Shown here piece by piece: positions 1 to 64,000 of a stretch of 64,000 bases of DNA. This DNA comes from Alloalcanivorax dieselolei B5 (lineage in GTDB: Bacteria; Pseudomonadota; Gammaproteobacteria; Pseudomonadales; Alcanivoracaceae). The notes below the pieces were generated by a model. It saw only the letters and a program-made list of their open reading frames with translations. It was not told the DNA's origin and searched no databases. Made by a program: the position numbers and the translations under genes. Position 1 is the first letter of the stretch; the number at the start of each line of letters is the position of its first letter. Location: positions 4,669,001 to 4,733,000 of the forward strand of contig NC_018691.1 in NCBI RefSeq assembly GCF_000300005.1, read 5' to 3'.

Positions 1-741
1 GGCGGTGGCGGCGGAGATACGGCCCCCTTCCTTCAGCAATTTGACGCTCTGAATGCCCTCCAGAGTGGCGTCGAAACGAATGCCTTCATCCACATCGTGG
101 GTTTCACCGTCACCAGCGCCATCGACACCGCGAACCGGCAGCGGCACGATTTCGTCCTTGAAGTCACCCGCTTCGGTAGCGCGCCTGGCGCGTTCATGAC
201 TGAGCAGGGCAAAGCGATCCAGCTCGTCCTTGGTCAGGTCGTATTTCTCCGCCATCATCTCAGCGCCCATGAACTGGCTGAAATCCGGTATATCCGGGTA
301 GCGTTCCTTCATCGCCGGGCTGAAGTAGTGCCCCAATCCCTGCTGACGCGCCAGAGAGGACGGCGACCCCATGGGTACCCGGCTCATGGATTCCACGCCG
401 GCGGCGATAACGATGTCCTGGGTGCCGGACATCACCGCCTGGGCGGCGAAATGCAACGCCTGCTGGGAAGACCCGCACTGGCGGTCCACCGAGGTGGCCG
501 GCACCGATTCCGGCAGGCGCGAGGCCAGTACCGCGTTGCGGGCCACGTTATTGGACTGTTCACCGGCCTGGCCGACGCAGCCCATGATCACATCCTCGAT
601 CAAAGCCGGGTCCGCATCGGCGCGATCCAGCAGGGCATTGAGTACCTGGCCGGCCAGATCGGCGGGGTGCCAGCCGGAGAGACGGCCGCCACGGCGGCCA
701 CCCGCGGTGCGGGCCGCGGCAACGATATAGGCTTCACTCAT
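1..741 (-). CDS. Thiolase (acetyl-CoA C-acyltransferase), C-terminus cut off by window edge
   Basis: This gene encodes the N-terminal 247 residues of a thiolase, which cleaves 3-ketoacyl-CoA with CoA to release acetyl-CoA in the last step of beta-oxidation. The N-terminus reads MSEAYIVAAARTAGG, typical of the family. The nucleophilic cysteine is Cys89 in the signature DRQCGSS. The His/Cys catalytic residues of the C-terminal half lie outside the window. Roughly 140-150 residues are missing compared with a normal thiolase of about 390. A copy of the shared TCGTC-N6-GACGA palindrome (825-841) lies 84-100 bp upstream, so the gene appears to have its own promoter although the SDR behind it is on the same strand. 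Confidence 0.93.
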   Translation of the reverse strand, partial: MSEAYIVAAARTAGGRRGGRLSGWHPADLAGQVLNALLDRADADPALIEDVIMGCVGQAGEQSNNVARNAVLASRLPESVPATSVDRQCGSSQQALHFAAQAVMSGTQDIVIAAGVESMSRVPMGSPSSLARQQGLGHYFSPAMKERYPDIPDFSQFMGAEMMAEKYDLTKDELDRFALLSHERARRATEAGDFKDEIVPLPVRGVDGAGDGETHDVDEGIRFDATLEGIQSVKLLKEGGRISAATA

Positions 742-824
742 GTTTCGATCCTTCCTGCGGCGTGCCGCCCGACACGGACGGCACCGATTGATTGAATTCT
801 CAAAGCGTGACAGGGCGGGAGCAC

Positions 825-841
825 CGTCCGAAGCGACGATT
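825..841 (+). promoter_or_regulatory. Palindrome site S1 (TCGTC-N6-GACGA type), thiolase promoter
   Basis: The sequence reads CGTCC-GAAGC-GACGATT. The left arm is CCGTC rather than TCGTC; the right arm GACGA is exact. It lies between the SDR stop and the thiolase start, 84-100 bp upstream of the latter. It is one of nine related copies in the first 26 kb, all intergenic. The binding protein is not shown by sequence. Confidence 0.72.
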
Positions 842-858
842 TTCCCGCCATTGCCGGA

Positions 859-1641
859 TCACCGCGGCGCCATGCGGATGGCGCCGTCCAGGCGCACGCT
901 TTCGCCGTTGAAGTAGCCATTGACGATCATGGTTTCCGCCAGTTGGGCGAATTCATCCGGACTGCCCAGCCGCTTCGGGAACGGCACCGAGGCCGACAGG
1001 GACTGTTTCACGTTTTCCGGCAAACGGGCCAGCAGCGGGGTTTCGAAGATACCCGGCATGATGGTGTTGACACGGATGCCCTCGCTCATCAGGTCACGGG
1101 CCATGGGCAGCGTCATGCCCACCAGGGCGGCCTTCGAGGCGGAGTAGGCGGTCTGCCCGATCTGGCCATCCTGAGCGGCCACCGAGGCGGTGTTGATCAT
1201 CACCCCACGCTCGCCGTGCTCCAGCGGATCCAGGGACAGCATGCCCTTGGCCGCCTTGGCGGAGCAGCGGAAGGAGCCAACCAGGTTGATCTGCACAATG
1301 CGATTGAACTGATCGATCGGATAATGATTGGTGGTGCCGTCCTTTTTGTCCCGGCCAGCGGTCTTGGCGGAGCCTCCGATGCCGGCACAGTTCACCAGGA
1401 TGCGCTCCTGGCCGATGGCGGCACGGGCCTTTTCGAAGCCTTGATCCACGGAGGCATCATCGGTGACGTCCACTTTGCAGAACACGCCACCCAGCTCGGC
1501 CGCCAGGGCTTCACCCTGCTCTTCATTGACGTCGAACAGCGCCACTCGCACCCCGTGGGCGGCCAGCCGCCGGGCGGTGGCCGCTCCCAGGCCGGAAGCC
1601 CCACCGGTAATCACTGCGCTCACGGAAGAATCCAGTTTCAT
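859..1641 (-). CDS. SDR, 3-hydroxyacyl-CoA dehydrogenase type II-like
   Basis: This 260-residue classical short-chain dehydrogenase probably oxidises 3-hydroxyacyl-CoA to 3-ketoacyl-CoA with NAD+, directly before the thiolase step. The nucleotide-binding motif TGGASGLG is at residues 12-19, NCAG follows near 84, and the catalytic set is Ser153, Tyr166 and Lys170 (YSASK). An Asp closes the second beta strand (ALFDVNE), which favours NAD over NADP. The overall pattern resembles the HSD10/type II 3-hydroxyacyl-CoA dehydrogenase group. The start at 1641 is chosen because AAGGA precedes it; a longer reading upstream has no family similarity. The substrate is inferred from family and neighbours. 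Confidence 0.88.
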   Translation of the reverse strand: MKLDSSVSAVITGGASGLGAATARRLAAHGVRVALFDVNEEQGEALAAELGGVFCKVDVTDDASVDQGFEKARAAIGQERILVNCAGIGGSAKTAGRDKKDGTTNHYPIDQFNRIVQINLVGSFRCSAKAAKGMLSLDPLEHGERGVMINTASVAAQDGQIGQTAYSASKAALVGMTLPMARDLMSEGIRVNTIMPGIFETPLLARLPENVKQSLSASVPFPKRLGSPDEFAQLAETMIVNGYFNGESVRLDGAIRMAPR

Positions 1642-2140
1642 AGGAAATCCTTCAATTAACTCATAAAGGGATGACAGCGGCGCTGGGGCGGCTCCGAGAA
1701 CACTGCATCGCAATGAGCACTGAAATTCCAGGAAGTATCCAGGTTCTGACGGTGTACGTTCGTTCTCTTTTAATGCCACGGTGAGACCGCGCCGCTGCCT
1801 GCCTGCTTAGGCTCTAAAAAGGCTAGGAGAGTGCGCGGATACTGGATATCGTCTAAATGGACGAAACAGTGCAAGCCCTTTGATATTTATGGAATAAACA
1901 GAAACAAGGCCCTGGATTTCTCGTCTGATCCCTGGCGAAAACTGCCGGTTCCGTTGGCAAAACCTCGCCACCTCCCTACAAGTCACCGCACCGGCTTGAA
2001 CATAAGCCCCCACGGCTGTAGTTTTCAGGATACCGTTTGGTAGGTTCGGGAATTGGCGCCTGCATTTTGCCCTGGCGTAAGGCCATAACAACAAGAACCG
2101 ATGGTTGCATCGGCTCGGTTCACCCCTGAGGTAGGCTTCC
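1642..2140. promoter_or_regulatory. Divergent intergenic region between SDR and LuxR regulator
   Basis: About 500 bp separate the two divergent genes. The only clear element is palindrome S2 (1847-1863). An open frame on the minus strand (1807-2142) has no recognisable protein features and would cover the promoter, so I do not call it. No hairpin terminator is needed or seen. The long spacing leaves room for two separate promoters. Confidence 0.5.
1847..1863 (-). promoter_or_regulatory. Palindrome site S2, SDR/regulator divergent region
   Basis: Read on the minus strand it is CGTCC-ATTTA-GACGATA, with both 5-bp arms (TCGTC, GACGA) intact when flanks are included. It is about 207 bp upstream of the SDR start and 278 bp upstream of the LuxR start. 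It is the only copy oriented opposite to the rest, judged by the flanking bases. It could serve autoregulation of the LuxR gene. Confidence 0.66.
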
Positions 2141-4873
2141 ATGAAGACGTCGAGCTATCTGCTTTCCACGAGGACGCTGCTCAACAGCAAGCTGAGCCCG
2201 CCCACGTCGCATTCTTCACAGGTTACCCGCACCCGCATCCGTGACTCCGCGGTGGGGGCCAGCGCCGCCAAGCTGGTGTTGTTCCAGGCGCCGGCGGGCT
2301 TCGGTAAATCCACCCTGATGGCGCAATGCCTGGAACGCTTTGAATCCGAGGGCGTGGCCACCGCCTGGTTGACCCTGGACGACGCCGACAACGACATCCA
2401 ACGCTTCCTCTCCTGCGTCGAGGCGGCCATCTCCTCGATGATGGAACTGCCCCAGGAACCGGAACGCGGCCTGCATTCCAGCAAGTCGCCCGGCGACACC
2501 GCGCTGGAACTGGTCACCAGCCTGGCCGCCGAACACGCCGCCTTTGCCCTGTTCCTGGATGATTTCGAACGCATCCACGAACCCACCGTGCTGGGACTGG
2601 TGCGTGAAATCATCGATCACCTGCCGCACAACTGCCGTCTGGTGATCGGCTCGCGCAGCGTGCCGGAGCTGGGCCTGGGGCGGCTGCGGGCGCGTGGGAG
2701 GCTACTGGAAATCGACTCCGAACTGATGCGTTTCTCCAAGGAGGAAACCCATCAGTTTCTCAATGGCTGCCGCCAGCTGTCGCTGTCGCTGGACGATCTC
2801 GGCCATATCCACGACAAAACCGAAGGCTGGGTGGCGGCGCTCTGGCTCGCTTCCCTGGCATTGGAGCACCACCCGGCGCCGGCGGAGTTCATTGCCAGCT
2901 TCTCCGGCGAAAATCGCGCGGTGGCCCATTATCTGGCCGAGGATGTGCTCTCCCAGCAACCGCCGCGGGTGAGGAATTTCCTGCTGCGCACCAGCATCCT
3001 GCGCTACATGAGCGTGCCGCTGTGCAATGCCCTGTTGCCGGACACCGACAGCGAATCGCTGATCAACCTGCTCAACGAGGCCAATATTTTCCTGGTGCCG
3101 ATCGAAGGGCAGGAGCGGCTGTACCGCTACCACAGCCTGTTCGCCGATTTCCTGCGCGCCCAGTTGGAGCAGCACCTGCCCCAGGAAGTCCCCTATCTGC
3201 ACCGCGCCGCCTCGCACTGGTTCGAGGATCAGCACCGCCCGGTACCGGCCATCGATCATGCCCTGGAGGGCAAGGATTACCGCCGCGCTCTGGAGTTACT
3301 GTCGGTGCACGGTGAGGAGCTGCTGGCCCAGGGGCGCATGCGTCTGTTGGCGCGCTGGTTCGAGACCATCCCGGCGGAGCGTCTGGAAGACTATCCTCTG
3401 CTACAGGCGATTCATGTCTGGGCGCTGTGTTTCACCGCCAGCCCGCGCAAGGCCATGGATCTGCTGCAGCGCACCGGCCTGGAAAACTCCCGCGATCCGC
3501 AAATCCGTCCCCATGTGCTGGCGCTGCGTCCTTCGATCCTGGCGATCATGGACGACTTCGAGGAAGCCTACCGGATCGGCCGCGAAGCCCTGAAGCAACT
3601 GCCCAACGGCGACCCCTTCGCCGACACCGCGCTGGTCAATACCGTGGCCAATGCCTATTCGGTGATGGGCGAGTACCAGGAAGCCCGGCAGCTGCTGGAC
3701 GGCGCCCGCGATGTCCAGGGGGTCTACGAAAGCGCCTTCAACGCCATGTATTCCGAGTCGGTGGAAGGCATCATCGACTTGCAGGAAGGCCGCCAGCGCC
3801 AGGCCGCCGCCCGCTTCCGTCTCGCGGTGGGTATGACCCGGGCGCGCGGCGCCTTTTCCTTCAGCGGCACCACCGGTAATGCCTGGGCCGGCGTACTGCA
3901 TGCCAGTGCCGTCTACGAGTCCAATGACCTGCCGCAAGCGGCGCGGCTGCTCAATGTCTATGTACCGCTGGTGCGCGACATCGGCCTGCCGGATCACATG
4001 ATCCTTGGCGATGTCATGCTCTCCCGCATCGCCTTCCACGAGGGCGATCTGGATAAGGCGTTCCAGATTCTGGCCTCCCTGGAACTGACCGGACACCGGC
4101 GCCAACAGCCCCGGGTGGTTGCCACGGCGCGCCTGGAGCGGGCTCACCTGATGCTGCTGCAGGGTGACGAAGAGGCCTCCCTGGCCGAGCTGGACCGGGC
4201 CGATGATCCGCAAGTATGGGACCGGGTGAAGAAACTGCGGCTGCTGGCCAACGACCTGGAAACCGCGCAAATCGGCCGGTTACGCTGGGAGAGTCTGGTC
4301 GGCGACGCCGGCCGGGCGGTGGAGAAGCTGCGCGAAGCGATCGCGGAAGCGGTGGACGATTCCCGCTACCGCCGCGCCTGCAAGCTGCGTCTGTTCCTGG
4401 CGGTGGCGCTGCAGCGCAAGGGGCAGTTGCGCGGCGCCCTGGAAGAAATGGAGAAAGTGCTCAAGGAAGCCTGCCGCGAAGGTTACTTCCGCCTGATCCT
4501 GGATGAAGGCCCGCGAGTGGGCGCGCTGGTGGTGCATCTGCAATCCGATACCCTTGAGCGGAAACAGGATCGCCGTGAGCCGCTGTTCGCCGAATACCTG
4601 CAACAGTTGCTGCAAGGGTTCGGCCCCACTGTGTTCAATGCTTATCCACCGGTGGAAGACGCCCAGGCGCTGCTCTTGCCCGAACCGCTGACGCGCAAGG
4701 AAATCCGCGTGCTCAAGCTGCTCGCGGAAGGGCACTCCAACAGCGCCATGGCGGAAAAGCTGTTTGTCTCCGACAGCACCATCCGTACCCATTTACGCAA
4801 CATCAACGCCAAGCTCAACGCCAGCAACCGCACCGAAGCGGTGGCCATTGCCCGCAAGGCCGGAGTGGTTTAG
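2141..4873 (+). CDS. MalT/AlkS-like ATP-dependent LuxR-family transcriptional regulator
   Basis: This 910-residue protein has the architecture of large ATP-binding LuxR (LAL) regulators such as MalT and AlkS. A P-loop APAGFGKST lies at residues 50-58, and an acidic Walker B-like stretch (ALFLDDFER) near 140. A long helical/TPR-like middle follows, and a C-terminal LuxR helix-turn-helix occupies about 845-905 (LTRKEIRVLKLLAEG ... STIRTHLRNINAKL). Such proteins bind an effector and ATP, oligomerise and activate transcription. It is the only large regulator inside the catabolic island and is divergent from the SDR, so it is the best candidate to bind the nine TCGTC-N6-GACGA sites. AlkS controls alkane genes in pseudomonads; an equivalent role here is inference. 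The inducer is unknown. Confidence 0.9.
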   Translation: MKTSSYLLSTRTLLNSKLSPPTSHSSQVTRTRIRDSAVGASAAKLVLFQAPAGFGKSTLMAQCLERFESEGVATAWLTLDDADNDIQRFLSCVEAAISSMMELPQEPERGLHSSKSPGDTALELVTSLAAEHAAFALFLDDFERIHEPTVLGLVREIIDHLPHNCRLVIGSRSVPELGLGRLRARGRLLEIDSELMRFSKEETHQFLNGCRQLSLSLDDLGHIHDKTEGWVAALWLASLALEHHPAPAEFIASFSGENRAVAHYLAEDVLSQQPPRVRNFLLRTSILRYMSVPLCNALLPDTDSESLINLLNEANIFLVPIEGQERLYRYHSLFADFLRAQLEQHLPQEVPYLHRAASHWFEDQHRPVPAIDHALEGKDYRRALELLSVHGEELLAQGRMRLLARWFETIPAERLEDYPLLQAIHVWALCFTASPRKAMDLLQRTGLENSRDPQIRPHVLALRPSILAIMDDFEEAYRIGREALKQLPNGDPFADTALVNTVANAYSVMGEYQEARQLLDGARDVQGVYESAFNAMYSESVEGIIDLQEGRQRQAAARFRLAVGMTRARGAFSFSGTTGNAWAGVLHASAVYESNDLPQAARLLNVYVPLVRDIGLPDHMILGDVMLSRIAFHEGDLDKAFQILASLELTGHRRQQPRVVATARLERAHLMLLQGDEEASLAELDRADDPQVWDRVKKLRLLANDLETAQIGRLRWESLVGDAGRAVEKLREAIAEAVDDSRYRRACKLRLFLAVALQRKGQLRGALEEMEKVLKEACREGYFRLILDEGPRVGALVVHLQSDTLERKQDRREPLFAEYLQQLLQGFGPTVFNAYPPVEDAQALLLPEPLTRKEIRVLKLLAEGHSNSAMAEKLFVSDSTIRTHLRNINAKLNASNRTEAVAIARKAGVV

Positions 4874-4889
4874 AACCACCAAACGCCGG

Positions 4890-6176
4890 CTAGCGCAGGA
4901 TCAGGAAAGCGCGGAAATCATTCACGTTGGTATGGGTGGGGCCAGTAACCACCAGGCCGTCCAGCGCCTGGAAGAACCCGTAGGCATCGTGGTCGGCCAG
5001 CGCCTGCCGGCCATCCACCTGACGCGCCCGGGCCTCGGCCATCAGACCCGGGTGGTAGACCGCGCCGGCGTTATCCTCGGTACCGTCGATGCCATCGGTG
5101 TCACAGGCCAGGGCATGAATACCCGGCACATCGTCAAGACTCAACGCCGCCCCGAGCAGAAACTCCGCATTGCGGCCGCCTCGCCCCTTGCCGGTCACGG
5201 TCACCGTGGTTTCGCCGCCCGATAACAGCACCAGAGGCAATCGCAAACCGCCAAAACCACCGCCACGCCGGGCCTGATGGGCCAACTCCGCGTGCAAGGC
5301 ACCAAGGTCCCGGGCCTCGCCTTCGAGACGGTCGGACAACACCGCCGCCACCACTCCCTGCTCCCGCGCCCGTCGGGCAGCGGCACGCAGGCTCAGCGCC
5401 GGCGTGGCGATGCAGTTGAGACGGGTGGACTGAAAACAGGGCGCGCCGGGTTTCGGGGTTTCCGACGCCGGGTCCTTCAGATGACGGCGCACCGCCTCCG
5501 GCACATCGATACCGTAGCGTTCCAGCACCGCCAGCGCCTGATCCGACGTGGAAGCGTCCGGCACCGTGGGGCCGGACGCGATGACGCTGGGGTCATCGCC
5601 GGGCACATCGGAAATCACCAGCGTGTGGGATTCGGCGGGCGCCAGCGCCTCGGCCAGGCGCCCGCCCTTGATCGCCGACAGGTGCTTGCGCACCGTATTG
5701 ATCTCATCGATGGCGGCGCCGCAGCGTAACAGCTCACCGGTGAGCGCCTGTTTGCAGGCCAGGGACAGGCCTTCAGCGGGCAGACTCAGTAGTGACGAGC
5801 CACCGCCGGAGATCAGGCACAGCACCCGGTCTGCGGGCCCCGCCGCCCGGGCCAGTTCCAGAATACGCCGGGCGGCCCGTTCTCCGGCCTCGTCCGGTAC
5901 CGGATGCGCGGCTTCCACCACTTCGATATGGCGGGTGGGCAGACCATGACCGTAACGGGTCACCACCAGGCCGGACAGCGGGCCGGACCAATGCGCTTCC
6001 ACCGCCCGCGCCATGGCCGCCGCCGCTTTACCGGCACCGAGCACCAGCAACGGACCGCCGTCGTCTTCCGGCAACCAGGGCGGAACACAGTGTTCCGGTT
6101 GCGCGGCAAGGACCGCCGCGTCGAACAATTCACGCAGAAGGCGCTGGGGCGCCTCCGGATCCTGCACTAGGTCCAC
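4890..6176 (-). CDS. Glycerate 2-kinase (MOFRL family)
   Basis: The product matches the DUF4147/MOFRL glycerate kinase family, which phosphorylates D-glycerate at O2 in glyoxylate/hydroxypyruvate or tartronate metabolism. Visible features are a Gly-rich LGAGKAAAAMA near residue 47, LISGGGSSLL near 122-131, a DVPGDDPSVIASGPT stretch, and the C-terminal LSGGETTVTVTGKGRGGRNAEF-type MOFRL core. I choose a GTG start at 6176 because GAGG sits 8 nt before it. The frame stays open to a TTG at 6209 but that extension is made of the tandem repeat described separately. It is the last gene of the racemase-SDR-crotonase operon, an unexpected place for a glycerate kinase. It converges on the LuxR gene. Confidence 0.85.
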   Translation of the reverse strand: MDLVQDPEAPQRLLRELFDAAVLAAQPEHCVPPWLPEDDGGPLLVLGAGKAAAAMARAVEAHWSGPLSGLVVTRYGHGLPTRHIEVVEAAHPVPDEAGERAARRILELARAAGPADRVLCLISGGGSSLLSLPAEGLSLACKQALTGELLRCGAAIDEINTVRKHLSAIKGGRLAEALAPAESHTLVISDVPGDDPSVIASGPTVPDASTSDQALAVLERYGIDVPEAVRRHLKDPASETPKPGAPCFQSTRLNCIATPALSLRAAARRAREQGVVAAVLSDRLEGEARDLGALHAELAHQARRGGGFGGLRLPLVLLSGGETTVTVTGKGRGGRNAEFLLGAALSLDDVPGIHALACDTDGIDGTEDNAGAVYHPGLMAEARARQVDGRQALADHDAYGFFQALDGLVVTGPTHTNVNDFRAFLILR

Positions 6177-6186
6177 CCGTATCACC

Positions 6187-6210
6187 TCACGGGACAATTC
6201 ACGGGACAAT
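6187..6210. repeat. Perfect 12-bp tandem duplication before glycerate kinase
   Basis: The unit TCACGGGACAAT occurs twice back to back (6187-6198 and 6199-6210). The first copy also contains the putative ribosome-binding site of the glycerate kinase gene on the minus strand. It is probably a small local duplication; a regulatory role is not shown. Confidence 0.6.
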
Positions 6211-6223
6211 CACGAAAGAACGC

Positions 6224-7051
6224 TCAATGCTCCGGATCACGGAACACCGGCGCGCGCTTCTCCATTCTGGCATAAACCGCTTCGACCTGGTTGGGCTGGC
6301 CGATGATCGCATCCTGTTCCACTGATTCCGCCAGCAGCACCCGGGCCGCCTGCTCCCGCGGCATGGCGGATTGATTGAGCAGGCGCTTCATGGCGCGCAC
6401 CGCATGGGGGTTGCGACCGGCGATGTCCCGGGCCATGGCCAGGGCTTCCTCGCGGGGAGATTCACATACCCGCGTCACCAGTCCCAGGTCCGCCGCCTCT
6501 TCACCATCGAAAATACGGCCGGAATAGCACAGCTCGCGCACCCGATCCGGCCGTACCAGCTCACTGATCAACACCATGCCGGCCATATCCGGCACCAGCC
6601 CCCACTGAATCTCCATCACCGACCAGCGGGAATCGGCACGGGCCAGACGCAGGTCCGCGCCCAGGGCGACTTGCAGGCCACCGCCAAAGGCGACACCGTG
6701 GACCGCGGCAATCACCGGAACCGGCACATCGCGCCAGACCATGGCGGCGTACTGGGCCTGATTGCTGTCGCCGTGGGTGCGTTCGGCCAGGGTCTTACGG
6801 CCGCCGACACCAGCGCCGCTGCCTTGCGCCATGCGCGAGAAATTTTCCATGTCCAGCCCGGCGCAAAAGCTCTTGCCCTCACCGCTGAGCACCACGGCGC
6901 GCAGCCCCTGCCAAGCGGAAAGCCGCTCCGCCATCCCGGCCAGAGCGGCAAACAGCTCGCTGCTCAGCGCATTGTGCTTGTCCGGCCGGTTGAGGCGAAC
7001 CTCCACCACCCCGGGCGTCTCGGTTTCGATCACACGGATCACGTCACTCAT
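6224..7051 (-). CDS. Crotonase / enoyl-CoA hydratase family protein
   Basis: This 275-residue crotonase-fold protein carries the oxyanion-hole signatures SFCAGLDM and HGVAFGGGLQ and the typical helix GLVPDMAGM. The position of the first catalytic glutamate of rat enoyl-CoA hydratase (GGGCE) is Gln here (GGGLQ), and the second position is Asp (LVPD). Plain 2-enoyl-CoA hydratase chemistry is therefore uncertain; an isomerase or lyase is possible. The start has GAGGAG 6 nt upstream. The gene sits 15 bp behind the dienoyl-reductase-like SDR in the racemase operon. Confidence 0.85.
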   Translation of the reverse strand: MSDVIRVIETETPGVVEVRLNRPDKHNALSSELFAALAGMAERLSAWQGLRAVVLSGEGKSFCAGLDMENFSRMAQGSGAGVGGRKTLAERTHGDSNQAQYAAMVWRDVPVPVIAAVHGVAFGGGLQVALGADLRLARADSRWSVMEIQWGLVPDMAGMVLISELVRPDRVRELCYSGRIFDGEEAADLGLVTRVCESPREEALAMARDIAGRNPHAVRAMKRLLNQSAMPREQAARVLLAESVEQDAIIGQPNQVEAVYARMEKRAPVFRDPEH

Positions 7052-7066
7052 GGTCTCTCCTCGGAG

Positions 7067-7951
7067 CTAGGACCGCTGCTGCTTGTCCTTTTCGTTCTGG
7101 CGGGTAATGGCGTCCCGGGCCTGTTGCCATTCGTCATCGCCCCAGGCCGCGAGTTCGGCAAAGTTACCACCGTCCGCCTGATAACGCCCGCCGTCGATGG
7201 CGATGGTCTGGCCGTTCACATACTCGGAACCCGGCGCCAGCAGATAGGCCGCCAGGTTGGCCAACTCCGGCATCTTGCCCGGACGTCCCATGGGACACCC
7301 CCGCACCTGCATGCCGCCGAGCGGCCCCAACCGCTTACTCATGCCCTCGGTGGGGAACAGGCCCGGCGCGATGGCGTTGAAGCGCAACCCCCGGTTACCC
7401 CATTCCACCGCCAGCGACTGAGTCATGGCGTGAAGGCCGGCCTTGGACATGGCGGAAGGCACCACGAACGGGGAACCATTCCATACCCAGGTGGTAAGGA
7501 TGGACACTACCGACGCACTGACGCCTTCCGCCAGCCAGCGCTTGCCACAGGCCTGGGTGACCAGGAAGCTGCCACGAAACACAATGCTGGAAATGGCATC
7601 GAAGCCGCGGCTGGACAGGTCCTCGGTGCGGCTGATGAAGTTGCCGGCGGCATTGTTGAGCAATCCGGTCAGGGCGCCACCGTCCTTCCAGATGGTATCG
7701 ACCATCGCCTCGATGGCGTCGGCGTCACGAATATCACAGGTAACCGGCACCACGGTGCCGCCATGGGCGTCCATCAAGGCTTTCGCGGTCTCTTCCAGGA
7801 CCGCGCCACGGCGGCCGCAGATATAGACGCGGGCACCGAGGATCAGCAAGGCCTCGGCCATTTCCCGGCCCAGGCCGGTACCCCCGCCGGTCACCAGAAT
7901 GCGGTGGTCCTTGAGCAGATCGGGGCGAAACATCAAATCACTGGCTTGCAC
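7067..7951 (-). CDS. SDR resembling 2,4-dienoyl-CoA reductase (DECR type)
   Basis: This 294-residue SDR has TGGGTGLG at residues 21-28 and NNAAGNF near 99. At the usual YxxxK position it reads PSAMSK, so Tyr is replaced by Ser166 while Lys170 is kept. Mammalian DECR-type 2,4-dienoyl-CoA reductases show the same VVPSASAKAG pattern followed by a LAAEWG helix, and the match here (VVPSAMSKAG ... LAVEWG) is close. The expected reaction is NADPH-dependent reduction of 2,4-dienoyl-CoA made from unsaturated substrates. The start is a GTG with GGAGGAAA upstream. It lies in one operon with the CoA-transferase-like racemase upstream and the crotonase downstream. Confidence 0.85.
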   Translation of the reverse strand: MQASDLMFRPDLLKDHRILVTGGGTGLGREMAEALLILGARVYICGRRGAVLEETAKALMDAHGGTVVPVTCDIRDADAIEAMVDTIWKDGGALTGLLNNAAGNFISRTEDLSSRGFDAISSIVFRGSFLVTQACGKRWLAEGVSASVVSILTTWVWNGSPFVVPSAMSKAGLHAMTQSLAVEWGNRGLRFNAIAPGLFPTEGMSKRLGPLGGMQVRGCPMGRPGKMPELANLAAYLLAPGSEYVNGQTIAIDGGRYQADGGNFAELAAWGDDEWQQARDAITRQNEKDKQQRS

Positions 7952-7988
7952 GGTTATTTCCTCCGGATCAGGAACTCACTCATCGCTG

Positions 7989-9119
7989 TCAAAGAATGCC
8001 GCTTTCCCGCAGGCCGGCCTGACGGGTCTCGTCGATGCCCCAGTCCGACAACACTGCTTCACTGTCCTGCCCACGGGCGGAAGGGGCCCGTGGCGCCGGT
8101 GGCGGAGTACGGCTGAAACGCGGCGCCGGCGCCGGCTGTACCACGCCGTCCACGGTGATAAAGGTGTGGCGGGCGCGGTTGTGCGGATGTTGCGGCGCTT
8201 CTTCCCAGTCCAGCACCGGCGCGAAACAGGCATCGCTGCCTTCCAACCTTTCGCACCAGTAATCCCGGGGCTGGCTGGCGAACAGCCGGGTCAGTTTGGT
8301 TTTCAGAGACGGCCATCGCTGGCGATCGTTTTGCGCTTCGAATTCCGGATCGTCGATTTCCGCGCGCTTCAACAACTCGGCATAGAACTGCGGCTCGATG
8401 GCGCCCACCGCCACGAACTTACCGTCGGCGCACTGATAGGTGTCGTAGTAAGGCGCGGCGCCATCCAGCAGGTTGGCGCTGCGTTCGTTACGCCAGGCGC
8501 CGGCGGCTTTCATGCCGTACATCATCGCCGAGAGCAGCGCGGCGCCATCGGTCATGGCGGCATCCACCACCTGCCCCTGACCGGAAGCGCGGGATTCGTA
8601 GACGGCGGCGAGGATACCGAAGGCGAGCATCATGGCACCGCCACCAAAATCACCGACATAGTTGAGCGGCGGCGGCGGGCCGTCAGCACGACCGATGCCA
8701 TGCAGCGCACCGGTCAGTGCGATGTAATTCAGGTCGTGGCCGGCGGCGCTGGAGAGCGGACCGAACTGGCCCCACCCGGTCATGCGGCCGAATACCAGGG
8801 AAGGCCGCCGGCGCAGGCAGACTTCCGGCCCCAGCCCCATTTTTTCCATCACGCCGGGGCGGAACCCCTCGATCAGCACGTCGGCCTGTTCCACCAGGTC
8901 CAGTACCAGATCGGCGGCACCGGGCTTCTTCAGATCCAGCGCCAGGGAGCGCCGCCCCCGGGCCAGCACATCAAACCGGGCGGACCCGGGCTCGCCGCGG
9001 CCGGGGCGGTCGATACGGATCACCTCCGCCCCCATGTCCGCGAACATCATCGAGCAAAACGGGCCCGGCCCGATGCCCACCATCTCGATGATCTTCAAAC
9101 CTTTCAGGGGTCCCGACAT
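7989..9119 (-). CDS. CaiB/BaiF family III CoA-transferase, alpha-methylacyl-CoA racemase-like
   Basis: The 376-residue protein belongs to the type III CoA-transferase fold. It has [17 protein letters not shown] at the start, then GADVIRID-like [10 protein letters not shown], and the racemase pair His128 (AGHDLNY) and Asp157 (YVGDFGGG). This favours alpha-methylacyl-CoA racemase (AMACR/Mcr), which epimerises the 2-methyl centre so that branched chains can enter beta-oxidation, over CoA transfer. The start at 9119 follows GGAGGA by 6 nt; the reading frame continues upstream but through the promoter. It is the first gene of a four-gene operon ending with glycerate kinase, and palindrome S3 lies 69-85 bp upstream. 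Confidence 0.88.
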
Positions 9120-9187
9120 GCTGTCCTCCTCACCAACCGCCATCATCAAAGGACATTCATGGTGCGGCCGGTTGAACAGGCGCGCAT

Positions 9188-9204
9188 CGTCGAAAAGGAC
9201 GACT
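9188..9204 (+). promoter_or_regulatory. Palindrome site S3, racemase operon promoter
   Basis: It reads CGTCG-AAAAG-GACGACT; with its flank both arms TCGTC and GACGA are exact, but the base after GACGA is C instead of the T found in the other copies. It is 69-85 bp upstream of the racemase start, a typical activator distance. Confidence 0.65.
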
Positions 9205-9255
9205 GATTGGCACGCCGGCACGCCTTATTCGCGAGCAAGTGGAATACCCTGGGCG

Positions 9256-10131
9256 TCACCCCCTCACGAGCGATGCCGCCATGGCTTCCCGCATGGCGGC
9301 ATCAATCGGGGTGGGCCGCCGCTGTTCGCGGTTCATCAACACCATCACGCTTTCGCAGAGGCCAACCAGAACATCGTTGACGCGGGCGCCGCTGCGCACC
9401 CGGAACGAGCTGTTACCGAAACCGGCGATCCCGGTGGCCAGCGAGGCGCTGTGCAGGGGCGCCGGCCAGTCCAGGTAGTGGATATCAATGCGCGCCACCA
9501 GCAAGCCCAGGCCCGGCAAGCGCATGGCATCCAGGGAACTGACCCGGGACTGTTCCAGATAACGGGCAATGGTCAGCTCCCCCAGACGGCGGTCGGTGTC
9601 CTGATCGATAAAGCGCGGCTCCAGCGGTGTCCGGCACGGATACCCCTGATCCGTCTCGGGACCAGCGTCGAAATCCGGCCAGGGCGCCAATTCCGGCACG
9701 TCCCCGAGCCGGGTGCTCAAGGTGTCGAACATGGAGGCCGGCAGGGCCTGCCATTGACCATCGCGCCAGGCGCCCATCAGGCAGTCCTGTACGCTGGTGC
9801 ATTCCCCGTTCTGGAACAGGGCGATGGCGAAACGGCAGGTGGCCTTGTCCACCGCCACCAGCTTCACCGCGCACTGCACGTCGGTGAGGTAGTGGGTTTC
9901 CTCGAGAAACTGGGTGACGGTACGGCGCGGACGCAACAGCACCTGATCGGAACACCAGATGCCCTCGGCACCCAGTACCTCCATCAGATAACGCAGGCGG
10001 CCCTCGGTATGGAAACTCTGCACCGCCACGTTATTGACGTGCCGCTCCACATCCAGATGGAAAAAAAGCGGTGTGATGGTGAATTGAAAATCGTAGGCTT
10101 CGGGGTCCCGTTGCCAGGGTTGTGTTTTCAC
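9256..10131 (-). CDS. Double-hotdog acyl-CoA thioesterase-like protein
   Basis: This protein of about 291 residues looks like two hotdog domains. The first includes LDVERHVNNVAVQSF, a variant of the 4HBT D-x-x-GHVNN motif. The second includes the sequence LGELTIARYLEQSRVSSL and the strand RIDIHYLDWPAPL. Members hydrolyse acyl-CoA thioesters and often salvage CoA from stalled intermediates. A GTG start at 10131 is preferred because GGAG precedes it at 9 nt and the hotdog homology begins soon after. The frame is also open from an ATG at 10194, which would add 21 residues. It is the last gene of the kinase/dehydrogenase operon. Confidence 0.75.
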   Translation of the reverse strand: MKTQPWQRDPEAYDFQFTITPLFFHLDVERHVNNVAVQSFHTEGRLRYLMEVLGAEGIWCSDQVLLRPRRTVTQFLEETHYLTDVQCAVKLVAVDKATCRFAIALFQNGECTSVQDCLMGAWRDGQWQALPASMFDTLSTRLGDVPELAPWPDFDAGPETDQGYPCRTPLEPRFIDQDTDRRLGELTIARYLEQSRVSSLDAMRLPGLGLLVARIDIHYLDWPAPLHSASLATGIAGFGNSSFRVRSGARVNDVLVGLCESVMVLMNREQRRPTPIDAAMREAMAASLVRG

Positions 10132-10204
10132 GTGGTGTGACTCCAACCGGAGAAAGGGAGAGAGGAACGATGCCGGCCGTGCCGACATCGTCACCGGCGG
10201 CGAA

Positions 10205-10996
10205 TCAATCGAAGTTCGGCCTGCGCTTTTCCAGAAAGGCCTTCACGCCTTCCTGGAAGGCATCGCTGTCGATCAATCGCTGTTGTCCCTGGGTTTCCAA
10301 CTCCATTTGCTGATCCAGGGTGTTGTGCTGGGCGGCGTCCAGGGCGCGGCGGGCCTCCAGGGCGGCGCCCCGGGGCAAGGCCGCCAGGCGCGTGGCCAGC
10401 TCGCGGCTGGTCTGTTCCAGTGCCTCGTCGTCACAGCAGCCCCAGATCATACCCCAGCGCTCCGCCTGCTCCGAAGGGATGCGCTCTCCCAGCAGAGTGG
10501 CCCCCATGGCGCGGGCGGAGCCGGCCAGACGCGGCAGGTGCCAGGTGGCACCCAGGTCCGGCAGGATGCCCAGGGTGGGAATGAAAGGGAACAGGAAATA
10601 AGCGGAACGCGCCGCCACCACCACGTCTCCGGCCAGCGCCAGGCTGGCCCCCGCCCCCGCCGCCGCGCCATTCACCGCGGACACCACCGGTACCCGGCAG
10701 CGGCGCAGTGCCTGAATCAGGGGCACCGAGGTTTCCCGCATCATTCGCGCCACTCGCGTGCCCACCGACTCGTCACTGGCCGGCGCCATGGTGCCCAGAT
10801 CGGCGCCGGAGCAGAAGGCACGGCCGCTACCGGTGACAATCAGGGCGCGCACGCTGTCGTCCTGTTCAATGGCCGCCAGGGCGTGGAGCATTTCCTTTTG
10901 CAGTTCCGTCGCCAGCGCATTCATGGTTTTCGGGCGATGCAGACTCAGCACCGCGATGGCGCCGTCCCGTTGCAGTTGGATCGAGTTGTATTCCAT
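10205..10996 (-). CDS. Crotonase family, enoyl-CoA hydratase/isomerase (PaaG-like active site)
   Basis: This 263-residue protein has the crotonase fold: AFCSGADLG forms the first oxyanion element and NGAAAGAGAS the second. The active-site helix reads LGILPDLGATWHLPRL. An Asp at the second acid position and no Glu at the first is the pattern of PaaG-type enoyl-CoA isomerases rather than hydratases, so double-bond isomerisation is the more likely reaction. AAGGA precedes the start at 10996. It follows the acyl-CoA dehydrogenase by 10 bp in the same operon. Confidence 0.85.
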   Translation of the reverse strand: MEYNSIQLQRDGAIAVLSLHRPKTMNALATELQKEMLHALAAIEQDDSVRALIVTGSGRAFCSGADLGTMAPASDESVGTRVARMMRETSVPLIQALRRCRVPVVSAVNGAAAGAGASLALAGDVVVAARSAYFLFPFIPTLGILPDLGATWHLPRLAGSARAMGATLLGERIPSEQAERWGMIWGCCDDEALEQTSRELATRLAALPRGAALEARRALDAAQHNTLDQQMELETQGQQRLIDSDAFQEGVKAFLEKRRPNFD

Positions 10997-11006
10997 GGCT
11001 GTTTCC

Positions 11007-12293
11007 TTATTCGTCCCGCCAGCGGTTCGGTCCCAGATAGCCGAACAGATAAGCGGCGATCTTGCGCATCTGGATTTCCTCCGCTCCTTCGGTGATCCGA
11101 TAGCGGCGGTGGTGCCGGTAAATATGTTCGAACGGCTTATGCCGGGAATAGCCCATGCCGCCGTGGACCTGCATGGCACGATCCGCCGCCTCGCAACACA
11201 GGCGATTGGCCCAGAAATTACACATCGACACTTTGTCGGAGAGTTGCTTCTCCACTTCCACCTTTGGCAACTGGTCCATCTGCCAGGCGGTATGGCGAAT
11301 CAGCAACCGCAGCATTTCCGTCTGGGTATGCAGTTCCACCATCGGGAATTGAATGCCCTGATTCTTCGCCAGTGCTTCCCCGAACGGTTTGCGGTCGCGA
11401 GCATACCGCACACTTTCCTGAATGCAGAACACTGCCGCGCCGAGACTGGAAGCGGCCTGCCGGATGCGGTTTTCGTGAACGAAATGCTGGGCCAGCGCCA
11501 GGCCGTTGCCCTCTTCGCCGAACAGCGTGTCCGCCGGCACCCAGACATCGGTGAAACTGATGCGCGGATGGTCGGTGGGCATGTTGAAGGTCCACAGGTA
11601 CTCCTCCACCTTCAACCCTGGGGTGTCCGAGGGCACCAGCAGGGCGGTGATGCCTTTGGCGTCGCCGTCCTTGCCACTTGTACGGGCGAACGTCAGGCAG
11701 TGAGTGGACGTGTGCATGCCGGTGATCCACATCTTCTCGCCATTGATCAGCCAGCCGTCGACGCCGTCCCGCTGTTGTCTCACCGCCCGGGTTTCCATAT
11801 GGGTGGCGTCGGAGCCGTGATTGGGTTCGGTAAGACCGAAGGACAGCTTCAATTCCCCGCTGAGCATGCCGTGGATAAAAGTGTCGCTTTGCTCGGCGGT
11901 GCCGAAATCCCGGAACATCAGAACGAAGGGGTTGTTGGCGACGATGGAGTGCTCGTTCTGCAGATCGTTGTGCAGACCGAGACCTTTTGCCGCCAGATGC
12001 TCGCGAATGACCGTCATCGCCAGATGGGAACCATCCTGGCCGCCGTATTGTTTCGGCAAAGGGAAACGCCAATGGCCGGCTTTGTCCGCACGCCGACGGG
12101 CTTCCATCAGCAGCGCTTCCCACTCTTCCCTGGGCAGACCGCCATTGTCAAAGTCGGTGCGCGCCCATTCCCGGCGGTGGTCAAAGAAACGAATGTTGTC
12201 GTCCTGATTCTCCAGCGGTTTGATTTCCGCTTCGATGAACGTGTCCAGCTCTTCCAGGTAGGCGGTCAATTCCGCCGGCAGATTGAAATCCAT
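11007..12293 (-). CDS. Acyl-CoA dehydrogenase
   Basis: The 428-residue flavoprotein has FGLTEPNHGSD (FAD/substrate loop), GEKMWITG, and the C-terminal HGGMGYSRHKPFEHIYR and RITEGAEEIQMRKIA segments, where the Glu of TEG aligns with the catalytic base of medium-chain enzymes. It would oxidise acyl-CoA to 2-enoyl-CoA using an ETF. Its position directly behind an APH-type kinase and a DUF6285 protein mirrors lvaABC of Pseudomonas putida and the kinase-dehydrogenase fusion ACAD10/11. There the dehydrogenase-like part processes 4-phosphoacyl-CoA derived from 4-hydroxyacids. That special role is inference from context. Confidence 0.92.
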   Translation of the reverse strand: MDFNLPAELTAYLEELDTFIEAEIKPLENQDDNIRFFDHRREWARTDFDNGGLPREEWEALLMEARRRADKAGHWRFPLPKQYGGQDGSHLAMTVIREHLAAKGLGLHNDLQNEHSIVANNPFVLMFRDFGTAEQSDTFIHGMLSGELKLSFGLTEPNHGSDATHMETRAVRQQRDGVDGWLINGEKMWITGMHTSTHCLTFARTSGKDGDAKGITALLVPSDTPGLKVEEYLWTFNMPTDHPRISFTDVWVPADTLFGEEGNGLALAQHFVHENRIRQAASSLGAAVFCIQESVRYARDRKPFGEALAKNQGIQFPMVELHTQTEMLRLLIRHTAWQMDQLPKVEVEKQLSDKVSMCNFWANRLCCEAADRAMQVHGGMGYSRHKPFEHIYRHHRRYRITEGAEEIQMRKIAAYLFGYLGPNRWRDE

Positions 12294-12357
12294 CGCACCC
12301 TCCTTATGTGGGGTTTGTGGGGTGGCTCCTGTACGGGCCCGCCGCCATCAGCGCGCA

Positions 12358-12729
12358 TCAACTGTCCAGCGCGTTGAGGTAGCCGGAGTAACGGGGCTGG
12401 TCCACCGCCACCTTGTGCAAGGTGACGAACCAGAGAAAATCGGCCAGCCCCGGGGTATCCAAAGTGAATTCGCCGTTGGCGATGCCCTCGCAAAGCCGTT
12501 CGGTCAACAGCCGGGTATCGCCGTCCTCGCCGAGCAGGTCACGCAGCCGTTGCTGCTCCTCTTCGGCGATGCTCTCCGGCTGCGTCAGTTGCCGCTGGAC
12601 CATATCCACCACATTGGCGGCCACCCGCACCCGGAACGCCAGGCCGTTACTGACCGCCGGCATCACTTCACGGCGCAGAAACTCCGCCACCACGGCCAGC
12701 AGATCGGGGTCCTTGGGCAAATCTTGCAT
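12358..12729 (-). CDS. DUF6285-like small protein, LvaB-type kinase partner
   Basis: This 123-residue, mostly helical acidic protein starts MQDLPKDPDLLAVVAEFL and contains FRVRVAANVVDMVQRQL. I recognise it as the short protein commonly encoded next to APH-like phosphotransferases in acyl-CoA operons (DUF6285). In the levulinate pathway the corresponding partner, LvaB, is needed together with LvaA to phosphorylate 4-hydroxyvaleryl-CoA. GAGGAG lies 7 nt before the ATG. The kinase stop is 22 bp upstream. Assignment to this family is from memory of the sequence pattern. Confidence 0.7.
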   Translation of the reverse strand: MQDLPKDPDLLAVVAEFLRREVMPAVSNGLAFRVRVAANVVDMVQRQLTQPESIAEEEQQRLRDLLGEDGDTRLLTERLCEGIANGEFTLDTPGLADFLWFVTLHKVAVDQPRYSGYLNALDS

Positions 12730-12751
12730 CGGTCGCTCCTCGAACAGGCGC

Positions 12752-13744
12752 TCACCGCGCCAACATGGTCAACAGATCTATTTCGGCTTCCGAAGCGCGA
12801 CGGCCAATGGCGCCCCGCTCCACGGTGCGGTCGGTGCCACTGATGAAGGCCTGGGCCATCTTCTGGCAGATCACACCCCATTTAAGAACACCGAACACTT
12901 CCCAGAACGCCACCCGGCGCGGATCCACCCGGCGGCCACTGGCTTCCTGGTAGCCCTGGAACAGTTCCTCCCGGGTGCCAAAGCCACCCACCGGCAGAGC
13001 GCTGTTACCGAAGCGCCAGGAGTTGACGCATATCCAGCCCAGATCCGCCATCGGATCACCGAGATAGGAAAGTTCCCAATCCAGCACGACACGCAGGCCG
13101 TTGCGGTCCACCATCAGATTGCCGTTACGGAAATCCCCGTGCACCAGGCAGGGTTCCGCCGGCTCGGCGGGCAGATTGTCACGCAACCACCGGAACGCCA
13201 GCTCGAATACCGGACGCGGCTCGCCACAGCCCTGGTAACGTTGGTAATAGGCCTCGATCAACTGTTCGGTGGTGCGCTTGCGCAGGAACGAGACTTTGTC
13301 CAGCGGCACCTGATGAATGCCAGCCATCACTTGTCCGCATTGCCGCGCCAGCACCGAGCGGGCATTGCTATAGGCTTCGTCGCGCAGAATCCGTTGCGGC
13401 AGGGTTTCCCCATCGACCCGGCGCATGATGTACCCCACACCCAGGTCATCCTCTTCCTTCAACTCGTAACGCACGATGGGAACCGGCACATCGTGACGCA
13501 GCACTTCCCGCAACAGGCGCGCTTCCTGATCCATGGTCAGCGTGGTGGAATCGGAGCCGTTCATGGGACTGGCGATTCTCAGAATCAGCGGCTCCACATC
13601 ATCGTCGCTGACCAGATTGAACGACCACATCTGCTGGCTGGCGCCGCCGGTCAGACGGGTCAGTTTGTCAATCGCGGCACCGGGTAGCAGACGCGAGGAC
13701 AACGCCTGCAACGCCTTACCCACGTTTTCTTGGTTTAACTCCAT
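12752..13744 (-). CDS. APH/ChoK-fold phosphotransferase, LvaA/ACAD10-like hydroxyacyl-CoA kinase
   Basis: This protein of about 330 residues has an aminoglycoside-phosphotransferase fold. The N-lobe has LTGGASQQMW and LILRIASP (ATP Lys replaced by Arg-type context). The catalytic loop is HGDFRNGN at 202-209 with Asp204 as base, and the metal-binding DWE is at 222-224. Gene order kinase-DUF6285-acyl-CoA dehydrogenase points to phosphorylation of a 4-hydroxyacyl-CoA rather than antibiotic resistance. I prefer the start at 13744 because GGGGA lies just upstream; an in-frame ATG at 13768 would add 8 residues. It heads a five-gene operon, with palindrome S4 about 150 bp upstream. Confidence 0.85.
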   Translation of the reverse strand: MELNQENVGKALQALSSRLLPGAAIDKLTRLTGGASQQMWSFNLVSDDDVEPLILRIASPMNGSDSTTLTMDQEARLLREVLRHDVPVPIVRYELKEEDDLGVGYIMRRVDGETLPQRILRDEAYSNARSVLARQCGQVMAGIHQVPLDKVSFLRKRTTEQLIEAYYQRYQGCGEPRPVFELAFRWLRDNLPAEPAEPCLVHGDFRNGNLMVDRNGLRVVLDWELSYLGDPMADLGWICVNSWRFGNSALPVGGFGTREELFQGYQEASGRRVDPRRVAFWEVFGVLKWGVICQKMAQAFISGTDRTVERGAIGRRASEAEIDLLTMLAR

Positions 13745-13828
13745 GAGATCCCCATGCTGGCTGCTCATTGGGTCCGCGACCCCGGTTCAGCCGCCACCGG
13801 GACTCAGGCTCCGGCGGCGGAAAGCTTA

Positions 13829-13851
13829 AAAAATTGCCGGGAGCAATTTTT
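13829..13851. terminator. AT-rich 9-bp inverted repeat, possible terminator
   Basis: A perfect stem AAAAATTGC / GCAATTTTT encloses the loop CGGGA. On the minus strand it is followed by a T run, so it could stop transcription of the crotonase gene at 13926-14693. It also lies between palindrome S4 and the kinase start, so if S4 drives the kinase operon the hairpin would be in its leader. An operator role is an alternative. Confidence 0.45.
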
Positions 13852-13895
13852 AACGTTGCGTAAAAATTCTAGGAACCCGCCAGCCGGATTAACGT

Positions 13896-13912
13896 CGTCG
13901 AATCAGACGATT
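13896..13912 (+). promoter_or_regulatory. Palindrome site S4, kinase/dehydrogenase operon promoter
   Basis: It reads CGTCG-AATCA-GACGATT with both arms (TCGTC, GACGA) exact. It is 152-168 bp upstream of the preferred kinase start and just behind the stop of the neighbouring crotonase, so it lies at the head of the five-gene operon. Confidence 0.72.
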
Positions 13913-13925
13913 TGCTTAGTAACCC

Positions 13926-14693
13926 TTATTTCTTCGACTTCGCTTTAAAGGCTTCCACCGCGGCTTTCGATTCCGGGCTGGCGATGCAACGGTGTTGCGC
14001 CACCGCTTCCTGCTGGTAGGTTTCCGCGTAGCTGCTGGTGGCCGCCGCGCGCAGCAATCGCTTGGCTTCGGCGGTGGCCAGCGGGGAGCGTTGCGCCAGT
14101 TGGCCGCCCCATTCCAATGCCCGCTCTTCCAGTTGGTCCACCGGCAGAACCTGGTTGGCAATACCCAGCGCCAGGCAACGCTGTGAATCCAGACTGCCGC
14201 CCTCGACGATCAGTTGGAAAGCACGCTGATAGCCCAGATGCTGATAGAGGAACCAGGTGGCACCGCCGTCAGGGACCAGCCCGATGTGGCTGAAAGCCAT
14301 GTAAATCCGGGCTTCCTCCGCCATCAGCACCAGATCGCAGGCCATCAGCACCGCCGCGCCGACGCCGGCGGCAACACCGGGCGTCATGCCGATGATCGGC
14401 AATGGCATGGTGGAGATTTTCTCCAGTAACGGCCGATAGCCGTCCAGCAGGGTCTCAATCACACTCGGCTTGTTCTCCGGCGACTCCATCAAATCGGCGC
14501 CAGCGGAAAAGGCGCGGCCGGTGGAACCGAGCACCACCACTTTGACGCGGTCGTCCTGTTCCGCCTCGTTGAGAGCGGCCAACAGGGCTTCGCGCAGAGG
14601 GATATTGAAGGCGTTAAGGGCGTCCGGGCGGTTCATCTTGACCATCGCCACGGCCCCGTTCACCCGATAATCGACAAGCGCTTCGCTGGTCAT
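13926..14693 (-). CDS. Crotonase family, enoyl-CoA isomerase-like (PaaG type)
   Basis: This is a 255-residue crotonase-fold protein. AFSAGADLM is the first oxyanion segment, and the second (GVAAGVGAAV) lacks the usual Asn-Gly start (MTPGVAAG). The active-site helix reads IGLVPDGGATWFLYQHLG, with Asp in place of the second Glu and no first Glu. PaaG-type enoyl-CoA isomerases carry the same signature, so isomerisation is favoured over hydration. It is divergent from the SDR at 14858, and its start is 66 bp from the tandem palindromes S5/S6. It is probably monocistronic or reads into the kinase operon. Confidence 0.85.
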   Translation of the reverse strand: MTSEALVDYRVNGAVAMVKMNRPDALNAFNIPLREALLAALNEAEQDDRVKVVVLGSTGRAFSAGADLMESPENKPSVIETLLDGYRPLLEKISTMPLPIIGMTPGVAAGVGAAVLMACDLVLMAEEARIYMAFSHIGLVPDGGATWFLYQHLGYQRAFQLIVEGGSLDSQRCLALGIANQVLPVDQLEERALEWGGQLAQRSPLATAEAKRLLRAAATSSYAETYQQEAVAQHRCIASPESKAAVEAFKAKSKK

Positions 14694-14758
14694 GGTGACT
14701 CCTTACAGGCCAAATGAGGTGGCTCCGCATGATCGGTGGGAACCCCCTTGACGGGCGT

Positions 14759-14775
14759 CGTCCGAAAAGACGATT
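14759..14775 (+). promoter_or_regulatory. Palindrome site S5, left copy of tandem operator
   Basis: It reads CGTCC-GAAAA-GACGATT with exact arms. Its left edge is 66 bp from the start of the crotonase at 14693. It abuts S6 with no gap. Confidence 0.75.
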
Positions 14776-14792
14776 CGTCCTAATCGACGATT
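14776..14792 (+). promoter_or_regulatory. Palindrome site S6, right copy of tandem operator
   Basis: It reads CGTCC-TAATC-GACGATT with exact arms. Its right edge is 66 bp from the SDR start at 14858. The tandem pair is therefore placed symmetrically between two divergent genes, as expected for a shared bidirectional control region. Confidence 0.75.
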
Positions 14793-14857
14793 GCCGCTTT
14801 TCACCCGGGTCGTGAATCTGTATCTCCCATGCACAGCAGAGCAGCGGAGGCCCAGTC

Positions 14858-15661
14858 ATGAGCGAACAGCCCGTACGTACCGTCCAAGCCCTTTTCGATC
14901 TCACCGGCAAAACCGCCCTGGTCACCGGCGGTTCGCGCGGTCTCGGCCTGCAGATGGCGGAGGCACTGGGCGAAGCCGGGGCCCGCGTGGCGATCAGTGC
15001 CCGCAAGGTGAAGGAACTGGAGGAAGCCGCCGAGCATCTGCGCCAACGCGGCGTCGAAGTGCTGCTGTTGCCGGCTGATCTTTCCCAAGAGGCGCATGTG
15101 CTGAACCTGGCGGAACAGGCGGTCAAGGAACTCGGCCAGGTGGACATCCTGGTCAACAATGCCGGCGCTACCTGGGGCGCCCCGGCGGAGGACTACCCCA
15201 TGGACGGCTGGGACAAGGTGATGACCCTAAACGTGCGCAACCTGTTCCTGCTGACCCGGGAAATCGGCCGTCTGAGCATGATCCCGCGCCGTTACGGCCG
15301 CATCGTCAATATTGCCTCCAATGCCGCCCTCGGCGGCAACCGCGATCTGATGCAGGCGGTGGGCTACAGCACCAGCAAAGGCGCGGTGGTCACCTTCACC
15401 CGGGCGCTGGCGGCGGAATGGGGTGCTTACAATATTACCGTCAATGCCATCGGCCCGGGGGTGTTCCCGAGCAAGATGTCCCGCTACCTTAGTGAGCGGC
15501 ACGGCGACGAAGGCCTGGCACGGCGGGTTCCCCTCAACCAGATCGGTGACGAGGAAGGGCTCAAAGGCGTGGCACTGTTGTTTGCTTCGGACGCCGGCAA
15601 GCACACTACCGGCCAGTTTTTGCTGGTGGACGGCGGCGCTTCCGCGATGATCGCGGGCTGA
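14858..15661 (+). CDS. SDR family oxidoreductase
   Basis: This 267-residue classical SDR has TGGSRGLG at residues 23-30, NNAG near 100-103, and catalytic Ser154, Tyr170 and Lys174 (YSTSK). The cofactor loop SARK (Arg after strand 2) favours NADP(H). The C-terminal part reads TGQFLLVDGGASAMIAG, as in gluconate-5-dehydrogenase/3-ketoacyl-reductase-like enzymes. Within the island it probably interconverts a 3-hydroxy- and 3-ketoacyl intermediate. It is the first gene of an SDR-crotonase-nitroreductase operon under S5/S6. Confidence 0.88.
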   Translation: MSEQPVRTVQALFDLTGKTALVTGGSRGLGLQMAEALGEAGARVAISARKVKELEEAAEHLRQRGVEVLLLPADLSQEAHVLNLAEQAVKELGQVDILVNNAGATWGAPAEDYPMDGWDKVMTLNVRNLFLLTREIGRLSMIPRRYGRIVNIASNAALGGNRDLMQAVGYSTSKGAVVTFTRALAAEWGAYNITVNAIGPGVFPSKMSRYLSERHGDEGLARRVPLNQIGDEEGLKGVALLFASDAGKHTTGQFLLVDGGASAMIAG

Positions 15662-15710
15662 CCGTCTTTTCTTTATTTCTTATTTTTTTATTGAGTACTC
15701 GGGAGTCACC

Positions 15711-16592
15711 ATGGACATTCCTTCCTTTCAAACTCTGGAACTGACCGTCGACGACGGTATCGCCACCCTTTATCTCAATCGCCCGGACCGCATGAACGCC
15801 TTCACCCGGGAGATGAAGGACGAGCTGATCGCCGCCTTTGATTTCACCGACGCCACTGACGAGGTGCGCGCGGTGATCGTCACCGGCAAAGGCCGCGCCT
15901 TTTGCGCCGGCGCGGATCTGGCCTCCGGCGGCGACACCTTCGACTACAAGAAACGCGGCGGCGAAGGCGCCAACCCGGACGACGCTCACCGTGACGGCGG
16001 TGGCCAGGTGGCCCTGCGCATCTACCGCAGTCTCAAGCCGGTGATCGCCGCCGTTAACGGCGCCGCGGTGGGGGTCAGGATTACCATGCAACTGCCCATG
16101 GACGTGCGGCTCGCCGCCGAAAACGCCCGTTTTGGCTTTGTCTTCTCCAAACGAGGCATCGTCAACGAGGCGGCGTCTTCCTGGTTCCTGAGCCGGGTGG
16201 TGGGTATTTCCTCGGCGCTGGAATGGTGCTTCACCGGCCGGGTTTTCAACGCTCAGGAGGCCAAGGAACGTGGCCTCGTACGTTCCGTGCATCCCGCTGA
16301 CGAACTGTACGACGAGGCGGTAAAACTGGCTCGCGAGTTCGCCGACCAGACCTCCGCCGTCTCCATCGCCGCCATGCGGCAAATGATCTGGCGCATGGCC
16401 GGTGCTTCCCACCCCATGGAAGCCCACCGCCTGGACAGCGCGACGATGAAATCCCGGGGCGGTTCCAACGACGTGCGCGAAGGGGTCAATTCGTTCCTGG
16501 AGAAACGCCCGGCGCAGTTCCCCGACCGCGTCTCCACCGACATGCCGGACTGCTTCGAATGGCAGAGCGAACCGCCGTTTAAGGCCATTTAA
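15711..16592 (+). CDS. Crotonase / enoyl-CoA hydratase, with a Gly-to-Arg change near the oxyanion hole
   Basis: The 293-residue protein resembles the longer crotonases with RAFCAGADL and the helix RGIVNEAASSWFLSRVVG, where Glu is kept at the second acid position. The second oxyanion segment reads NGAAVGVRITM. A close relative in this window (47926-48813) and the family have NGAAVGVGITM, so one Gly is Arg (codon AGG, one base from GGG). This could impair activity, tune it, or be a base error. GGGAG is close to the ATG. The nitroreductase gene follows after 13 bp. Confidence 0.86.
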   Translation: MDIPSFQTLELTVDDGIATLYLNRPDRMNAFTREMKDELIAAFDFTDATDEVRAVIVTGKGRAFCAGADLASGGDTFDYKKRGGEGANPDDAHRDGGGQVALRIYRSLKPVIAAVNGAAVGVRITMQLPMDVRLAAENARFGFVFSKRGIVNEAASSWFLSRVVGISSALEWCFTGRVFNAQEAKERGLVRSVHPADELYDEAVKLAREFADQTSAVSIAAMRQMIWRMAGASHPMEAHRLDSATMKSRGGSNDVREGVNSFLEKRPAQFPDRVSTDMPDCFEWQSEPPFKAI

Positions 16593-16605
16593 GGAGGGAG
16601 GCCCG

Positions 16606-17292
16606 ATGACCGATGCCGCCAAGACCGTCAGTGAGGCGCTGGAATCCCGGCGCTCGATCCGCGCTTTTCAGGATCGTCCGGTGGACGGCGCCCTGTTGCG
16701 CGCCATTCTGGAAAAAGCCAGCCGGGCCCCGTCCGGAGGCAATCTGCAACCCTGGCATCTTTATGTGGTGGGGGGCGAGCGCCTGGACCAGTTCAAGGCG
16801 ATCATGCGTGAGCGCCTGCAAGACTCGCCCGGCGGGGAAAACAGGGAGTACGACGTCTATCCCCCGAACCTGATCGCCCCCTACCGGGACCGGCGTTTTC
16901 AGGTCGGCGAGGACATGTATGGCCTGCTCGGCATTCCCCGCGACGACAAGGCGGCACGGTTACGCTGGTTCGCCAACAACTTCCAGTTCTTCGGTGCGCC
17001 GGTGGCTCTGTTTTGCTATGTGCACCGCACCATGGGGCCGCCGCAATGGTCGGATCTGGGCATGTATCTGCAATCGGTGATGCTGCTGCTGCGCGAGGCC
17101 GGTCTGGACAGTTGCCCGCAGGAGTGCTGGTCGCTGTACCCGCAAACCCTGGGCGAATTCCTTCAGGCGCCGGACGAGTGGATGCTGTTCACCGGCATGT
17201 CCATTGGTTATCGGGAGGAGAACGCGGAAGTGAATCAGCTGCGCGCCAAACGGGCGCCACTGGATGAGATCGCGGAATTCCACGGCTTCTGA
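16606..17292 (+). CDS. Nitroreductase family flavoprotein
   Basis: This 228-residue protein has the nitroreductase fold: the start RRSIRAFQDRPV and the FMN-binding RAPSGGNLQPWHLYVV, then the C-terminal GLDSCPQECW and GMSIGYREENAEVNQLRAKRAPLDE. Such enzymes use FMN and NAD(P)H to reduce nitro, quinone or enone groups; a role on an enoyl or enone intermediate is possible but not shown. A strong AAGGAGG precedes the start. It is the last gene of the operon and is followed by a terminator. Confidence 0.9.
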   Translation: MTDAAKTVSEALESRRSIRAFQDRPVDGALLRAILEKASRAPSGGNLQPWHLYVVGGERLDQFKAIMRERLQDSPGGENREYDVYPPNLIAPYRDRRFQVGEDMYGLLGIPRDDKAARLRWFANNFQFFGAPVALFCYVHRTMGPPQWSDLGMYLQSVMLLLREAGLDSCPQECWSLYPQTLGEFLQAPDEWMLFTGMSIGYREENAEVNQLRAKRAPLDEIAEFHGF

Positions 17293-17295
17293 TCA

Positions 17296-17317
17296 GGAGG
17301 GGCCCACGCCCCTCCTT
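17296..17317. terminator. Bidirectional hairpin between nitroreductase and Lrp-type gene
   Basis: A perfect stem GGAGGGGC / GCCCCTCC surrounds the loop CCAC, starting 4 bp after the nitroreductase stop. The genes converge, so it can serve both. The T run is short. Confidence 0.7.
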
Positions 17318-17321
17318 CCCA

Positions 17322-17813
17322 TCATCCCGCCGCCCCTGGCAGATGCGCCAGCGACAACCCGGTTTCCCGCTTGACCGTGGAGATGGCGAAGTTACTGCGG
17401 ATATCCGTGATACCGGGAAGTTTCAGTAAAGTGCCACGCAAAAACCGCTCATAGGCGGGCAAGTCCGGCACGACCACTTGCAGCAGAAAGTCCGACTCTC
17501 CGGAAAGCAGATAACAGGATACCACCTCCGGCAGATCCGCCACGGCATCGCGGAAGGCGCTGTCCACCTCATCATCGTGCTGCCCTACTTTGATACCGAC
17601 GAAAACCGTCAACCCCAAACCCACTCCGCCGCGATCAAGCTCGGCGTGATAGCCGCGAATGATCCCGCTTTGCTCCAGCAGACGAACCCGGCGCAGGCAG
17701 GGTGACGGCGAAAGCCCCACTTCCTCGGACAGCTGAACGTTGCTCAATCTGCCGTCCCGCTGCAACGCGGCCAGAATCCGCCGGTCCAGATTGTCCAATT
17801 CCACTTCTGGCAT
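17322..17813 (-). CDS. Lrp/AsnC family transcriptional regulator
   Basis: This is a 163-residue Lrp/AsnC protein. The N-terminal helix-turn-helix (LDNLDRRILAALQRDGRLSN ... GLSPSPCLRRVRLLE) covers about 5-50 and a RAM/ligand-binding domain follows (VSCYLLSGESDFLLQVVVPDL). These regulators sense amino acids and form octamers. It is divergent from a LysE-type exporter gene, a common pairing in which the regulator controls amino-acid efflux. No palindrome of the catabolic regulon is present here, so this pair seems to be independently controlled. Confidence 0.92.
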   Translation of the reverse strand: MPEVELDNLDRRILAALQRDGRLSNVQLSEEVGLSPSPCLRRVRLLEQSGIIRGYHAELDRGGVGLGLTVFVGIKVGQHDDEVDSAFRDAVADLPEVVSCYLLSGESDFLLQVVVPDLPAYERFLRGTLLKLPGITDIRSNFAISTVKRETGLSLAHLPGAAG

Positions 17814-17948
17814 AAATGGATCCTTTCAGGCTCATCATTGGCATTAAATGCCAATATATGACGTTATCACCCGCCAAAACGCAATCCGGCCCACCGATCC
17901 AAACCGTACTCTTTAGCGCTATGGAAAGGCAATCGGAACCCCGCTGGC

Positions 17949-18581
17949 ATGGCTCATCTTGAAACCTTCATTGGCGCCCTGGTGGTGGCCTATCTGGTAC
18001 CCGGTCCGGACCTGGTTCTGGTGCTGGAGACCGCCAGTGTCAGGGGGCGCGCCCAGGGCCTGGCAACAGCGGCGGGGCTGGCGGTGGCCCGTGGGGCGCA
18101 TGTGGTCATGGCAGCCGCCGGTCTGGCCGCGTTGCTGAAAACCTCACCTTGGGTATTCGAGCTGGTCCGCTGGATCGGGGTGCTCTATCTGGTCTGGCTC
18201 GGCGTCAGGATCGGCCGTTCCTCATCCTGGTCGCTGGAGGATTCGGCGGTGGCGCTGGGCAGCCCGCCCCGAGCCTATCGTTCGGCGGCCTGGCGCGGCC
18301 TGCTGACCAATTTCACCAATCCCAAATCGCTGCTGTTCTGCTCCGTGTTGCTGCCCCAGTTCATCGACATCGGCAACGGTTCGGTGGCCTCTCAGTTTCT
18401 ATTGCTGGGCACTATTCTGGTGGGCCTGGGCGTACTGTTTGACCTGCTCTACATCGTCGGCGGCCGCGCGCTTGGCCTGTGGATGCAACATCGCCCCTGG
18501 GCACAGCGGCTGCAACGGAGCCTGTTCGCTACGTTGTTGATCGGATTCGCCCTGCGCCTGGCGATGAGTCGTCCATTCTGA
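17949..18581 (+). CDS. LysE/RhtB family amino-acid exporter
   Basis: The 210-residue protein is an integral membrane protein with about five or six helices. It starts with the family pattern LETFIGALVVAYLVPGPDLVLVLE, and contains GLATAAGLAVARGAHVV and NPKSLLFCSVLLPQFI. LysE/RhtB proteins export amino acids or homoserine lactone-like compounds across the inner membrane. It is divergent from the Lrp-type gene, which probably regulates it. The substrate cannot be read from sequence. Confidence 0.92.
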   Translation: MAHLETFIGALVVAYLVPGPDLVLVLETASVRGRAQGLATAAGLAVARGAHVVMAAAGLAALLKTSPWVFELVRWIGVLYLVWLGVRIGRSSSWSLEDSAVALGSPPRAYRSAAWRGLLTNFTNPKSLLFCSVLLPQFIDIGNGSVASQFLLLGTILVGLGVLFDLLYIVGGRALGLWMQHRPWAQRLQRSLFATLLIGFALRLAMSRPF

Positions 18582-18626
18582 ACACATTGTGGATCGGCGG
18601 ACCCGCCCCGAAGCTGGCGAGACCGT

Positions 18627-19151
18627 CTATCCACTTTCCTGAACATCACCGTTTCCGGCTTGGCGGCCGGCCAGTGCCTCCCACCACAGCCGCAGCATCT
18701 CCAGCAGCATCAGCGCGAACGCCAGCGGCATCATCAACATCACCGGCCATACCGGCCACAGCCGGGTACCGATCTGCATCTGCCGAGCGCTTTGCGCGGC
18801 ATCCCAGGCAAACCGCCACAGGTACCAGAGCAATACGGCAAAGATCACGATCTCCACGGTCAGCACCAACACCGCCACCGCTCGCGCCCATCCCGGCGAC
18901 ATCCTGTCGGCCAGAATATCGAAGCGGGGAAAGGTGCCCTGCCGATGCCCCAGCGGCACTGCCCAGAACACCAACAAAGGGAACAGCATACGCTCGATCA
19001 TATTGTAGCCACCGGGAATCAGGTCCATTCCCAACAGATAGCGGCCCAGCACCCCGATTACCGTGATCATCATGATCAGGAACAGACAGAGTCCCGCGCC
19101 CACCGAGGCCAGTCCGCCCTCCAATCGATCAATGGCTTTCCAAAACGCCAT
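18627..19151 (-). CDS. dctQ: TRAP transporter small permease (DctQ type)
   Basis: This 174-residue protein with about four membrane helices matches DctQ subunits (CLFLIMMITVIGVLGRYLLGMDLIPGG ... EMLRLWWEAL). With DctM it forms the inner-membrane part of a sodium-driven solute-binding-protein-dependent transporter. AGGAGG lies 7 nt before the ATG at 19151; the open frame further upstream overlaps dctM and is not used. It is the last gene of the ligase-dctP-dctM-dctQ operon, an atypical order because dctQ usually precedes dctM. Confidence 0.85.
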   Translation of the reverse strand: MAFWKAIDRLEGGLASVGAGLCLFLIMMITVIGVLGRYLLGMDLIPGGYNMIERMLFPLLVFWAVPLGHRQGTFPRFDILADRMSPGWARAVAVLVLTVEIVIFAVLLWYLWRFAWDAAQSARQMQIGTRLWPVWPVMLMMPLAFALMLLEMLRLWWEALAGRQAGNGDVQESG

Positions 19152-19174
19152 GGCGACTCCTCCTCTCTCGCGGC

Positions 19175-20485
19175 TCAGCGAATTTGCTCCGGCAGCCAGG
19201 TAATCAGAGCGGGATAGCTGATCAGCAGAACGGTCAGCACCACACCGGCCACCAGTGCGAACAGACTGGCGGAACGAAACACCCGCGCCACCGGATAGTT
19301 GCCGGCGCTGGCGGCGGCGAAAGTGGCCAGCCCCACCGGTGGCGTGAGCAGTCCCAGTGCGATCATCAGGGAGGCCATCACCCCGAACCACAGCAGGTCG
19401 ATTCCGGCGCTTTGCAGCAGCGGCAGGATGATCGGTACCAGCAACACGATCACCGCCGCCGATTCCAGAAACATGCCGCCGAGGAAGAACACCGCCATCA
19501 GAATCGCCGCCACCACATTGGGGTGTCCCAGTATCGGTTCCATCAGCGACAGCAGCTCATTGGGCAAACGGGAAAAGGTCAGGAAGCGGGCGAAAATCTT
19601 GGCACCGAGCACCAACATCATCAGCGTGGCGGTGACCTTCACCGACTCCGCCAACGCCTCGAACAATCCGCGCAGATTGACCCGCCTCATCAGCATCATG
19701 CCGGCCATGGCAGTGAAGGCGCCGAGGGCGCCGGCCTCCGCCACCGTGACCACACCACCGTAGATGCCGCCAAACACGATCAACATCAGCGCCACCACGA
19801 ACAGAAAGGCGGTCATGCTGCGACGGGCCTCCCCGGAGGGCGGGGCTTGTTCCGGCGCCTGACCGTCCACCGCGCCCTCGCGCAATTCACCAAACAAGCG
19901 CAGGCAGACGATATAGATCGCGATACACAGCAGCCCCGGCCCGATCGCGCCGATGAACAGATGGCCGATGGGCACCGATGCCAGCGAACCATAGATGATC
20001 ATGATCAGACTCGGCGGAATGATCGCCGACAGAGAGCCGGCCACCGCCGACAGGCTCAACGAGAAGCGCCGGGTGTAACCCAGTTTTTCCAGCTCCGGCG
20101 ACGCCAGTGATGCCAGGGAGGCGGAGCTGGCGGCGCCGGAACCCGACACCGCGCCCAGCAACGAGCCAGTGACGATGGTCGCCACCCCCAATGGGAAGCG
20201 CCGATAACCGGACAACCGGTGCCCCACGGCGAACAGGTCCCGTATCACGCCGCCACGCAACAACAGCTGCGCCATCAACAGATACAGCGGCACGATGGAC
20301 AGGGAGTAAATCGACGCGGTGTAGAACGTATCGGAACCAAGAATCCCACCGAGCACGTCCACACCGACCACCAGCACGATGCCCAACATGCCGGCGCCAA
20401 ACAGCACCGTGGCCACGTTCTGGCCGAGCACCAGGAAAGCGGCGAACCAGGCCAGCACCATCCAGATAATCTGCGTATTCGACAT
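19175..20485 (-). CDS. dctM: TRAP transporter large permease (DctM type)
   Basis: The 436-residue protein has about twelve hydrophobic helices and DctM hallmarks: GSLLGAVSGSGAASSASL (first inverted repeat), IIPPSLIMIIYGSLA, and the C-terminal LGLLTPPVGLATFAAASAGN. It carries the solute across the inner membrane using the sodium gradient. It begins 9 bp after the dctP stop. Linked dctP, dctQ and a CoA ligase suggest that the substrate is an organic acid fed to CoA activation. Confidence 0.94.
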   Translation of the reverse strand: MSNTQIIWMVLAWFAAFLVLGQNVATVLFGAGMLGIVLVVGVDVLGGILGSDTFYTASIYSLSIVPLYLLMAQLLLRGGVIRDLFAVGHRLSGYRRFPLGVATIVTGSLLGAVSGSGAASSASLASLASPELEKLGYTRRFSLSLSAVAGSLSAIIPPSLIMIIYGSLASVPIGHLFIGAIGPGLLCIAIYIVCLRLFGELREGAVDGQAPEQAPPSGEARRSMTAFLFVVALMLIVFGGIYGGVVTVAEAGALGAFTAMAGMMLMRRVNLRGLFEALAESVKVTATLMMLVLGAKIFARFLTFSRLPNELLSLMEPILGHPNVVAAILMAVFFLGGMFLESAAVIVLLVPIILPLLQSAGIDLLWFGVMASLMIALGLLTPPVGLATFAAASAGNYPVARVFRSASLFALVAGVVLTVLLISYPALITWLPEQIR

Positions 20486-20494
20486 GGCGCCGGC

Positions 20495-21574
20495 TCAGTC
20501 CTGTTCGAGGTAGTCCGCGGCACTCGGCGGAATGGTCCCGCCCTGCTCCTCAATCAACTCCGCCCACAGGCGCGCGGTGGCCTTGCCCGGATGCCCGGCC
20601 TCCTCCATCTGTTCGATCCAGCGAATCCAGGTACGGCTGGCGGCATCCTGCAAATGCCCGGCCATGTCGTCGGACAGCTCGTTCAGTTCCACGAAGGTGG
20701 CGCCCGCCTTCTGGGTCCTGGCCCGCACCGCCTCTTCCTGCTGGTCAATATGAGCGGCGTTATCCAGGGCTACCTGACGGGCCACCCGGTCCCAGGTGGC
20801 GCGCTGTTGTTCAGTCAACCCGTTCCAGGTCTCATCGGTGACCGCCAGGTAGCTTTCCCAGTGCCCCATGGAAATGCCGGTGATGGAGTACTTGAGCAGG
20901 TCCTCGAACGAGTACGATGGCCAATCCGCCACCGACAGGATGGTGCCAATCACCGTCTTGCGGGACAACGCTTCATAGGAGTCGGCGCTGGTCATGGTCA
21001 CCGGCGTCGCGCCCAGTTCCTGCAGCAGTATGGTGTGCAGCGCGGAGCCGGCGCGGATCGGCGCGCCTTCCAGGTCGTCCGGAGAATCCAGCACCCTGCC
21101 TATGGTGGATAACGAATAAGCGGAAGTGGCTCCCAGCGGCCAGCCGCGCAACCCCTTGCTGCCCAATTCATACTGGTAAAAAGTCTTGCCGTCGGCCAGT
21201 TCCTGGTCGGAGTCCATCAGTGTCTGAAGCGCCTTGGTGACCATCACCGAAGTGGTACTCAGTGTTGGCAGCTGGGTCACGTCGGACAGCGGGAAACTGC
21301 CTTCGTGGTAGGGTGCCAGCAGCGGCGCGGCCACGGAAATGGTGCCGGTCTTCAGCGCATCCCATTCCCGCCCCGGTGTCACCAGGGAGCCGGAGTAGAA
21401 ACGCACGAAGGAAAGGTCCGTTTCCTTTTCCATGGCGTCCACGAACGGGTCCATGTGCTGCCCGACCCAGAAATGCTGCTGCCCCATGCCCGCGGAAATC
21501 CTCAAAGGCGCGGCGGCGGACACCGCCGCCATCACCGTGAGTGTCATAACCAGAAGCAAACGTACCATGCGCAT
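20495..21574 (-). CDS. dctP: TRAP transporter solute-binding protein (DctP type)
   Basis: This 359-residue periplasmic binding protein has an N-terminal signal peptide (RLLLVMTLTVMAAVSAAA). The DctP region ... GAPIRAGSALHTILLQELGATPVTM contains the Arg that usually pairs with a ligand carboxylate. It delivers the ligand to DctQM. GGAGG precedes the start. It follows the ligase gene, and no separate promoter motif is visible between them. The ligand is unknown; a carboxylate is favoured by the conserved Arg and by context. Confidence 0.9.
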   Translation of the reverse strand: MRMVRLLLVMTLTVMAAVSAAAPLRISAGMGQQHFWVGQHMDPFVDAMEKETDLSFVRFYSGSLVTPGREWDALKTGTISVAAPLLAPYHEGSFPLSDVTQLPTLSTTSVMVTKALQTLMDSDQELADGKTFYQYELGSKGLRGWPLGATSAYSLSTIGRVLDSPDDLEGAPIRAGSALHTILLQELGATPVTMTSADSYEALSRKTVIGTILSVADWPSYSFEDLLKYSITGISMGHWESYLAVTDETWNGLTEQQRATWDRVARQVALDNAAHIDQQEEAVRARTQKAGATFVELNELSDDMAGHLQDAASRTWIRWIEQMEEAGHPGKATARLWAELIEEQGGTIPPSAADYLEQD

Positions 21575-21668
21575 AAAGATGTCCTCCCCGGCAACGCAAC
21601 CGGCTTATCCGTGCTGATGTTGGGAGCGCAGGAACCATCCCGCGGCGGTTGCGGTGAACCGCCGCGAC

Positions 21669-23324
21669 CTAGCCGGACGCTGTTTGAGTTTCGCTGATAC
21701 GGAGCCGCAACCGCGCCTTCAACACCTTGCCATTGGCGTTGCGAGGCAGCGGCTCTTCAAGAAAATCGATGAAATCAGGGATTTTGTAATCGGCCAGATG
21801 TTCGGCGCAGTAGGCCTTGAGACGGGCGGCGCTGATCCCCGGGTCGTCGCGGACCACGAACAGTTGGATTTTCTCTCCCAGCACCGGATCAGGCCGGGCC
21901 ACCGCGGCACACTCGATCACGCCGTCGAGTCCCTGCAGCAACCCTTCCAGTTCGGCGCTGTAAATGTTGTAGCCGGCACGGTTGATCATGTCCTTCTTGC
22001 GGTCCAGCACACGCACGTAACCGTTTTCGTCCACCGAGCCGATGTCCCCGGAACGCCAGTAGCCGCCGGCAAATTCGGCACGGTCCGCCTCCGCGTTGTT
22101 CCAATATCCCGGCGTCACCATGGGGCCGGCGATCCACAACTCGCCGGCCTCGCCCGGTGGCCGTTCGCGACCATTGGAGTCCATCACCTTGATATCACCG
22201 CAGGTGACCACCCGGCCGACACTATCGGCGTGCCGGGCGGCCTCACCCAACGGCAGGATGGTCGCCGGTGAACAGGTCTCGGTGGCCCCGTAGGCGTTGA
22301 CCAGTTGCAGGTTCGGCAACCGTTCCGCCAATCGCTCGATGGTGGCTTCCGGCATGGGCGCGCCGCCGAAACCGCCGAGACGCCAGGCGGACAGGTCATA
22401 GTGATCAAAGTCCGCCCGCAGCAGGCAAAGGTTATACATGGCGGGCACCATCACCGTGTGCGTGATCCGCTCCCGATCGGCCAGAGCCAGGAAGCGCTGG
22501 GCATCGAATTCCCGCTGAATCACCACGCAGCCGCCCACATGGAACAGGGTCAGAATCACCGCCACCACACCGGTGACATGACTTGCCGGCACCACCAGCA
22601 ACGAGCGCTCGTTTTCACCCAGCGCCATGGACTGCTCAAAGTGCAGCAGGCTGTGCAGCAGATTCAGGTGGGTCAGGCGCACCCCCTTGGGGCGTCCGGT
22701 GGTGCCCGAGGTGTACAGCAGGATGGCGGTATCATCCTCCTGAGGGGTGGGCAGAGGCAGGCGCGGGGCGCCTTCCTTCAGCAGGGCCTCGAACGGTTCG
22801 GCGCCGGCGACCTCGCCACCCACCGCGAAGCGGAACGCCAGCGCCGGCAAGGTTTCCCGACCGCTGACTTTATCGCCCTGAACATCGTCATGAATCAGCA
22901 CCTTGGCCTGGCAGTGATAAAGGATATAGGCCAGCCCGGATTTGGATTCGCGGATATTGACCGGCACCACGATGGCACCGAGCCGCAGCGCCCCCAGCAG
23001 CGCCAGCACGAACTCGTTGCGGTTGGCCATCAGCAAGGCGATCCGGTCACCGGCCGCCACACCGCGCCGCGCCAACTGAGCCGCGATATGTTGCATGCGC
23101 CGGTTGGCCTCCCGGTAGGTCAGCCGCTGGCCATCACAAACCAGGCACTCATTGTCCGGCGCCCGACTCACGGCGCGACGAAAGGAGGCCAACAGGTTGG
23201 CCGGTCTGGCGGCGTAGCAACGCACCAGGCGATCGCCAAAGTGATACTCATGGCGAACAGCGAAGGGGGCCTTATCACCCATACAGGTCACCCATATAGA
23301 TCTCTCCCGAACTGCCGGCTCCAT
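21669..23324 (-). CDS. AMP-forming acyl-CoA synthetase/ligase
   Basis: The 551-residue adenylate-forming enzyme has the P-loop YTSGTTGRPKG at 204-214, the A5 motif NAYGATET, YWRSGDIGSVDENGYVRVLDRKKDMI, and the C-terminal catalytic Lys in PRNANGK. It activates a carboxylic acid to acyl-CoA via an acyl-adenylate. It resembles medium/long-chain and cyclohexanecarboxylate-type ligases, and the substrate cannot be fixed from sequence. The ATG at 23324 has GAGAAG nearby; a second in-frame ATG at 23282 is possible. It heads the TRAP operon, with palindrome S7 48-64 bp upstream. Confidence 0.9.
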   Translation of the reverse strand: MEPAVRERSIWVTCMGDKAPFAVRHEYHFGDRLVRCYAARPANLLASFRRAVSRAPDNECLVCDGQRLTYREANRRMQHIAAQLARRGVAAGDRIALLMANRNEFVLALLGALRLGAIVVPVNIRESKSGLAYILYHCQAKVLIHDDVQGDKVSGRETLPALAFRFAVGGEVAGAEPFEALLKEGAPRLPLPTPQEDDTAILLYTSGTTGRPKGVRLTHLNLLHSLLHFEQSMALGENERSLLVVPASHVTGVVAVILTLFHVGGCVVIQREFDAQRFLALADRERITHTVMVPAMYNLCLLRADFDHYDLSAWRLGGFGGAPMPEATIERLAERLPNLQLVNAYGATETCSPATILPLGEAARHADSVGRVVTCGDIKVMDSNGRERPPGEAGELWIAGPMVTPGYWNNAEADRAEFAGGYWRSGDIGSVDENGYVRVLDRKKDMINRAGYNIYSAELEGLLQGLDGVIECAAVARPDPVLGEKIQLFVVRDDPGISAARLKAYCAEHLADYKIPDFIDFLEEPLPRNANGKVLKARLRLRISETQTASG

Positions 23325-23371
23325 GTTGTTCTTCTCATTCCATTGTTAGGGGGTGGCCCGGGAAGACTCGT

Positions 23372-23388
23372 CGTCCGAAGCGACGATT
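23372..23388 (+). promoter_or_regulatory. Palindrome site S7, ligase/TRAP operon promoter
   Basis: It reads CGTCC-GAAGC-GACGATT, the same 17 bases as S1, with both arms exact when the flanking T is included. It is 48-64 bp upstream of the ligase start. Confidence 0.75.
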
Positions 23389-23872
23389 TGCCCATTGGGC
23401 GGGGAATCTATCCTCTTTCCGGAGGTCTTCTTAAAGTGTGTGCGCTTACCCACCAAACTCTTTGTCTCATTTTGAAATAATTCCTATCGGTATGGACGAT
23501 TTTTTATTCCGTCTAATATGTTAGAGGAGCTCATTACTGCTCAATTTGCGATCGATTTCACTCCCGAATGACATATTTGGAAATTATTTTCGTCGCCCCC
23601 TCCTCTTCTCATTTCACTTTTCCCATGAACGCATCCAGGTAGTGAACACCCGCTCGCGGCAAAGGCCGGCACCGCCGACAAATGGCGAAAAACATTTCAG
23701 CTCATCGACTTCCGCATGCAACCCATTGTTTTAAAAGAATTATTCACATGGTCATACGACTTAAGGAGGGGTTCGCGAAGCCCTTGAAAGGTGCTTACCA
23801 TCGGTATATCGCCCTTCTTCACGCGCGGGGGAAAAGCGCGAAGACAAGGGGCTTCGGGCGCTCCAGGCATTT

Positions 23873-23889
23873 CGTCGAAACCGACGATT
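23873..23889 (+). promoter_or_regulatory. Palindrome site S8, first porin promoter
   Basis: It reads CGTCG-AAACC-GACGATT and continues with GTTACC. S9 has the same extension, so the two porin promoters share an operator of at least 22 bp. It is 228-244 bp upstream of the first porin start. Confidence 0.74.
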
Positions 23890-24011
23890 GTTACCATTCG
23901 GTCACAGAGACAACCATAACGTCGACAGGGAGTACGCCCGTTCCCCATTAAGGCCCGCGAAACGGGTATACTTGCACGTCTTCTAGGGTGCCTCCGGGAT
24001 GGAGGTCCTCT

Positions 24012-24045
24012 CTCGGGAGAAACTACCTTCGGAAGGGCGAAGGGA
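24012..24045 (+). promoter_or_regulatory. Conserved porin leader element, copy 1
   Basis: The segment contains CTCGGGAGAAACTACC, then TTCGGAAGGGCGAAGGGA, and recurs with few changes at 26083-26118 before the second porin. It can form a short CCTT-CGG-AAGG hairpin. It lies between the palindrome and the start codon, so it may be in the mRNA leader. Its function is unknown. Confidence 0.5.
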
Positions 24046-24116
24046 GGCATAGGGGCATAATTCAAAACAGCGGCCCCTTCTATCAATAAACTTCGAAGAA
24101 CACAGGACGAATAACA

Positions 24117-25496
24117 ATGGCACTTAAGTGGACCAGCAATCACGAAGGGGGTCAGGCTACTCCTGCCCGTTCCCAACTCCGTACCAGCATCAAAGCCGCC
24201 GCTATCGGCTCGGCCATCGGCCTCGGCACCCTGATGTCGGCTCCGGCCATGGCGCTGAAAACCGATTTCGGCATGGAATATCGTGCTACCGCCTTCGCGG
24301 CCAGCTCCGATGCCTTCGATACCGGTGCCGCCGGCACTTCCGAAACGGATACCGGTTTCGGCCATTTGATCCGCGTCAAAGCCAACTTCCTGGATGAAGA
24401 CACCGGCATCTCCGTCTACACCAGCGTGGAACTGGCTGGCGACCGCTGGACCGGTGATAACCGCGGCTATAACACCGCCAACTCACAAGGGTTCAATACC
24501 GGCAGCCGCGGCGACAATGTTCGCCTGGATCTCGGCTATGTGCAGATTCCGGTGGGCCACACCATCTTCCGCGTGGGCCGTCAGGCCACCAGCTACAACA
24601 ACTGCTTCCTGGTCTGTGACGACCGCCGTGACCGGCTCCTGATGATCCAGCCCCTGAACAAAACCACCTCCATGGTGCTGGGTTACGACCGCCGCTCCGA
24701 TACCACCCCATTCGCCAACCAGGACAACGGCGACATGGCTCTGCTGGGTGTCACTGGCAAACTGAGCGATAGCTGGAATGCCGGGCTGCTCTACGTGCAG
24801 TGGATGAACAACTACGACGGGGTCACCCCGCATCCGGGCGGCGGCGCAAATCCCTACGCACTCAACAACGTGACCCTGTTTTCCGGTTATGTGACAGGCG
24901 GTCTCGGCGATGCCGTGAAGGGTACCCTGGGCTTCAACTACTTCAGCAACGGTAACGTCGAAACCGCTGCGGACGATCAATACTTCACCGATCAGTCTCC
25001 GTCCGGCTATCTGCGCCTTGAGGGCGATGTCGGTGCCGTTGGCTGGGGCGTCCAATACGTCCTGTCCCGCGATGGCGGTCTGATTGCTCCCGGCTTCGAT
25101 ACCTATTCCAGCCTGATCAACAACAATCCGGACGCCACCCAGAGTGCCAACAGCATGTACACCATGGGCCGGACTCTGGGCCTCAAGGACATGGACGAGG
25201 ATCTGGTGATCGGTAAGCTGACCTGGAATGTCACCGACAAGTTCGCTGTTACCGGCGCCGTGGGCCAATTGTCCGTGGATACCGGCACCGTGGACGACGA
25301 CAGCATGGTCTACGATCTGCAGTTCGCCTATCAGGTCAACAAGGCGCTGCGCACCTGGTTGTCCGTGGGCATGCTGGAAAAAAACAAGGCTGGCTTGCTG
25401 GCCGGCAACGGCCTGGTTGGCTCTCTGGCGGGGATGAACACCTTCGCCGACGACGACGTGAAAGCCGCCAGCCTGAACATGACCGTGAACTTCTGA
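24117..25496 (+). CDS. Predicted outer-membrane beta-barrel (porin-like), paralog 1
   Basis: The 459-residue protein has an extended signal sequence ending about SAPAMA (residue 46). An alternating hydrophobic pattern follows, with many Tyr/Trp/Phe residues, and the terminal residue is Phe (NMTVNF), as for BAM-dependent barrels. A pair of cysteines (CFLVCDD) near 163-167 may form a disulphide. I cannot assign a named porin family. Very similar protein at 26234-27619 (same start, same cysteine loop, same end) shows a tandem duplication. Placement in the catabolic regulon suggests a channel for the hydrophobic or acid substrate of the pathway. Confidence 0.85.
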   Translation: MALKWTSNHEGGQATPARSQLRTSIKAAAIGSAIGLGTLMSAPAMALKTDFGMEYRATAFAASSDAFDTGAAGTSETDTGFGHLIRVKANFLDEDTGISVYTSVELAGDRWTGDNRGYNTANSQGFNTGSRGDNVRLDLGYVQIPVGHTIFRVGRQATSYNNCFLVCDDRRDRLLMIQPLNKTTSMVLGYDRRSDTTPFANQDNGDMALLGVTGKLSDSWNAGLLYVQWMNNYDGVTPHPGGGANPYALNNVTLFSGYVTGGLGDAVKGTLGFNYFSNGNVETAADDQYFTDQSPSGYLRLEGDVGAVGWGVQYVLSRDGGLIAPGFDTYSSLINNNPDATQSANSMYTMGRTLGLKDMDEDLVIGKLTWNVTDKFAVTGAVGQLSVDTGTVDDDSMVYDLQFAYQVNKALRTWLSVGMLEKNKAGLLAGNGLVGSLAGMNTFADDDVKAASLNMTVNF

Positions 25497-25523
25497 TTGT
25501 TTTCTGAATCAGTAACCCTCCGG

Positions 25524-25555
25524 AAAGGGGCGGCTCAAGCCGCCCCTTTTCTTTT
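25524..25555 (+). terminator. Rho-independent terminator after first porin
   Basis: An 11-bp perfect stem AAAGGGGCGGC / GCCGCCCCTTT with a TCAA loop is followed by TCTTTT. It begins 28 bp after the stop and separates the two porin transcripts. Confidence 0.9.
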
Positions 25556-25958
25556 GTCCGCTCCCCGTCCACGCTGATATTGCCCCGCCGACGATAACCA
25601 CGGAGGCTCTTCCGGCTACCGCCCATCTCTGCCGCCTCAGGACATCAGCACACGCCTCCGCGCCGATCCCCACACCTCTCAGCCGCTTTCCACGGGGAAT
25701 GCCCCGCTGTCAGCACACGATTCGTCCTCGCCGGGAAGAGCCAACATTTCCATTCCTGACCGCTCTCGAAACACCCTTCATCACGCCATGATTATTTAAT
25801 TCAACCAGGTTTATATATTTTCACATTTTCCCTTTTCATTTTTGTATTAATAGAACAACCGTCCCACACTTTAAATAATGATTTTATTAACCCGTAACTC
25901 AGCCTTTCTATCTCTATTTAAGATTAGAAACATTCCCAGCAGTATAAATTTCACATCT

Positions 25959-25975
25959 CGTCGGAAACGACGATT
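25959..25975 (+). promoter_or_regulatory. Palindrome site S9, second porin promoter
   Basis: It reads CGTCG-GAAAC-GACGATT followed by GTTACC, like S8. Both arms TCGTC and GACGA are exact. It lies 259-275 bp upstream of the second porin start. Confidence 0.75.
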
Positions 25976-26082
25976 GTTACCGTTTCTCCATGAAGGGAAA
26001 GATAAGCTGACCGGGGCGTATTAATACGCTTATGCATAAATACACTTCGGCAATTAAGAGCCTTCCAAAATAAGGCAGGCTC

Positions 26083-26118
26083 ACTCGGGAGAAACTGCCT
26101 TCGGAAAGGCACGAGGGA
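26083..26118 (+). promoter_or_regulatory. Conserved porin leader element, copy 2
   Basis: It reads CTCGGGAGAAACTGCC then TTCGGAAAGGCACGAGGGA, aligning with 24012-24045 with few substitutions and one or two extra bases. It is retained although the surrounding intergenic DNA has diverged, which suggests function or recent duplication. Confidence 0.5.
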
Positions 26119-26233
26119 CATCGGGGATTGGCACACGGGTACAAATCAACACCGGGTGTGGTCGCCATGGCGCATCGGCGCCGTCCGAAGTTCCCAAATA
26201 CCAATAAACTTCGAACAATAAAGGGCAACAACA

Positions 26234-27619
26234 ATGGCATTTAAGTGGACCGATAAACAAAACACACCGCTGACCACCAGCACCCCTTCAAATCAACTCC
26301 GAAAAAGTATTAAAGCCGCCGCGATCGGCTCCGCCATCGGCCTCGGCACTCTGATGTCGTCCTCCGCCATGGCTCTGAAAACCGACTTCGGCATGGAATA
26401 CCGCGCCACCGCCTTCGGCGTGACCTCCGACGCTTTTGACACGGGCGCCGCTGGGACATCAGACACTGATACCGGCTTCGGCCATCTGATCCGGGTAAAA
26501 GGCAACTTCCTGGATGAGGACACCGGCATCTCTGTCTACACCAGTGTGGAGCTGGCCGGTGACCGCTGGGTGGGTGACAGCCATGGCGCCGCCTCTCCCG
26601 CCAACGATCAGGCTTTCAACACCGGCAGCCGCGGCGACAACGTGCGCCTGGACCTGGGCTACGTGCAGATTCCGGTAGGCCACACCATCTTCCGCGTGGG
26701 CCGGCAGGCCACCAGTTACAACAACTGCTTCCTGGTGTGTGACGACCGTCGTGACCGGGTGTTGATGATTCAGCCCCTGAGCAAGAAGACCACGCTGGTG
26801 GCTCTATACGATCGCCGCCAGGATTCCACACCTTTTGCCAACCAGGACAATGGTGATATGACCACGCTGGGCATCACCAGCAAAATCACTGACAACGTGA
26901 ATGCCGGCCTGGTCTACGTGCAATGGATGAACAACTACGACGGCAGCATCGCCTACCCCGGCGCTGCCACGCCCTACGTACTGTCCAATGTCACCCTGTT
27001 CTCGGGCTACGTCAGCGGCGGCCTCGGTGACGCCGCCAAAGCCACCCTCGGCTTCAACTACTTTTCCAATGGGAATGTGGAAGGTGCCGCCGACGACCAG
27101 TACTTTACCGATCACGCCCCCTCGGCCTACCTGCGCCTTGAAGGCGACGCCGGTGTCGTGGACTGGGGACTGCAGTACATCATGTCCAAGGACGGCGGTT
27201 TGATCTCCCCCGGCTTCGACACCTACTCCAGCCTGATCAACAACAATCCCGATTCCACCCAAAGCCCCACCAGCATGTATCGCATGGGTGGCACACTCGG
27301 GGTCAAAGGCTACGATGAGGAAGTGATCGCCGGTAAGCTGACATGGAACCTCACCGACAAGTTCGCCGTTACCGGCGCCGTGGGTCAGTTGTCCGTCGAC
27401 AACCCGACCATCAACGCCGATGACGACAGCATGTTCTACGATCTGCAGTTCAGCTATCAGGTCAACAAGACCCTGAAAACCTGGCTGTCCGTGGGCATGC
27501 TGGAGGAAAACAAAGCCGGCATGTTGTCCAGCAACGGCCTGGTCGGTCCTCTGCCCTCGGCGGCGTTCGCCGATGACGATGTGAAGGCCGCCAGCCTGAA
27601 TATGACCGTCAACTTCTAA
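26234..27619 (+). CDS. Predicted outer-membrane beta-barrel (porin-like), paralog 2
   Basis: This 461-residue protein is a close paralog of the 24117 gene. It shares the start MA(L/F)KWT, the signal region GSAIGLGTLMS, the barrel start LKTDFGMEYRATAF, the CFLVCDDRRDR loop and the terminal Phe. Differences cluster in loops (for example around the segments NRGY/HGAA and the region after NYDG), as expected when extracellular loops diverge to change specificity or escape phage. It has its own palindrome S9 and leader and is cut off from paralog 1 by a terminator, so expression may differ. Confidence 0.85.
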   Translation: MAFKWTDKQNTPLTTSTPSNQLRKSIKAAAIGSAIGLGTLMSSSAMALKTDFGMEYRATAFGVTSDAFDTGAAGTSDTDTGFGHLIRVKGNFLDEDTGISVYTSVELAGDRWVGDSHGAASPANDQAFNTGSRGDNVRLDLGYVQIPVGHTIFRVGRQATSYNNCFLVCDDRRDRVLMIQPLSKKTTLVALYDRRQDSTPFANQDNGDMTTLGITSKITDNVNAGLVYVQWMNNYDGSIAYPGAATPYVLSNVTLFSGYVSGGLGDAAKATLGFNYFSNGNVEGAADDQYFTDHAPSAYLRLEGDAGVVDWGLQYIMSKDGGLISPGFDTYSSLINNNPDSTQSPTSMYRMGGTLGVKGYDEEVIAGKLTWNLTDKFAVTGAVGQLSVDNPTINADDDSMFYDLQFSYQVNKTLKTWLSVGMLEENKAGMLSSNGLVGPLPSAAFADDDVKAASLNMTVNF

Positions 27620-27638
27620 GTTCCCAGTTCCGTGTGGT

Positions 27639-27665
27639 GAGGGCAGTCCAGGATGGACCGCCCTC
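27639..27665 (+). terminator. Hairpin after second porin, weak terminator
   Basis: GAGGGC-A-GTCC and GGAC-C-GCCCTC pair around an AGGAT loop with one A/C mismatch, 19 bp after the stop. No T run follows, so it may protect the 3' end or act only partly. Confidence 0.4.
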
Positions 27666-27906
27666 CGTGGAATCCACTTGGATTCACTGCACCATACCGC
27701 GCGGCATGAGGGTCCCTTCGCCCTGTTGTCCGCCTCTCGTCGCGTCACCTGCGGATCGTGCCATTTCCGCTGGTACGCGGCGCTTTTTCATGCGGGCCGG
27801 AGAGCCTGACACTGGACACTCCCCCTTCAGTTGCGCAAACTCCAAGGGACGTCCGGGCCGGCCTGCTCCGACCCGCCCCCTCAATGCGGTAGAAACGGAA
27901 ACATCC

Positions 27907-28767
27907 ATGAATAACAGCCCCCGTCGAGCCCTGCTTGGTCTCCTGGCGGCCGCCTTTGTCAGCGGTTGCGCCAGCCAGAACCTGGACACTGAAAACGCAC
28001 TGGAAATGGTCGACTCTCCGGCCGGGCTGAACACGCCCAAACCGGAATGGAAGACGCCGTTCTGGGAGCGTGGCGCCAGTGAACAAGGTGCCGTCACCGC
28101 ATTCCAACGTCGCGACGAACCCCTCAATAATGTCGGCGTACTGGTACAGGGGCAGCTCGGCAATGCCGATGCCTTCTGGAGCACGCTCACCGAAGGCGCT
28201 CCGGAACACGGTTTCGTGATTGTCCCCACCGGCACCCTGCGTGACGCCCTGAGCAATACCCGGGGTTGCGGCAACGCCCCGCTGCAAAGCGAGAGCTGCC
28301 TTGACGGCCTGACCACCTACCCGGGCGTTCGTCTGTTGGTGGAAGTGGTTCCCGCCGGCCAGAATCAATTACAGGTTTCCCTGCGCGATACCACCCGTGA
28401 AGGCGTCTCCACGGTGACCCTGGGCACGGACAGCAATGGCGGTGCCGACGCGCTGCTGGATGAGCTGGCCGCCCGCGCCGACAGCGCCCGCTGGTCGGTT
28501 CGCGCTTTCGACGGTGGTGATGGCCATATCTATATCCCCGTCGGCCGGCGCAACGGGCTGGCACTGGGCACCGAACTGGAAGTACGGCAGCCGGGACAGG
28601 CGATCCAGGCGCCGTCCGGTCAGGTGATCGGCTGGCGCCCCGGCGCCGTCGCCGGCAAGGTGAAGGTGACGCAGTGGGTTGGCGAGGGTCTGGCTGTGGT
28701 CGAGACCACCTCGGGCAGTGCTCCCAGCCCCAATGACTGGCTCACCCTGCCCCGTAAGAAAAACTGA
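27907..28767 (+). CDS. Predicted lipoprotein of unknown function
   Basis: The 286-residue product starts MNNSPRRALLGLLAAAF and has a lipobox VSGC with Cys21, so it should be lipid-anchored. The mature part has a segment starting VQGQLGNADAFWSTL, two cysteines near residues 119 and 127 (RGCGNAPLQSESC), and a C-terminal region with GDGHIYIPVGRRNGLALG. This last part resembles a small beta domain found in envelope proteins such as FlgT/LpoB-like folds, but I do not recognise the family. The ATG at 27907 is chosen because the signal peptide begins there. It is monocistronic and ends in a strong hairpin. Confidence 0.75.
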   Translation: MNNSPRRALLGLLAAAFVSGCASQNLDTENALEMVDSPAGLNTPKPEWKTPFWERGASEQGAVTAFQRRDEPLNNVGVLVQGQLGNADAFWSTLTEGAPEHGFVIVPTGTLRDALSNTRGCGNAPLQSESCLDGLTTYPGVRLLVEVVPAGQNQLQVSLRDTTREGVSTVTLGTDSNGGADALLDELAARADSARWSVRAFDGGDGHIYIPVGRRNGLALGTELEVRQPGQAIQAPSGQVIGWRPGAVAGKVKVTQWVGEGLAVVETTSGSAPSPNDWLTLPRKKN

Positions 28768-28781
28768 TCCGGACGGGAACC

Positions 28782-28818
28782 AGGATCGCGGCCTTCTTCA
28801 TAAGGGCCGCGATCCTCT
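28782..28818. terminator. Long hairpin between lipoprotein and beta-propeller gene
   Basis: A 12-bp perfect stem AGGATCGCGGCC / GGCCGCGATCCT has an 11-nt loop. The two flanking genes converge, so it may end both transcripts. The pyrimidine tail is CTCTCCC. Confidence 0.7.
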
Positions 28819-28833
28819 CTCCCATTCCGTGCC

Positions 28834-30474
28834 TCAGCGCCGCTTCATTCGATACAGGCCGCCCTTGCGGTCAGCACTGAAGTAGAGATCGCCGTTGGCG
28901 GCTTCCACCACATCATTGAACACGCCGGTGGGCGGCAAGCCCTGAAGCTGGGGCAGCCCCACCGGCAGTTCCTCCGCCAGCACGCGCTGATCGCCCCGGA
29001 TCGGGTCCACTTCCAGCAGACGGCGCTTGCCCACTTCCATCACCAACAGCTTGCCTTCCCGGGTCAGATCGATGCCTTCCGGCAAGACCAGGTCGTCGCG
29101 GATCAGACGGCGGGACCAGTCCTCGGTATCAAACGCCCACAGATTGCCGCCGGCATCGGCGACATACAGCGTCGAGCCCTCCTTACTCAGGGACAAGCCG
29201 GCCGGCCCTTCCAGGTCCTCCACCACCACATCCCGTTTTTTGCCTTCCTTGCCTGACACCCGCACCAGATTGCCGTTGGCCAGTTCCGCCACCAGCAGGC
29301 TGCCATCGTTAAGGCGGACCACATCGTGGGGCGCCTTGAACTCATGCAGGGAGCGTTTCAATTCACCACTGTGCCGGTCGAACTCCTGCACCACGCCAGC
29401 GGCCCAGCTGGCGGTGACTACGGTGTCCTGATCCGCCCAGATGTTCATCGGGTATTCCAGGTCCGAGCCCCATACCCGCGCCAGCTCATGCACCTTGCCT
29501 TCGCCCACCGCATAGCGGCGCAAAGCGAACACATCGGCGATGTAGATGTCATCGCCGACCACCGAAAGCCCCGCCGGCGCGGCCAGATCCGAACGCACCA
29601 GGGTGCGGACCTTGCCGTTTTCCGGGTCCACTTCCTGGATCGAGTTATCCGCCATGTTGGAGACATAGATACGCTTGCGCTTGTGGTCCACGGCCAGGTT
29701 ATCCAGGGCCGGTTTCAGAGTCGCCAACGTGGTTTTGGCACCACTGTCCACATCCACGCGCACCAGCTCACCAGTTTTGGTATCCACCACGTAGAGCCGC
29801 CCTTCGGCATCGAAATTCACCGCCGCCGGGATCTGAAAACCCCGCGCCACGGTTTCCATCTCGCCGCTGTCCACGTCCACGCGGACCACTTTGCCCTTGA
29901 ACCACAACGGCCCGTACAACTTGCCGTCGGCGCCGAATTCAAAACCATTGAGGCCGCCCATGTCTTCCTTGATCTTACGCACCGGCGCTTCACCCTGGCG
30001 GTCGATTTCGTAGAGCGCATCCCCCATGAACACCTGGGTGGCGAATAACCGGCCTTCCTTGTTATAGGCCAGGGAGTTGATGCCCGGCAGGCCAAGGGCG
30101 GCGTCACGCACTTCGCCATCGGCATCGCGAATGCGCAGGATACCGCTGAGATAAGAGGTCCATGCCATTTCGCCGTCGGGCCCGAAGGCGACATCGTCGG
30201 CCATGCCCTCATCCGGCCCTTCAAACACCGTCACCTTGCCACTGTTGATGTCCACGCGATTAAGCGATTGCCCCACCACGCTGCCAGCGTACAAACGTCC
30301 TTCAGCGTCCACACCCAGTCCGTGCACACCCAGATATGGCAGGGGGCCGACCACGGCCCTGGGCACGTCGTAGCGCGCCTCCTGGGCCTGAACGGCACTC
30401 CCGAATGACAGACACAACACCAGCGTCATCCAGCGCCATTGAGTGCGGGGTCGACAATACATACAACTCTCCAT
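28834..30474 (-). CDS. Secreted SMP-30/NHL-type beta-propeller protein
   Basis: The 546-residue protein has an N-terminal signal (WMTLVLCLSFGSAVQAQ), then repeated blades with the pattern hGVDAEGRLYA.., NGFEFGADGKLYG.., VNFDAEGRLYVVD.., LAVDHKRKRIYVS and GIDLTREGKLLVM. Length and repeats fit two SMP-30/NHL-like propellers in tandem, acting in the periplasm. Such proteins include lactonases and binding scaffolds; no catalytic set could be assigned confidently. No neighbours point to a pathway. Confidence 0.8.
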   Translation of the reverse strand: MESCMYCRPRTQWRWMTLVLCLSFGSAVQAQEARYDVPRAVVGPLPYLGVHGLGVDAEGRLYAGSVVGQSLNRVDINSGKVTVFEGPDEGMADDVAFGPDGEMAWTSYLSGILRIRDADGEVRDAALGLPGINSLAYNKEGRLFATQVFMGDALYEIDRQGEAPVRKIKEDMGGLNGFEFGADGKLYGPLWFKGKVVRVDVDSGEMETVARGFQIPAAVNFDAEGRLYVVDTKTGELVRVDVDSGAKTTLATLKPALDNLAVDHKRKRIYVSNMADNSIQEVDPENGKVRTLVRSDLAAPAGLSVVGDDIYIADVFALRRYAVGEGKVHELARVWGSDLEYPMNIWADQDTVVTASWAAGVVQEFDRHSGELKRSLHEFKAPHDVVRLNDGSLLVAELANGNLVRVSGKEGKKRDVVVEDLEGPAGLSLSKEGSTLYVADAGGNLWAFDTEDWSRRLIRDDLVLPEGIDLTREGKLLVMEVGKRRLLEVDPIRGDQRVLAEELPVGLPQLQGLPPTGVFNDVVEAANGDLYFSADRKGGLYRMKRR

Positions 30475-30532
30475 TCCGTGTCCTGGTCATACCGGCACTT
30501 CGCCGGACAAAGTCGCAGATTAGCAGGCCGGG

Positions 30533-31216
30533 CTATTTCAGGCGATCCAGCCAACGCTGGCCGCGATTGGAGGCCAGCCCATCGGCCCAGCGGGTGGTTT
30601 CCGGCAGACGGTAGCGGGTGACACAGGCCATCACCCACTCCAGCGCCGTGGCCAGGGAAAGACGATGGCCCGGCGAGATGAACAACGGCTTGACCCCTTG
30701 CCGGGTTCGCAGCACCGCGCCGATCACCTCATTGCCATCACGCAGCGGCACCCAGGCACCGCGCCGGTCCGACACCGGGTCATGGGTGCCGAGCAGACGG
30801 CTTTTCGCCACGCCGATACTGGGCAGGCCGGTCAATACACCAAGGTGGGACGCCACCCCCAGGCGACGAGGGTGGGCGATGCCCTGCCCATCACACAGCA
30901 GCAGATCCGGCGTGACTTTCAGCGACGCCAGGGCCCGCATGACCACGGGACATTCGCGGAAGGACAACAAACCGGGCACATAGGGGAAAGAAACCGGCAA
31001 ACGGGCCAGAGCGTGGTCCACCGGTTCCAGGGTGGCGGCATCCAGCACCACCACCGCGGCGCGGGCAGTGTGTTTGTCCTCGAAGCCCACATCCACTCCG
31101 GCGACAGTGCGCACCACGGGAAGCTGATCCTCGGTGATCACGGCGGTGGCGGTTTTCCGCTGCAAGGCGACGGCATCCCGGGGCGTCAAACCCGCCCACT
31201 CCTGTTCCAGACTCAT
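30533..31216 (-). CDS. nfi: Endonuclease V
   Basis: The 227-residue protein is endonuclease V, which nicks DNA one base 3' of deoxyinosine made by adenine deamination. Catalytic acids are visible as Asp in AGVDVGFED, Glu in FRECPV and Asp in LLCDGQGIAHPRR. The ATG at 31216 has GAGGA about 10 nt upstream; an in-frame ATG at 31240 would add 8 residues. It is a housekeeping DNA-repair gene without functional link to its neighbours. Confidence 0.93.
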   Translation of the reverse strand: MSLEQEWAGLTPRDAVALQRKTATAVITEDQLPVVRTVAGVDVGFEDKHTARAAVVVLDAATLEPVDHALARLPVSFPYVPGLLSFRECPVVMRALASLKVTPDLLLCDGQGIAHPRRLGVASHLGVLTGLPSIGVAKSRLLGTHDPVSDRRGAWVPLRDGNEVIGAVLRTRQGVKPLFISPGHRLSLATALEWVMACVTRYRLPETTRWADGLASNRGQRWLDRLK

Positions 31217-31295
31217 CCGCGTTCGATCCTCGCTCGCCATCGACAGAGGAGGCAGGATGCGCCAGTCCCGGCGATGATGCCAGAGTCGGTTAGTA

Positions 31296-32852
31296 TCAGG
31301 AGCTGGCCAGACCGGCCTCACCGGCTGGAGCCGGCGGAGCGGGCACCCACAGCGGATGCGGTCCGGCCCGTCGCAAACGCCGCACCCGCAGCCACTCCAC
31401 CGCCGCCAGGCTGGCCGCCACCGCCCACAAGGCGGTGTTGACCAGATAGATGTGTGGCTCGCCCCAGGAAGCGAACCCTTCCAAGCCGCCCTGCACCAAA
31501 GGAACCAGCAGGTACAGCGCGATACAGCCACGCAGCCCCCACCGGCACATGGCCAGTGGCGCTGCCCGCAGGGCGAGCAGCAGGGTCAGCACCAGCACTG
31601 CCAGGAAAGAACCCTTTTCCGACCAGGCCACGGCACCGGCCCATGGTGAATGGCTGACCACCTTGTTGGCGATACAACTCACCGCGAGCCCCGCCATCAC
31701 GCCAAAAGTCACCCCCAGCGTCACCCGCAGCATAATGATGGCGGACCGGCTCGGCCCCTGGCGGTCGGTACGCCGCTCCGCCCACATCACATTGCCGGAA
31801 AAGAACAGCAGACATCCCAACAGCCCGAGAACAAAGTACAGGCTGCGTACCAGCAATCCGCCATAGTCGCCGAAGTGCAGGGAGTAGACCGGCGACAAAG
31901 CGGCATGGTTGAACGGCCGGTTGCCGGGGCTGGTGACGGTCAGGGTACGGGCGTCATCACCGGCCAGCACCACGTGGGCGTGATGGGCGATCCAGCCAGG
32001 CACGGACCCGGCCACATCCACCACCGCATTGCGGTCCCCATATTGCTGGAGCTCGATCCAATCCACCCGCAAATCCGGCAGCTCGGCGCGGGCGGCGGCC
32101 ACGTAAGCCTCCACGCCGGCCATTTCCGCCGCTTCACCACTGGCCTGCGGTGTTGGCCAGGCCTCGGTGGCGTCGGTGATGGCCTGCTGCAATTGCGGCC
32201 CGAATACCAGGGTGCCCGCCACCAACGCCAGCAATGCGAAACAGCCCATGGCGGCGCCGGTAATGGCGAAGATGGCGTGGAAGGGGAAGCTGATGACACC
32301 GACCAGATTGTGCAGGTTCTTCCAGTAACGCCGCAGGTTGCCCTGATGGCGCAGAGCGAAGAATTCCTTCTTCAGTTTGGGCCAATGGATAACCAGCCCG
32401 CCAATCAGGGCGGCGCCGTACAGCACCGAGATAATGCCCATCAGATAAAGGCCGACCACCGGCAGCGCCAGCTTGTAATGCAGCTCATTGATGAACTCGG
32501 CCAGTTCCGAGCGCGGCTTTTTGACCCGTTCGCCGGCGGCGCTGAAATCACTGGCATGGTCGAATTGCCATTCCTGATTGGCGTCCTGCCACAGGGCCAC
32601 GGGATCGTCCCCCGGCACCAGATACATCAGTTTGGCCGCCTCCGGCGTGACCGCCAGCACCTGGTCCAGCAGTGCCTGGAGGTCGCCCTCACCGCCGGCG
32701 CTTTCGGCGATATAAGGCTCCTGCCAATGATGCAGCTCCTCATGAAACATGTTCAGGGCACCGGCGAAGAACGCCACGAACAGCGCCAGCCCGGCCAGCA
32801 TGCCCAGCCAGCCGTGCAGATCAATGTGCTTGCGCAGGGTATCCGCTTTCAT
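31296..32852 (-). CDS. PepSY-associated transmembrane protein (putative ferric-siderophore reductase)
   Basis: The 518-residue inner-membrane protein has a first helix LHGWLGMLAGLALFVAFFAGAL, a periplasmic PepSY-like part, and further helices NLVGVISFPFHAIFAITGA, LYFVLGLLGCLLFFSGNVMW and several at the C-terminus. This matches the PepSY_TM/FoxB-PiuB family, linked to reduction of ferric siderophores in the periplasm. The start at 32852 overlaps the upstream gene by 4 bp (ATGA), implying translational coupling. It is the last gene of a three-gene operon preceded by a Fur-box match, in line with iron-limited expression. Confidence 0.87.
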   Translation of the reverse strand: MKADTLRKHIDLHGWLGMLAGLALFVAFFAGALNMFHEELHHWQEPYIAESAGGEGDLQALLDQVLAVTPEAAKLMYLVPGDDPVALWQDANQEWQFDHASDFSAAGERVKKPRSELAEFINELHYKLALPVVGLYLMGIISVLYGAALIGGLVIHWPKLKKEFFALRHQGNLRRYWKNLHNLVGVISFPFHAIFAITGAAMGCFALLALVAGTLVFGPQLQQAITDATEAWPTPQASGEAAEMAGVEAYVAAARAELPDLRVDWIELQQYGDRNAVVDVAGSVPGWIAHHAHVVLAGDDARTLTVTSPGNRPFNHAALSPVYSLHFGDYGGLLVRSLYFVLGLLGCLLFFSGNVMWAERRTDRQGPSRSAIIMLRVTLGVTFGVMAGLAVSCIANKVVSHSPWAGAVAWSEKGSFLAVLVLTLLLALRAAPLAMCRWGLRGCIALYLLVPLVQGGLEGFASWGEPHIYLVNTALWAVAASLAAVEWLRVRRLRRAGPHPLWVPAPPAPAGEAGLASS

Positions 32853-33106
32853 GCCGCCGCCCCATAAAGTCCGGTGGTTTGCAGCACTATCCAGGCGGCA
32901 CCGTTGGCGGCCACCAGCCAGACCGCGGTGCGCCAGTGGCTGGCAGGCAGCGCGGCCAGCGTGATCAGCGCCGACCACAAGACCACGGACAACAGCAAAT
33001 ACAGCACCAGCCATTGCCGCCAGTCCACCGGCAGTATCGCCGCCAACAGGCCGCACAGCATCAAAGCCAGTGGCAGTCCCAGCACGGTTCCGAGCAGCGC
33101 TCTCAT
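32849..33106 (-). CDS. Small membrane protein, DUF3649-like iron-uptake accessory
   Basis: An 85-residue protein with two or three hydrophobic helices (TVLGLPLALMLCGLLAAIL, LVLYLLLSVVLWSALITLAA). In many proteobacteria a DUF3649 protein, a PepSY_TM protein and a DUF3325 protein form a trio near siderophore receptors, and size, topology and order fit that trio. It overlaps both neighbours by 4 bp. The family label is from context more than motif. Confidence 0.65.
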   Translation of the reverse strand: MRALLGTVLGLPLALMLCGLLAAILPVDWRQWLVLYLLLSVVLWSALITLAALPASHWRTAVWLVAANGAAWIVLQTTGLYGAAA

Positions 33107-33381
33107 GAACGGGGCCGTCCCTGGGCCCGGTAACCGTCCACCAGATGGCCCACCAGCATCGGCAACACCATGCTCCCCAGGGCAAACACCCATAAACCGG
33201 TAAACAGCCCCACACCAACCCCCCAATGCGCGGCCCAGCCCGCCAGCCCGCCCAGGATCATCAGCAGCCCGCCGAGGCGGGCCGCCGGTGGCAACGGTAA
33301 CGCCAGCAGCCGCTGCTGCCGATCGGAGAAATAAAGCAAGGCGGCGCCCAGCAAGGTCACCGCCACCAGAAGTAGCGTCAT
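33103..33381 (-). CDS. Small membrane protein, DUF3325-like iron-uptake accessory
   Basis: A 92-residue protein with three hydrophobic segments (TLLLVAVTLLGAALLYFS, LGGLLMILGGLAGWAA, LFTGLWVFALGSMVLP). It is the first gene of the iron-type trio. No purine-rich ribosome-binding site lies before the ATG at 33381, which is unusual. A Fur-box match sits 22-36 bp upstream of the start, so the promoter must be very close and the leader short. Confidence 0.65.
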   Translation of the reverse strand: MTLLLVAVTLLGAALLYFSDRQQRLLALPLPPAARLGGLLMILGGLAGWAAHWGVGVGLFTGLWVFALGSMVLPMLVGHLVDGYRAQGRPRS

Positions 33382-33402
33382 GAGGAGTGAGATAACAAAT
33401 TA

Positions 33403-33417
33403 TGATAACGATTCGCA
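33403..33417. promoter_or_regulatory. Fur-box-like operator
   Basis: On the minus strand it reads TGCGAATCGTTATCA, agreeing at 11 of the 14 defined positions with the 7-1-7 Fur consensus TGATAAT-N-ATTATCA. It is 22-36 bp upstream of the first gene of the PepSY operon. Fe-Fur repression under iron-replete conditions would be expected. Confidence 0.75.
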
Positions 33418-33479
33418 TTTATAACCCCGCTGGCGGGACAGGGTCAAGGCGGGCGCACCGGAAACGGGCCGGACTCAGG

Positions 33480-34028
33480 TTACCCGGACAGGGAACGCAT
33501 AATACGCTGGGCCGTGCTGATGGCTTCCGGGTCGAGACGGTCCCAATCCACCGAGTCCCGATCGGGCACCCACACGTCGGTGAACGCGGCGGCATCCGCC
33601 ACCGCCATCTCCGGCGACAGCAGCGGCACCCGCAACCATTGTCCGCGTAAGCCGCCGGCTTGAGACACTTCCCGGAGCCATTCAACGGGCCGGCGATGCA
33701 GGCGCACGGATGAAAACACACAACCGTCGGTCTCTTCGGAGACCGCGCAGTCAAGCCGCGCATCCCGTTCATGGCTGACCTGATGCCGCCATAATGCCGA
33801 GCCGCCGATGATCACCAGGGAGGGAAATGCCAAGCGCAAGGCAGTGGCCAGATGCTCATCGGCCAGAACCTCGCCGACCGCGCAACGGACAAACACCGGC
33901 CTCGGCGGCGCCACCTGCCGCACCCGGCCGCTCTCCAGCCAGCGCAGCACCAGCGCCATCGCCTCTGCGTCGCTGCTGCCGCTTTGCTTGATGTCGGCCA
34001 GAGTGAACACCGGACCCGTTTCGATCAT
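33480..34028 (-). CDS. Conserved-looking hypothetical protein, possible winged-helix/AbiEi-like
   Basis: A 182-residue soluble protein. The N-terminal part (FTLADIKQSGSSDAEAMALVLRWLESGRVRQV) looks like a winged-helix unit, and is followed by RLAFPSLVIIGGSALWRHQ. This order is reminiscent of AbiEi-type antitoxin/regulator proteins, but no nucleotidyltransferase partner of AbiEii type is next to it, so this is a weak guess. It overlaps the gene upstream by 4 bp, so the two are co-translated. Confidence 0.6.
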   Translation of the reverse strand: MIETGPVFTLADIKQSGSSDAEAMALVLRWLESGRVRQVAPPRPVFVRCAVGEVLADEHLATALRLAFPSLVIIGGSALWRHQVSHERDARLDCAVSEETDGCVFSSVRLHRRPVEWLREVSQAGGLRGQWLRVPLLSPEMAVADAAAFTDVWVPDRDSVDWDRLDPEAISTAQRIMRSLSG

Positions 34029-34621
34029 TGGCGCACCGTGAACACGGACTCTTCACGCAATCCCAGCCACTGGCGAATCCGCAGCGCCGGACTGATCACC
34101 GAGCAAACCAGGGCAACGCCCGCGGGATGCCGGGCCAGCAGAGCCCTCATGGAGGTCAACAGCTGAACGCGCTGCTGCATTTCGTCAATGACGGCGATAC
34201 GGTTCGGTAACGGATGGCGCGATTGTGCCAGGCGCAACGTCAGCAGCCGCCCCTGGTACTCCTCCTGCAAGGCGGCGTAAGCACGTTCCACCACGCTGAA
34301 GGCACTGAGCCGCTGCACCCCTGTTACTCCCAGCCCACTGCGGCCGGTCCCCGATGTGCCCGGTTCAACGGAGGTACGGCGAGCCCCATGGCTCAGCCAG
34401 CGCCACCACCAGGGCCGCCGCCGGGATTCACTCAGATACAGCGCCCAGGCCCGCAGCCGCCGAATATCGCGGCGCAGTTCCCTGGCGCGGGCATGCCGAT
34501 TACGAGCCAGGGAACGGGACACCGCCAGATACTCCTGCAAGGCTTGCACACGCCCCTGAATCGCGCACAGGGCGAGGTCGACGGGGTAACCCCCGGCATC
34601 GATCTGTTCCTGGCATCCCAT
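34025..34621 (-). CDS. Hypothetical protein, co-translated with the downstream unknown gene
   Basis: A 198-residue Arg-rich protein that I do not recognise. The N-terminal half is helical with many basic residues (RNRHARARELRRDIRRLRAWALYL), followed by a Trp cluster RRPWWWRW. The C-terminal half is helical with a hydrophobic stretch (RHPAGVALVCSVISPALRI). GAGGT lies 7 nt before the ATG, and the stop overlaps the next start. The pair may be a two-component unit of unknown kind. Confidence 0.55.
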   Translation of the reverse strand: MGCQEQIDAGGYPVDLALCAIQGRVQALQEYLAVSRSLARNRHARARELRRDIRRLRAWALYLSESRRRPWWWRWLSHGARRTSVEPGTSGTGRSGLGVTGVQRLSAFSVVERAYAALQEEYQGRLLTLRLAQSRHPLPNRIAVIDEMQQRVQLLTSMRALLARHPAGVALVCSVISPALRIRQWLGLREESVFTVRQ

Positions 34622-34830
34622 GGGTCCACCTCACACTGGGGAAAACGGAGCGCTGTTTCCGGGCCATCCACAAGCACGGCAACCGGGTTGTAACTCTAGT
34701 CAGTTCGACCGGAATCACCAAAGAGGGAAACAGTGCCGTTTGCGTGAATGGATGTAGCCGATTGTATCGGTTGGGCATGACACCCGCGGTGGCGGGAAAA
34801 GAAGATCGCCGACGGCGCGGGGGACCGCCG

Positions 34831-34866
34831 GAAAAACAACACACCGCCGGGGTGGCGGCGTGTTTT
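34831..34866 (-). terminator. Terminator after repeat lipoprotein
   Basis: On the minus strand ACACGCCGCC and GGCGGTGTGT pair around ACCCC and a T-rich tail (TTGTTTTTC) follows. It begins about 20 bp after the stop of the lipoprotein gene. Confidence 0.8.
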
Positions 34867-34884
34867 CAGACTGCAACGAAAAGA

Positions 34885-35193
34885 TCAGTTTTGGTTTTCA
34901 CCGGTAACCGCGTCTTTAACGTCTTCACCGGTTTCCTTGGTTTTTTCCCAGGTATCCTCACCGGCCTGTTTGGTCTTATCCAGGGCTTCCTTACTGGCTT
35001 CCTTAGTATCCTGCCAGGTTTGGTCGGCGCTCTCGCCGGCTTTTTCCATGGGCCCTTCGTTGGTCATATCGTCCACGGCCTGATCCACTTTCTCACCCGC
35101 TTTCTCCATCGGACCTTCCTGTTGATCGCAGGCCGCCAACCCCAGCAGGGCACCAAACAACACAACGACAAAACCTTTGCTGAACGTACGCAT
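34885..35193 (-). CDS. Small lipoprotein with a duplicated acidic segment
   Basis: A 102-residue protein with a signal peptide and lipobox LAAC. After the Cys, GPMEKAGE occurs twice 22 residues apart, and the rest is a Lys/Glu/Thr-rich helix (KEALDKTKQAGEDTWEKTKETGED) resembling LEA/YtxH-like stress proteins. AAGGAG precedes the ATG at 35193; a longer start has none. It is likely an envelope stress-related lipoprotein, but function is unknown. It has its own terminator. Confidence 0.75.
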   Translation of the reverse strand: MRTFSKGFVVVLFGALLGLAACDQQEGPMEKAGEKVDQAVDDMTNEGPMEKAGESADQTWQDTKEASKEALDKTKQAGEDTWEKTKETGEDVKDAVTGENQN

Positions 35194-35306
35194 AACTGCT
35201 CCTTGCACGTATCCATGAACGTTGCAGCAAATCTAGGCTTTTCCCCGTTTTATGTCAGCTACATGTCCGGCGTTTTCCGGGGATTTTACGAATATTCATG
35301 ATGATT

Positions 35307-36338
35307 TTACGAAACGGTATAACGGGTACCAGGCAATAAATTGAGCATTTTATGGACGATATATATCACCGTCAGCGCCACCACCACCGCCACGGTAATG
35401 GAACTGAATCGGTACAGCGTCTGATAAATGGCATCCTGCTGTGGCAATAAATACTGCCCGAAAATCACCGCGATAGTGGTTGCGCCGGCGAAACCCACGC
35501 CACTGACACCTTCCTGCACATGCCGTCGGGCAAAAAACATCAGTGCCACCCAATAAAGCGGGCCTACCAATAGCCAGTTTGAATACCAGTCGTATAACAG
35601 CAGCTGAATCAACAGCGCGGCATTGCAACCCAGTAACACGCCCACCGCCCGTGCACGACCGTACTGCAGCGCACCGGCATAGGTCATCGGGAACAACATC
35701 AACAAAGTGGTGACCTGGGCGGACAACGAATCGCGCAAATCAAAAATCTGGAAGACCAGGAAACTGACGGTGGCGACCGTCGACCCCAGCAACACCTGGT
35801 GCCGCAACTGCTCCGGACTCTTTTGTGGTGGCGAGGGGGGCGCGGCGGCCCGCTTCGATGGAAACAGACCGCACAGTAACCAGGCCACCGCCACCGTCAG
35901 CAGTGAGGCCGCCACATTGGCCTTGGCCATGCCGCCAAAATCCATGTCCGGATAACTGGCGAAATGGAACAGCACGCTGGAGGAGACCAGGCCATTGGCG
36001 CCGAACAGGAAAAAGCGCCCGCTGGCCATGCAATAGAAACGAATGGCGAACAGCGACCAGGCCAGAGGGGTCATCAATAGCGGCTGGTCACCGAACATGC
36101 CGGCCAGCACATAGACTTCCACCACGTTGACCAGCGACGCGGCCACGAACTGCAGGCTGGCATGGGCGCTGAATCGCGGCACCATGCCCAGCAGCAGCAC
36201 CGGGTAAACGCAGAAAAACAGGCCGGTGCTCCACTGGGTCAGGTGGGCGAAGCCGAACCCGATCAGGGAACCCAGGCTGATACGCAGGCATTGCCGGAAT
36301 TGATCCGGAGTCAAACTGTGAGCGTCACGTGCCGCCAT
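35307..36338 (-). CDS. DUF2955/FUSC-like inner-membrane protein
   Basis: The 343-residue protein has about ten hydrophobic helices in two similar halves separated by a cytoplasmic stretch (SKRAAAPPSPPQKSPEQLR). It matches the DUF2955/fusaric-acid-resistance-like membrane proteins that work with an HlyD-type adaptor to expel aromatic acids or drugs. The adaptor gene ends 11 bp upstream. I start at 36338; the frame extends upstream only over the adaptor gene. No outer-membrane factor is adjacent. Confidence 0.8.
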   Translation of the reverse strand: MAARDAHSLTPDQFRQCLRISLGSLIGFGFAHLTQWSTGLFFCVYPVLLLGMVPRFSAHASLQFVAASLVNVVEVYVLAGMFGDQPLLMTPLAWSLFAIRFYCMASGRFFLFGANGLVSSSVLFHFASYPDMDFGGMAKANVAASLLTVAVAWLLCGLFPSKRAAAPPSPPQKSPEQLRHQVLLGSTVATVSFLVFQIFDLRDSLSAQVTTLLMLFPMTYAGALQYGRARAVGVLLGCNAALLIQLLLYDWYSNWLLVGPLYWVALMFFARRHVQEGVSGVGFAGATTIAVIFGQYLLPQQDAIYQTLYRFSSITVAVVVALTVIYIVHKMLNLLPGTRYTVS

Positions 36339-36349
36339 ACCGGCCCCGC

Positions 36350-37423
36350 TCAGTACAGGTAGTGCAGCAGGGAGAGAACGCGGATCTGCAGCCAACCGAA
36401 GCCGTGACTGAGCCACGCCAGTCCATCCCGTGGATAAAGCTGCACGGTGGTACGCGCGCCGACCCGCAAGGGCGGTTCTTCCTCGCTGTCTTCCAGTACC
36501 AGCCGCACCCGTACCCTTTGCGCATCGCGCACCCAGCGATCGGTATTTTCCACCTGAGCCAGCTGGCCGTCCGGCACGCCCTGGCCGTCACGCACCCCTT
36601 TTCCCATGGATTGCACCCGGGCCTCGAATACCCGCCCGGGCCAGGCATCGAAAACGATCTCGGCACGGTCACCGGGGTGTACGTCGCGCAGGCTCTTTTC
36701 GCGGAAATCCGCCGCCACCCAGACCGGCGCGTCGGCGATCAGACTGACCAGGGGTTCACGGGCACGGGCATAGGTCCCCGACTCCAGTTGCAGGTTGTCC
36801 ACCACCCCGGCCACCGGTGCGCTGATGCGGGTCCGCGACCAATCCAGCCGCGCCTTTTCCAATTCGTTCATGGCCTGCGCCAGGGCCAGATTGTGCTCCT
36901 TGTCCTCGCCCAGACGGGTTTCCAGGCTGCGGATGGTGGCGCGGGCCGATTCCAGTTCGGACTCGGCGTTATCCACCGCCAGTTCGCCCTGTTCCCATTC
37001 CTGACGCGACACCGCCCCGCCCTCGAACAGATTCTTCAGCCGCTGCCGCTGCCGTCGCGCTTCCTCCAGCGTCGCCCGGGCGCTGGCCTCGCGGGCCCGG
37101 GCACCGGCCAGATCCGCCAGCAACACTGCGTTATCCTGCCCGGCCTCCGCCACCCGCAGTTCCGCGCCATCCATGATCAGCCGGTAATCCTGCTCCGCCA
37201 CGGTGAACAGCAGCTCCCCTTGATTCACCTGATCGCCGTTGGTCACCGCCACGCCGGTCACTTCACCGGCCACCTGCGGCGCCACCTGCACCACATAACG
37301 CTGCACTCGCGACAAGGTGGTCAAAGGCGCATGCAGGTCCATCCAGACCACATAAGTGAATACCAGGGCGAACACCACCAGGGCACGGCGCACCCAGCGG
37401 CTGAACTGCTGTTCGGGGGTCAT
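36350..37423 (-). CDS. HlyD/EmrA-type membrane fusion protein
   Basis: The 357-residue adaptor has one N-terminal membrane helix (RALVVFALVFTYVVWMD), then barrel-hairpin segments: biotinyl-like VAPQVAGEVTGVAVTNGDQV, a long coiled coil (about 85-185), and RISAPVAGVVDNLQLESGTYA. It links an inner-membrane exporter to the outer membrane. It is first in a two-gene operon with the DUF2955 protein, and is divergent from the lipase-like gene. Confidence 0.9.
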   Translation of the reverse strand: MTPEQQFSRWVRRALVVFALVFTYVVWMDLHAPLTTLSRVQRYVVQVAPQVAGEVTGVAVTNGDQVNQGELLFTVAEQDYRLIMDGAELRVAEAGQDNAVLLADLAGARAREASARATLEEARRQRQRLKNLFEGGAVSRQEWEQGELAVDNAESELESARATIRSLETRLGEDKEHNLALAQAMNELEKARLDWSRTRISAPVAGVVDNLQLESGTYARAREPLVSLIADAPVWVAADFREKSLRDVHPGDRAEIVFDAWPGRVFEARVQSMGKGVRDGQGVPDGQLAQVENTDRWVRDAQRVRVRLVLEDSEEEPPLRVGARTTVQLYPRDGLAWLSHGFGWLQIRVLSLLHYLY

Positions 37424-37553
37424 CAAAGGCTCCGTTGGAGAGGGAGGCCGCGCATTGTATAGCAATAGGGGCGGCCATCGTGACCACATGGTCATAGATG
37501 TACGCTGGGAGCCCCGCGGCGCCCTTGCTATGCTTCCTGGCGGAGGGCCAGGA

Positions 37554-38645
37554 ATGAAGCGCATTGGACGACAACTGGGCGGCTTGACCCAGTTGATCAC
37601 CGCCATGGGGAGTGAAATCACCCAGGTGGTACAAGACATGCACGGCGCCATCGCCAATCCGCTGGGCTGGCGCGGCGCCGACTATGTGCCGGCGCCGCGA
37701 ATCTACGGAGCCGTGCGCCTGGGCCTGCGCCACGCCGGAGACGTCGCCGCCCTTGGCGCCCTGGCCGCGGATCCCTATCGCCGGGTCAGCTATCTCGATC
37801 TGCAAAGTGTCCTCAATGGCGTCTTCGGCCAGTTGCTCAGTGCCCAGCGCAGCCACTACGCCCTGCCCATGACGCTGCATCCGGCACGGCCGGAGCCGGA
37901 GCGCGACACCCTGGTGCTGTATCTGCACGGCCTGTGCATGAATGAAAGCTGCTGGCGGCACACCGCGCAGCAGCGTTTCAATCAGCGTCTCGAAAGTACC
38001 TTCAATGCGGATATAGCCTATCTGCGCTACAACACCGGCCGTCACATTTCCGACAATGGCGCCCGCCTGTCCCGGCTGCTTGAACACACGCCTCTGCCAC
38101 CGCGGCTGATCCTGATCGGACACAGCATGGGCGGCCTGCTCGCCCGCAGTGCCGTGCATCATGCCCGCCAGCACGGCCACCGCTGGGTGGAGCGGGTGTC
38201 GCACCTGGCCTGCCTCGGGGCGCCCCATCAGGGCGCTCTGCTGGAGCAGGTGGGCAACCAGGCCAACCGGCTGCTGGCGGTAACCCCCTACTCCCGCCCG
38301 CTGATGCGGCTGGGCAATCTGCGCTCCGACGGTATCCGCGACTTGCGCTTCGGCTATGTGGTCGAGGAACAGTGGCAAGGTCTGCCGGAAGATGCGCCGC
38401 GCCCAGGCAGCAAAGTGCCGCTGGACGACCATATCGAGCATCTGTTTCTGGCCGGCACCCTGAGTGAGCACCGTACTCCCGCACCGCTGGGCGACTGGCT
38501 GGTGGGGGTCGACAGCGCTCTCGCCCGCCGCCTGTATCCGGACGCGCCGCAACTGACCCGGGCCCAGTTCCACGGCATGGGCCACATGGCCATGCTCGGT
38601 GACGCCCGCACCTACCGTGCTCTGAGCGACTGGCTGGCGCTGTGA
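37554..38645 (+). CDS. Alpha/beta hydrolase, lipase/esterase-like
   Basis: The 363-residue protein contains the nucleophile elbow GHSMGG with Ser191, an HGLCMN oxyanion region near 125, LGAPHQGA (typical of PGAP1/lipase-like hydrolases) and a C-terminal His (FHGMGHMAML). It is expected to hydrolyse carboxyl esters; no signal peptide is seen. GGAGGG precedes the ATG at 37554; an in-frame upstream ATG at 37488 is less likely. Its stop overlaps the GTG start of the methyltransferase, so the two are coupled. Confidence 0.82.
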   Translation: MKRIGRQLGGLTQLITAMGSEITQVVQDMHGAIANPLGWRGADYVPAPRIYGAVRLGLRHAGDVAALGALAADPYRRVSYLDLQSVLNGVFGQLLSAQRSHYALPMTLHPARPEPERDTLVLYLHGLCMNESCWRHTAQQRFNQRLESTFNADIAYLRYNTGRHISDNGARLSRLLEHTPLPPRLILIGHSMGGLLARSAVHHARQHGHRWVERVSHLACLGAPHQGALLEQVGNQANRLLAVTPYSRPLMRLGNLRSDGIRDLRFGYVVEEQWQGLPEDAPRPGSKVPLDDHIEHLFLAGTLSEHRTPAPLGDWLVGVDSALARRLYPDAPQLTRAQFHGMGHMAMLGDARTYRALSDWLAL

Positions 38646-39283
38646 AGATAACGTGCCGCCTGTGTCGGGCCAGCGATGCCCGGCTCTTCACCAGTGTGGA
38701 AGGCCGCGATTATTGGCGCTGCTCCCGCTGCCATCTGACGTTTCTGGATCAGAGCCAGTTGCCCGGCCGTGATCAGGAAAAAGCCCAATACGATCTGCAC
38801 CAGAACGATCCCGGAGACGCCGGCTATCGCCGCTTTCTGGATCAGGTGGCGGCGCCACTGGCCGAACGGTTGCCGGCTGGCGCCAACGGGCTGGATTACG
38901 GCTGCGGCCCCGGGCCGGCGCTGGCACGCTTGATGAGCGAACGCGGTTTTGCCATGGCTCTGTACGACCCGCTATATCACCCTGAGGCGGACGTGCTGAC
39001 ACGGCAATATGACTTCGTCACTTGCACCGAGGTGATCGAGCATTTGCACTGGCCCCATCGCGAGTGGACCCGCTTCGCCCAATTGGTGCGCCCCGGCGGC
39101 TGGCTGGGACTGATGACCCGCTGGCTTACCGACGACGCTCACTTTCCACGCTGGCACTACCGGCGGGATCCGACCCACGTTTGTTTCTGGAAACCCGAGA
39201 CCTTCGCCTGGTTGGCGCGGCGGGACGGTTGGGAAGTGGTGTACGCGGAAAACCCGGCGGTGATCTTGCGGCGGTTGGGCTGA
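38642..39283 (+). CDS. Class I SAM methyltransferase with N-terminal zinc-ribbon
   Basis: The 213-residue protein has two CxxC pairs (Cys5/Cys8 and Cys27/Cys30) likely holding Zn, then a Rossmann core with DYGCGPGPALA near 82-92 and EVIEHLHWP. It transfers a methyl group from S-adenosylmethionine to an unknown acceptor. The start is GTG, overlapping the hydrolase TGA by 4 bp (GTGA). The pairing with an esterase suggests an acyl or lipid-linked acceptor, which is only inference. Confidence 0.82.
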   Translation: MKITCRLCRASDARLFTSVEGRDYWRCSRCHLTFLDQSQLPGRDQEKAQYDLHQNDPGDAGYRRFLDQVAAPLAERLPAGANGLDYGCGPGPALARLMSERGFAMALYDPLYHPEADVLTRQYDFVTCTEVIEHLHWPHREWTRFAQLVRPGGWLGLMTRWLTDDAHFPRWHYRRDPTHVCFWKPETFAWLARRDGWEVVYAENPAVILRRLG

Positions 39284-39284
39284 C

Positions 39285-39306
39285 GCCGGACGCCGAGGCG
39301 CCCGGC
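39285..39306. terminator. Imperfect hairpin between methyltransferase and YceI gene
   Basis: GCCGG-A-CGCC pairs with GGCG-C-CCGGC (one mismatch). It lies between converging genes but no T run follows, so termination is uncertain. Confidence 0.35.
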
Positions 39307-39315
39307 ATCTGGCGA

Positions 39316-39912
39316 TTACTGCCGCACGCCTTCCACGGAGATAATAATGTCCACCGTTTCCGAGGCCGGTCCCAGATTGGTGGTGATGCCAAAGTCCGCC
39401 AATTTCAGAGTGGCGGTCGCCTCCAGCCCCATGCGATAGCCGCCCCAGGGATCATCGCCATAGCCAATCAGCTTGGCGTCCAGAGTGACCGGCTTGGTGA
39501 CACCATGCAGAGTGAAATCACCGGTGATCCGGGCGCTTTCATCGCCGGTTTTTTCGATCCCGGTACTCTTGAAGGTAGCGGTCGGATACTTGCCCACGTC
39601 GAGGAAATCCGCGCCGCGCAGATGCTTGTCACGCTCGGCATGATTGCTGTCCAGGCTGGCGGTCTTGATGGTGGCTTCCACGGTGCTGTTTTCCGGATTG
39701 TCGGCGTCCACGGTGAAAGCGCCGTCGAAATCATTGAAGCGGCCGTACAGCCAGCTGTAACCCAGGTGGGAAATCTTGAACATGATGAACTGGTGCTGCC
39801 CTTCGGTATCGAAGTGGTAGGTACCGGCGGGCTTATCGGCGGCCAGAGCCGCGGAGCTCAACATCAACGCCGACATCAAAGCCAGCACGGGAGCGGTGAA
39901 CAGCTTGTACAT
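39316..39912 (-). CDS. YceI family periplasmic lipid-binding protein
   Basis: The 198-residue protein has a signal peptide ending ALAA and the YceI lipocalin-like pattern: [54 protein letters not shown] and [11 protein letters not shown]. Members bind polyisoprenoids such as ubiquinone in a barrel. AAGGAG precedes the ATG. The cytochrome b561 gene lies 17 bp upstream on the same strand, a recurrent pairing that hints at a quinone-linked role. Confidence 0.92.
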
Positions 39913-39929
39913 GGGTTGTTCTCCTTGGA

Positions 39930-40502
39930 TTAACGATGGGATGAAGGCCGGCGGGGCGCCAGGCCGAAAATACGGCGCAAAGTATCGTCGCGATCGATGA
40001 AGTGGTGTTTGAGCGCCGCCAGCGCATGCAGCGCGGCCAGCACGATCACCGCCCAGGTAGCCCAGTAATGCACGGCCCCGGCGAGATCCTCGAGACCACT
40101 GCGGCGACCGGTCAGCGACGGCACCGAGAACCAATTGAACACCTGGATCGGCGCGCCATCGGCGGTACTGATCAGATAACCGCTGATCATCGCCACCAGC
40201 AGCAGCAAATAAAGCGCCCAGTGGGCCAGTCCGGCACCGATTCTCTCCCAGGCATGGTGCTGCTCGGGAGCCTTCGGCGGCGGCGACAGCACCCGCCAGA
40301 TCAGACGCACCAGCACCGTCGCCAACAGCAGCAATCCGATACTGCGATGCCAGTGCGGCGCGCTGCGATACCAGGGGTGGTAATAACCCAGCTCCACCAT
40401 GTACAGCCCAAGGCCGAACAAGGCGAACACCACCAAGGCCACCAGCCAATGCAGCCCCACGGTGACGACACCGTAACGCTGATCATCATTGCGCCATTTC
40501 AT
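39930..40502 (-). CDS. Cytochrome b561
   Basis: The 190-residue inner-membrane protein has four helices ([82 protein letters not shown]) with paired His ligands for two b haems. It moves electrons between quinol and a periplasmic acceptor. GGGGA precedes the ATG at 40502. It forms an operon with the YceI gene. Confidence 0.92.
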
Positions 40503-40703
40503 TCTCGATCCCCGGGCGTTTTCACTGATTTCCAATAGCCGAGCCGAAACGCGGACACACAAATCACGCTTAACCGCCGGATATCTTGGCCCAGAAAATG
40601 GGCGAACAGGAATCCAATCAATGACGCATTTGCATCAAAAATTTAGATTGGTGTGATAGCGGCTGCCGCAACTTGCCCGGCGAAGGCATCGACAAGAGAG
40701 AAA
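40503..40703. other. Intergenic, promoter of cytochrome b561/YceI operon
   Basis: About 200 bp between the b561 start and the small-membrane-protein gene. I see no palindrome, terminator-like hairpin or coding signal. Confidence 0.4.
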
Positions 40704-40805
40704 TCACCCGGCCACCACCATGGCGATGAACAAGGCGATCAGGGCGAGGGAAATAATGATTGCCAGACGTTTGAGAGTTCCGGCTCCCCGGTTAGACCAA
40801 TCCAT
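40704..40805 (-). CDS. 33-residue single-pass membrane protein
   Basis: A short reading frame encodes MDWSNRGAGTLKRL, then a hydrophobic helix of about 18 residues (AIIISLALIALFIAMVV) and ends AG. The ribosome-binding site GGAGGAG at 6-7 nt before the ATG is one of the strongest in the window. A basic residue cluster before the helix fits insertion with the N-terminus inside. Similar tiny membrane proteins modulate transporters or stress sensors, but no partner can be named. It lies alone between cytochrome b561 and the acetyltransferase gene. Confidence 0.6.
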   Translation of the reverse strand: MDWSNRGAGTLKRLAIIISLALIALFIAMVVAG

Positions 40806-40891
40806 AGCGGCTCCTCCGTTGCCACCAGGACTATAGACAGCCACGGGCCACGGGCGCGAGAAGGGTGTCCTACACATGGAAAGTTTTACAT

Positions 40892-41488
40892 TTATTCCGG
40901 GGCATCACGCAACCAGAATTGCATGGTTTTCCGGGTTTCCTCCTGATCCCCCAGGTCACGCCAGCCAAAGCCGGTGGTCAACCCCGCTGCCGGACGGTAG
41001 CCACGGCCGCGCCAGAACGGTTCCAAGCCGGTGTATCCCCGCGGCTGACGCGGATCATCCACGGCCCGGACCACGCTACAGAAGGCGGTGGTGGGGAAAC
41101 CGAAGTCACTGGCGTACAACTCGCGCAAATCGAAAAAGCGATGGCCGATCCCCTGACCTCGATAGTCCGGCAACAGCACCGACTCACCGAAATAATAGAC
41201 CTGCTCCGGCGAGGGCCCCTGTTGCCGGAACGGCACCAGAAATTCCTCGTCCGCGTCTTCAAGCGGCAATGCCGACGCCACCCCCACCACCCGATTGTAT
41301 TCCAGCGCCAATACGAACAGGCTGCGGTCGGATCTCGCGTAGCGATCCAGATAACGGCGCTCATAGTCCGGATCCCCATCGTAGAGATAGGGGTAATCGC
41401 GAAACACCCGGATGCGCAATCCGGCCAACTCATCCAACCAGGGTTCCACGGCGATCCCGCTCACCGGACGAATTTCCACACTGGACAT
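40892..41488 (-). CDS. GNAT family N-acetyltransferase
   Basis: A 198-residue protein with the GNAT acetyl-CoA loop LLPDYRGQGIGHRFFDLRE (motif A, R-G-Q-G-I-G) and strands LFVLALEYNRVVGVASALPL. It would transfer an acetyl group from acetyl-CoA to an amine. The target is unknown. The gene has no operon partner in reach. Confidence 0.88.
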   Translation of the reverse strand: MSSVEIRPVSGIAVEPWLDELAGLRIRVFRDYPYLYDGDPDYERRYLDRYARSDRSLFVLALEYNRVVGVASALPLEDADEEFLVPFRQQGPSPEQVYYFGESVLLPDYRGQGIGHRFFDLRELYASDFGFPTTAFCSVVRAVDDPRQPRGYTGLEPFWRGRGYRPAAGLTTGFGWRDLGDQEETRKTMQFWLRDAPE

Positions 41489-41572
41489 ACTGCTGATCTC
41501 CTGATTGCCGCCGTCGATGCTAGATCACCAGAGCCGGTCCGGCCAGTGGCAACCCCCTGAACCGGCAGGCAG

Positions 41573-42379
41573 TCAGGAATTCAGTTCCACGGCGAAGCGG
41601 CGGCGCATCAGCCGATGGTAAAGATCAGGCGCCAGTCGCCACAGCAAACTGGCCATGAGAGTGAAGCGATCCGGGAACAGTCGTTTGTCGCCCCGCTCAA
41701 AGGCATCCAGAACGCGCCCGGCCATCCACTCGGCACTGCGCACCCTGCCCACCGAGGAGCGGGCATGAGCGGCGGGTTTACCGTCGAAACCCAGGGCATT
41801 GCTTTCGATCGGCGTGGCCAGGAAGCTGGGGTAGACCATCAACACGCCGATACCCTGATCCGCCACTTCGCCGCGCAATACCTCGAAGAACTGCGCCAGC
41901 GCGGCTTTGGCGCTGCAGTAACCGGCCCGCCCCAGCACCGGCATCCAACCGGCCATGGAGCCAATGTTGATCACGCAGCCGCCGCTATCGCGCAGCAGCG
42001 GCAAGCATCCCAGAGTCAGGGCCACCGGCGCCTCCCAGTCCACCGCCATGACCTGGCGAAGGACCTTCAACTCGGTGCGCGCCGCCAGCGAACGATGGGT
42101 AATGCCGGCGTTGTTGATCAACACATCCAGGCGCCCCCGGGCCGCGACCTGTTCAATCAGACGGTCGCGGCCCGGCCCGTCGGTGAGGTCCAGAGCGTAA
42201 TGCGTCACCCGTCGCGGATCGACGGCGGCCAATTGCGCGCTCTTGTCGGCGAGCGCCGCGGCATCGCGGTCCACCAGAATAAGCCGGTGGCCGCGTTGGA
42301 AAGCCGCTTGAGCCAGCGCCCAGCCCAGGCCGGAAGCGGCGCCGGTGATCAGCATGGTGGTTTCCGCGTTCACCGTCAT
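41573..42379 (-). CDS. SDR family oxidoreductase
   Basis: A 268-residue classical SDR with TGAASGLG near residues 12-19, NNAG near 91-94, and YCSAK (Tyr and Lys of the active site). VDRDA after strand 2 (Asp) favours NAD(H). The C-terminal part is basic and hydrophobic (MRRRFAVELNS), as in membrane-associated hydroxysteroid/retinol-type SDRs. It overlaps the epimerase gene by 4 bp and is the last of a cluster with BASS transporter and FMO genes. The substrate is unknown. Confidence 0.86.
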   Translation of the reverse strand: MTVNAETTMLITGAASGLGWALAQAAFQRGHRLILVDRDAAALADKSAQLAAVDPRRVTHYALDLTDGPGRDRLIEQVAARGRLDVLINNAGITHRSLAARTELKVLRQVMAVDWEAPVALTLGCLPLLRDSGGCVINIGSMAGWMPVLGRAGYCSAKAALAQFFEVLRGEVADQGIGVLMVYPSFLATPIESNALGFDGKPAAHARSSVGRVRSAEWMAGRVLDAFERGDKRLFPDRFTLMASLLWRLAPDLYHRLMRRRFAVELNS

Positions 42380-43311
42380 AACTGCCCCCGGGCACGGGCC
42401 CGCTCAACGAAAAAACGGAACGTCTGTTCGGAGGTTTTTTCCGGCCGATAGCCGAACTCCTCCTTCAAACGGCGGTTACTGAGCACCGGCCGGTAGCGCA
42501 GAAAATTGATTTTCTCCGGCGAGTGGGGCGTCAGCGCCAACCGATGCCCCAGCCACAGCGCCGCGCGCAGCACGCCAGCGGGCAGTTCCAGCACGGGCTT
42601 ATCCAGTATCGAGGCCACCTGCCGCACGGTGAGGGCGCCGTCGCCGGCCAGGTTGTAAACCCCTTCCGCGCCGGTCTCCACACCACGGACAATGGCACCC
42701 ACCACATCCCGGTCCCAGATGAACACGAACGGTGAATCGGACCCGGCGATGGCGAGAACCCGCTTGCGCTCGAACAGAGCGGTAATCTGGTTGCGGGTGC
42801 TTTCTCCCAGCACCGTGCCCGGTCGCAGGATCAGTTGCCGTAAATCCGGGTGGCGGTGGTGATACTTCGCCAGCATCTCCTCCACCAGGCGTTTATGGTC
42901 GGAATAGGCGAACTCCGGATTGCCGCGCAGTGGGTCCTGCTCGTCCAGCCAGGCCGGATTGTCGGGATGGTAGCCGTAGGCGGCGCCGGAACTGGTGACG
43001 ATCAGTTGGGTAACGCCGGCGATCAGACAGGCATCAAGCACGTTGCGGGTGCCGTTGACATCGATGTCGTGGTCACGTGCCCGGTTGCCGGAGTCCTCCA
43101 GCACCGCCGCCAGGTGCACCACGGTGTCGATGCGCCACTCCCGCATCAGCTCCGCCAGGGCCGGATCACGGATGTCGCCCTGTCGGCACTGGAACGGCAA
43201 ATCCGCCGGCACCCGCAAATCCAGCCCCAGCACGGTGTGCCCGGCAGCCAGCCGCTCGCCAAGCAGGCGACCGATGTAGCCGCCGGCTCCGGTGATCAGA
43301 ATCCGGCTCAT
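42376..43311 (-). CDS. NAD-dependent epimerase/dehydratase family protein (extended SDR)
   Basis: The 311-residue extended SDR has GAGGYIG at residues 8-14, an Asp-rich strand (LGLDLRVP), VVHLAAVLED, and a YSDHK active-site motif (Tyr and Lys). These enzymes reduce or oxidise sugars, sterols or other bulky hydroxyls. Start and stop overlap neighbours by 4 bp, so translation is coupled within the cluster. Confidence 0.88.
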   Translation of the reverse strand: MSRILITGAGGYIGRLLGERLAAGHTVLGLDLRVPADLPFQCRQGDIRDPALAELMREWRIDTVVHLAAVLEDSGNRARDHDIDVNGTRNVLDACLIAGVTQLIVTSSGAAYGYHPDNPAWLDEQDPLRGNPEFAYSDHKRLVEEMLAKYHHRHPDLRQLILRPGTVLGESTRNQITALFERKRVLAIAGSDSPFVFIWDRDVVGAIVRGVETGAEGVYNLAGDGALTVRQVASILDKPVLELPAGVLRAALWLGHRLALTPHSPEKINFLRYRPVLSNRRLKEEFGYRPEKTSEQTFRFFVERARARGQL

Positions 43312-44231
43312 GATGCCTCCTGTTTCGGTTCAGCCTGTTCAGGTTCAGCGCTGCGTGACCAGATCAACGCCAGAATCAGGCCACTGACCAGATGCCACAC
43401 GCCCCAGAAACCGGCGATCAGAATCATGCCCGCCGCCTGCGGAAAGAACGTGAACAGGATCGCCAGTCCCAGCCCGGAGTTCTGAATGCCCACCTCCAGG
43501 GTGACCGCCCGCCGGTCGGCACGATCAAGCCGCATCACCATGCCGGCGAAGGCGCCCAACGCCAGCGCCAGGGCATTCTGGCCAATCACCAGGGCGACGA
43601 TACGGTGAGCGTTTTGCAGGAATACATCCAGGTTCTTGGCGAAAGCCAGACCAACAAAGGCCAGCAGCACCAGCAAGGTGAACACGCGCATGGGTTTCTG
43701 TGCCCTGACCGCGAAACGCGGAAAATGGCGACCGGTCAGCATACCCAGCAGCAGCGGTACCGCCAGGACCAGAACCACCAGCATCAGGATGTTCCAGGGG
43801 TTCAGGGCGATTTCGGTAACCAGGTCCCGGGTATGGGGATTGAGCCAGCCGTAAAAGGCGAAATTGAGCGGCGTGAGCACCGTGGCCGCCAGGCTGGACA
43901 CCGCGGTCATACTCACCGACATCGCCACATTGGCCCGCGCCAGCCAGGTCATGATGTTGGAAAAGGTGCCCCCCGGGCAGGACGCCACCAGAATCATGCC
44001 CAACGCCAGACCCGGTTCCACATCCAGCAGCCAGGTCACCGCGCAGGTCAATGCCGGCAACAGAAGGAACTGCGCCAGCAGCCCCGCCGCCGGCGCCTGG
44101 GGCATGCGCAACACACGGCGGAAGTCCTCGACGCGCAGGGACAGGGACACACCGAACATCATCAACGCGAGAATCACATTGAGCACGATCAGATTGCCGG
44201 TGCTGAAATCAATCGGGGTGTCAGGGCCCAT
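43308..44231 (-). CDS. BASS family (bile acid:sodium symporter-like) transporter
   Basis: The 307-residue protein has about ten helices and the BASS core (LALMMFGVSLSLRVEDFRRVL, GMILVASCPGGTFSNIMTWLARANVAMS, VGIQNSGLGLAILFTFF), including the sodium-binding ASCPGG and crossover helices. It moves organic anions such as bile acids or keto acids with sodium. Its overlap with the epimerase gene makes substrate processing by the same cluster likely. Confidence 0.92.
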   Translation of the reverse strand: MGPDTPIDFSTGNLIVLNVILALMMFGVSLSLRVEDFRRVLRMPQAPAAGLLAQFLLLPALTCAVTWLLDVEPGLALGMILVASCPGGTFSNIMTWLARANVAMSVSMTAVSSLAATVLTPLNFAFYGWLNPHTRDLVTEIALNPWNILMLVVLVLAVPLLLGMLTGRHFPRFAVRAQKPMRVFTLLVLLAFVGLAFAKNLDVFLQNAHRIVALVIGQNALALALGAFAGMVMRLDRADRRAVTLEVGIQNSGLGLAILFTFFPQAAGMILIAGFWGVWHLVSGLILALIWSRSAEPEQAEPKQEAS

Positions 44232-44252
44232 GAAACGGTCTCCCGGTTATTG

Positions 44253-45533
44253 TTATTGCAGCGCCTGGCGCTGTTTGGCCAGCTCGGCCCGGTAGCTGTC
44301 CTTATGCACGTAGTAGGCCATGCGCGACAGCTTCAGATAGTGGTAACCGCCATCCAGGCGCTGCCCGGCGCGTTCGCGTTTCAGGCGTGCCAGCTCCCGT
44401 GCCGCCGGATGGCCCTCGGCGCGGCGCTTCAAATACAGCGCCACCAGCTCCGCCTGTTCGTTGCGCCCTTCCCAACCCAGGCCGGCGGCCTCGATCATGC
44501 CCATCATGAACAGGTTGTCGTAGTGCGGATGGAACAGGTTCAGATAAAGGCTCGGCGCATCGCCCCGCCAGTTGAGCAGCGCCCTGTCGATGAACGGGTA
44601 ATCCAGCTGGTAGCCGGTGGCCAGAAGAATCAGGTCGTATTCGCCACGAGCCCCGTCCGTGAACGTGACGGTGCGGCCGCGCATGTCGGCGATGTCGGAA
44701 CGCGGTGTGATATCGCCATGGCCCAGGTGATGAAGCACCAGGGAGTTGACCACTGGATGGGCCTCGTACAGGCGGTAATCGGGGTCCGGCAGACCGTAGT
44801 CGCCGGGCCGGCCAATGATCATGCGGATCAGCCGGGCATCCAGCCACTGCTTGAGGCGGCGCGGCAATTTGAGCTTGCCGCCGATGGTGTCGGACGGACG
44901 GCCGCCAATGAATTTGGGCAGGAAGTAATAGCCCCGGCGCACCGACAGATCCACGCTCTTCGCCTGGTGCACCGCGTCCACCGCCATGTCGCAGGCGGAG
45001 TTACCGCAACCGACGATCAGCACGCGCTTGTCCTTGAACAGCACGGGATCGCGGTAATCGCATGCGTGCAGCAATTCCCCTTCGAATTGCCCGGGCAGCG
45101 TCGGCCGGTTGGGGGTGTGCAGGGTGCCGCTGGCGATCAGCACGCCGTCAAAATAGCGGCCGCTTTGGTTGCCGTCTTTTTCCACCGTTACCCGCCAACC
45201 CTCGCCTTCCGGCACCACCGAGACCACGCGGGTGCCGAACTGGTAGTGCCGATACAAGTCGAAGTGGCGGGCGTAATCCTGAAAATACTGTTTCAATTCG
45301 GCGTGATGCGGGTAAGTGGCCACCCGATCGTCCATGGGAAATTCGCGGAACTCGGTCATCCGCTTGGAGGAGATCAGGTGGGCGGTCTCGTACATGGTGC
45401 TGTGCGGGTTATCGATATCCCACAAACCGCCCACATCGTTATTCAATTCATAGCCGACGAAGGGCAAACCCTGTTTACTGAGGTTTCTGGCCGTGGCCAG
45501 GCCCATCGGTCCGGCACCGATGACTGCGTACAT
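44253..45533 (-). CDS. Flavin-containing monooxygenase family protein
   Basis: The 426-residue enzyme has the FAD motif GAGPMG at 6-11, the FMO fingerprint FEGELLHACDY, the NADPH motif VGCGNSACD near 170, and LLATGYQLDYPF. It should oxygenate a heteroatom or a ketone (Baeyer-Villiger-like). It is 21 bp upstream of the BASS gene and heads the cluster. The gene for an AraC regulator is divergent, the usual sign of local control. AlmA-type long-chain alkane hydroxylases are longer relatives; equivalence is not claimed. Confidence 0.9.
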   Translation of the reverse strand: MYAVIGAGPMGLATARNLSKQGLPFVGYELNNDVGGLWDIDNPHSTMYETAHLISSKRMTEFREFPMDDRVATYPHHAELKQYFQDYARHFDLYRHYQFGTRVVSVVPEGEGWRVTVEKDGNQSGRYFDGVLIASGTLHTPNRPTLPGQFEGELLHACDYRDPVLFKDKRVLIVGCGNSACDMAVDAVHQAKSVDLSVRRGYYFLPKFIGGRPSDTIGGKLKLPRRLKQWLDARLIRMIIGRPGDYGLPDPDYRLYEAHPVVNSLVLHHLGHGDITPRSDIADMRGRTVTFTDGARGEYDLILLATGYQLDYPFIDRALLNWRGDAPSLYLNLFHPHYDNLFMMGMIEAAGLGWEGRNEQAELVALYLKRRAEGHPAARELARLKRERAGQRLDGGYHYLKLSRMAYYVHKDSYRAELAKQRQALQ

Positions 45534-45634
45534 GAATACCTGTCCTTTTTGTTATTGTTTTCAGGCTAATCCTACCGAGACGGTCGGGCATGGCTGATTC
45601 GCGACCCGGACCCGGTTAATTCAGGACTTCGCTC

Positions 45635-46609
45635 ATGAACCACAGTCCCACGGTGACGGTGCACTTCTCCCAGGCCATCCTGCAGGCGGCACAACGCCTG
45701 GGGCTGCGTCTGCCCGATGATCTGGTGGCGGAGATGGGAACCCGGGAACGGGTGGATCTGGAGAGCCAGGACCGGCTCTGGGAAACGTTCTGTCAGGCCG
45801 CCGGTGACCCGCTGGTGGGCGTGGACCTGGGACTGGCGCTGCAGGTGGGGCACCTGGATACCGCCGGCATGATCCTGATGAGCTGCGAAACCCTGGGCGA
45901 GGCGGTGGAGTCGCTGCTCGACTACCACCCCATTGTCGGCGAAGGGGGCACCTTTCATTTTCAGGCGACCGCGGCCCGCCGCTGCGAGCTCCGCTACCAG
46001 CCGCTTTACCATACCCGCCAGGCCACCCGGGTGGAGGCGGTAATGGCGAGCATGTTGAATCTGACCCGCTGGAGCACCGGCAACGCCTTTCGTCCAGCCT
46101 GTCTGACGGTGTGCCACGCTCCCCAGACCGACACCTCACGCTACCATGACAGGTTGGGTTTGCCGGTGCACTTCAACGCCGAGCACAACGCTCTGGTATT
46201 CGATGCCGAGCAACTGCGGCTGCCGCTGATTCACGCCAACCCGGCCCTGTGCCGCCACCTGCGCGGCCTGGCCAACGACCTGCTGGCCCGCCTGGAGAAC
46301 CCGTCCCTGGGTGCCCGGGTCAGTGTTCTGATCCGCGATCACCCGCACTGGGGCAAGGAACGTATCGCCGGGCAGTTGGGTATGAGCGGGCGCCATTTGA
46401 TCCGCAAGCTGGCCGATGAAGGCACCGGCTTCAAGCTGTTGCGCGACACCCTGCTGCGGGAACGGGCGGAACAGGCGCTGGCCGACGGCGAGCGCGCCGG
46501 CCAGATCGCCGAGGAACTGGGGTTCTCCGACGAAAGCGCCTTCGTCAAGGCGTTCAAGCGCTGGACCGGCAGCACGCCGGCCCGGTTCCGCGCGGAACGC
46601 GGTGACTAA
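45635..46609 (+). CDS. AraC family transcriptional regulator (FMO cluster)
   Basis: A 324-residue protein with an N-terminal Arabinose_bd-like domain (FSQAILQAAQRLGLRLPDDLV ... FHFQATAARRCELRYQPLY) and a C-terminal double helix-turn-helix (IAGQLGMSGRHLIRKLADEG, IAEELGFSDESAFVKAFKRWTG). It is divergent from the FMO gene and probably activates that cluster. It converges on metY with a 4-bp overlap. Confidence 0.9.
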   Translation: MNHSPTVTVHFSQAILQAAQRLGLRLPDDLVAEMGTRERVDLESQDRLWETFCQAAGDPLVGVDLGLALQVGHLDTAGMILMSCETLGEAVESLLDYHPIVGEGGTFHFQATAARRCELRYQPLYHTRQATRVEAVMASMLNLTRWSTGNAFRPACLTVCHAPQTDTSRYHDRLGLPVHFNAEHNALVFDAEQLRLPLIHANPALCRHLRGLANDLLARLENPSLGARVSVLIRDHPHWGKERIAGQLGMSGRHLIRKLADEGTGFKLLRDTLLRERAEQALADGERAGQIAEELGFSDESAFVKAFKRWTGSTPARFRAERGD

Positions 46610-47877
46610 ACGGCGTCCAGGGCCTGCTCGATATCGGCGAGAATATCGTCCACGTGCTCGATACCAATGGACAGGCGCACCAGATCGGCGCTCACACCGG
46701 CGGTCTTCAGTTCGTCTTCATTAAGCTGCCGGTGGGTGGTGGTGGCGGGATGGCAGGCCAGGCTCTTGGCGTCACCGATATTCACCAGACGCTTGATCAT
46801 TTGCAGAGCGTCGATGAAGCGCGCGCCGGCTTCACGGCCGCCCTTGATGCCAAAGCTGAGAATCGCCGACGGCAAGCCGCCGTCCATGTAACGCTTGGCC
46901 AGCTCCGCGTCACGGTCGCCTTCCAACCCGGCATAGTTCACCCATTCCACTTTGTCGTGGGCTTTCAGGCAACGGGCCACCTTGATGGCGTTCTCGCAAT
47001 GACGCTCCATGCGCAGATTCAGCGTCTCGATACCCTGCAGAATCAGGAAGGCGTTCATCGGCGACAGCGCCGCACCCATGTTACGCAACGGCACCACCCG
47101 GGCGCGTGCGATAAATGCGGCCGGGCCCATGGCCTCGGTGTAAATCACCCCGTGGTAGCTGGGATCCGGCTCGTTGAACTGTCGGAAGCGGGCATTGCCC
47201 TGCCAGGGGAAATTACCGGAATCGACGATGATCCCGCCCACGGTGGTGCCATGACCGCCCATGTATTTGGTCAGGGAATGCACCACGATATCCGCGCCAT
47301 GCTCGAACGGCCGGCACAGCGCCGGGGACGCCACCGTGTTGTCGACGATCAGCGGCACGCCGGCATCGTGGGCCACTTTGGCGAGCGCGGCCAGGTCCAC
47401 GATGTTGCCCGCCGGGTTGCCGATGGATTCACAGAACACCGCCTTGGTGTTGTCATCGATGGCGGCGGCCATGGCCTGCACATCACGGCCGTCCGCCATG
47501 CGGACTTCGATGCCCATGGTCGGCAGAGTGTGGGCGAACAGATTATAGGTGCCGCCATAGAGCTGGCTGACGGAAACGATATTGTCGCCGGCACGGGCCA
47601 GGGTCTGCACCGCCGCGGTAATGGCGGCCATGCCGGAGGCCATGGCCAGAGCGCCGATGCCGCCTTCCAGTTGCGCCACCCGCTCTTCCAGCACGCCGTT
47701 GGTGGGGTTCATGATGCGCGAATAAATATTGCCCGGCACTTTCAGATCAAACAGGTCGGCGCCGTGCTGGGTGTTGTCGAAGTAATAACTGGTGGTCTGG
47801 TAAATCGGCACCGCCACGGAATGGGTTTCCGGGTCGCCGGCGAAGCCGCCGTGAATCGCTATGGTTTCTCGTTTCAT
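46606..47877 (-). CDS. metY: O-acetylhomoserine aminocarboxypropyltransferase / cysteine synthase
   Basis: The 423-residue PLP enzyme starts ETIAIHGGFAGDPETHSVAVPIYQTTSY and has the PLP Lys in HSLTKYMGGHG (about 208). C-terminal SIGIEHVDDILADIEQAL is typical of MetY/MetZ-class enzymes. It makes homocysteine from O-acetylhomoserine and sulfide in methionine synthesis. The length (about 425) is right for MetY rather than MetB/MetZ. The 3' end overlaps the AraC gene by 4 bp on the opposite strand. Confidence 0.92.
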   Translation of the reverse strand: MKRETIAIHGGFAGDPETHSVAVPIYQTTSYYFDNTQHGADLFDLKVPGNIYSRIMNPTNGVLEERVAQLEGGIGALAMASGMAAITAAVQTLARAGDNIVSVSQLYGGTYNLFAHTLPTMGIEVRMADGRDVQAMAAAIDDNTKAVFCESIGNPAGNIVDLAALAKVAHDAGVPLIVDNTVASPALCRPFEHGADIVVHSLTKYMGGHGTTVGGIIVDSGNFPWQGNARFRQFNEPDPSYHGVIYTEAMGPAAFIARARVVPLRNMGAALSPMNAFLILQGIETLNLRMERHCENAIKVARCLKAHDKVEWVNYAGLEGDRDAELAKRYMDGGLPSAILSFGIKGGREAGARFIDALQMIKRLVNIGDAKSLACHPATTTHRQLNEDELKTAGVSADLVRLSIGIEHVDDILADIEQALDAV

Positions 47878-47911
47878 TGTTTTTTTCCCTAGTCCTCTGA
47901 AAAATGGAAGA

Positions 47912-47926
47912 AGCGCCGACGGCGCT
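47912..47926 (-). terminator. Short hairpin between crotonase and metY
   Basis: On the minus strand AGCGCC and GGCGCT pair around a 3-nt loop at the crotonase stop codon, followed by TCTTCCATTTTTC. It can end the crotonase transcript before metY. Confidence 0.5.
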
Positions 47927-48813
47927 CACAAGAGCCTGTTCAAGGTCTCTAAAGGCGGTTCCGGCCAGAAATCGAACTGGGTTGGAACCGAATTCAGGTC
48001 GGTGTCGAATACCGGATCCCGCTTTTCCAGGAAGGCTTTGAAGCCGTCCTTGCCGTCCCAGTATTCACTGGACCGGTAAATCAGACGCGACTCCACCGCG
48101 TGGGCCTGCATCGGATGATCGAAGTTGGGGTTGCGCCACAACATCTGTTTGGCCAGCGCCACCGATACCGGTGAACTCTTGGCGATCAGCTTGCGGGCCA
48201 GACCATAGGCCGCCTCAAGCACTTCGTCACGGGGGTGCACACTGCGGAACAAGCCGGCGTTCAGGCCTTCCTCGGCGAGGAAGATATCACCGCTGTAGAC
48301 CCATTCGAACGCCTGTTGCATGCCCACCAGACGGGGCAGGAACCAGGTGGAGCAAGCCTCCGGAGTAATCCCCCGCTGGCTGAAGACGAAGCCGATCTTG
48401 GCGCCTTCCGCCACCACCCGGAAGTCCATCGGCAAGGTCATGGTGATACCGACGCCGACGGCGGCGCCATTGATGGCGGCGATCACCGGCTTGCGGCATT
48501 CGAAGACCGCCAGCGAAACCTCGCCACCGGAATCACGGATGGCCTCCAGCGGCGGCTCCTCGCCATCGGCGCGGTCATAACCGAACAGGTTGCCACCGTC
48601 CTCCGGTTCCATCTCCATACCCGCGCAGAACACACGACCGGCACCGGTGACCACCACCGCGCGCACCCGGTTATCCTTGCTGGCCTCGCCGAAAGCGTGC
48701 ACCAGTTCGTCCTTCATCCGCAGAGTAAAGGCGTTGAGGCGGTCGGGACGATTCAACGTCACGGTGAGGATGCCGTCTTCCGCCAACGCGGTATGGATGT
48801 GTTGGTACTCCAT
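47926..48813 (-). CDS. Crotonase / enoyl-CoA hydratase family protein
   Basis: A 295-residue crotonase with VFCAGMEME, NGAAVGVGITM and the helix RGITPEACSTWFLPRLVG, keeping Glu at the second acid position. It is close to the 15711 protein in length and motifs but has the normal Gly at the position where that protein has Arg. AAGGAG precedes the ATG at 48813. It is on the same strand as metY and the AraC gene at 48877, which probably regulates it. Hydration of an enoyl-CoA is the default prediction. Confidence 0.88.
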   Translation of the reverse strand: MEYQHIHTALAEDGILTVTLNRPDRLNAFTLRMKDELVHAFGEASKDNRVRAVVVTGAGRVFCAGMEMEPEDGGNLFGYDRADGEEPPLEAIRDSGGEVSLAVFECRKPVIAAINGAAVGVGITMTLPMDFRVVAEGAKIGFVFSQRGITPEACSTWFLPRLVGMQQAFEWVYSGDIFLAEEGLNAGLFRSVHPRDEVLEAAYGLARKLIAKSSPVSVALAKQMLWRNPNFDHPMQAHAVESRLIYRSSEYWDGKDGFKAFLEKRDPVFDTDLNSVPTQFDFWPEPPLETLNRLL

Positions 48814-48876
48814 AAGCTGCTCCTTGTTATTGAGCCGGCGCCAACAAACCGCCGGGACGGCCGACAAAAAAGGCCG

Positions 48877-49608
48877 TCAGAGACAGTCCAGATGCACCAC
48901 CTGGACCGGAAAGGCTCTAGCATAACGGGAAGGCAGCGCGTCGAACATGGCGCGGAGGGTGCGATTGAGGTGGGGTTGATCGTAGAAGCCGGCGGCGCCG
49001 GCCAATTCGGCGAAGCTCATGCCATCGCGCCATAACCTCAGCGCGCGCTGGCATTTGAGATGCAGTTGGAAGCGTTTCAGCGACACCCCGACCTGCTCCC
49101 GGAACAGATGCCGGAAACGGGATTCGGAGAGCCCGGCCGCCGATGCCAGACGGGCGCTGTCCAAATCTTCCCGGCGCAGGGACTGGCAGGCCTCGGCGAC
49201 ACGCGGATCCAGCGGCGGCGCGGCGGCCCGCAGGCGCTCCCGCAAGGCCCGTACCGCCTCGACCTCGGGCTGCTCCCTGAGACCGGTCAAGACCTCCCGA
49301 AAGCCCGGCAGACGCGACTCCGGCAGGGCGCCCCCCGGCCCCTGTACCGGCAGGCCGCGCCAGGCACCGTCGTCGGGATCCAGATGCAGTACCGCCACCG
49401 GGCCGGGGCTTTCCAGGGCCTGCTCCACGTCCGGCGCCACCCAGACCAGCGGCGAGTGCACCCAGTGCCCGGCGATCTGCACGCGCAGTGGCCCTTCCAG
49501 CCCCACCAGCAATGAGGCGGCCACATGGCGATGGGGACGATTACGCACAGAGGAGGCCAGCATCAGCCAGCCTCCCTGCCAGATAAACAGCGGTGATAGC
49601 GGCGTCAC
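48877..49608 (-). CDS. AraC family transcriptional regulator (short cupin type)
   Basis: A 243-residue regulator with an N-terminal cupin-like ligand domain (HRHVAASLLVGLEGPLRVQ) and the AraC DNA-binding region (ARLASAAGLSESRFRHLFREQVG, SFAELAGAAGFYDQPHLNRTLRAM). The start is a GTG. It is just upstream of the crotonase gene on the same strand with 63 bp between them. Confidence 0.86.
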   Translation of the reverse strand: MTPLSPLFIWQGGWLMLASSVRNRPHRHVAASLLVGLEGPLRVQIAGHWVHSPLVWVAPDVEQALESPGPVAVLHLDPDDGAWRGLPVQGPGGALPESRLPGFREVLTGLREQPEVEAVRALRERLRAAAPPLDPRVAEACQSLRREDLDSARLASAAGLSESRFRHLFREQVGVSLKRFQLHLKCQRALRLWRDGMSFAELAGAAGFYDQPHLNRTLRAMFDALPSRYARAFPVQVVHLDCL

Positions 49609-49625
49609 GGCACTCGCGCGGCCCG

Positions 49626-50126
49626 TCAGGAAGGGCGGCCGTGCCCCGGCGTGCGGCTCAGACCGAGTTTGTGCATCAGTTCCAGACTGACGAAAATCGG
49701 CCCCACCAGCAGAAAGATCAGATCGTCGAAGAACGACGGCTTCTTGCCTTCCACTTTATGCCCCCAGGCCTGACCGGCCCAGGCCAGCACCCACACCAGC
49801 AGCGCCGTCCAGCCCAGCGACAGACCGCTGCGGTCGATGCCGGCGACCACCGCGATCGACACCGCCAGCCAGCCCAGCATCAGCAGCGACACGCCCATGG
49901 ACAGGCGCAGATAGAACGGCATGCACAGCACCGCCAGTATCAAACCGCCGTTGACCCAATAGGCGGCGACACCTTCCAGGCCAAGCCAGCGGCCCACCGG
50001 AATCAGCCAGAACAGGCCAAGTGTGGAAATGAAAATCAGCGGCACACAGACGATGTGCACCCACTGGTTTACCGGATTACGGTGGCTCTCACCGTAGTCG
50101 CTCAAAAAAGTACTTAAATCACGCAT
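49626..50126 (-). CDS. DUF962/Mpo1-like membrane protein
   Basis: A 166-residue protein with four hydrophobic helices and the family start FLSDYGESHRNPVNQWVHIVCVPL, including the His-rich motifs (ESHRNPxNxxxH; GHKVEGKKPSFFDDLIFLLVGPIF). The yeast relative Mpo1 is an Fe-dependent dioxygenase that shortens 2-hydroxy fatty acids. The same role in lipid alpha-oxidation is possible here. GGAGG precedes the ATG at 50126. Confidence 0.85.
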   Translation of the reverse strand: MRDLSTFLSDYGESHRNPVNQWVHIVCVPLIFISTLGLFWLIPVGRWLGLEGVAAYWVNGGLILAVLCMPFYLRLSMGVSLLMLGWLAVSIAVVAGIDRSGLSLGWTALLVWVLAWAGQAWGHKVEGKKPSFFDDLIFLLVGPIFVSLELMHKLGLSRTPGHGRPS

Positions 50127-50242
50127 GACTTCCGCCTCCCTGTTGTTGTTATGCCGTGGCTGTTGTGATGCCATGGCCGGCACGACTTTATCGACGACAG
50201 CTTAGCCCGTGCCCGCCCCCGGGAATTGTATGGAATGGCTGC

Positions 50243-50647
50243 TCAGCCACCGCGACGGCTGTCGCGCAGGGCCCGCAACACGTGACCGCGGGTCAGCATC
50301 CCGATCAACCGGCGTTTCTCATCCACCACCGGGTAGATTTTCGGCTTCTGTTTGAGCATCAGTTCCGCCAGATCCACCAGCGATTCCTCCACGTCCACGG
50401 TGAGCGGATCACCGTGCATCACCTGTTCCACACGCACCGCGCCTTCACTGTGATAGCTGGAAACCAGCAGTTGCCGCAGGCAGTCCTGCTCCGACACGAA
50501 GCCCATGACACGGTTTTCGCTATCCACCACCGGCAAGCCGGTGATGCGATATTGCAGCAGCGTGTCCACCACCAGGGTGAGGTCCATATCGGCCGGGATG
50601 GACATGGGATGCTTGATCATCACGTCTTTCACCAACAGACCCGCCAT
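50243..50647 (-). CDS. CBS-domain pair protein
   Basis: A 134-residue protein consisting of two CBS motifs (VKDVMIKHPMSIPADMDLTLVVDTLL..., VEQVMHGDPLTVDVEESLVDLAELML...). CBS pairs bind adenine nucleotides and regulate partner proteins; stand-alone forms are common. It is divergent from the AAA-ATPase gene, but a link is not shown. Confidence 0.88.
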   Translation of the reverse strand: MAGLLVKDVMIKHPMSIPADMDLTLVVDTLLQYRITGLPVVDSENRVMGFVSEQDCLRQLLVSSYHSEGAVRVEQVMHGDPLTVDVEESLVDLAELMLKQKPKIYPVVDEKRRLIGMLTRGHVLRALRDSRRGG

Positions 50648-50785
50648 AATGCTTCTCCCTACATCGCGATACTGAAAAAGCCTTCACAGGGCCCTTTTCC
50701 AACCCTTTTCAGGGTAGCCGCCATGGACGGTGGCGATAAAAATCGTCCTTGTTTCGACTATAGCACCCCGGCCAGCCGAGTGAAG

Positions 50786-50813
50786 CGTAAGAGCCGGTCT
50801 TAGGGCTCTTACG
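50786..50813. repeat. Perfect 10-bp inverted repeat before AAA-ATPase gene
   Basis: CGTAAGAGCC and GGCTCTTACG pair around an 8-nt loop (GGTCTTAG), ending 75 bp before the AAA-ATPase start. No T run follows, so it is more likely an operator or a leader hairpin than a terminator. Confidence 0.55.
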
Positions 50814-50887
50814 GATGACGCCCCTCCCCCGGCTCCCTACAATGGGTCGGACGAGGGACAGGGCGGACAACAGGTAAGGGAGACACT

Positions 50888-53587
50888 ATGGGGCTTCGCT
50901 GGTTTATGTCGATGGCCGGGCTGCTGCTGGCTTTCGCCGGCCAGGCCAACGCGGCCACCGAGACCACCTGCGCCCGGGAACAGCGGCAGTTGGAACAATG
51001 GGAACAGCAAACCGTCAGCATGGATCGGCAGGTGGCGCCCCTGCAGCGTTTGCTGGACGGGACGCCGATTGCTCCAGACACGTTGAATCAGGCGCTTGGC
51101 GCACCGGCGGACGCCGCCAACCTGCCCCCGCCCGGCCCCATCACGCCACCGTCGCTGAGCTGTGAGCAACTGGAGGAGCGCCTCAATCAGGCGGTTACCG
51201 AACGCCGCGGCGTCCGCGCTCTGCTTGATGACCAACGAGACCAATGGTTTTCCCTGTCCCGTCAGGAACGCGCCGCCGCACTGGCGTTGCTTGAGGAATA
51301 CCAGTCCCTGACGGCCCTGGAAACCGATCCGCTGGTCACTCCGGGGCCATTGCGTGATCATCTCTCCGCGCTGATCGCCCTGCTCCCGCCCTTGCGTAAC
51401 CAGCCGGCCAACGCCGCCCGCCAGCTCGACGTTCTCTGGCCGCCGCCGGTGGCGGACATCCAGGCGGATATCCCCGCCCCGCAGCGCCTGGCGCTATGGC
51501 GTCACCACTATGAAACCCGGCGGCAACAACTGGCGCTGCGCTCGGGGCTGTGGCAGCGCCAGGGCGTGCTGCGACTGTGGCTCAGCTACGCACCGGCGGA
51601 GTGGCTCCCACTGCTCGGCCTTGAGGCACGGATGACCATCGACCGTCTCCACCAGGGTCTGGCGCAGACCTACCGGGAATGGACTCTGAACCGGGAGATT
51701 CGCCACTACACCCCGCTGGTCAGCAACGCCCTGGCGGTGATACTCGGCCTCGCCATCCTGGCGCTGGTGATGAAACTGGGCCGGCGCGGCCGCCGTGCCC
51801 TGCTGCGCCTGCATGAGCGCCTGGTTTCCCGGGCCGGCCAGAAACGCTGGCTGTGGAACGCCAGCCGGCTGCTCAGCGGCGTCGCGCCCCTGGTGCCCTG
51901 GCTGTTGCTCTGGCTGGTGATTCATCTGTTGGCGCCGTTGCTGGATTCCCCGTCCACCCAGGTGGTGCGCTGGCTGTTACCGCTGGCACGCCTGTACGTC
52001 CTGTTTGGTCTGCTGTGGCTGTTCGGCGAATGGTTGGTGTTCCGCGTTTGTCAAAGCGCCCACAGCTACCTCAATGACACGCAGATCACCGAAGTCAGCG
52101 CCCTGGCCCGCCGTCAGGCGCTGTGGATGATGCTGCCCTGGGCGCTGTGGTTCGCGGTGGACCGGCTGCTTGGCCACTCTCTCATCGGTTTGCTCTGCGC
52201 GGTGCTAGTGGCGGTATGTCTTTATATCGCCATCGGGCGGCTATTGGTTTTCCGCCGTGACGATTATCTGCTGTGTTTACAGAATATTCTGCCATCGTCC
52301 CTGGACCCGATGGCGGAGCGCCTGCTCAAGGGCATGCGTTTTGGTTGGATCGCACCGGTACTGTTACCGGTGGCGCTGGTGAACTTTCTGTTTCATTACC
52401 TGGACATGCTGCTCGGCGAGCTGGACTGGTATCTGCGCCTCAAGGCGCGCTGGTTCCGGCTGCGCACCAAGGGGGTCGGCGAGGATGAGGAACCGGCCCG
52501 GGAAGACACCAGCGAGGCCGGAAAGGAATATCAAAAGTGGTTCGCCAGTCAGTTGCCGGACGATCAGGAAACCCCGTTTATCGATACCGGCCTGCTCAAT
52601 GCGATGATCAAGGCGGTGGAGCAGTGGCATTCTGAAAGTGTGGAAGAAAATGCGCTGCTGGTGACCGGCGAGAAGGGCAGCGGCAAAAGCATGGCCATGC
52701 GCAAGCTGGTCAGCAAAATGGAAAAGGAACAACCGGACCTGCGCCTGGTGACGGTATCGGTGCCACCACGCACGGTCACACCGGAAGCGGTGACCTCGAT
52801 GATCGCCGATGCTCTCGGCGAATCCCTGGACGAGGGCCCCGCCAGCCTGGTGAAGAACGATGAGCAGCGCCCGCCCACCTTGTTGATCCTGGACGAGACA
52901 CAAAACTGCTTTCTCGCCCGCATCGGCGGACTGGAAGGCTGGCAGACCTTGCTCACGCTCACCAACGCCCGTCTGGACAACCTGTTCTGGCTGGTATTGA
53001 TCAACAACCAGAGCTGGTCCTATCTCTCCAACGTGTTCGGCCACGACTACCAGTTCCGCCGGGTCATCAAGGTTAAACGCTGGGATCAAAGCGAGATCCG
53101 CTCACTGATCCTGTCACGCCACCACCTCAGTAAACAGAAGCTGCGCTACGATGATCTGCTGCTGTCCTCCCGTGGTCCGGAGGCCGGCAATATGCGCAAT
53201 GCGGAGCAGCGTTATTTCAGTCTGCTGTGGGACGCCTGCGGCGGCAACCCGATGGTCGCGCTGAAACTGTGGCTGACATCGATCAAGGTCACCTCCCGGC
53301 AGGTGCTGGTGGGCCTGCCGGCACAGCCGTCGTCGACGCTGGCCGCCGGCCAGTCCGGCGATTCGCTGATGTTCGTTTACGCCGCCATCGTCAGCCACGA
53401 AAACCTGTCCAGCGATGAAATCGTCGACGTTACCGATCTCTCCGAGAATGTGGTGCGCTCCGCGCTCAAAGCGGGCCAGGATGCCGGGTTCATCTATAAG
53501 GGGGAAGACAGCCGCTACCGAGTGGTGCCGATGTGGTATCGCACCGTGATCAATCAACTGAACAGGAAGAATCTGCTCCATGAATGA
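50888..53587 (+). CDS. Large membrane-anchored AAA-type ATPase
   Basis: The 899-residue protein has an N-terminal signal peptide (MAGLLLAFAGQANA), a periplasmic helical region with likely coiled coils (about 25-270), and about six membrane helices between 275 and 520 (ALAVILGLAILALVM, LVPWLLLWLVIHLLAPLL, LYVLFGLLWLFGEWLVF, LLCAVLVAVCLYIAIG). A C-terminal cytoplasmic AAA domain has Walker A TGEKGSGKS with Lys600, Walker B LLILDETQ with Asp669/Glu670, and a winged-helix-like end. The N-terminal layout recalls MscK/MscM-type channels without the pore motif. Its stop overlaps the MscS gene by 8 bp. Function is unknown; I infer ATP-dependent gating or assembly of the partner channel. Confidence 0.82.
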   Translation: MGLRWFMSMAGLLLAFAGQANAATETTCAREQRQLEQWEQQTVSMDRQVAPLQRLLDGTPIAPDTLNQALGAPADAANLPPPGPITPPSLSCEQLEERLNQAVTERRGVRALLDDQRDQWFSLSRQERAAALALLEEYQSLTALETDPLVTPGPLRDHLSALIALLPPLRNQPANAARQLDVLWPPPVADIQADIPAPQRLALWRHHYETRRQQLALRSGLWQRQGVLRLWLSYAPAEWLPLLGLEARMTIDRLHQGLAQTYREWTLNREIRHYTPLVSNALAVILGLAILALVMKLGRRGRRALLRLHERLVSRAGQKRWLWNASRLLSGVAPLVPWLLLWLVIHLLAPLLDSPSTQVVRWLLPLARLYVLFGLLWLFGEWLVFRVCQSAHSYLNDTQITEVSALARRQALWMMLPWALWFAVDRLLGHSLIGLLCAVLVAVCLYIAIGRLLVFRRDDYLLCLQNILPSSLDPMAERLLKGMRFGWIAPVLLPVALVNFLFHYLDMLLGELDWYLRLKARWFRLRTKGVGEDEEPAREDTSEAGKEYQKWFASQLPDDQETPFIDTGLLNAMIKAVEQWHSESVEENALLVTGEKGSGKSMAMRKLVSKMEKEQPDLRLVTVSVPPRTVTPEAVTSMIADALGESLDEGPASLVKNDEQRPPTLLILDETQNCFLARIGGLEGWQTLLTLTNARLDNLFWLVLINNQSWSYLSNVFGHDYQFRRVIKVKRWDQSEIRSLILSRHHLSKQKLRYDDLLLSSRGPEAGNMRNAEQRYFSLLWDACGGNPMVALKLWLTSIKVTSRQVLVGLPAQPSSTLAAGQSGDSLMFVYAAIVSHENLSSDEIVDVTDLSENVVRSALKAGQDAGFIYKGEDSRYRVVPMWYRTVINQLNRKNLLHE

Positions 53588-54398
53588 GAACGGCGACATT
53601 GTCAGCGACCTGGCGGTGGTGATCGACCTGTTCAACGTCTACGCCATACTGCTGCTGATTCTCGGCGGGCTGTTTCTGTGGGCGCTCAATTGGGGGCTGA
53701 ACCGGCTCGGCCATTCCCTGATGGAACGGTTGCCCAGCCGCCGCTTCCTGATTCTTCAGTTCATCACGCTGGTCAGCTTTCTGATTTACACGCTCGGTAC
53801 CGGCGCCCTCATCCTCGGCGTTCTGAACCCGCCCAGGGAGTTCATTCTGGCCGCCGCCGGCTCCCTGGCGGTGGCGCTGGGTTTTGCTCTCAAGGATGTG
53901 GTGGCATCGCTGGTGGCCGGGCTGCTGCTGTTGTTCGACCGGCCATTCCAGGTGGGCGACCGGGTGCAGTTCGGCGATACCTATGGCGAGATCGTGGCCA
54001 TAGGTTTGCGCGCGGTGCGGCTGCAAACCCTGGACGACAATCTGGTCACCATCCCCAACTCCCTGTTCATTACCGACGCCGTCGCCTCCGGCAATGCCGG
54101 CGCCCTGGATATGATGGTGGTGTCGGACTTCCATGTCGCCCTGGACGCGGATCTGGAACGGATCGAGGCGCTGATTCGCGAAGTGGTGGTCACCAGCCGC
54201 TACGCTTATCTGAAAAAGCCGGTGTCCTTCGCCATCGAAGAAGTGGAAATCGGCAATGCCCTGGCGATTCGTTTCCGCACCAAGGCCTATGTCCTGGACG
54301 TGCGCTACGAGACCGCCTTCCGCAGCGACGTGGTGACGCGGGTCACCACCCTGTTCAGGGAGCGCGGGATCCCTCGTCCGCGGATTTTACGTGGCTGA
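53580..54398 (+). CDS. MscS family mechanosensitive ion channel
   Basis: A 272-residue protein with three N-terminal helices and the MscS pore/beta-domain pattern: FILAAAGSLAVALGFALKDVVASLVAGLLLLFDRPFQVGDRVQFGD, then VAIGLRAVRLQTLDDNLVTIPNS. It forms a heptameric channel in the inner membrane. It overlaps the AAA-ATPase gene by 8 bp, so the two are translated together, and the AraC gene follows closely. Confidence 0.93.
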   Translation: MNENGDIVSDLAVVIDLFNVYAILLLILGGLFLWALNWGLNRLGHSLMERLPSRRFLILQFITLVSFLIYTLGTGALILGVLNPPREFILAAAGSLAVALGFALKDVVASLVAGLLLLFDRPFQVGDRVQFGDTYGEIVAIGLRAVRLQTLDDNLVTIPNSLFITDAVASGNAGALDMMVVSDFHVALDADLERIEALIREVVVTSRYAYLKKPVSFAIEEVEIGNALAIRFRTKAYVLDVRYETAFRSDVVTRVTTLFRERGIPRPRILRG

Positions 54399-54414
54399 CA
54401 CCGGGGAGGTTGAC

Positions 54415-55479
54415 GTGAATTGCACTTGCCGGTCCGCGGGACAAACCGACAATGGGAGCCAGTCTGTTCCCGGAACCGTCCCGACCATGCTCATCGATGC
54501 CACCATGTCCCGTCAGAACTTCCATCATGTGGTGGCGGCCCTGGATGCGCATGTGCCCGGGGGAAGGCTGGATCAGGCGCTCAACGAGTACCGTCTGGAA
54601 CGCTGCACCGAAGCGGAGCGGATCAACCATTGGCGTTGCGCCGATCTGACCGCCCGGCTTGCCAATCAACAGGGGGATCCGGTACTGCTGGCCCGGGGTT
54701 TTCAGGCGCTGGAACAACAGCGCCGGCTGTTCCCCGGCCTGTCGCCGATCCCCGGCGACATTCTGGACCGGGTCAACCAGTACCAGCGCTACCTGTGCCT
54801 GCATTCGGAGCTGGGTGACTACCGTCTGCGGATCGGTGCCGAGGAAAGCAGCCTGCAGCTGTTCCGGCGCCCCGGCTTCGAGGGCTACGACGGCCAGGCC
54901 CTGGCATTGCTGTATTCCACCTGCCGCCTGCTGGAACGCGGCAGTCCCTTGCGCATACGGCGCGTGACTCTGCGCGCTCATCATGGCGAGCGGGACCGCC
55001 GGGATCTGGAGGCGCTGCTGGGCGTGCCGGTGAGCAGCGGGGAAGAGCAGGACGGCGTGGTGTTCAGCAACGCCCACCTGTTGCAACCCTCCGCCACGGC
55101 CGGGAGCCTCGACGTCCTTGGCCAGCGTGAACGGCAGCTGCGGCGCATGCAACCCGGCCTCGGCTGGAGCGACTCGGTGCGCGGCCTGCTGCCGACCGTG
55201 GTGGGGCTGCCGGGCAAGCCGCTGGCGCTGTGCGCCTCGCTACTGGCGGTGAGCGAACGCACCCTGCAACGGCGGGTGGAAGCGGAGGGGCAGGATTTCC
55301 GTTCCCTGCTCAGCACCAGCCGCCGGCAACTGGCGCTGACACTGATGCCCTGGCGTGAGCTCACCACCGAACAACTGGCGGTGCGGCTCGGTTACCGTCA
55401 GACGGCGCAGTTTTATCGCGCCTTCCGCGACTGGTTCGGTGAATCACCGGGCCGCAAACGCGTGGCCCTGTACGGTTGA
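54415..55479 (+). CDS. AraC family transcriptional regulator (OruR/ArgR-like)
   Basis: A protein of about 354 residues with an N-terminal Arabinose_bd-like domain and the C-terminal AraC DNA-binding region (ALCASLLAVSERTLQRRVEAEG, TEQLAVRLGYRQTAQFYRAFRDWFG). The GTG at 54415 is preferred because GGGGAGG is 5 nt upstream; a GTG at 54391 overlapping the MscS stop and an ATG at 54487 are alternatives. It may regulate the serine hydrolase gene downstream. Confidence 0.85.
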   Translation: MNCTCRSAGQTDNGSQSVPGTVPTMLIDATMSRQNFHHVVAALDAHVPGGRLDQALNEYRLERCTEAERINHWRCADLTARLANQQGDPVLLARGFQALEQQRRLFPGLSPIPGDILDRVNQYQRYLCLHSELGDYRLRIGAEESSLQLFRRPGFEGYDGQALALLYSTCRLLERGSPLRIRRVTLRAHHGERDRRDLEALLGVPVSSGEEQDGVVFSNAHLLQPSATAGSLDVLGQRERQLRRMQPGLGWSDSVRGLLPTVVGLPGKPLALCASLLAVSERTLQRRVEAEGQDFRSLLSTSRRQLALTLMPWRELTTEQLAVRLGYRQTAQFYRAFRDWFGESPGRKRVALYG

Positions 55480-55533
55480 GTGATCCTGTTCACCCCGGGA
55501 ACCAATAAAGATTACAACCATCGGGAGAACACC

Positions 55534-56832
55534 ATGCTACAAAGCCTGCGTTACGGCTTGGCGGCCACTGCTCTGTTGATCGCCACCCAGGGCCATACCG
55601 AAACACCGCAACTTCCGTCACCGGAAAGCACCACCTTGTCCAAACTGCAACTGATGCAGGGCTTCCCCCCACCGCCGGACAAGCTGGTCACCCAGGCCAA
55701 TTTCAACCGTTTCCCCAATGGCCGCTGGGCACTGCACCACATGCGCGAACTGCAACCCTCACGAGGCATCGCCCGCGATCCCCTGGCGGATGTGTCGAAG
55801 CTGAAACACAAGGACCGCGGCCTGGGCGACCTCCGCTTCGACGACGGCAGCGGCCAGACCACCACCGTCGCCGAGTGGCTTCGCGACACCTATACCGACG
55901 CCTTCATCGTGCTGCACAAGGGGCGGGTGGTGTACGAGACCTACGCCGATGGCATGGACGATCAGGATCAGCACATCCTGTGGTCCGTTACCAAGTCGGT
56001 CACCGGCTTGCTGGCCGCCGACATGATCCAGCGTGGCGAGCTGGACCCGGACGCCACCGTGGCCCATTACGTGCCGGAGTTGAAAGACAGCGCCTGGGGT
56101 GACGCCACCGTACAGCAGGTGCTGGATATGACCGCCGCGGTGCGTTACCGCGAGGACTACAAGGATTTCACCTCCGACGTTTACCGCTACGCCTTTTCTT
56201 CCGGCATTCTGCCGAAGCCGAAAAACTATCAGGGTCCGGCCTCCCTTTATGAATTTCTCACCAGCCTGACCGAGAAGAGCGGCGAGCACGGTAAGCAGTT
56301 CACCTATCAGACGGTGCAGTCGGAAGTCGTGGCCTGGATCATCAGCAAAGCCTCCGGGCGGGACTACACCGACCTGCTGTCCGAGCGTATCTGGAGCAAG
56401 CTGGGTGCCGAACGGGATGCCTATGTCCTGGTGGATCCCCACGGCACGCCGCTGGCCGGCGGTGGCATGAACGCCACTTTGCGCGACCTCGCCCGCTTCG
56501 CCGAAATGGTGCGCCGCAAAGGCCATTACAATGGTGAGCAGATGGTCAGCAAGGCCGCTATCGAGGACATCTTCAAGGGGGGCGAGCGGTCCAAATTCGA
56601 GGGTGGCGGGCTGGATTTCCGTCAGGGGCAGTCCTACCACAATCAGTGGTACCAGACCCACAACGACCATGGCGCCTTACAGGCGGCCGGCATCCACGGC
56701 CAGATGATTCACATTGATCCGCAAGCGGAACTGGTGGTGGTGAAGTTCTCTTCTCACCCGGTGGCCAGCTCCAGCTTCACCTATACCTCCACCACGGCGG
56801 CCCTCGACGCCATCACCGAAGCCCTGCACTAA
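55534..56832 (+). CDS. Serine hydrolase, class C beta-lactamase-like
   Basis: The 432-residue secreted protein has a signal peptide (YGLAATALLIATQGHTE), the SxxK motif SVTK (HILWSVTKSVTG) and a Tyr-containing second motif about QTVQSEV. The family includes beta-lactamases, DD-peptidases and esterases; 6-aminohexanoate-dimer hydrolase-like esterases look closest. GGGAG precedes the ATG. A strong terminator follows. Confidence 0.86.
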   Translation: MLQSLRYGLAATALLIATQGHTETPQLPSPESTTLSKLQLMQGFPPPPDKLVTQANFNRFPNGRWALHHMRELQPSRGIARDPLADVSKLKHKDRGLGDLRFDDGSGQTTTVAEWLRDTYTDAFIVLHKGRVVYETYADGMDDQDQHILWSVTKSVTGLLAADMIQRGELDPDATVAHYVPELKDSAWGDATVQQVLDMTAAVRYREDYKDFTSDVYRYAFSSGILPKPKNYQGPASLYEFLTSLTEKSGEHGKQFTYQTVQSEVVAWIISKASGRDYTDLLSERIWSKLGAERDAYVLVDPHGTPLAGGGMNATLRDLARFAEMVRRKGHYNGEQMVSKAAIEDIFKGGERSKFEGGGLDFRQGQSYHNQWYQTHNDHGALQAAGIHGQMIHIDPQAELVVVKFSSHPVASSSFTYTSTTAALDAITEALH

Positions 56833-56836
56833 CGGC

Positions 56837-56870
56837 AATGGCCGGCGAACTAACCTGCCGGCCATTTTTT
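56837..56870. terminator. Rho-independent terminator after serine hydrolase
   Basis: A perfect 10-bp stem AATGGCCGGC / GCCGGCCATT with a 10-nt loop runs into a T6 run. It lies between two converging genes and can serve both. Confidence 0.9.
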
Positions 56871-56876
56871 GGTGTT

Positions 56877-57740
56877 TTAACCGGCGCCCTGCAACTCTGG
56901 ACGATCGAGCATCCGCGCCAGCTTTTTCAGTGCCTGTTCACGTACAGCGCGGCTGTCTTTCTTTTCCGGATGGAAAGACGGCTTGTAGTACGCCACATAG
57001 GATCGTCCGAGGCGCCGGAGCCAACCCGGCCGGCCGAGCAACCAGTTAAGCCCGTTCCCCACGGAACGCAGATCCCGTTTGTCGTCCATGCCCTGACGCA
57101 ACTGGATATAGTGAAAAACGGTGAAGCCGATGAACTCCACCGTGGTCAGCGCCATTTCCGAAGTGCGAATCCAGTAACTGCCGACCTGATCCGCGTACAC
57201 GTCGTAGGCCACTGCCTTATGCTCGCTTTCCTCCACCGCGTGCCACAGCCACAGCGGCAGCATGCGTTCGTCCATGCCTTCGAGGAATTCCGGGTTTTCC
57301 AGGATCAGCTCCGCCAGCATGGCGGTGAAATGTTCCAACGCGCAGGTCTTGGCCAATTGCCGCTCCGGAGACAGATTCTTGGCGATCCACTTCATACCGT
57401 TGTGCACGAAGTCATGGACCTTGCGGGTCGGCACGCCCTTTTCTTCCATGAAGTCATTGAACGCTTCATGCTCCTTGCCGTGGTGCGCCTCCTGGCCGAT
57501 AAATCCCTTGACCCGCTCACGCAGATCCGGATCGGAGATTTGTTTCTGATAGTGGCGCACGGCGCGGACGAAGAAACGCTCGCCCTCTGGAAAGGTGCAG
57601 GACAAGGCCGTCAGCAGCATGGTTTTGAACTGATCGTCGGCGAACCAGTAGCGCGACATGGACGGATCGAACTGGAAATCCATGCGGCGCGGCTGGATGT
57701 CACTGGCATTGGTCCGCATGGCGGTCACTTTGGCGTTCAT
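56877..57740 (-). CDS. Ferritin-like metal-dependent hydrolase (PF10118 type)
   Basis: A 287-residue protein with four metal-binding helices: CTFPEGERFF, IGQEAHHGKEHEAFN, CALEHFTAMLAELI and VEESEHKAVAYDVY (Glu/His pairs as in diiron proteins). It matches the family called metal-dependent hydrolase. Its substrate is not known. No operon partners. Confidence 0.87.
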   Translation of the reverse strand: MNAKVTAMRTNASDIQPRRMDFQFDPSMSRYWFADDQFKTMLLTALSCTFPEGERFFVRAVRHYQKQISDPDLRERVKGFIGQEAHHGKEHEAFNDFMEEKGVPTRKVHDFVHNGMKWIAKNLSPERQLAKTCALEHFTAMLAELILENPEFLEGMDERMLPLWLWHAVEESEHKAVAYDVYADQVGSYWIRTSEMALTTVEFIGFTVFHYIQLRQGMDDKRDLRSVGNGLNWLLGRPGWLRRLGRSYVAYYKPSFHPEKKDSRAVREQALKKLARMLDRPELQGAG

Positions 57741-58064
57741 GCCCGGTCTCCCGATGAACTTCTCGAATGACCCTCACTATGCGATCACGGCGATTCGGCA
57801 CGCCAGTGCCGCTTGTGCCATTTTACCCTGCCCGGAATGCCAAAAACGGCCTGGCGGACGTCCGGCACCAGCCGATCAGGGTTTAGAAGAAACGGCATTC
57901 CCTCCATCGTGGACAGCGGAGCCGCATCCCCGAAGGGTGACCGCCCTGGACGGTGGTCACAAAAAAAGGCCGGCGGGGAGCCGGCCGAGGAGGGGGAAGT
58001 CACTTGGGGAAAAACAGTGGGCGCGCGTCCTTGTGCGCCGCTACCCGGTGAGCGCGGGTAAGAG
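57741..58064. other. Intergenic between metal hydrolase and peroxiredoxin genes
   Basis: About 320 bp with no credible gene. It contains the terminator of the peroxiredoxin gene at 57961-57986 and beside it an imperfect GTGACC/GGTCAC hairpin (57937-57960). The rest shows nothing recognisable. Confidence 0.5.
57961..57986 (-). terminator. Terminator of peroxiredoxin-glutaredoxin gene
   Basis: On the minus strand GGCCGGC pairs with GCCGGCC around TCCCC and is followed by T7. It lies about 80 bp behind the stop codon. Confidence 0.85.
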
Positions 58065-58808
58065 TCAGGAAACGGCGGCCGCCAGCCACTGCTCCAATTC
58101 ATCGGCGCCACCAATGCGTTCGCCTTCAATATAGACTTGCGGGGTGGTACCGGCGCCGGTCACCGCCGCCAGGGTGCTGTAGCTGAGGCCACGGCTGCCC
58201 AGCTCGATTTCCTCAAAGCTGTAGCCCGCTTCACGCAGCGCGTTCTTGGCGCGGGCACAGTGTGGGCAACCCGGTTTGCTGAACACCGTCACCCGCTTGG
58301 GCAGCGCCGCCTCGCCATTGATATAACCCAGCATGGTGTCGGCGTCGGACACCTCGAACGGGTCACCGGGCTGGTCCGGTTCGATGAACATTTTGTCGAT
58401 CACACCGTCCTTCACCAGCATCGAGTAACGCCAGCTGCGGGAACCGAAACCCAGCTCCTTCTTGCCCACCAGCATGCCCATTTTCTCGGTGAACTCGGCG
58501 TTGCCATCGGGAATAAAGCGAATGTTCTCCGCCGCCTGGTCGCCCGCCCAGGCGTCCATGACAAAGGCGTCGTTGACGGACAGACACAGAATGTCGTCCA
58601 CGCCGTTGCTTTTGAACACCGGCGCCAGCTCGTTGTAACGCGGCAGGTGAGTGGACGAGCAGGTCGGCGTGAAGGCTCCCGGTAACGCGAATACCACCAC
58701 CGTCTTGCCCTGGAACAGGTCCGTGGTGGTCACGTCCCGCCATTCATTGCCCACCCGGGTGCGGAAGGTGACTTCCGGAACACGCTGGCCTTCCCGATTG
58801 CTCAACAT
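58065..58808 (-). CDS. Peroxiredoxin-glutaredoxin fusion protein
   Basis: A 247-residue hybrid. The N-terminal part is a Prx5-type peroxiredoxin with the peroxidatic Cys50 in PGAFTPTC. The C-terminal glutaredoxin has CPHCA (about 177-180) and a TTPQVYIEG loop. It reduces hydrogen and lipid hydroperoxides and takes electrons from glutathione through its own glutaredoxin domain. The ATG at 58808 has GAGGAG at a good distance; a GTG at 58814 is too close to it. Confidence 0.93.
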
Positions 58809-58916
58809 GGACACTCTCCTCGTCTTTCATTCATTACGTCTCTGATAGACAAGGAGCATAAGGAAAGAGCCACAATCAATAAAAACGTTTGCCTCTATAT
58901 TCACCATAGCCCTTCA

Positions 58917-60359
58917 CTATGAATCACTCTTTACTCCCTGCTCGCGGGGTTCAGGACGGGCTATACGTTGAATCACCGGGTCATCCAGGTCCCAACCGCC
59001 ACCTATGGCGGCGGCCAGTTCCGCCGCCGCCTGCAATTGCTGGCTGGTGATATCCAGGCGCGAGCGGCGCGCTTCCAGAGTGAGATTTTGCGCCGTGGCC
59101 ACCTCCAGGAAAGACACCATGCCGGCGCGGTAGCGGTTGGTAATGACGCTTTCGTTCTGTTCCGCCAAGGCCAGCAGCTCATCCTGTTGTTCCGCTTTCT
59201 CGCGAAGAATTTGCATCGTCGCCAGGGCGTCTTCCACATCGCGCAGACTGTCCAGGACGGTCTGTCTGTAGTTCGCCACCTGCTCATCGTACTGCGCCAC
59301 CGCAATATCGCGGGTGGCGCGCCGACGGCCGCCGTCGAACACTGTCAGCGCCAGCGATGGCCCCACCGACCAGATTCGTTGCGGCGCATCGAACAAGCCA
59401 GAGAAGGTGTCATCCTGCAAAGCGCCATAGGCGCTCAAGGTGAGATCCGGCAACCAGGCGGTCTGGGCCACGCCGATCAGCGCGTTGGCCTGGGCCACGC
59501 CCCGTTCCGCCACCACCACATCCGGGCGGCGCGCGATCAGCACCGATGGCAGGGCGGCCGGCAGCGCCGGCAACAGCGGCAGGTCCTCGGTGGCGGCAAT
59601 GCTGAACGACACCGGCGCCACACCCAGCAAGGCCGCCAGCGCATTTTCTTCCTGGGCGCGTTGTTGTTGCAGATCATAGAGCTGCGTGCGCAGGGACTGG
59701 CGCTGGGTTTCCGCCTGGATCACATCGGACCGGGACACGATGCCGGCGTTGTACTGGTTGCGGGTCAGCTCCGCCGAGCGATCGTAAGCCGCCATGGTCA
59801 GTTCGAGAATATCGCGCTGGCGATCCAGCGCGCGGACGCGAACATAGCCCTGCACCACCGCGACCTGAAGGGTCAATCGGGCGGCGGCGATGTCGGCGGC
59901 GCTGGCGGCCAGACCGGCACGTTCCGCTTCGACCTGGCGCCGTACCCGCCCCCAAAGGTCCGGCGCCCAGCTGATATCCAGACGGCCACTGAACAGGTTG
60001 CCGGGGTCGGTATCGCTGCCGCCGCTACGGGTACCGTTAACGGACGCGTCCAGCTGCGGACTGTATTCACCACGGGCCAGACGCCACTGCGCCTCGGCGG
60101 CGCGGAAGCGGGCTTCCGCCTGGGCCAGGGTCTGGCTGGCCTGATCCGCGCGCCGGATCAGATCGGTCAGCACCGGATCGTCAAAAGCTTCCCACCAGGT
60201 ACCCTGGGCCACCCAGGGCTGCTCCGGCATGGTTCGCCAACCGTCCTGGTATTGGAATTGCGCCGGAATGGCGCTCTCCGGCGTGCGATAGTCCGGCCCC
60301 AGGGTGCAACCGGCGAGGGCCAGCAAACACAGCAGGGAAGTGGCGGATAAACGCTTCAT
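58917..60359 (-). CDS. RND efflux outer-membrane lipoprotein (NodT/OprM family)
   Basis: The 480-residue protein has a lipobox LAGC (Cys18) and the OEP repeats: LTDLIRRADQASQTLAQAEARFRAAEAQWRLARGEYSPQLDAS and a later ALIGVAQTAWLPDLTLSAYG, IAVAQYDEQVANYRQTVLDSLRDVEDAL. It forms the TolC-like exit duct. It is the last gene of the RND operon, behind two pump genes, as in MuxABC-OpmB. Confidence 0.92.
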   Translation of the reverse strand: MKRLSATSLLCLLALAGCTLGPDYRTPESAIPAQFQYQDGWRTMPEQPWVAQGTWWEAFDDPVLTDLIRRADQASQTLAQAEARFRAAEAQWRLARGEYSPQLDASVNGTRSGGSDTDPGNLFSGRLDISWAPDLWGRVRRQVEAERAGLAASAADIAAARLTLQVAVVQGYVRVRALDRQRDILELTMAAYDRSAELTRNQYNAGIVSRSDVIQAETQRQSLRTQLYDLQQQRAQEENALAALLGVAPVSFSIAATEDLPLLPALPAALPSVLIARRPDVVVAERGVAQANALIGVAQTAWLPDLTLSAYGALQDDTFSGLFDAPQRIWSVGPSLALTVFDGGRRRATRDIAVAQYDEQVANYRQTVLDSLRDVEDALATMQILREKAEQQDELLALAEQNESVITNRYRAGMVSFLEVATAQNLTLEARRSRLDITSQQLQAAAELAAAIGGGWDLDDPVIQRIARPEPREQGVKSDS

Positions 60360-60375
60360 TACGGGCCTCTTCTCT

Positions 60376-63300
60376 TCATACCGACTCCAGGGGGGTGCCG
60401 CCCGCCCGGCGGCGCAGGGTGCGCTGGCGCAGTGTTTCCAGATACAGGTAGATCACCGGCGTGGTGTACAGCGTCAACAGCTGGCTGAACGCCAAGCCGC
60501 CGATGATGGTGATGCCAAGCGGCCGGCGCAGCTCCGATCCCTCGCCGAGTCCCAGTACCAGCGGCACCGCGCCGAGCAGACCGGCCAGGTTGGTCATCAG
60601 AATCGGCCGTAACCGCAACAACGCCGCCTGGCGAATCGCCGCCAGCGGCGCCAGGCCATCCCGGCGCTGCGCTTCCAGGGCAAAGTCGATCATCAGAATG
60701 GCGTTCTTCATCACGATGCCGATCAGCAGGAACAATCCCAACAGCGCGATCAGGCTGAAGGGCGTATCGCTGATACGCAGCGCCAGCAACGCGCCAATAC
60801 CGGCGGAGGGCAAAGTGGAAAGAATCGTGAGCGGGTGCAGGGTGCTTTCGTACAACATGCCCAACACCATGTACACCGCCAGCAGTACCGACAGAATGAG
60901 CAAAGGCTGACTGAGGTTGCCTTCGAAATTGGGCCGGTCGGAGCCCGGCCCGGCGTACACGCTCGGCGGCAGCATGATGTCGTTGAGCGCCTTCTGGATC
61001 GCCTCTTCCGCCTGTACCGGCGTGACGCCGGGGGCCAGCGCATACCCCACACCCGTGGCGGCAAACTGGGAATCGTGGCGAATGCGATCGTTGGTCAGCC
61101 CGTATTCCCAGGTGGCGAAGGTGGACAGCGGCACGCGCGCGCCGTCATCGGTCAGCACTTCCAGTTGTTCCAGTACCGAAGGCTGCTCGGTGTAGCGCGG
61201 CAATAACTCCATCACCACCCGGTACTGGTTCAATTCATCGTAGAGCGTGGCCACCTGCCGCTGGGAGAAAGAGTTGTTCAGTACCGATGCCACCGTCGCC
61301 ATGTCAACGCCGCGCAGCCGCGCCGCTTCACGATCAATATCGAGCACCACCTGTTGCGCTTCCTCGTCACCAGCGGAGTCCACGTCCACCAGCTCTGGCA
61401 GTTTCTGCATCGCTTCCGATGCTTTACGCGACCAGATATCCAGCAACTCCAGAGAATCCGAACGCAACACCAACTCATAATCACTGCGACTGAATCCTCC
61501 CGACAGCCGGATATCCTGATCCACTATCAGGAACATCATGCCACCGGGGACATGAGGCGCCTTGGCCCGCAGCCGGTTGACCACCTCTTGAGCCGACACC
61601 CCCCGCTGCGCCAGCGGCTTGAGGTTGATGGTGAGCTGGGCATTGGTGATGCCGCCGTCGCCGCCGCTGGTGCCGGTGACGTCCTGCACCGCCGGATCGT
61701 CCATGATCAATTGCCGGAACACTTCGATCTTCGGCTGCATCAACTGGAATGAAAAACCGTCGTCACCGCGGACGAAGCCACGAATTTGTCCGGTATCCTG
61801 CGGCGGTAGCGTGGTTTTCGGGATCGCCACATACAGCCAGACATTGACCGCCACCACCGCCAGCAAGGTAAGCAGGGTAAGCAGCCGATGACGCAACGCC
61901 CAGTCCAGACTGACGGCATAGGCGTGTTGCAGGGAATGGAACGCGGCCTCACTGCGCCGGGCCAGGGCCGAGGGCGCGCCGGTGGCTTTTTCCCGCAACC
62001 AAAGCGCGCACAGGCTTGGTGTCAGAGTCAGCGACACCACCAGGGAAATCAGCATCGCCGCCGCCAGGGTAATGGAAAACTCGCGAAACAAGCGCTCGAC
62101 GATACCGCCCATGAACAGGATCGACACGAACACCACCACCAGCGCCAGATTCATCGCCAGCAGCGTGAAGCCCACTTCGCCAGCCCCCTTGATCGCCGCC
62201 TGCAATGGCGACAGTCCGTTCTCGATATGCCGCTCGATGTTTTCCAGCACCACGATGGCATCGTCCACCACCAGTCCGGCGGCGATGATCAACGCCATCA
62301 GCGACAGGTTATTGACCGAGAAACCGTAGAAATACATGACCACGAAGCTGCCGATCAGCGACACCGGGATCGCCACGGTGGGGATCAGCGCGGTGCGGGC
62401 ACTGCCCAGAAACAGCCACACCACCATCACCACCAGAGCCACCGCGATCAGCAGGGTGATTTGCGCTTCACGCAAGGTGGCGCGGATCCCCGGCGAGCGA
62501 TCCATCACCACCGCCAGTTCACTGTCCGCCGGCATCAGCGCGCGCAGCCCCGGCAAGGTCTCACGGATGGCGTCGATGGTTTCGACGATATTGGCGCCGG
62601 GCTGCCGGCTGATCATCATGATCACCGCCGGGTGATCATTGTGAAAACCGCTGCTGTAGCGGTTCTCCACCGAATCCGACACCTCGGCCACGTCCTCCAA
62701 CCGCACCACCGCGCCATCCTGGTGACGAATCACCAGTTCGCGATAGGCGCTGGCCTTGCGCAGTGGATCGCTGGTGCGCACCTCCCAGCGATGGTCGTCG
62801 TTTTCCACCAGACCCAGCGGCTGCAACGCATTGGCTTCGCTGATGGCGTTGCGAACGTCATCCAGCGCAATGCCGTACTGCAGCAACGCCCCGGGATCCA
62901 GTTGCACCCTCACCGCCGGCAGCGACGCGCCGCTGACGCTGACTTCACCGACCCCGCTGATTTGCGACAGCTTCTGCGCCAGGATCGAAGCGGCGGCATC
63001 GTACAGTTCGCTCGGCGCCAGATTCGGCGAGGACAACGCCAGGCCCATTACCGGCGCCTGGGACGGGTTCACCTTGCGATACTGCGGGTTGCCCGGCATG
63101 CCCGAAGGCAACTGACTGCGTGCCGCATTGATCGCCGCCTGCACATCACGGGCAGCGTCATTGAGATCACGCCCCAGCTCGAACTGCAGCATGATCTGCG
63201 TGGCACCCTGGTTACTCGACGAGATGATCGAGGTGATACCGTCGATACTGCCCAGCGCGCGCTCCAGCGGGGTCGCCACGGTGGCGGCCATGCTTTCCGG

Positions 63301-63465
63301 GCTGGCCCCCGGCAGGCTGGCGGAAACCGTGATAATAGGGAAATCCACCTGTGGCAACGGCGCCACCGGCAACAGGCGCCAGGCCAGCAGACCGGACAGC
63401 ACCACCGCGACCGCCATCAGGACAGTGGCGATGGGCCGTTGAATGAACGCCCGCGCCGGGTTCAC
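60376..63465 (-). CDS. RND multidrug efflux permease (MdtC/MuxC-like)
   Basis: The 1029-residue pump starts with [28 protein letters not shown], contains the TM4 proton-relay Asp pair ([22 protein letters not shown]) and a C-terminal half with [27 protein letters not shown]. It expels drugs or solvents by proton antiport. MdtB/MdtC-type pumps form heterotrimers, and the partner subunit is encoded just upstream with a 4-bp overlap. The start follows the GTG/ATGA-type overlap at 63462-63465. Confidence 0.94.
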
Positions 63466-64000
63466 GGACCCGCCTCGCCCTGGTCCGCCACCAGTGAGCG
63501 GCGGCGCGTCAGCCGGTCAAAGAACAGGTACACCACCGGCGTGGTGAACAGCGTCAGCACCTGACTCACCAGCAAGCCTCCCACCATCACCAGGCCCAGC
63601 GGTTGCCGCAGTTCGGCACCGGAACCGCTGGCCAGCATCAGCGGAATGGCACCGAACAACGCCGCCAGCGTGGTCATCAGAATCGGCCGGAAACGCAACA
63701 TGGCGGCGCGATGTATCGCCTGCCGCGGCGGCATCCCCTGATTGCGCTGCGCCTCCAGGGCGAAGTCCACCATCATGATGCCGTTCTTCTTCACCAGGCC
63801 GATCAGCAACACCACCCCGATCACCGCGATCAGATCCAGCGCCCGGCCGGTGAGCAGCAATGCCAGCAGGGCGCCGACGGTGGCCGAAGGCAGAGTGGAA
63901 AGAATGGTAATCGGGTGAATGGTGCTCTCGTACAGAATACCCAGCACGATATACATGGTCAGAATCGCCGCCAGGATCAACCACAAGGTATTCGACAACG
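63462..64000 (-). CDS. RND multidrug efflux permease (MdtB/MuxB-like), N-terminus beyond window
   Basis: Only the C-terminal 178 residues are present: [42 protein letters not shown] and [25 protein letters not shown], the last four or five helices of an RND pump. It runs off the right edge. It overlaps the downstream pump gene by 4 bp. A membrane fusion protein gene is expected further right. Confidence 0.92.

Follow-up and report, generated by a model that had tools for sequence, protein, structure and literature searches.

The palindrome TCGTC-N6-GACGA, which recurs before catabolic genes in the window (the whole analysed stretch of 64,000 nt from Alloalcanivorax dieselolei B5), is very probably the operator of the MalT-like LAL regulator encoded at 2141–4873, and is predicted to be the activator site of an acid-catabolism regulon. 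This docking-site assignment is made with high confidence because the motif and the regulator co-occur in distant bacteria and the site lies at the position of an activator.

The palindrome in the window

The window was searched for TCGTC-N6-GACGA with no more than one mismatch. The search gave 15 matches, compared with a mean of 1.92 and a largest value of 7 in 100 dinucleotide shuffles. With the gap set at 6 bp, TCGTC is the top-ranked of all 1024 possible 5-bp arms in the window, and when gaps of 0–15 were scanned for TCGTC arms, more than one copy was found at gap 6 only. The refined motif is TCGTCNN-WW-NNGACGA, a 16-bp 7-2-7 dyad in which inverted heptamers flank an A/T pair.

Nine of the matches are the copies described in the original prediction as intergenic, eight with exact arms and one with a single mismatch. 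Both the pattern search and the gene calls bear out this description, and all nine lie between genes according to a codon-usage gene caller trained on the window genes. Their positions had been given approximately right, with shifts of 1–2 bases; the true starts, 824 to 25958, are listed in the next section. The mismatched copy is the 824 site (CCGTC arm). The six further matches comprise five one-mismatch copies and one exact copy:

61760–61775, no strand assigned: exact copy with a CG centre, inside gene 60376–63465

This exact copy corrects the remark that none was noticed after 26 kb, and it is judged to be a chance match outside the regulon. Rfam at gathering thresholds gave no RNA family in window positions 1–30000, and for the porin leader repeat the predicted fold is hardly more stable than in shuffled versions (z −1.2 and −1.8).

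Sites and genes of the window

The nine predicted operators, each with its −10-like hexamer, and the probable target operons are as follows:

824–839, minus strand: operator with one mismatch, before the thiolase gene 1–741 (minus strand); −10-like GAGAAT at 796–801
1849–1864, minus strand: operator before the SDR gene 859–1641; −10-like TAGCCT at 1820–1825
9187–9202, minus strand: operator before the family III CoA-transferase/racemase operon; −10-like CACCAT at 9159–9164
13895–13910, minus strand: operator before the APH-type kinase/DUF6285/acyl-CoA dehydrogenase operon (13768 downwards); −10-like TAGAAT at 13866–13871
14758–14773, minus strand: operator serving the crotonase gene 13926–14693; −10-like GATCAT at 14729–14734
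14775–14790, plus strand: operator serving the divergent SDR/crotonase/nitroreductase operon (14858 on); −10-like GAATCT at 14814–14819
23371–23386, minus strand: operator before the acyl-CoA ligase/TRAP operon (23282 downwards); −10-like AACAAT at 23342–23347
23872–23887, plus strand: operator before the porin-like gene 24117–25496; −10-like AACCAT at 23912–23917, weak
25958–25973, plus strand: operator before the porin-like gene 26234–27619; −10-like AAAGAT at 25998–26003, weak
4890–9146, minus strand: probable target operon by strand and spacing; glycerate kinase-like, crotonase, SDR and family III CoA-transferase genes
9256–13768, minus strand: probable target operon; thioesterase-like, crotonase, acyl-CoA dehydrogenase, DUF6285 and APH-type kinase genes
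18627–23282, minus strand: probable target operon; TRAP DctQ, DctM and DctP with acyl-CoA ligase

The thiolase family was typed on the same-place gene of A. xenomutans (L006). The start of the CoA-transferase/racemase gene is called at 9146, and an ATG at 9119 is equally likely. The closely spaced pair 14758/14775 divides between two promoters, the first site suiting the crotonase promoter and the second the divergent SDR promoter. For both porin-like genes, which have no Pfam or NCBIfam match, the name 'porin' is a reading of the sequence.

Promoter geometry

A −10-like NANNNT hexamer lies 22–24 nt downstream of all nine window sites, in one direction each. It is found in nine of the 13 site–direction pairs tested in the window, where chance would give it at 9.5% of positions. 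Over all loci, NANNNT stands at 22–24 nt in 40 of 56 site–gene pairs, or at 37 of 44 sites, with seven sites having no −10 in place; this count keeps the 56 of 71 pairs in which the distance is 40–160 bp. TANNNT was found at the same spacing in 23 of the 56 pairs; sets of three offsets elsewhere gave 0.24 on average and never more than 1. The two porin-gene sites have weak −10 candidates only, at 24 nt. It had been remarked that eight copies share one orientation; this is true on the plus strand, but the relevant direction is that of the gene, and read in this direction the central pair is TT in 21, AT in 11, AA in 7 and TA in 1 of the 40 pairs with a −10 in place.

At the −35 position, at least five matches to TTGACA occur in none of the 40 promoters, and four matches in seven of them, compared with 5% in shuffled flanks; possibly, the −35 element is weak instead of fully absent. 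The first base of a −10 element usually lies 12 nt from the transcription start. Together with the −10 spacing, this distance puts the calculated centre of the site near −43.5 with respect to predicted starts, on which the layout is that of a sigma-70 activator-dependent promoter (centre at −41 to −45, −10 present, −35 weak). A site near −43, a weak −35 and a fixed −10 spacing are what is expected of an activator.

From the same sites, the LuxR protein might for the most part repress its targets or have a dual role, since a repressor bound right beside the −35 position could also block RNA polymerase, and weak −35-like hexamers with four matches are present in the seven promoters mentioned. 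We consider this unlikely. A good −35 was found in none of the 40 promoters, the −10 spacing is fixed at 22–24 nt and the MalT-type architecture, in the available text of PMC4381067, is an activator's.

The 1849 copy, which had been placed before an SDR/LuxR pair, suits the SDR gene and not the LuxR gene, towards which no −10 is in place; autoregulation of the LuxR gene via this site is thus unsupported in the window. In some orthologues (G484, G492, G495 and G022), a site lies 78–231 bp before the LuxR start, and there the regulator may control its own gene.

The MalT-like regulator

The protein proposed to read these sites is encoded close to the first of them:

2141–4873, plus strand: MalT-like LAL regulator, 910 aa, with a P-loop NTPase, a MalT-type TPR region and, at about residues 840–910, a C-terminal LuxR/GerE HTH

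Its assignment to the LAL regulators is made by architecture. Pfam models TPR_MalT (3.4e-23) and GerE (1.2e-16) match the protein; NTPase models match below their cut-offs only, and the P-loop APAGFGKST is present. The recognition helix is SDSTIRTHLRNIN. In the PDB, the best sequence match is MalT (8bob, 3e-47, residues 13–420), and NarL structures also match. The protein does not appear to be MalT proper, the E. coli orthologue, as its score with the NCBIfam MalT model is 370.2 bits and the equivalog cut-off of 537 bits is not reached.

Regulator and probable operator across genomes

The linkage between site and regulator extends over Alloalcanivorax, a second and a third family, Cupriavidus and a Paracoccaceae plasmid. 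The original prediction had proposed one dedicated regulator, most likely the MalT/AlkS-like LuxR protein, and this co-occurrence across genera, families and two classes supports it.

In family f1, an orthologue of the LuxR protein (E ≤ 1e-60) was found in 5 of 46 genomes; absence calls, here and below, are not exhaustive, because the best 2–19 candidates per genome were scored in the protein searches. The five regulator-bearing genomes have 11, 11, 4, 11 and 11 TCGTCSRAANNGACGA sites, and the 41 others have none in 39 cases and one in two. Within the genus, sites are present in 5/5 genomes with the regulator versus 0/8 of the others. The regulator is 98–99% identical in Alcanivorax sp. 24, A. 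xenomutans and A. balearicus and 75% identical in A. mobilis. The regulator is almost the same in four of the five Alloalcanivorax genomes, so that the f1 result represents few independent events.

In a class sample of 369 genomes, 61 match the TCGTCSRAANNGACGA pattern, and the background is 59 of the 367 other genomes with at least one match. The only other close homologue in this sample, that of G152 (55% identity), comes with three sites, none more than 15 kb from the regulator. In f110, the family of G152, ten orthologues at 43–55% identity were found among 120 genomes. TCGTCSRAANNGACGA matches are present in all ten orthologue genomes versus 26 of the 110 others, and sites lie near the regulator in 8/10 with the narrow pattern and in 10/10 with the A/T-centred form. 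The f110 neighbourhoods hold 32 exact A/T-centred sites in 420 kb, 30 of them intergenic and two inside called genes; one-mismatch sites were listed here outside genes and with an AA/TT centre only. The HTH is kept better (40–53 of 65 residues in nine f110 orthologues, with row pG258b left out of the alignment) than the whole protein (42–53%).

Several homologues were met after the motif was fixed. Those of G885 (two copies), G710 and G836 (45–56% identity) have 15 intergenic sites, 14 of which have a −10; the homologues of G583 and G764 (36–37%) have no sites. In Cupriavidus, three exact sites are present in C. metallidurans CH34 and four in C. necator N-1, on named plasmids. For the C. necator N-1 sites, no gene was called as starting within 300 bp, and they may not be intergenic. 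Cupriavidus sp. EM10 (36%) has no sites. The Paracoccaceae plasmid, with a regulator of 39% identity, has three exact sites, which precede an acyltransferase operon, a gene for DctP and one for a ligase; one of the three sites is without a −10 in place. The site counts leave out the weak homologues G083, G238, G253 and G309, the plasmid matches H2 and H6–H9, and the second places in H1–H3.

The presence of sites follows the recognition helix of the LuxR protein. Within 10 kb, at least one A/T-centred site is present in all 21 loci with a T(V/I)RTH helix (53 sites over 414 kb) and in none of the 15 loci with another readable helix (0 over 290 kb). Since G000, G018, G028 and G029 are near-identical, the independent loci number about 18 of the 21. 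Five of the 41 loci, without a readable helix, are left out of this count: G529, which has sites, and G146, G101, G054 and G459b, which have none.

Short-armed palindromes suit TetR- or GntR-type dimers too, and the sites might in principle belong to another co-inherited regulator of TetR, GntR, AsnC or sigma-54 type. Genes of regulators do occur near the sites, namely an AsnC-type gene at 17322–17813, a sigma-54 activator by site 736102, an AraC-type gene near site 2383323, a GntR/aminotransferase-type gene at site 529006 and a KstR-like one in the Paracoccaceae locus. However, the LuxR protein is the only one of 27 proteins (window 1–31216) with an orthologue-level match (42–75%) in 11/11 neighbourhoods, whereas the AsnC-type gene is absent from all 11; the ligase also matches in 11/11, but at 27–35% in ten. 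The distribution of sites over the recognition helices (21/21 versus 0/15) likewise favours the LuxR protein, and the 7-2-7 layout with an A/T centre suits LuxR-type HTH domains. On this comparison of window proteins and helices, control by another regulator is very improbable, and the LuxR protein is retained as the candidate reader of the sites in what follows.

Copies elsewhere in the genome and probable target genes

A genome-wide search for TCGTC-N6-GACGA with a control, suggested along with the original prediction, was carried out on the 4.93-Mb contig, of which the window is 4669001–4733000, and gave 41 exact places versus 15 for the backwards pattern. Among the 18 exact copies with an A/T centre, 16 are intergenic and two coding; of the 23 without such a centre, three are intergenic and 20 coding (Fisher p = 1e-6). 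Both TCGTC and GACGA occur often in GC-rich coding DNA, as these 20 copies illustrate, but a dispersed DNA repeat or a chance effect of base composition with no regulatory role is practically ruled out by the promoter geometry and the co-occurrence, alongside the first rank of TCGTC among 1024 arms, the enrichment at gap 6 alone, the intergenic place of 16/18 A/T-centred copies and the near absence, with two single copies, from 41 related genomes without the regulator.

Ten of the A/T-centred sites lie outside the window. Seven intergenic ones (103248, 736102, 1938137, 2191116, 2383323, 3909272 and 4666656) adjoin genes for TRAP components, AMP-forming ligases, an APH-type kinase and a thiolase-like protein, the last of these standing with the sigma-54 activator by site 736102. 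Site 529006 lies within the end of the GntR/aminotransferase-type gene, 128 bp before a family-less gene; site 1119184 is deep in a gene, and site 1882424, with a TA centre, is intergenic between untyped neighbours. The predicted regulon is therefore genome-wide and not limited to this cluster, since similar genes have sites elsewhere in the genome. The case of many copies beside unrelated genes, named beforehand as speaking against a regulon, was not observed: the other copies are mostly by genes of the same kind. Outside its own genome, the thiolase-like gene by 736102 has a 93–97% homologue in the three near-identical regulator-bearing genomes only; elsewhere there is a 33–34% paralogue in seven genomes and none in two, which says little on whether unlinked targets lack the site in relatives free of the regulator.

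The predicted targets in the window are genes for a thiolase, SDRs, crotonases, a family III CoA-transferase, a thioesterase-like protein, an acyl-CoA dehydrogenase, a DUF6285 protein, an APH-type kinase, a nitroreductase, a ligase with a TRAP transporter and two porin-like proteins. In f110, 30 of 37 target genes were typed (four spanning two stretches and three others were left out), and they are mostly of the same kind, with other importers. The importers are branched-chain-type ABC binding proteins, TctC and DctP, and the enzymes are ligases, acyl-CoA dehydrogenases, thiolases, crotonases, a Rieske oxygenase and a GMC oxidoreductase. The exceptions are a histidine kinase gene (G424), a metallo-beta-lactamase-fold gene (G152) and a family-less gene of 429 aa (G495). 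The thiolase, one SDR and the CoA-transferase are 64–81% identical between the window and several f110 loci, which points to a common core pathway. There is no alkane hydroxylase among the typed targets that would speak for an AlkS-type role.

Relation to known systems and proposed mechanism

MalT of E. coli, a LAL/STAND activator of maltose genes, has the same architecture as the 2141–4873 protein, with an NTPase, a TPR sensor and a C-terminal LuxR HTH. MalT boxes are asymmetric, occur in sets and are bound cooperatively by multimers. MalT uses several boxes and multimers, whereas here there is mostly one 16-bp dyad per promoter, a difference that weighs against the proposed reading. The targets differ as well, being mal genes for MalT proper, whose inducer is maltotriose, and mostly genes of acyl-CoA catabolism and acid uptake here. 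According to the available part of PMC4381067, MalT recruits RNA polymerase most likely via its DNA-binding domain.

The second known system compared is NarL, which has the GerE HTH family and the 7-2-7 layout in common with the system predicted here. The NarL heptamer is TACYYMT, in contrast to TCGTCNN here, and NarL is a two-component response regulator, whereas here the HTH is carried on an NTPase/TPR sensor. In the accessible text of PMC7419079, NarL 7-2-7 sites are single or tandem, and one is located at −44.5 or just upstream of −35.

From these likenesses, we infer the following course of events. The inducer would dock on the TPR sensor, and the NTPase module would open as in MalT (PMC4381067). 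Two LuxR-type HTH domains would then read the two TCGTCNN heptamers around the A/T pair, in the layout of a NarL site. This dyad stops immediately before the −35 position, and the bound protein would most likely recruit RNA polymerase as an activator. The predicted regulon would provide uptake (porin-like proteins and TRAP transporters), CoA activation (AMP-forming ligases) and degradation of a carboxylic acid (thiolase, SDRs, crotonases, dehydrogenase and kinase). The inducer is probably that carboxylic acid or its CoA ester, by analogy with MalT.

MalT-like regulators occur in many catabolic gene clusters, and to our knowledge few of them have a known binding site. The motif and regulon had been thought not to be described, and no description was found among the open-access matches listed, a scope that most subscription papers fall outside. 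The predicted regulator–operator pair is new among LAL activators, and its assignment is unusually clean. The helix signature and the promoter layout would predict which homologues share the operator, and regulons could be read off in the genomes of Alloalcanivorax, Cupriavidus and related degraders, together with those enzymes that are scattered outside the cluster. The promoter is short and testable, and could be used for finding the inducer and in acid-responsive sensors. The chances are about even that the system is a transferable control module for a class of carboxylic acids, moving between Alpha- and Gammaproteobacteria (in the GTDB sense), partly on megaplasmids and plasmids, and rebuilt as new operons gain the 16-bp site at −43. 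In that case, a signalling ATPase of the MalT type would activate from single dyads like those of NarL, and proteins of this kind would have a second way of recognising DNA beside the MalT box sets.

The third system compared is the lva operon for levulinic acid catabolism in Pseudomonas putida, which, in the part of PMC6692424 available, includes an acyl-CoA ligase, the phosphotransferase LvaA, the 12-kDa LvaB and LvaC. In the window, genes for an APH kinase, DUF6285 and acyl-CoA dehydrogenase stand together in one operon. The resemblance of this kinase, DUF6285 and dehydrogenase set to the lva 4-hydroxyacyl-CoA route is suggestive only of a link to 4-hydroxy acids. The control differs, as LvaR is annotated as sigma-54-dependent in the same text (PMC6692424), whereas a MalT-like protein and a sigma-70-type −10 are found here.

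Leader elements of the porin-like genes

In addition to the predicted operator, the two porin-like genes share a 31-nt leader repeat, whose two copies are 90% alike, and a 26-nt element directly before the gene start (window coordinates):

24008-24038, 31-nt leader repeat, first porin-like gene
24081-24106, 26-nt element, first porin-like gene
26080-26110, 31-nt leader repeat, second porin-like gene
26199-26224, 26-nt element, second porin-like gene

The core of the leader repeat is conserved in the three closest relatives, and a whole-genome search found no further copy at fewer than three mismatches. The repeat matched no Rfam family, and its folding exceeds that of shuffled sequences only slightly.

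Catabolic gene clusters

One operon of the window resembles the levulinic acid (lva, 4-hydroxyacyl-CoA) module of Pseudomonas putida (PMC6692424) in gene content:

11007-13768, genes for an acyl-CoA dehydrogenase, a DUF6285 protein and an APH-type kinase

Directly upstream of the window (genome positions 4655000-4669100, L015) lies a second TRAP/ligase/acyl-CoA dehydrogenase cluster, in which three genes code for AMP-ligases and two for DctP; it carries the same predicted operator at 4666656, between a ligase gene and the DctQ gene.

The regulator and its operator in other genomes

In compared genome G529 (L161), the predicted operator precedes Rieske ring-hydroxylating oxygenase, AMP-ligase and GMC oxidoreductase genes, and the substrate there may therefore be a cyclic compound. 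Genome G885 (L191-L194) encodes two orthologues of the MalT-like regulator (56% and 45% identity), each surrounded by several copies of the same predicted operator. The orthologue on the Paracoccaceae plasmid pLA6_001 (L205) is annotated as serine/threonine-protein kinase PknK, which is probably a misnomer.
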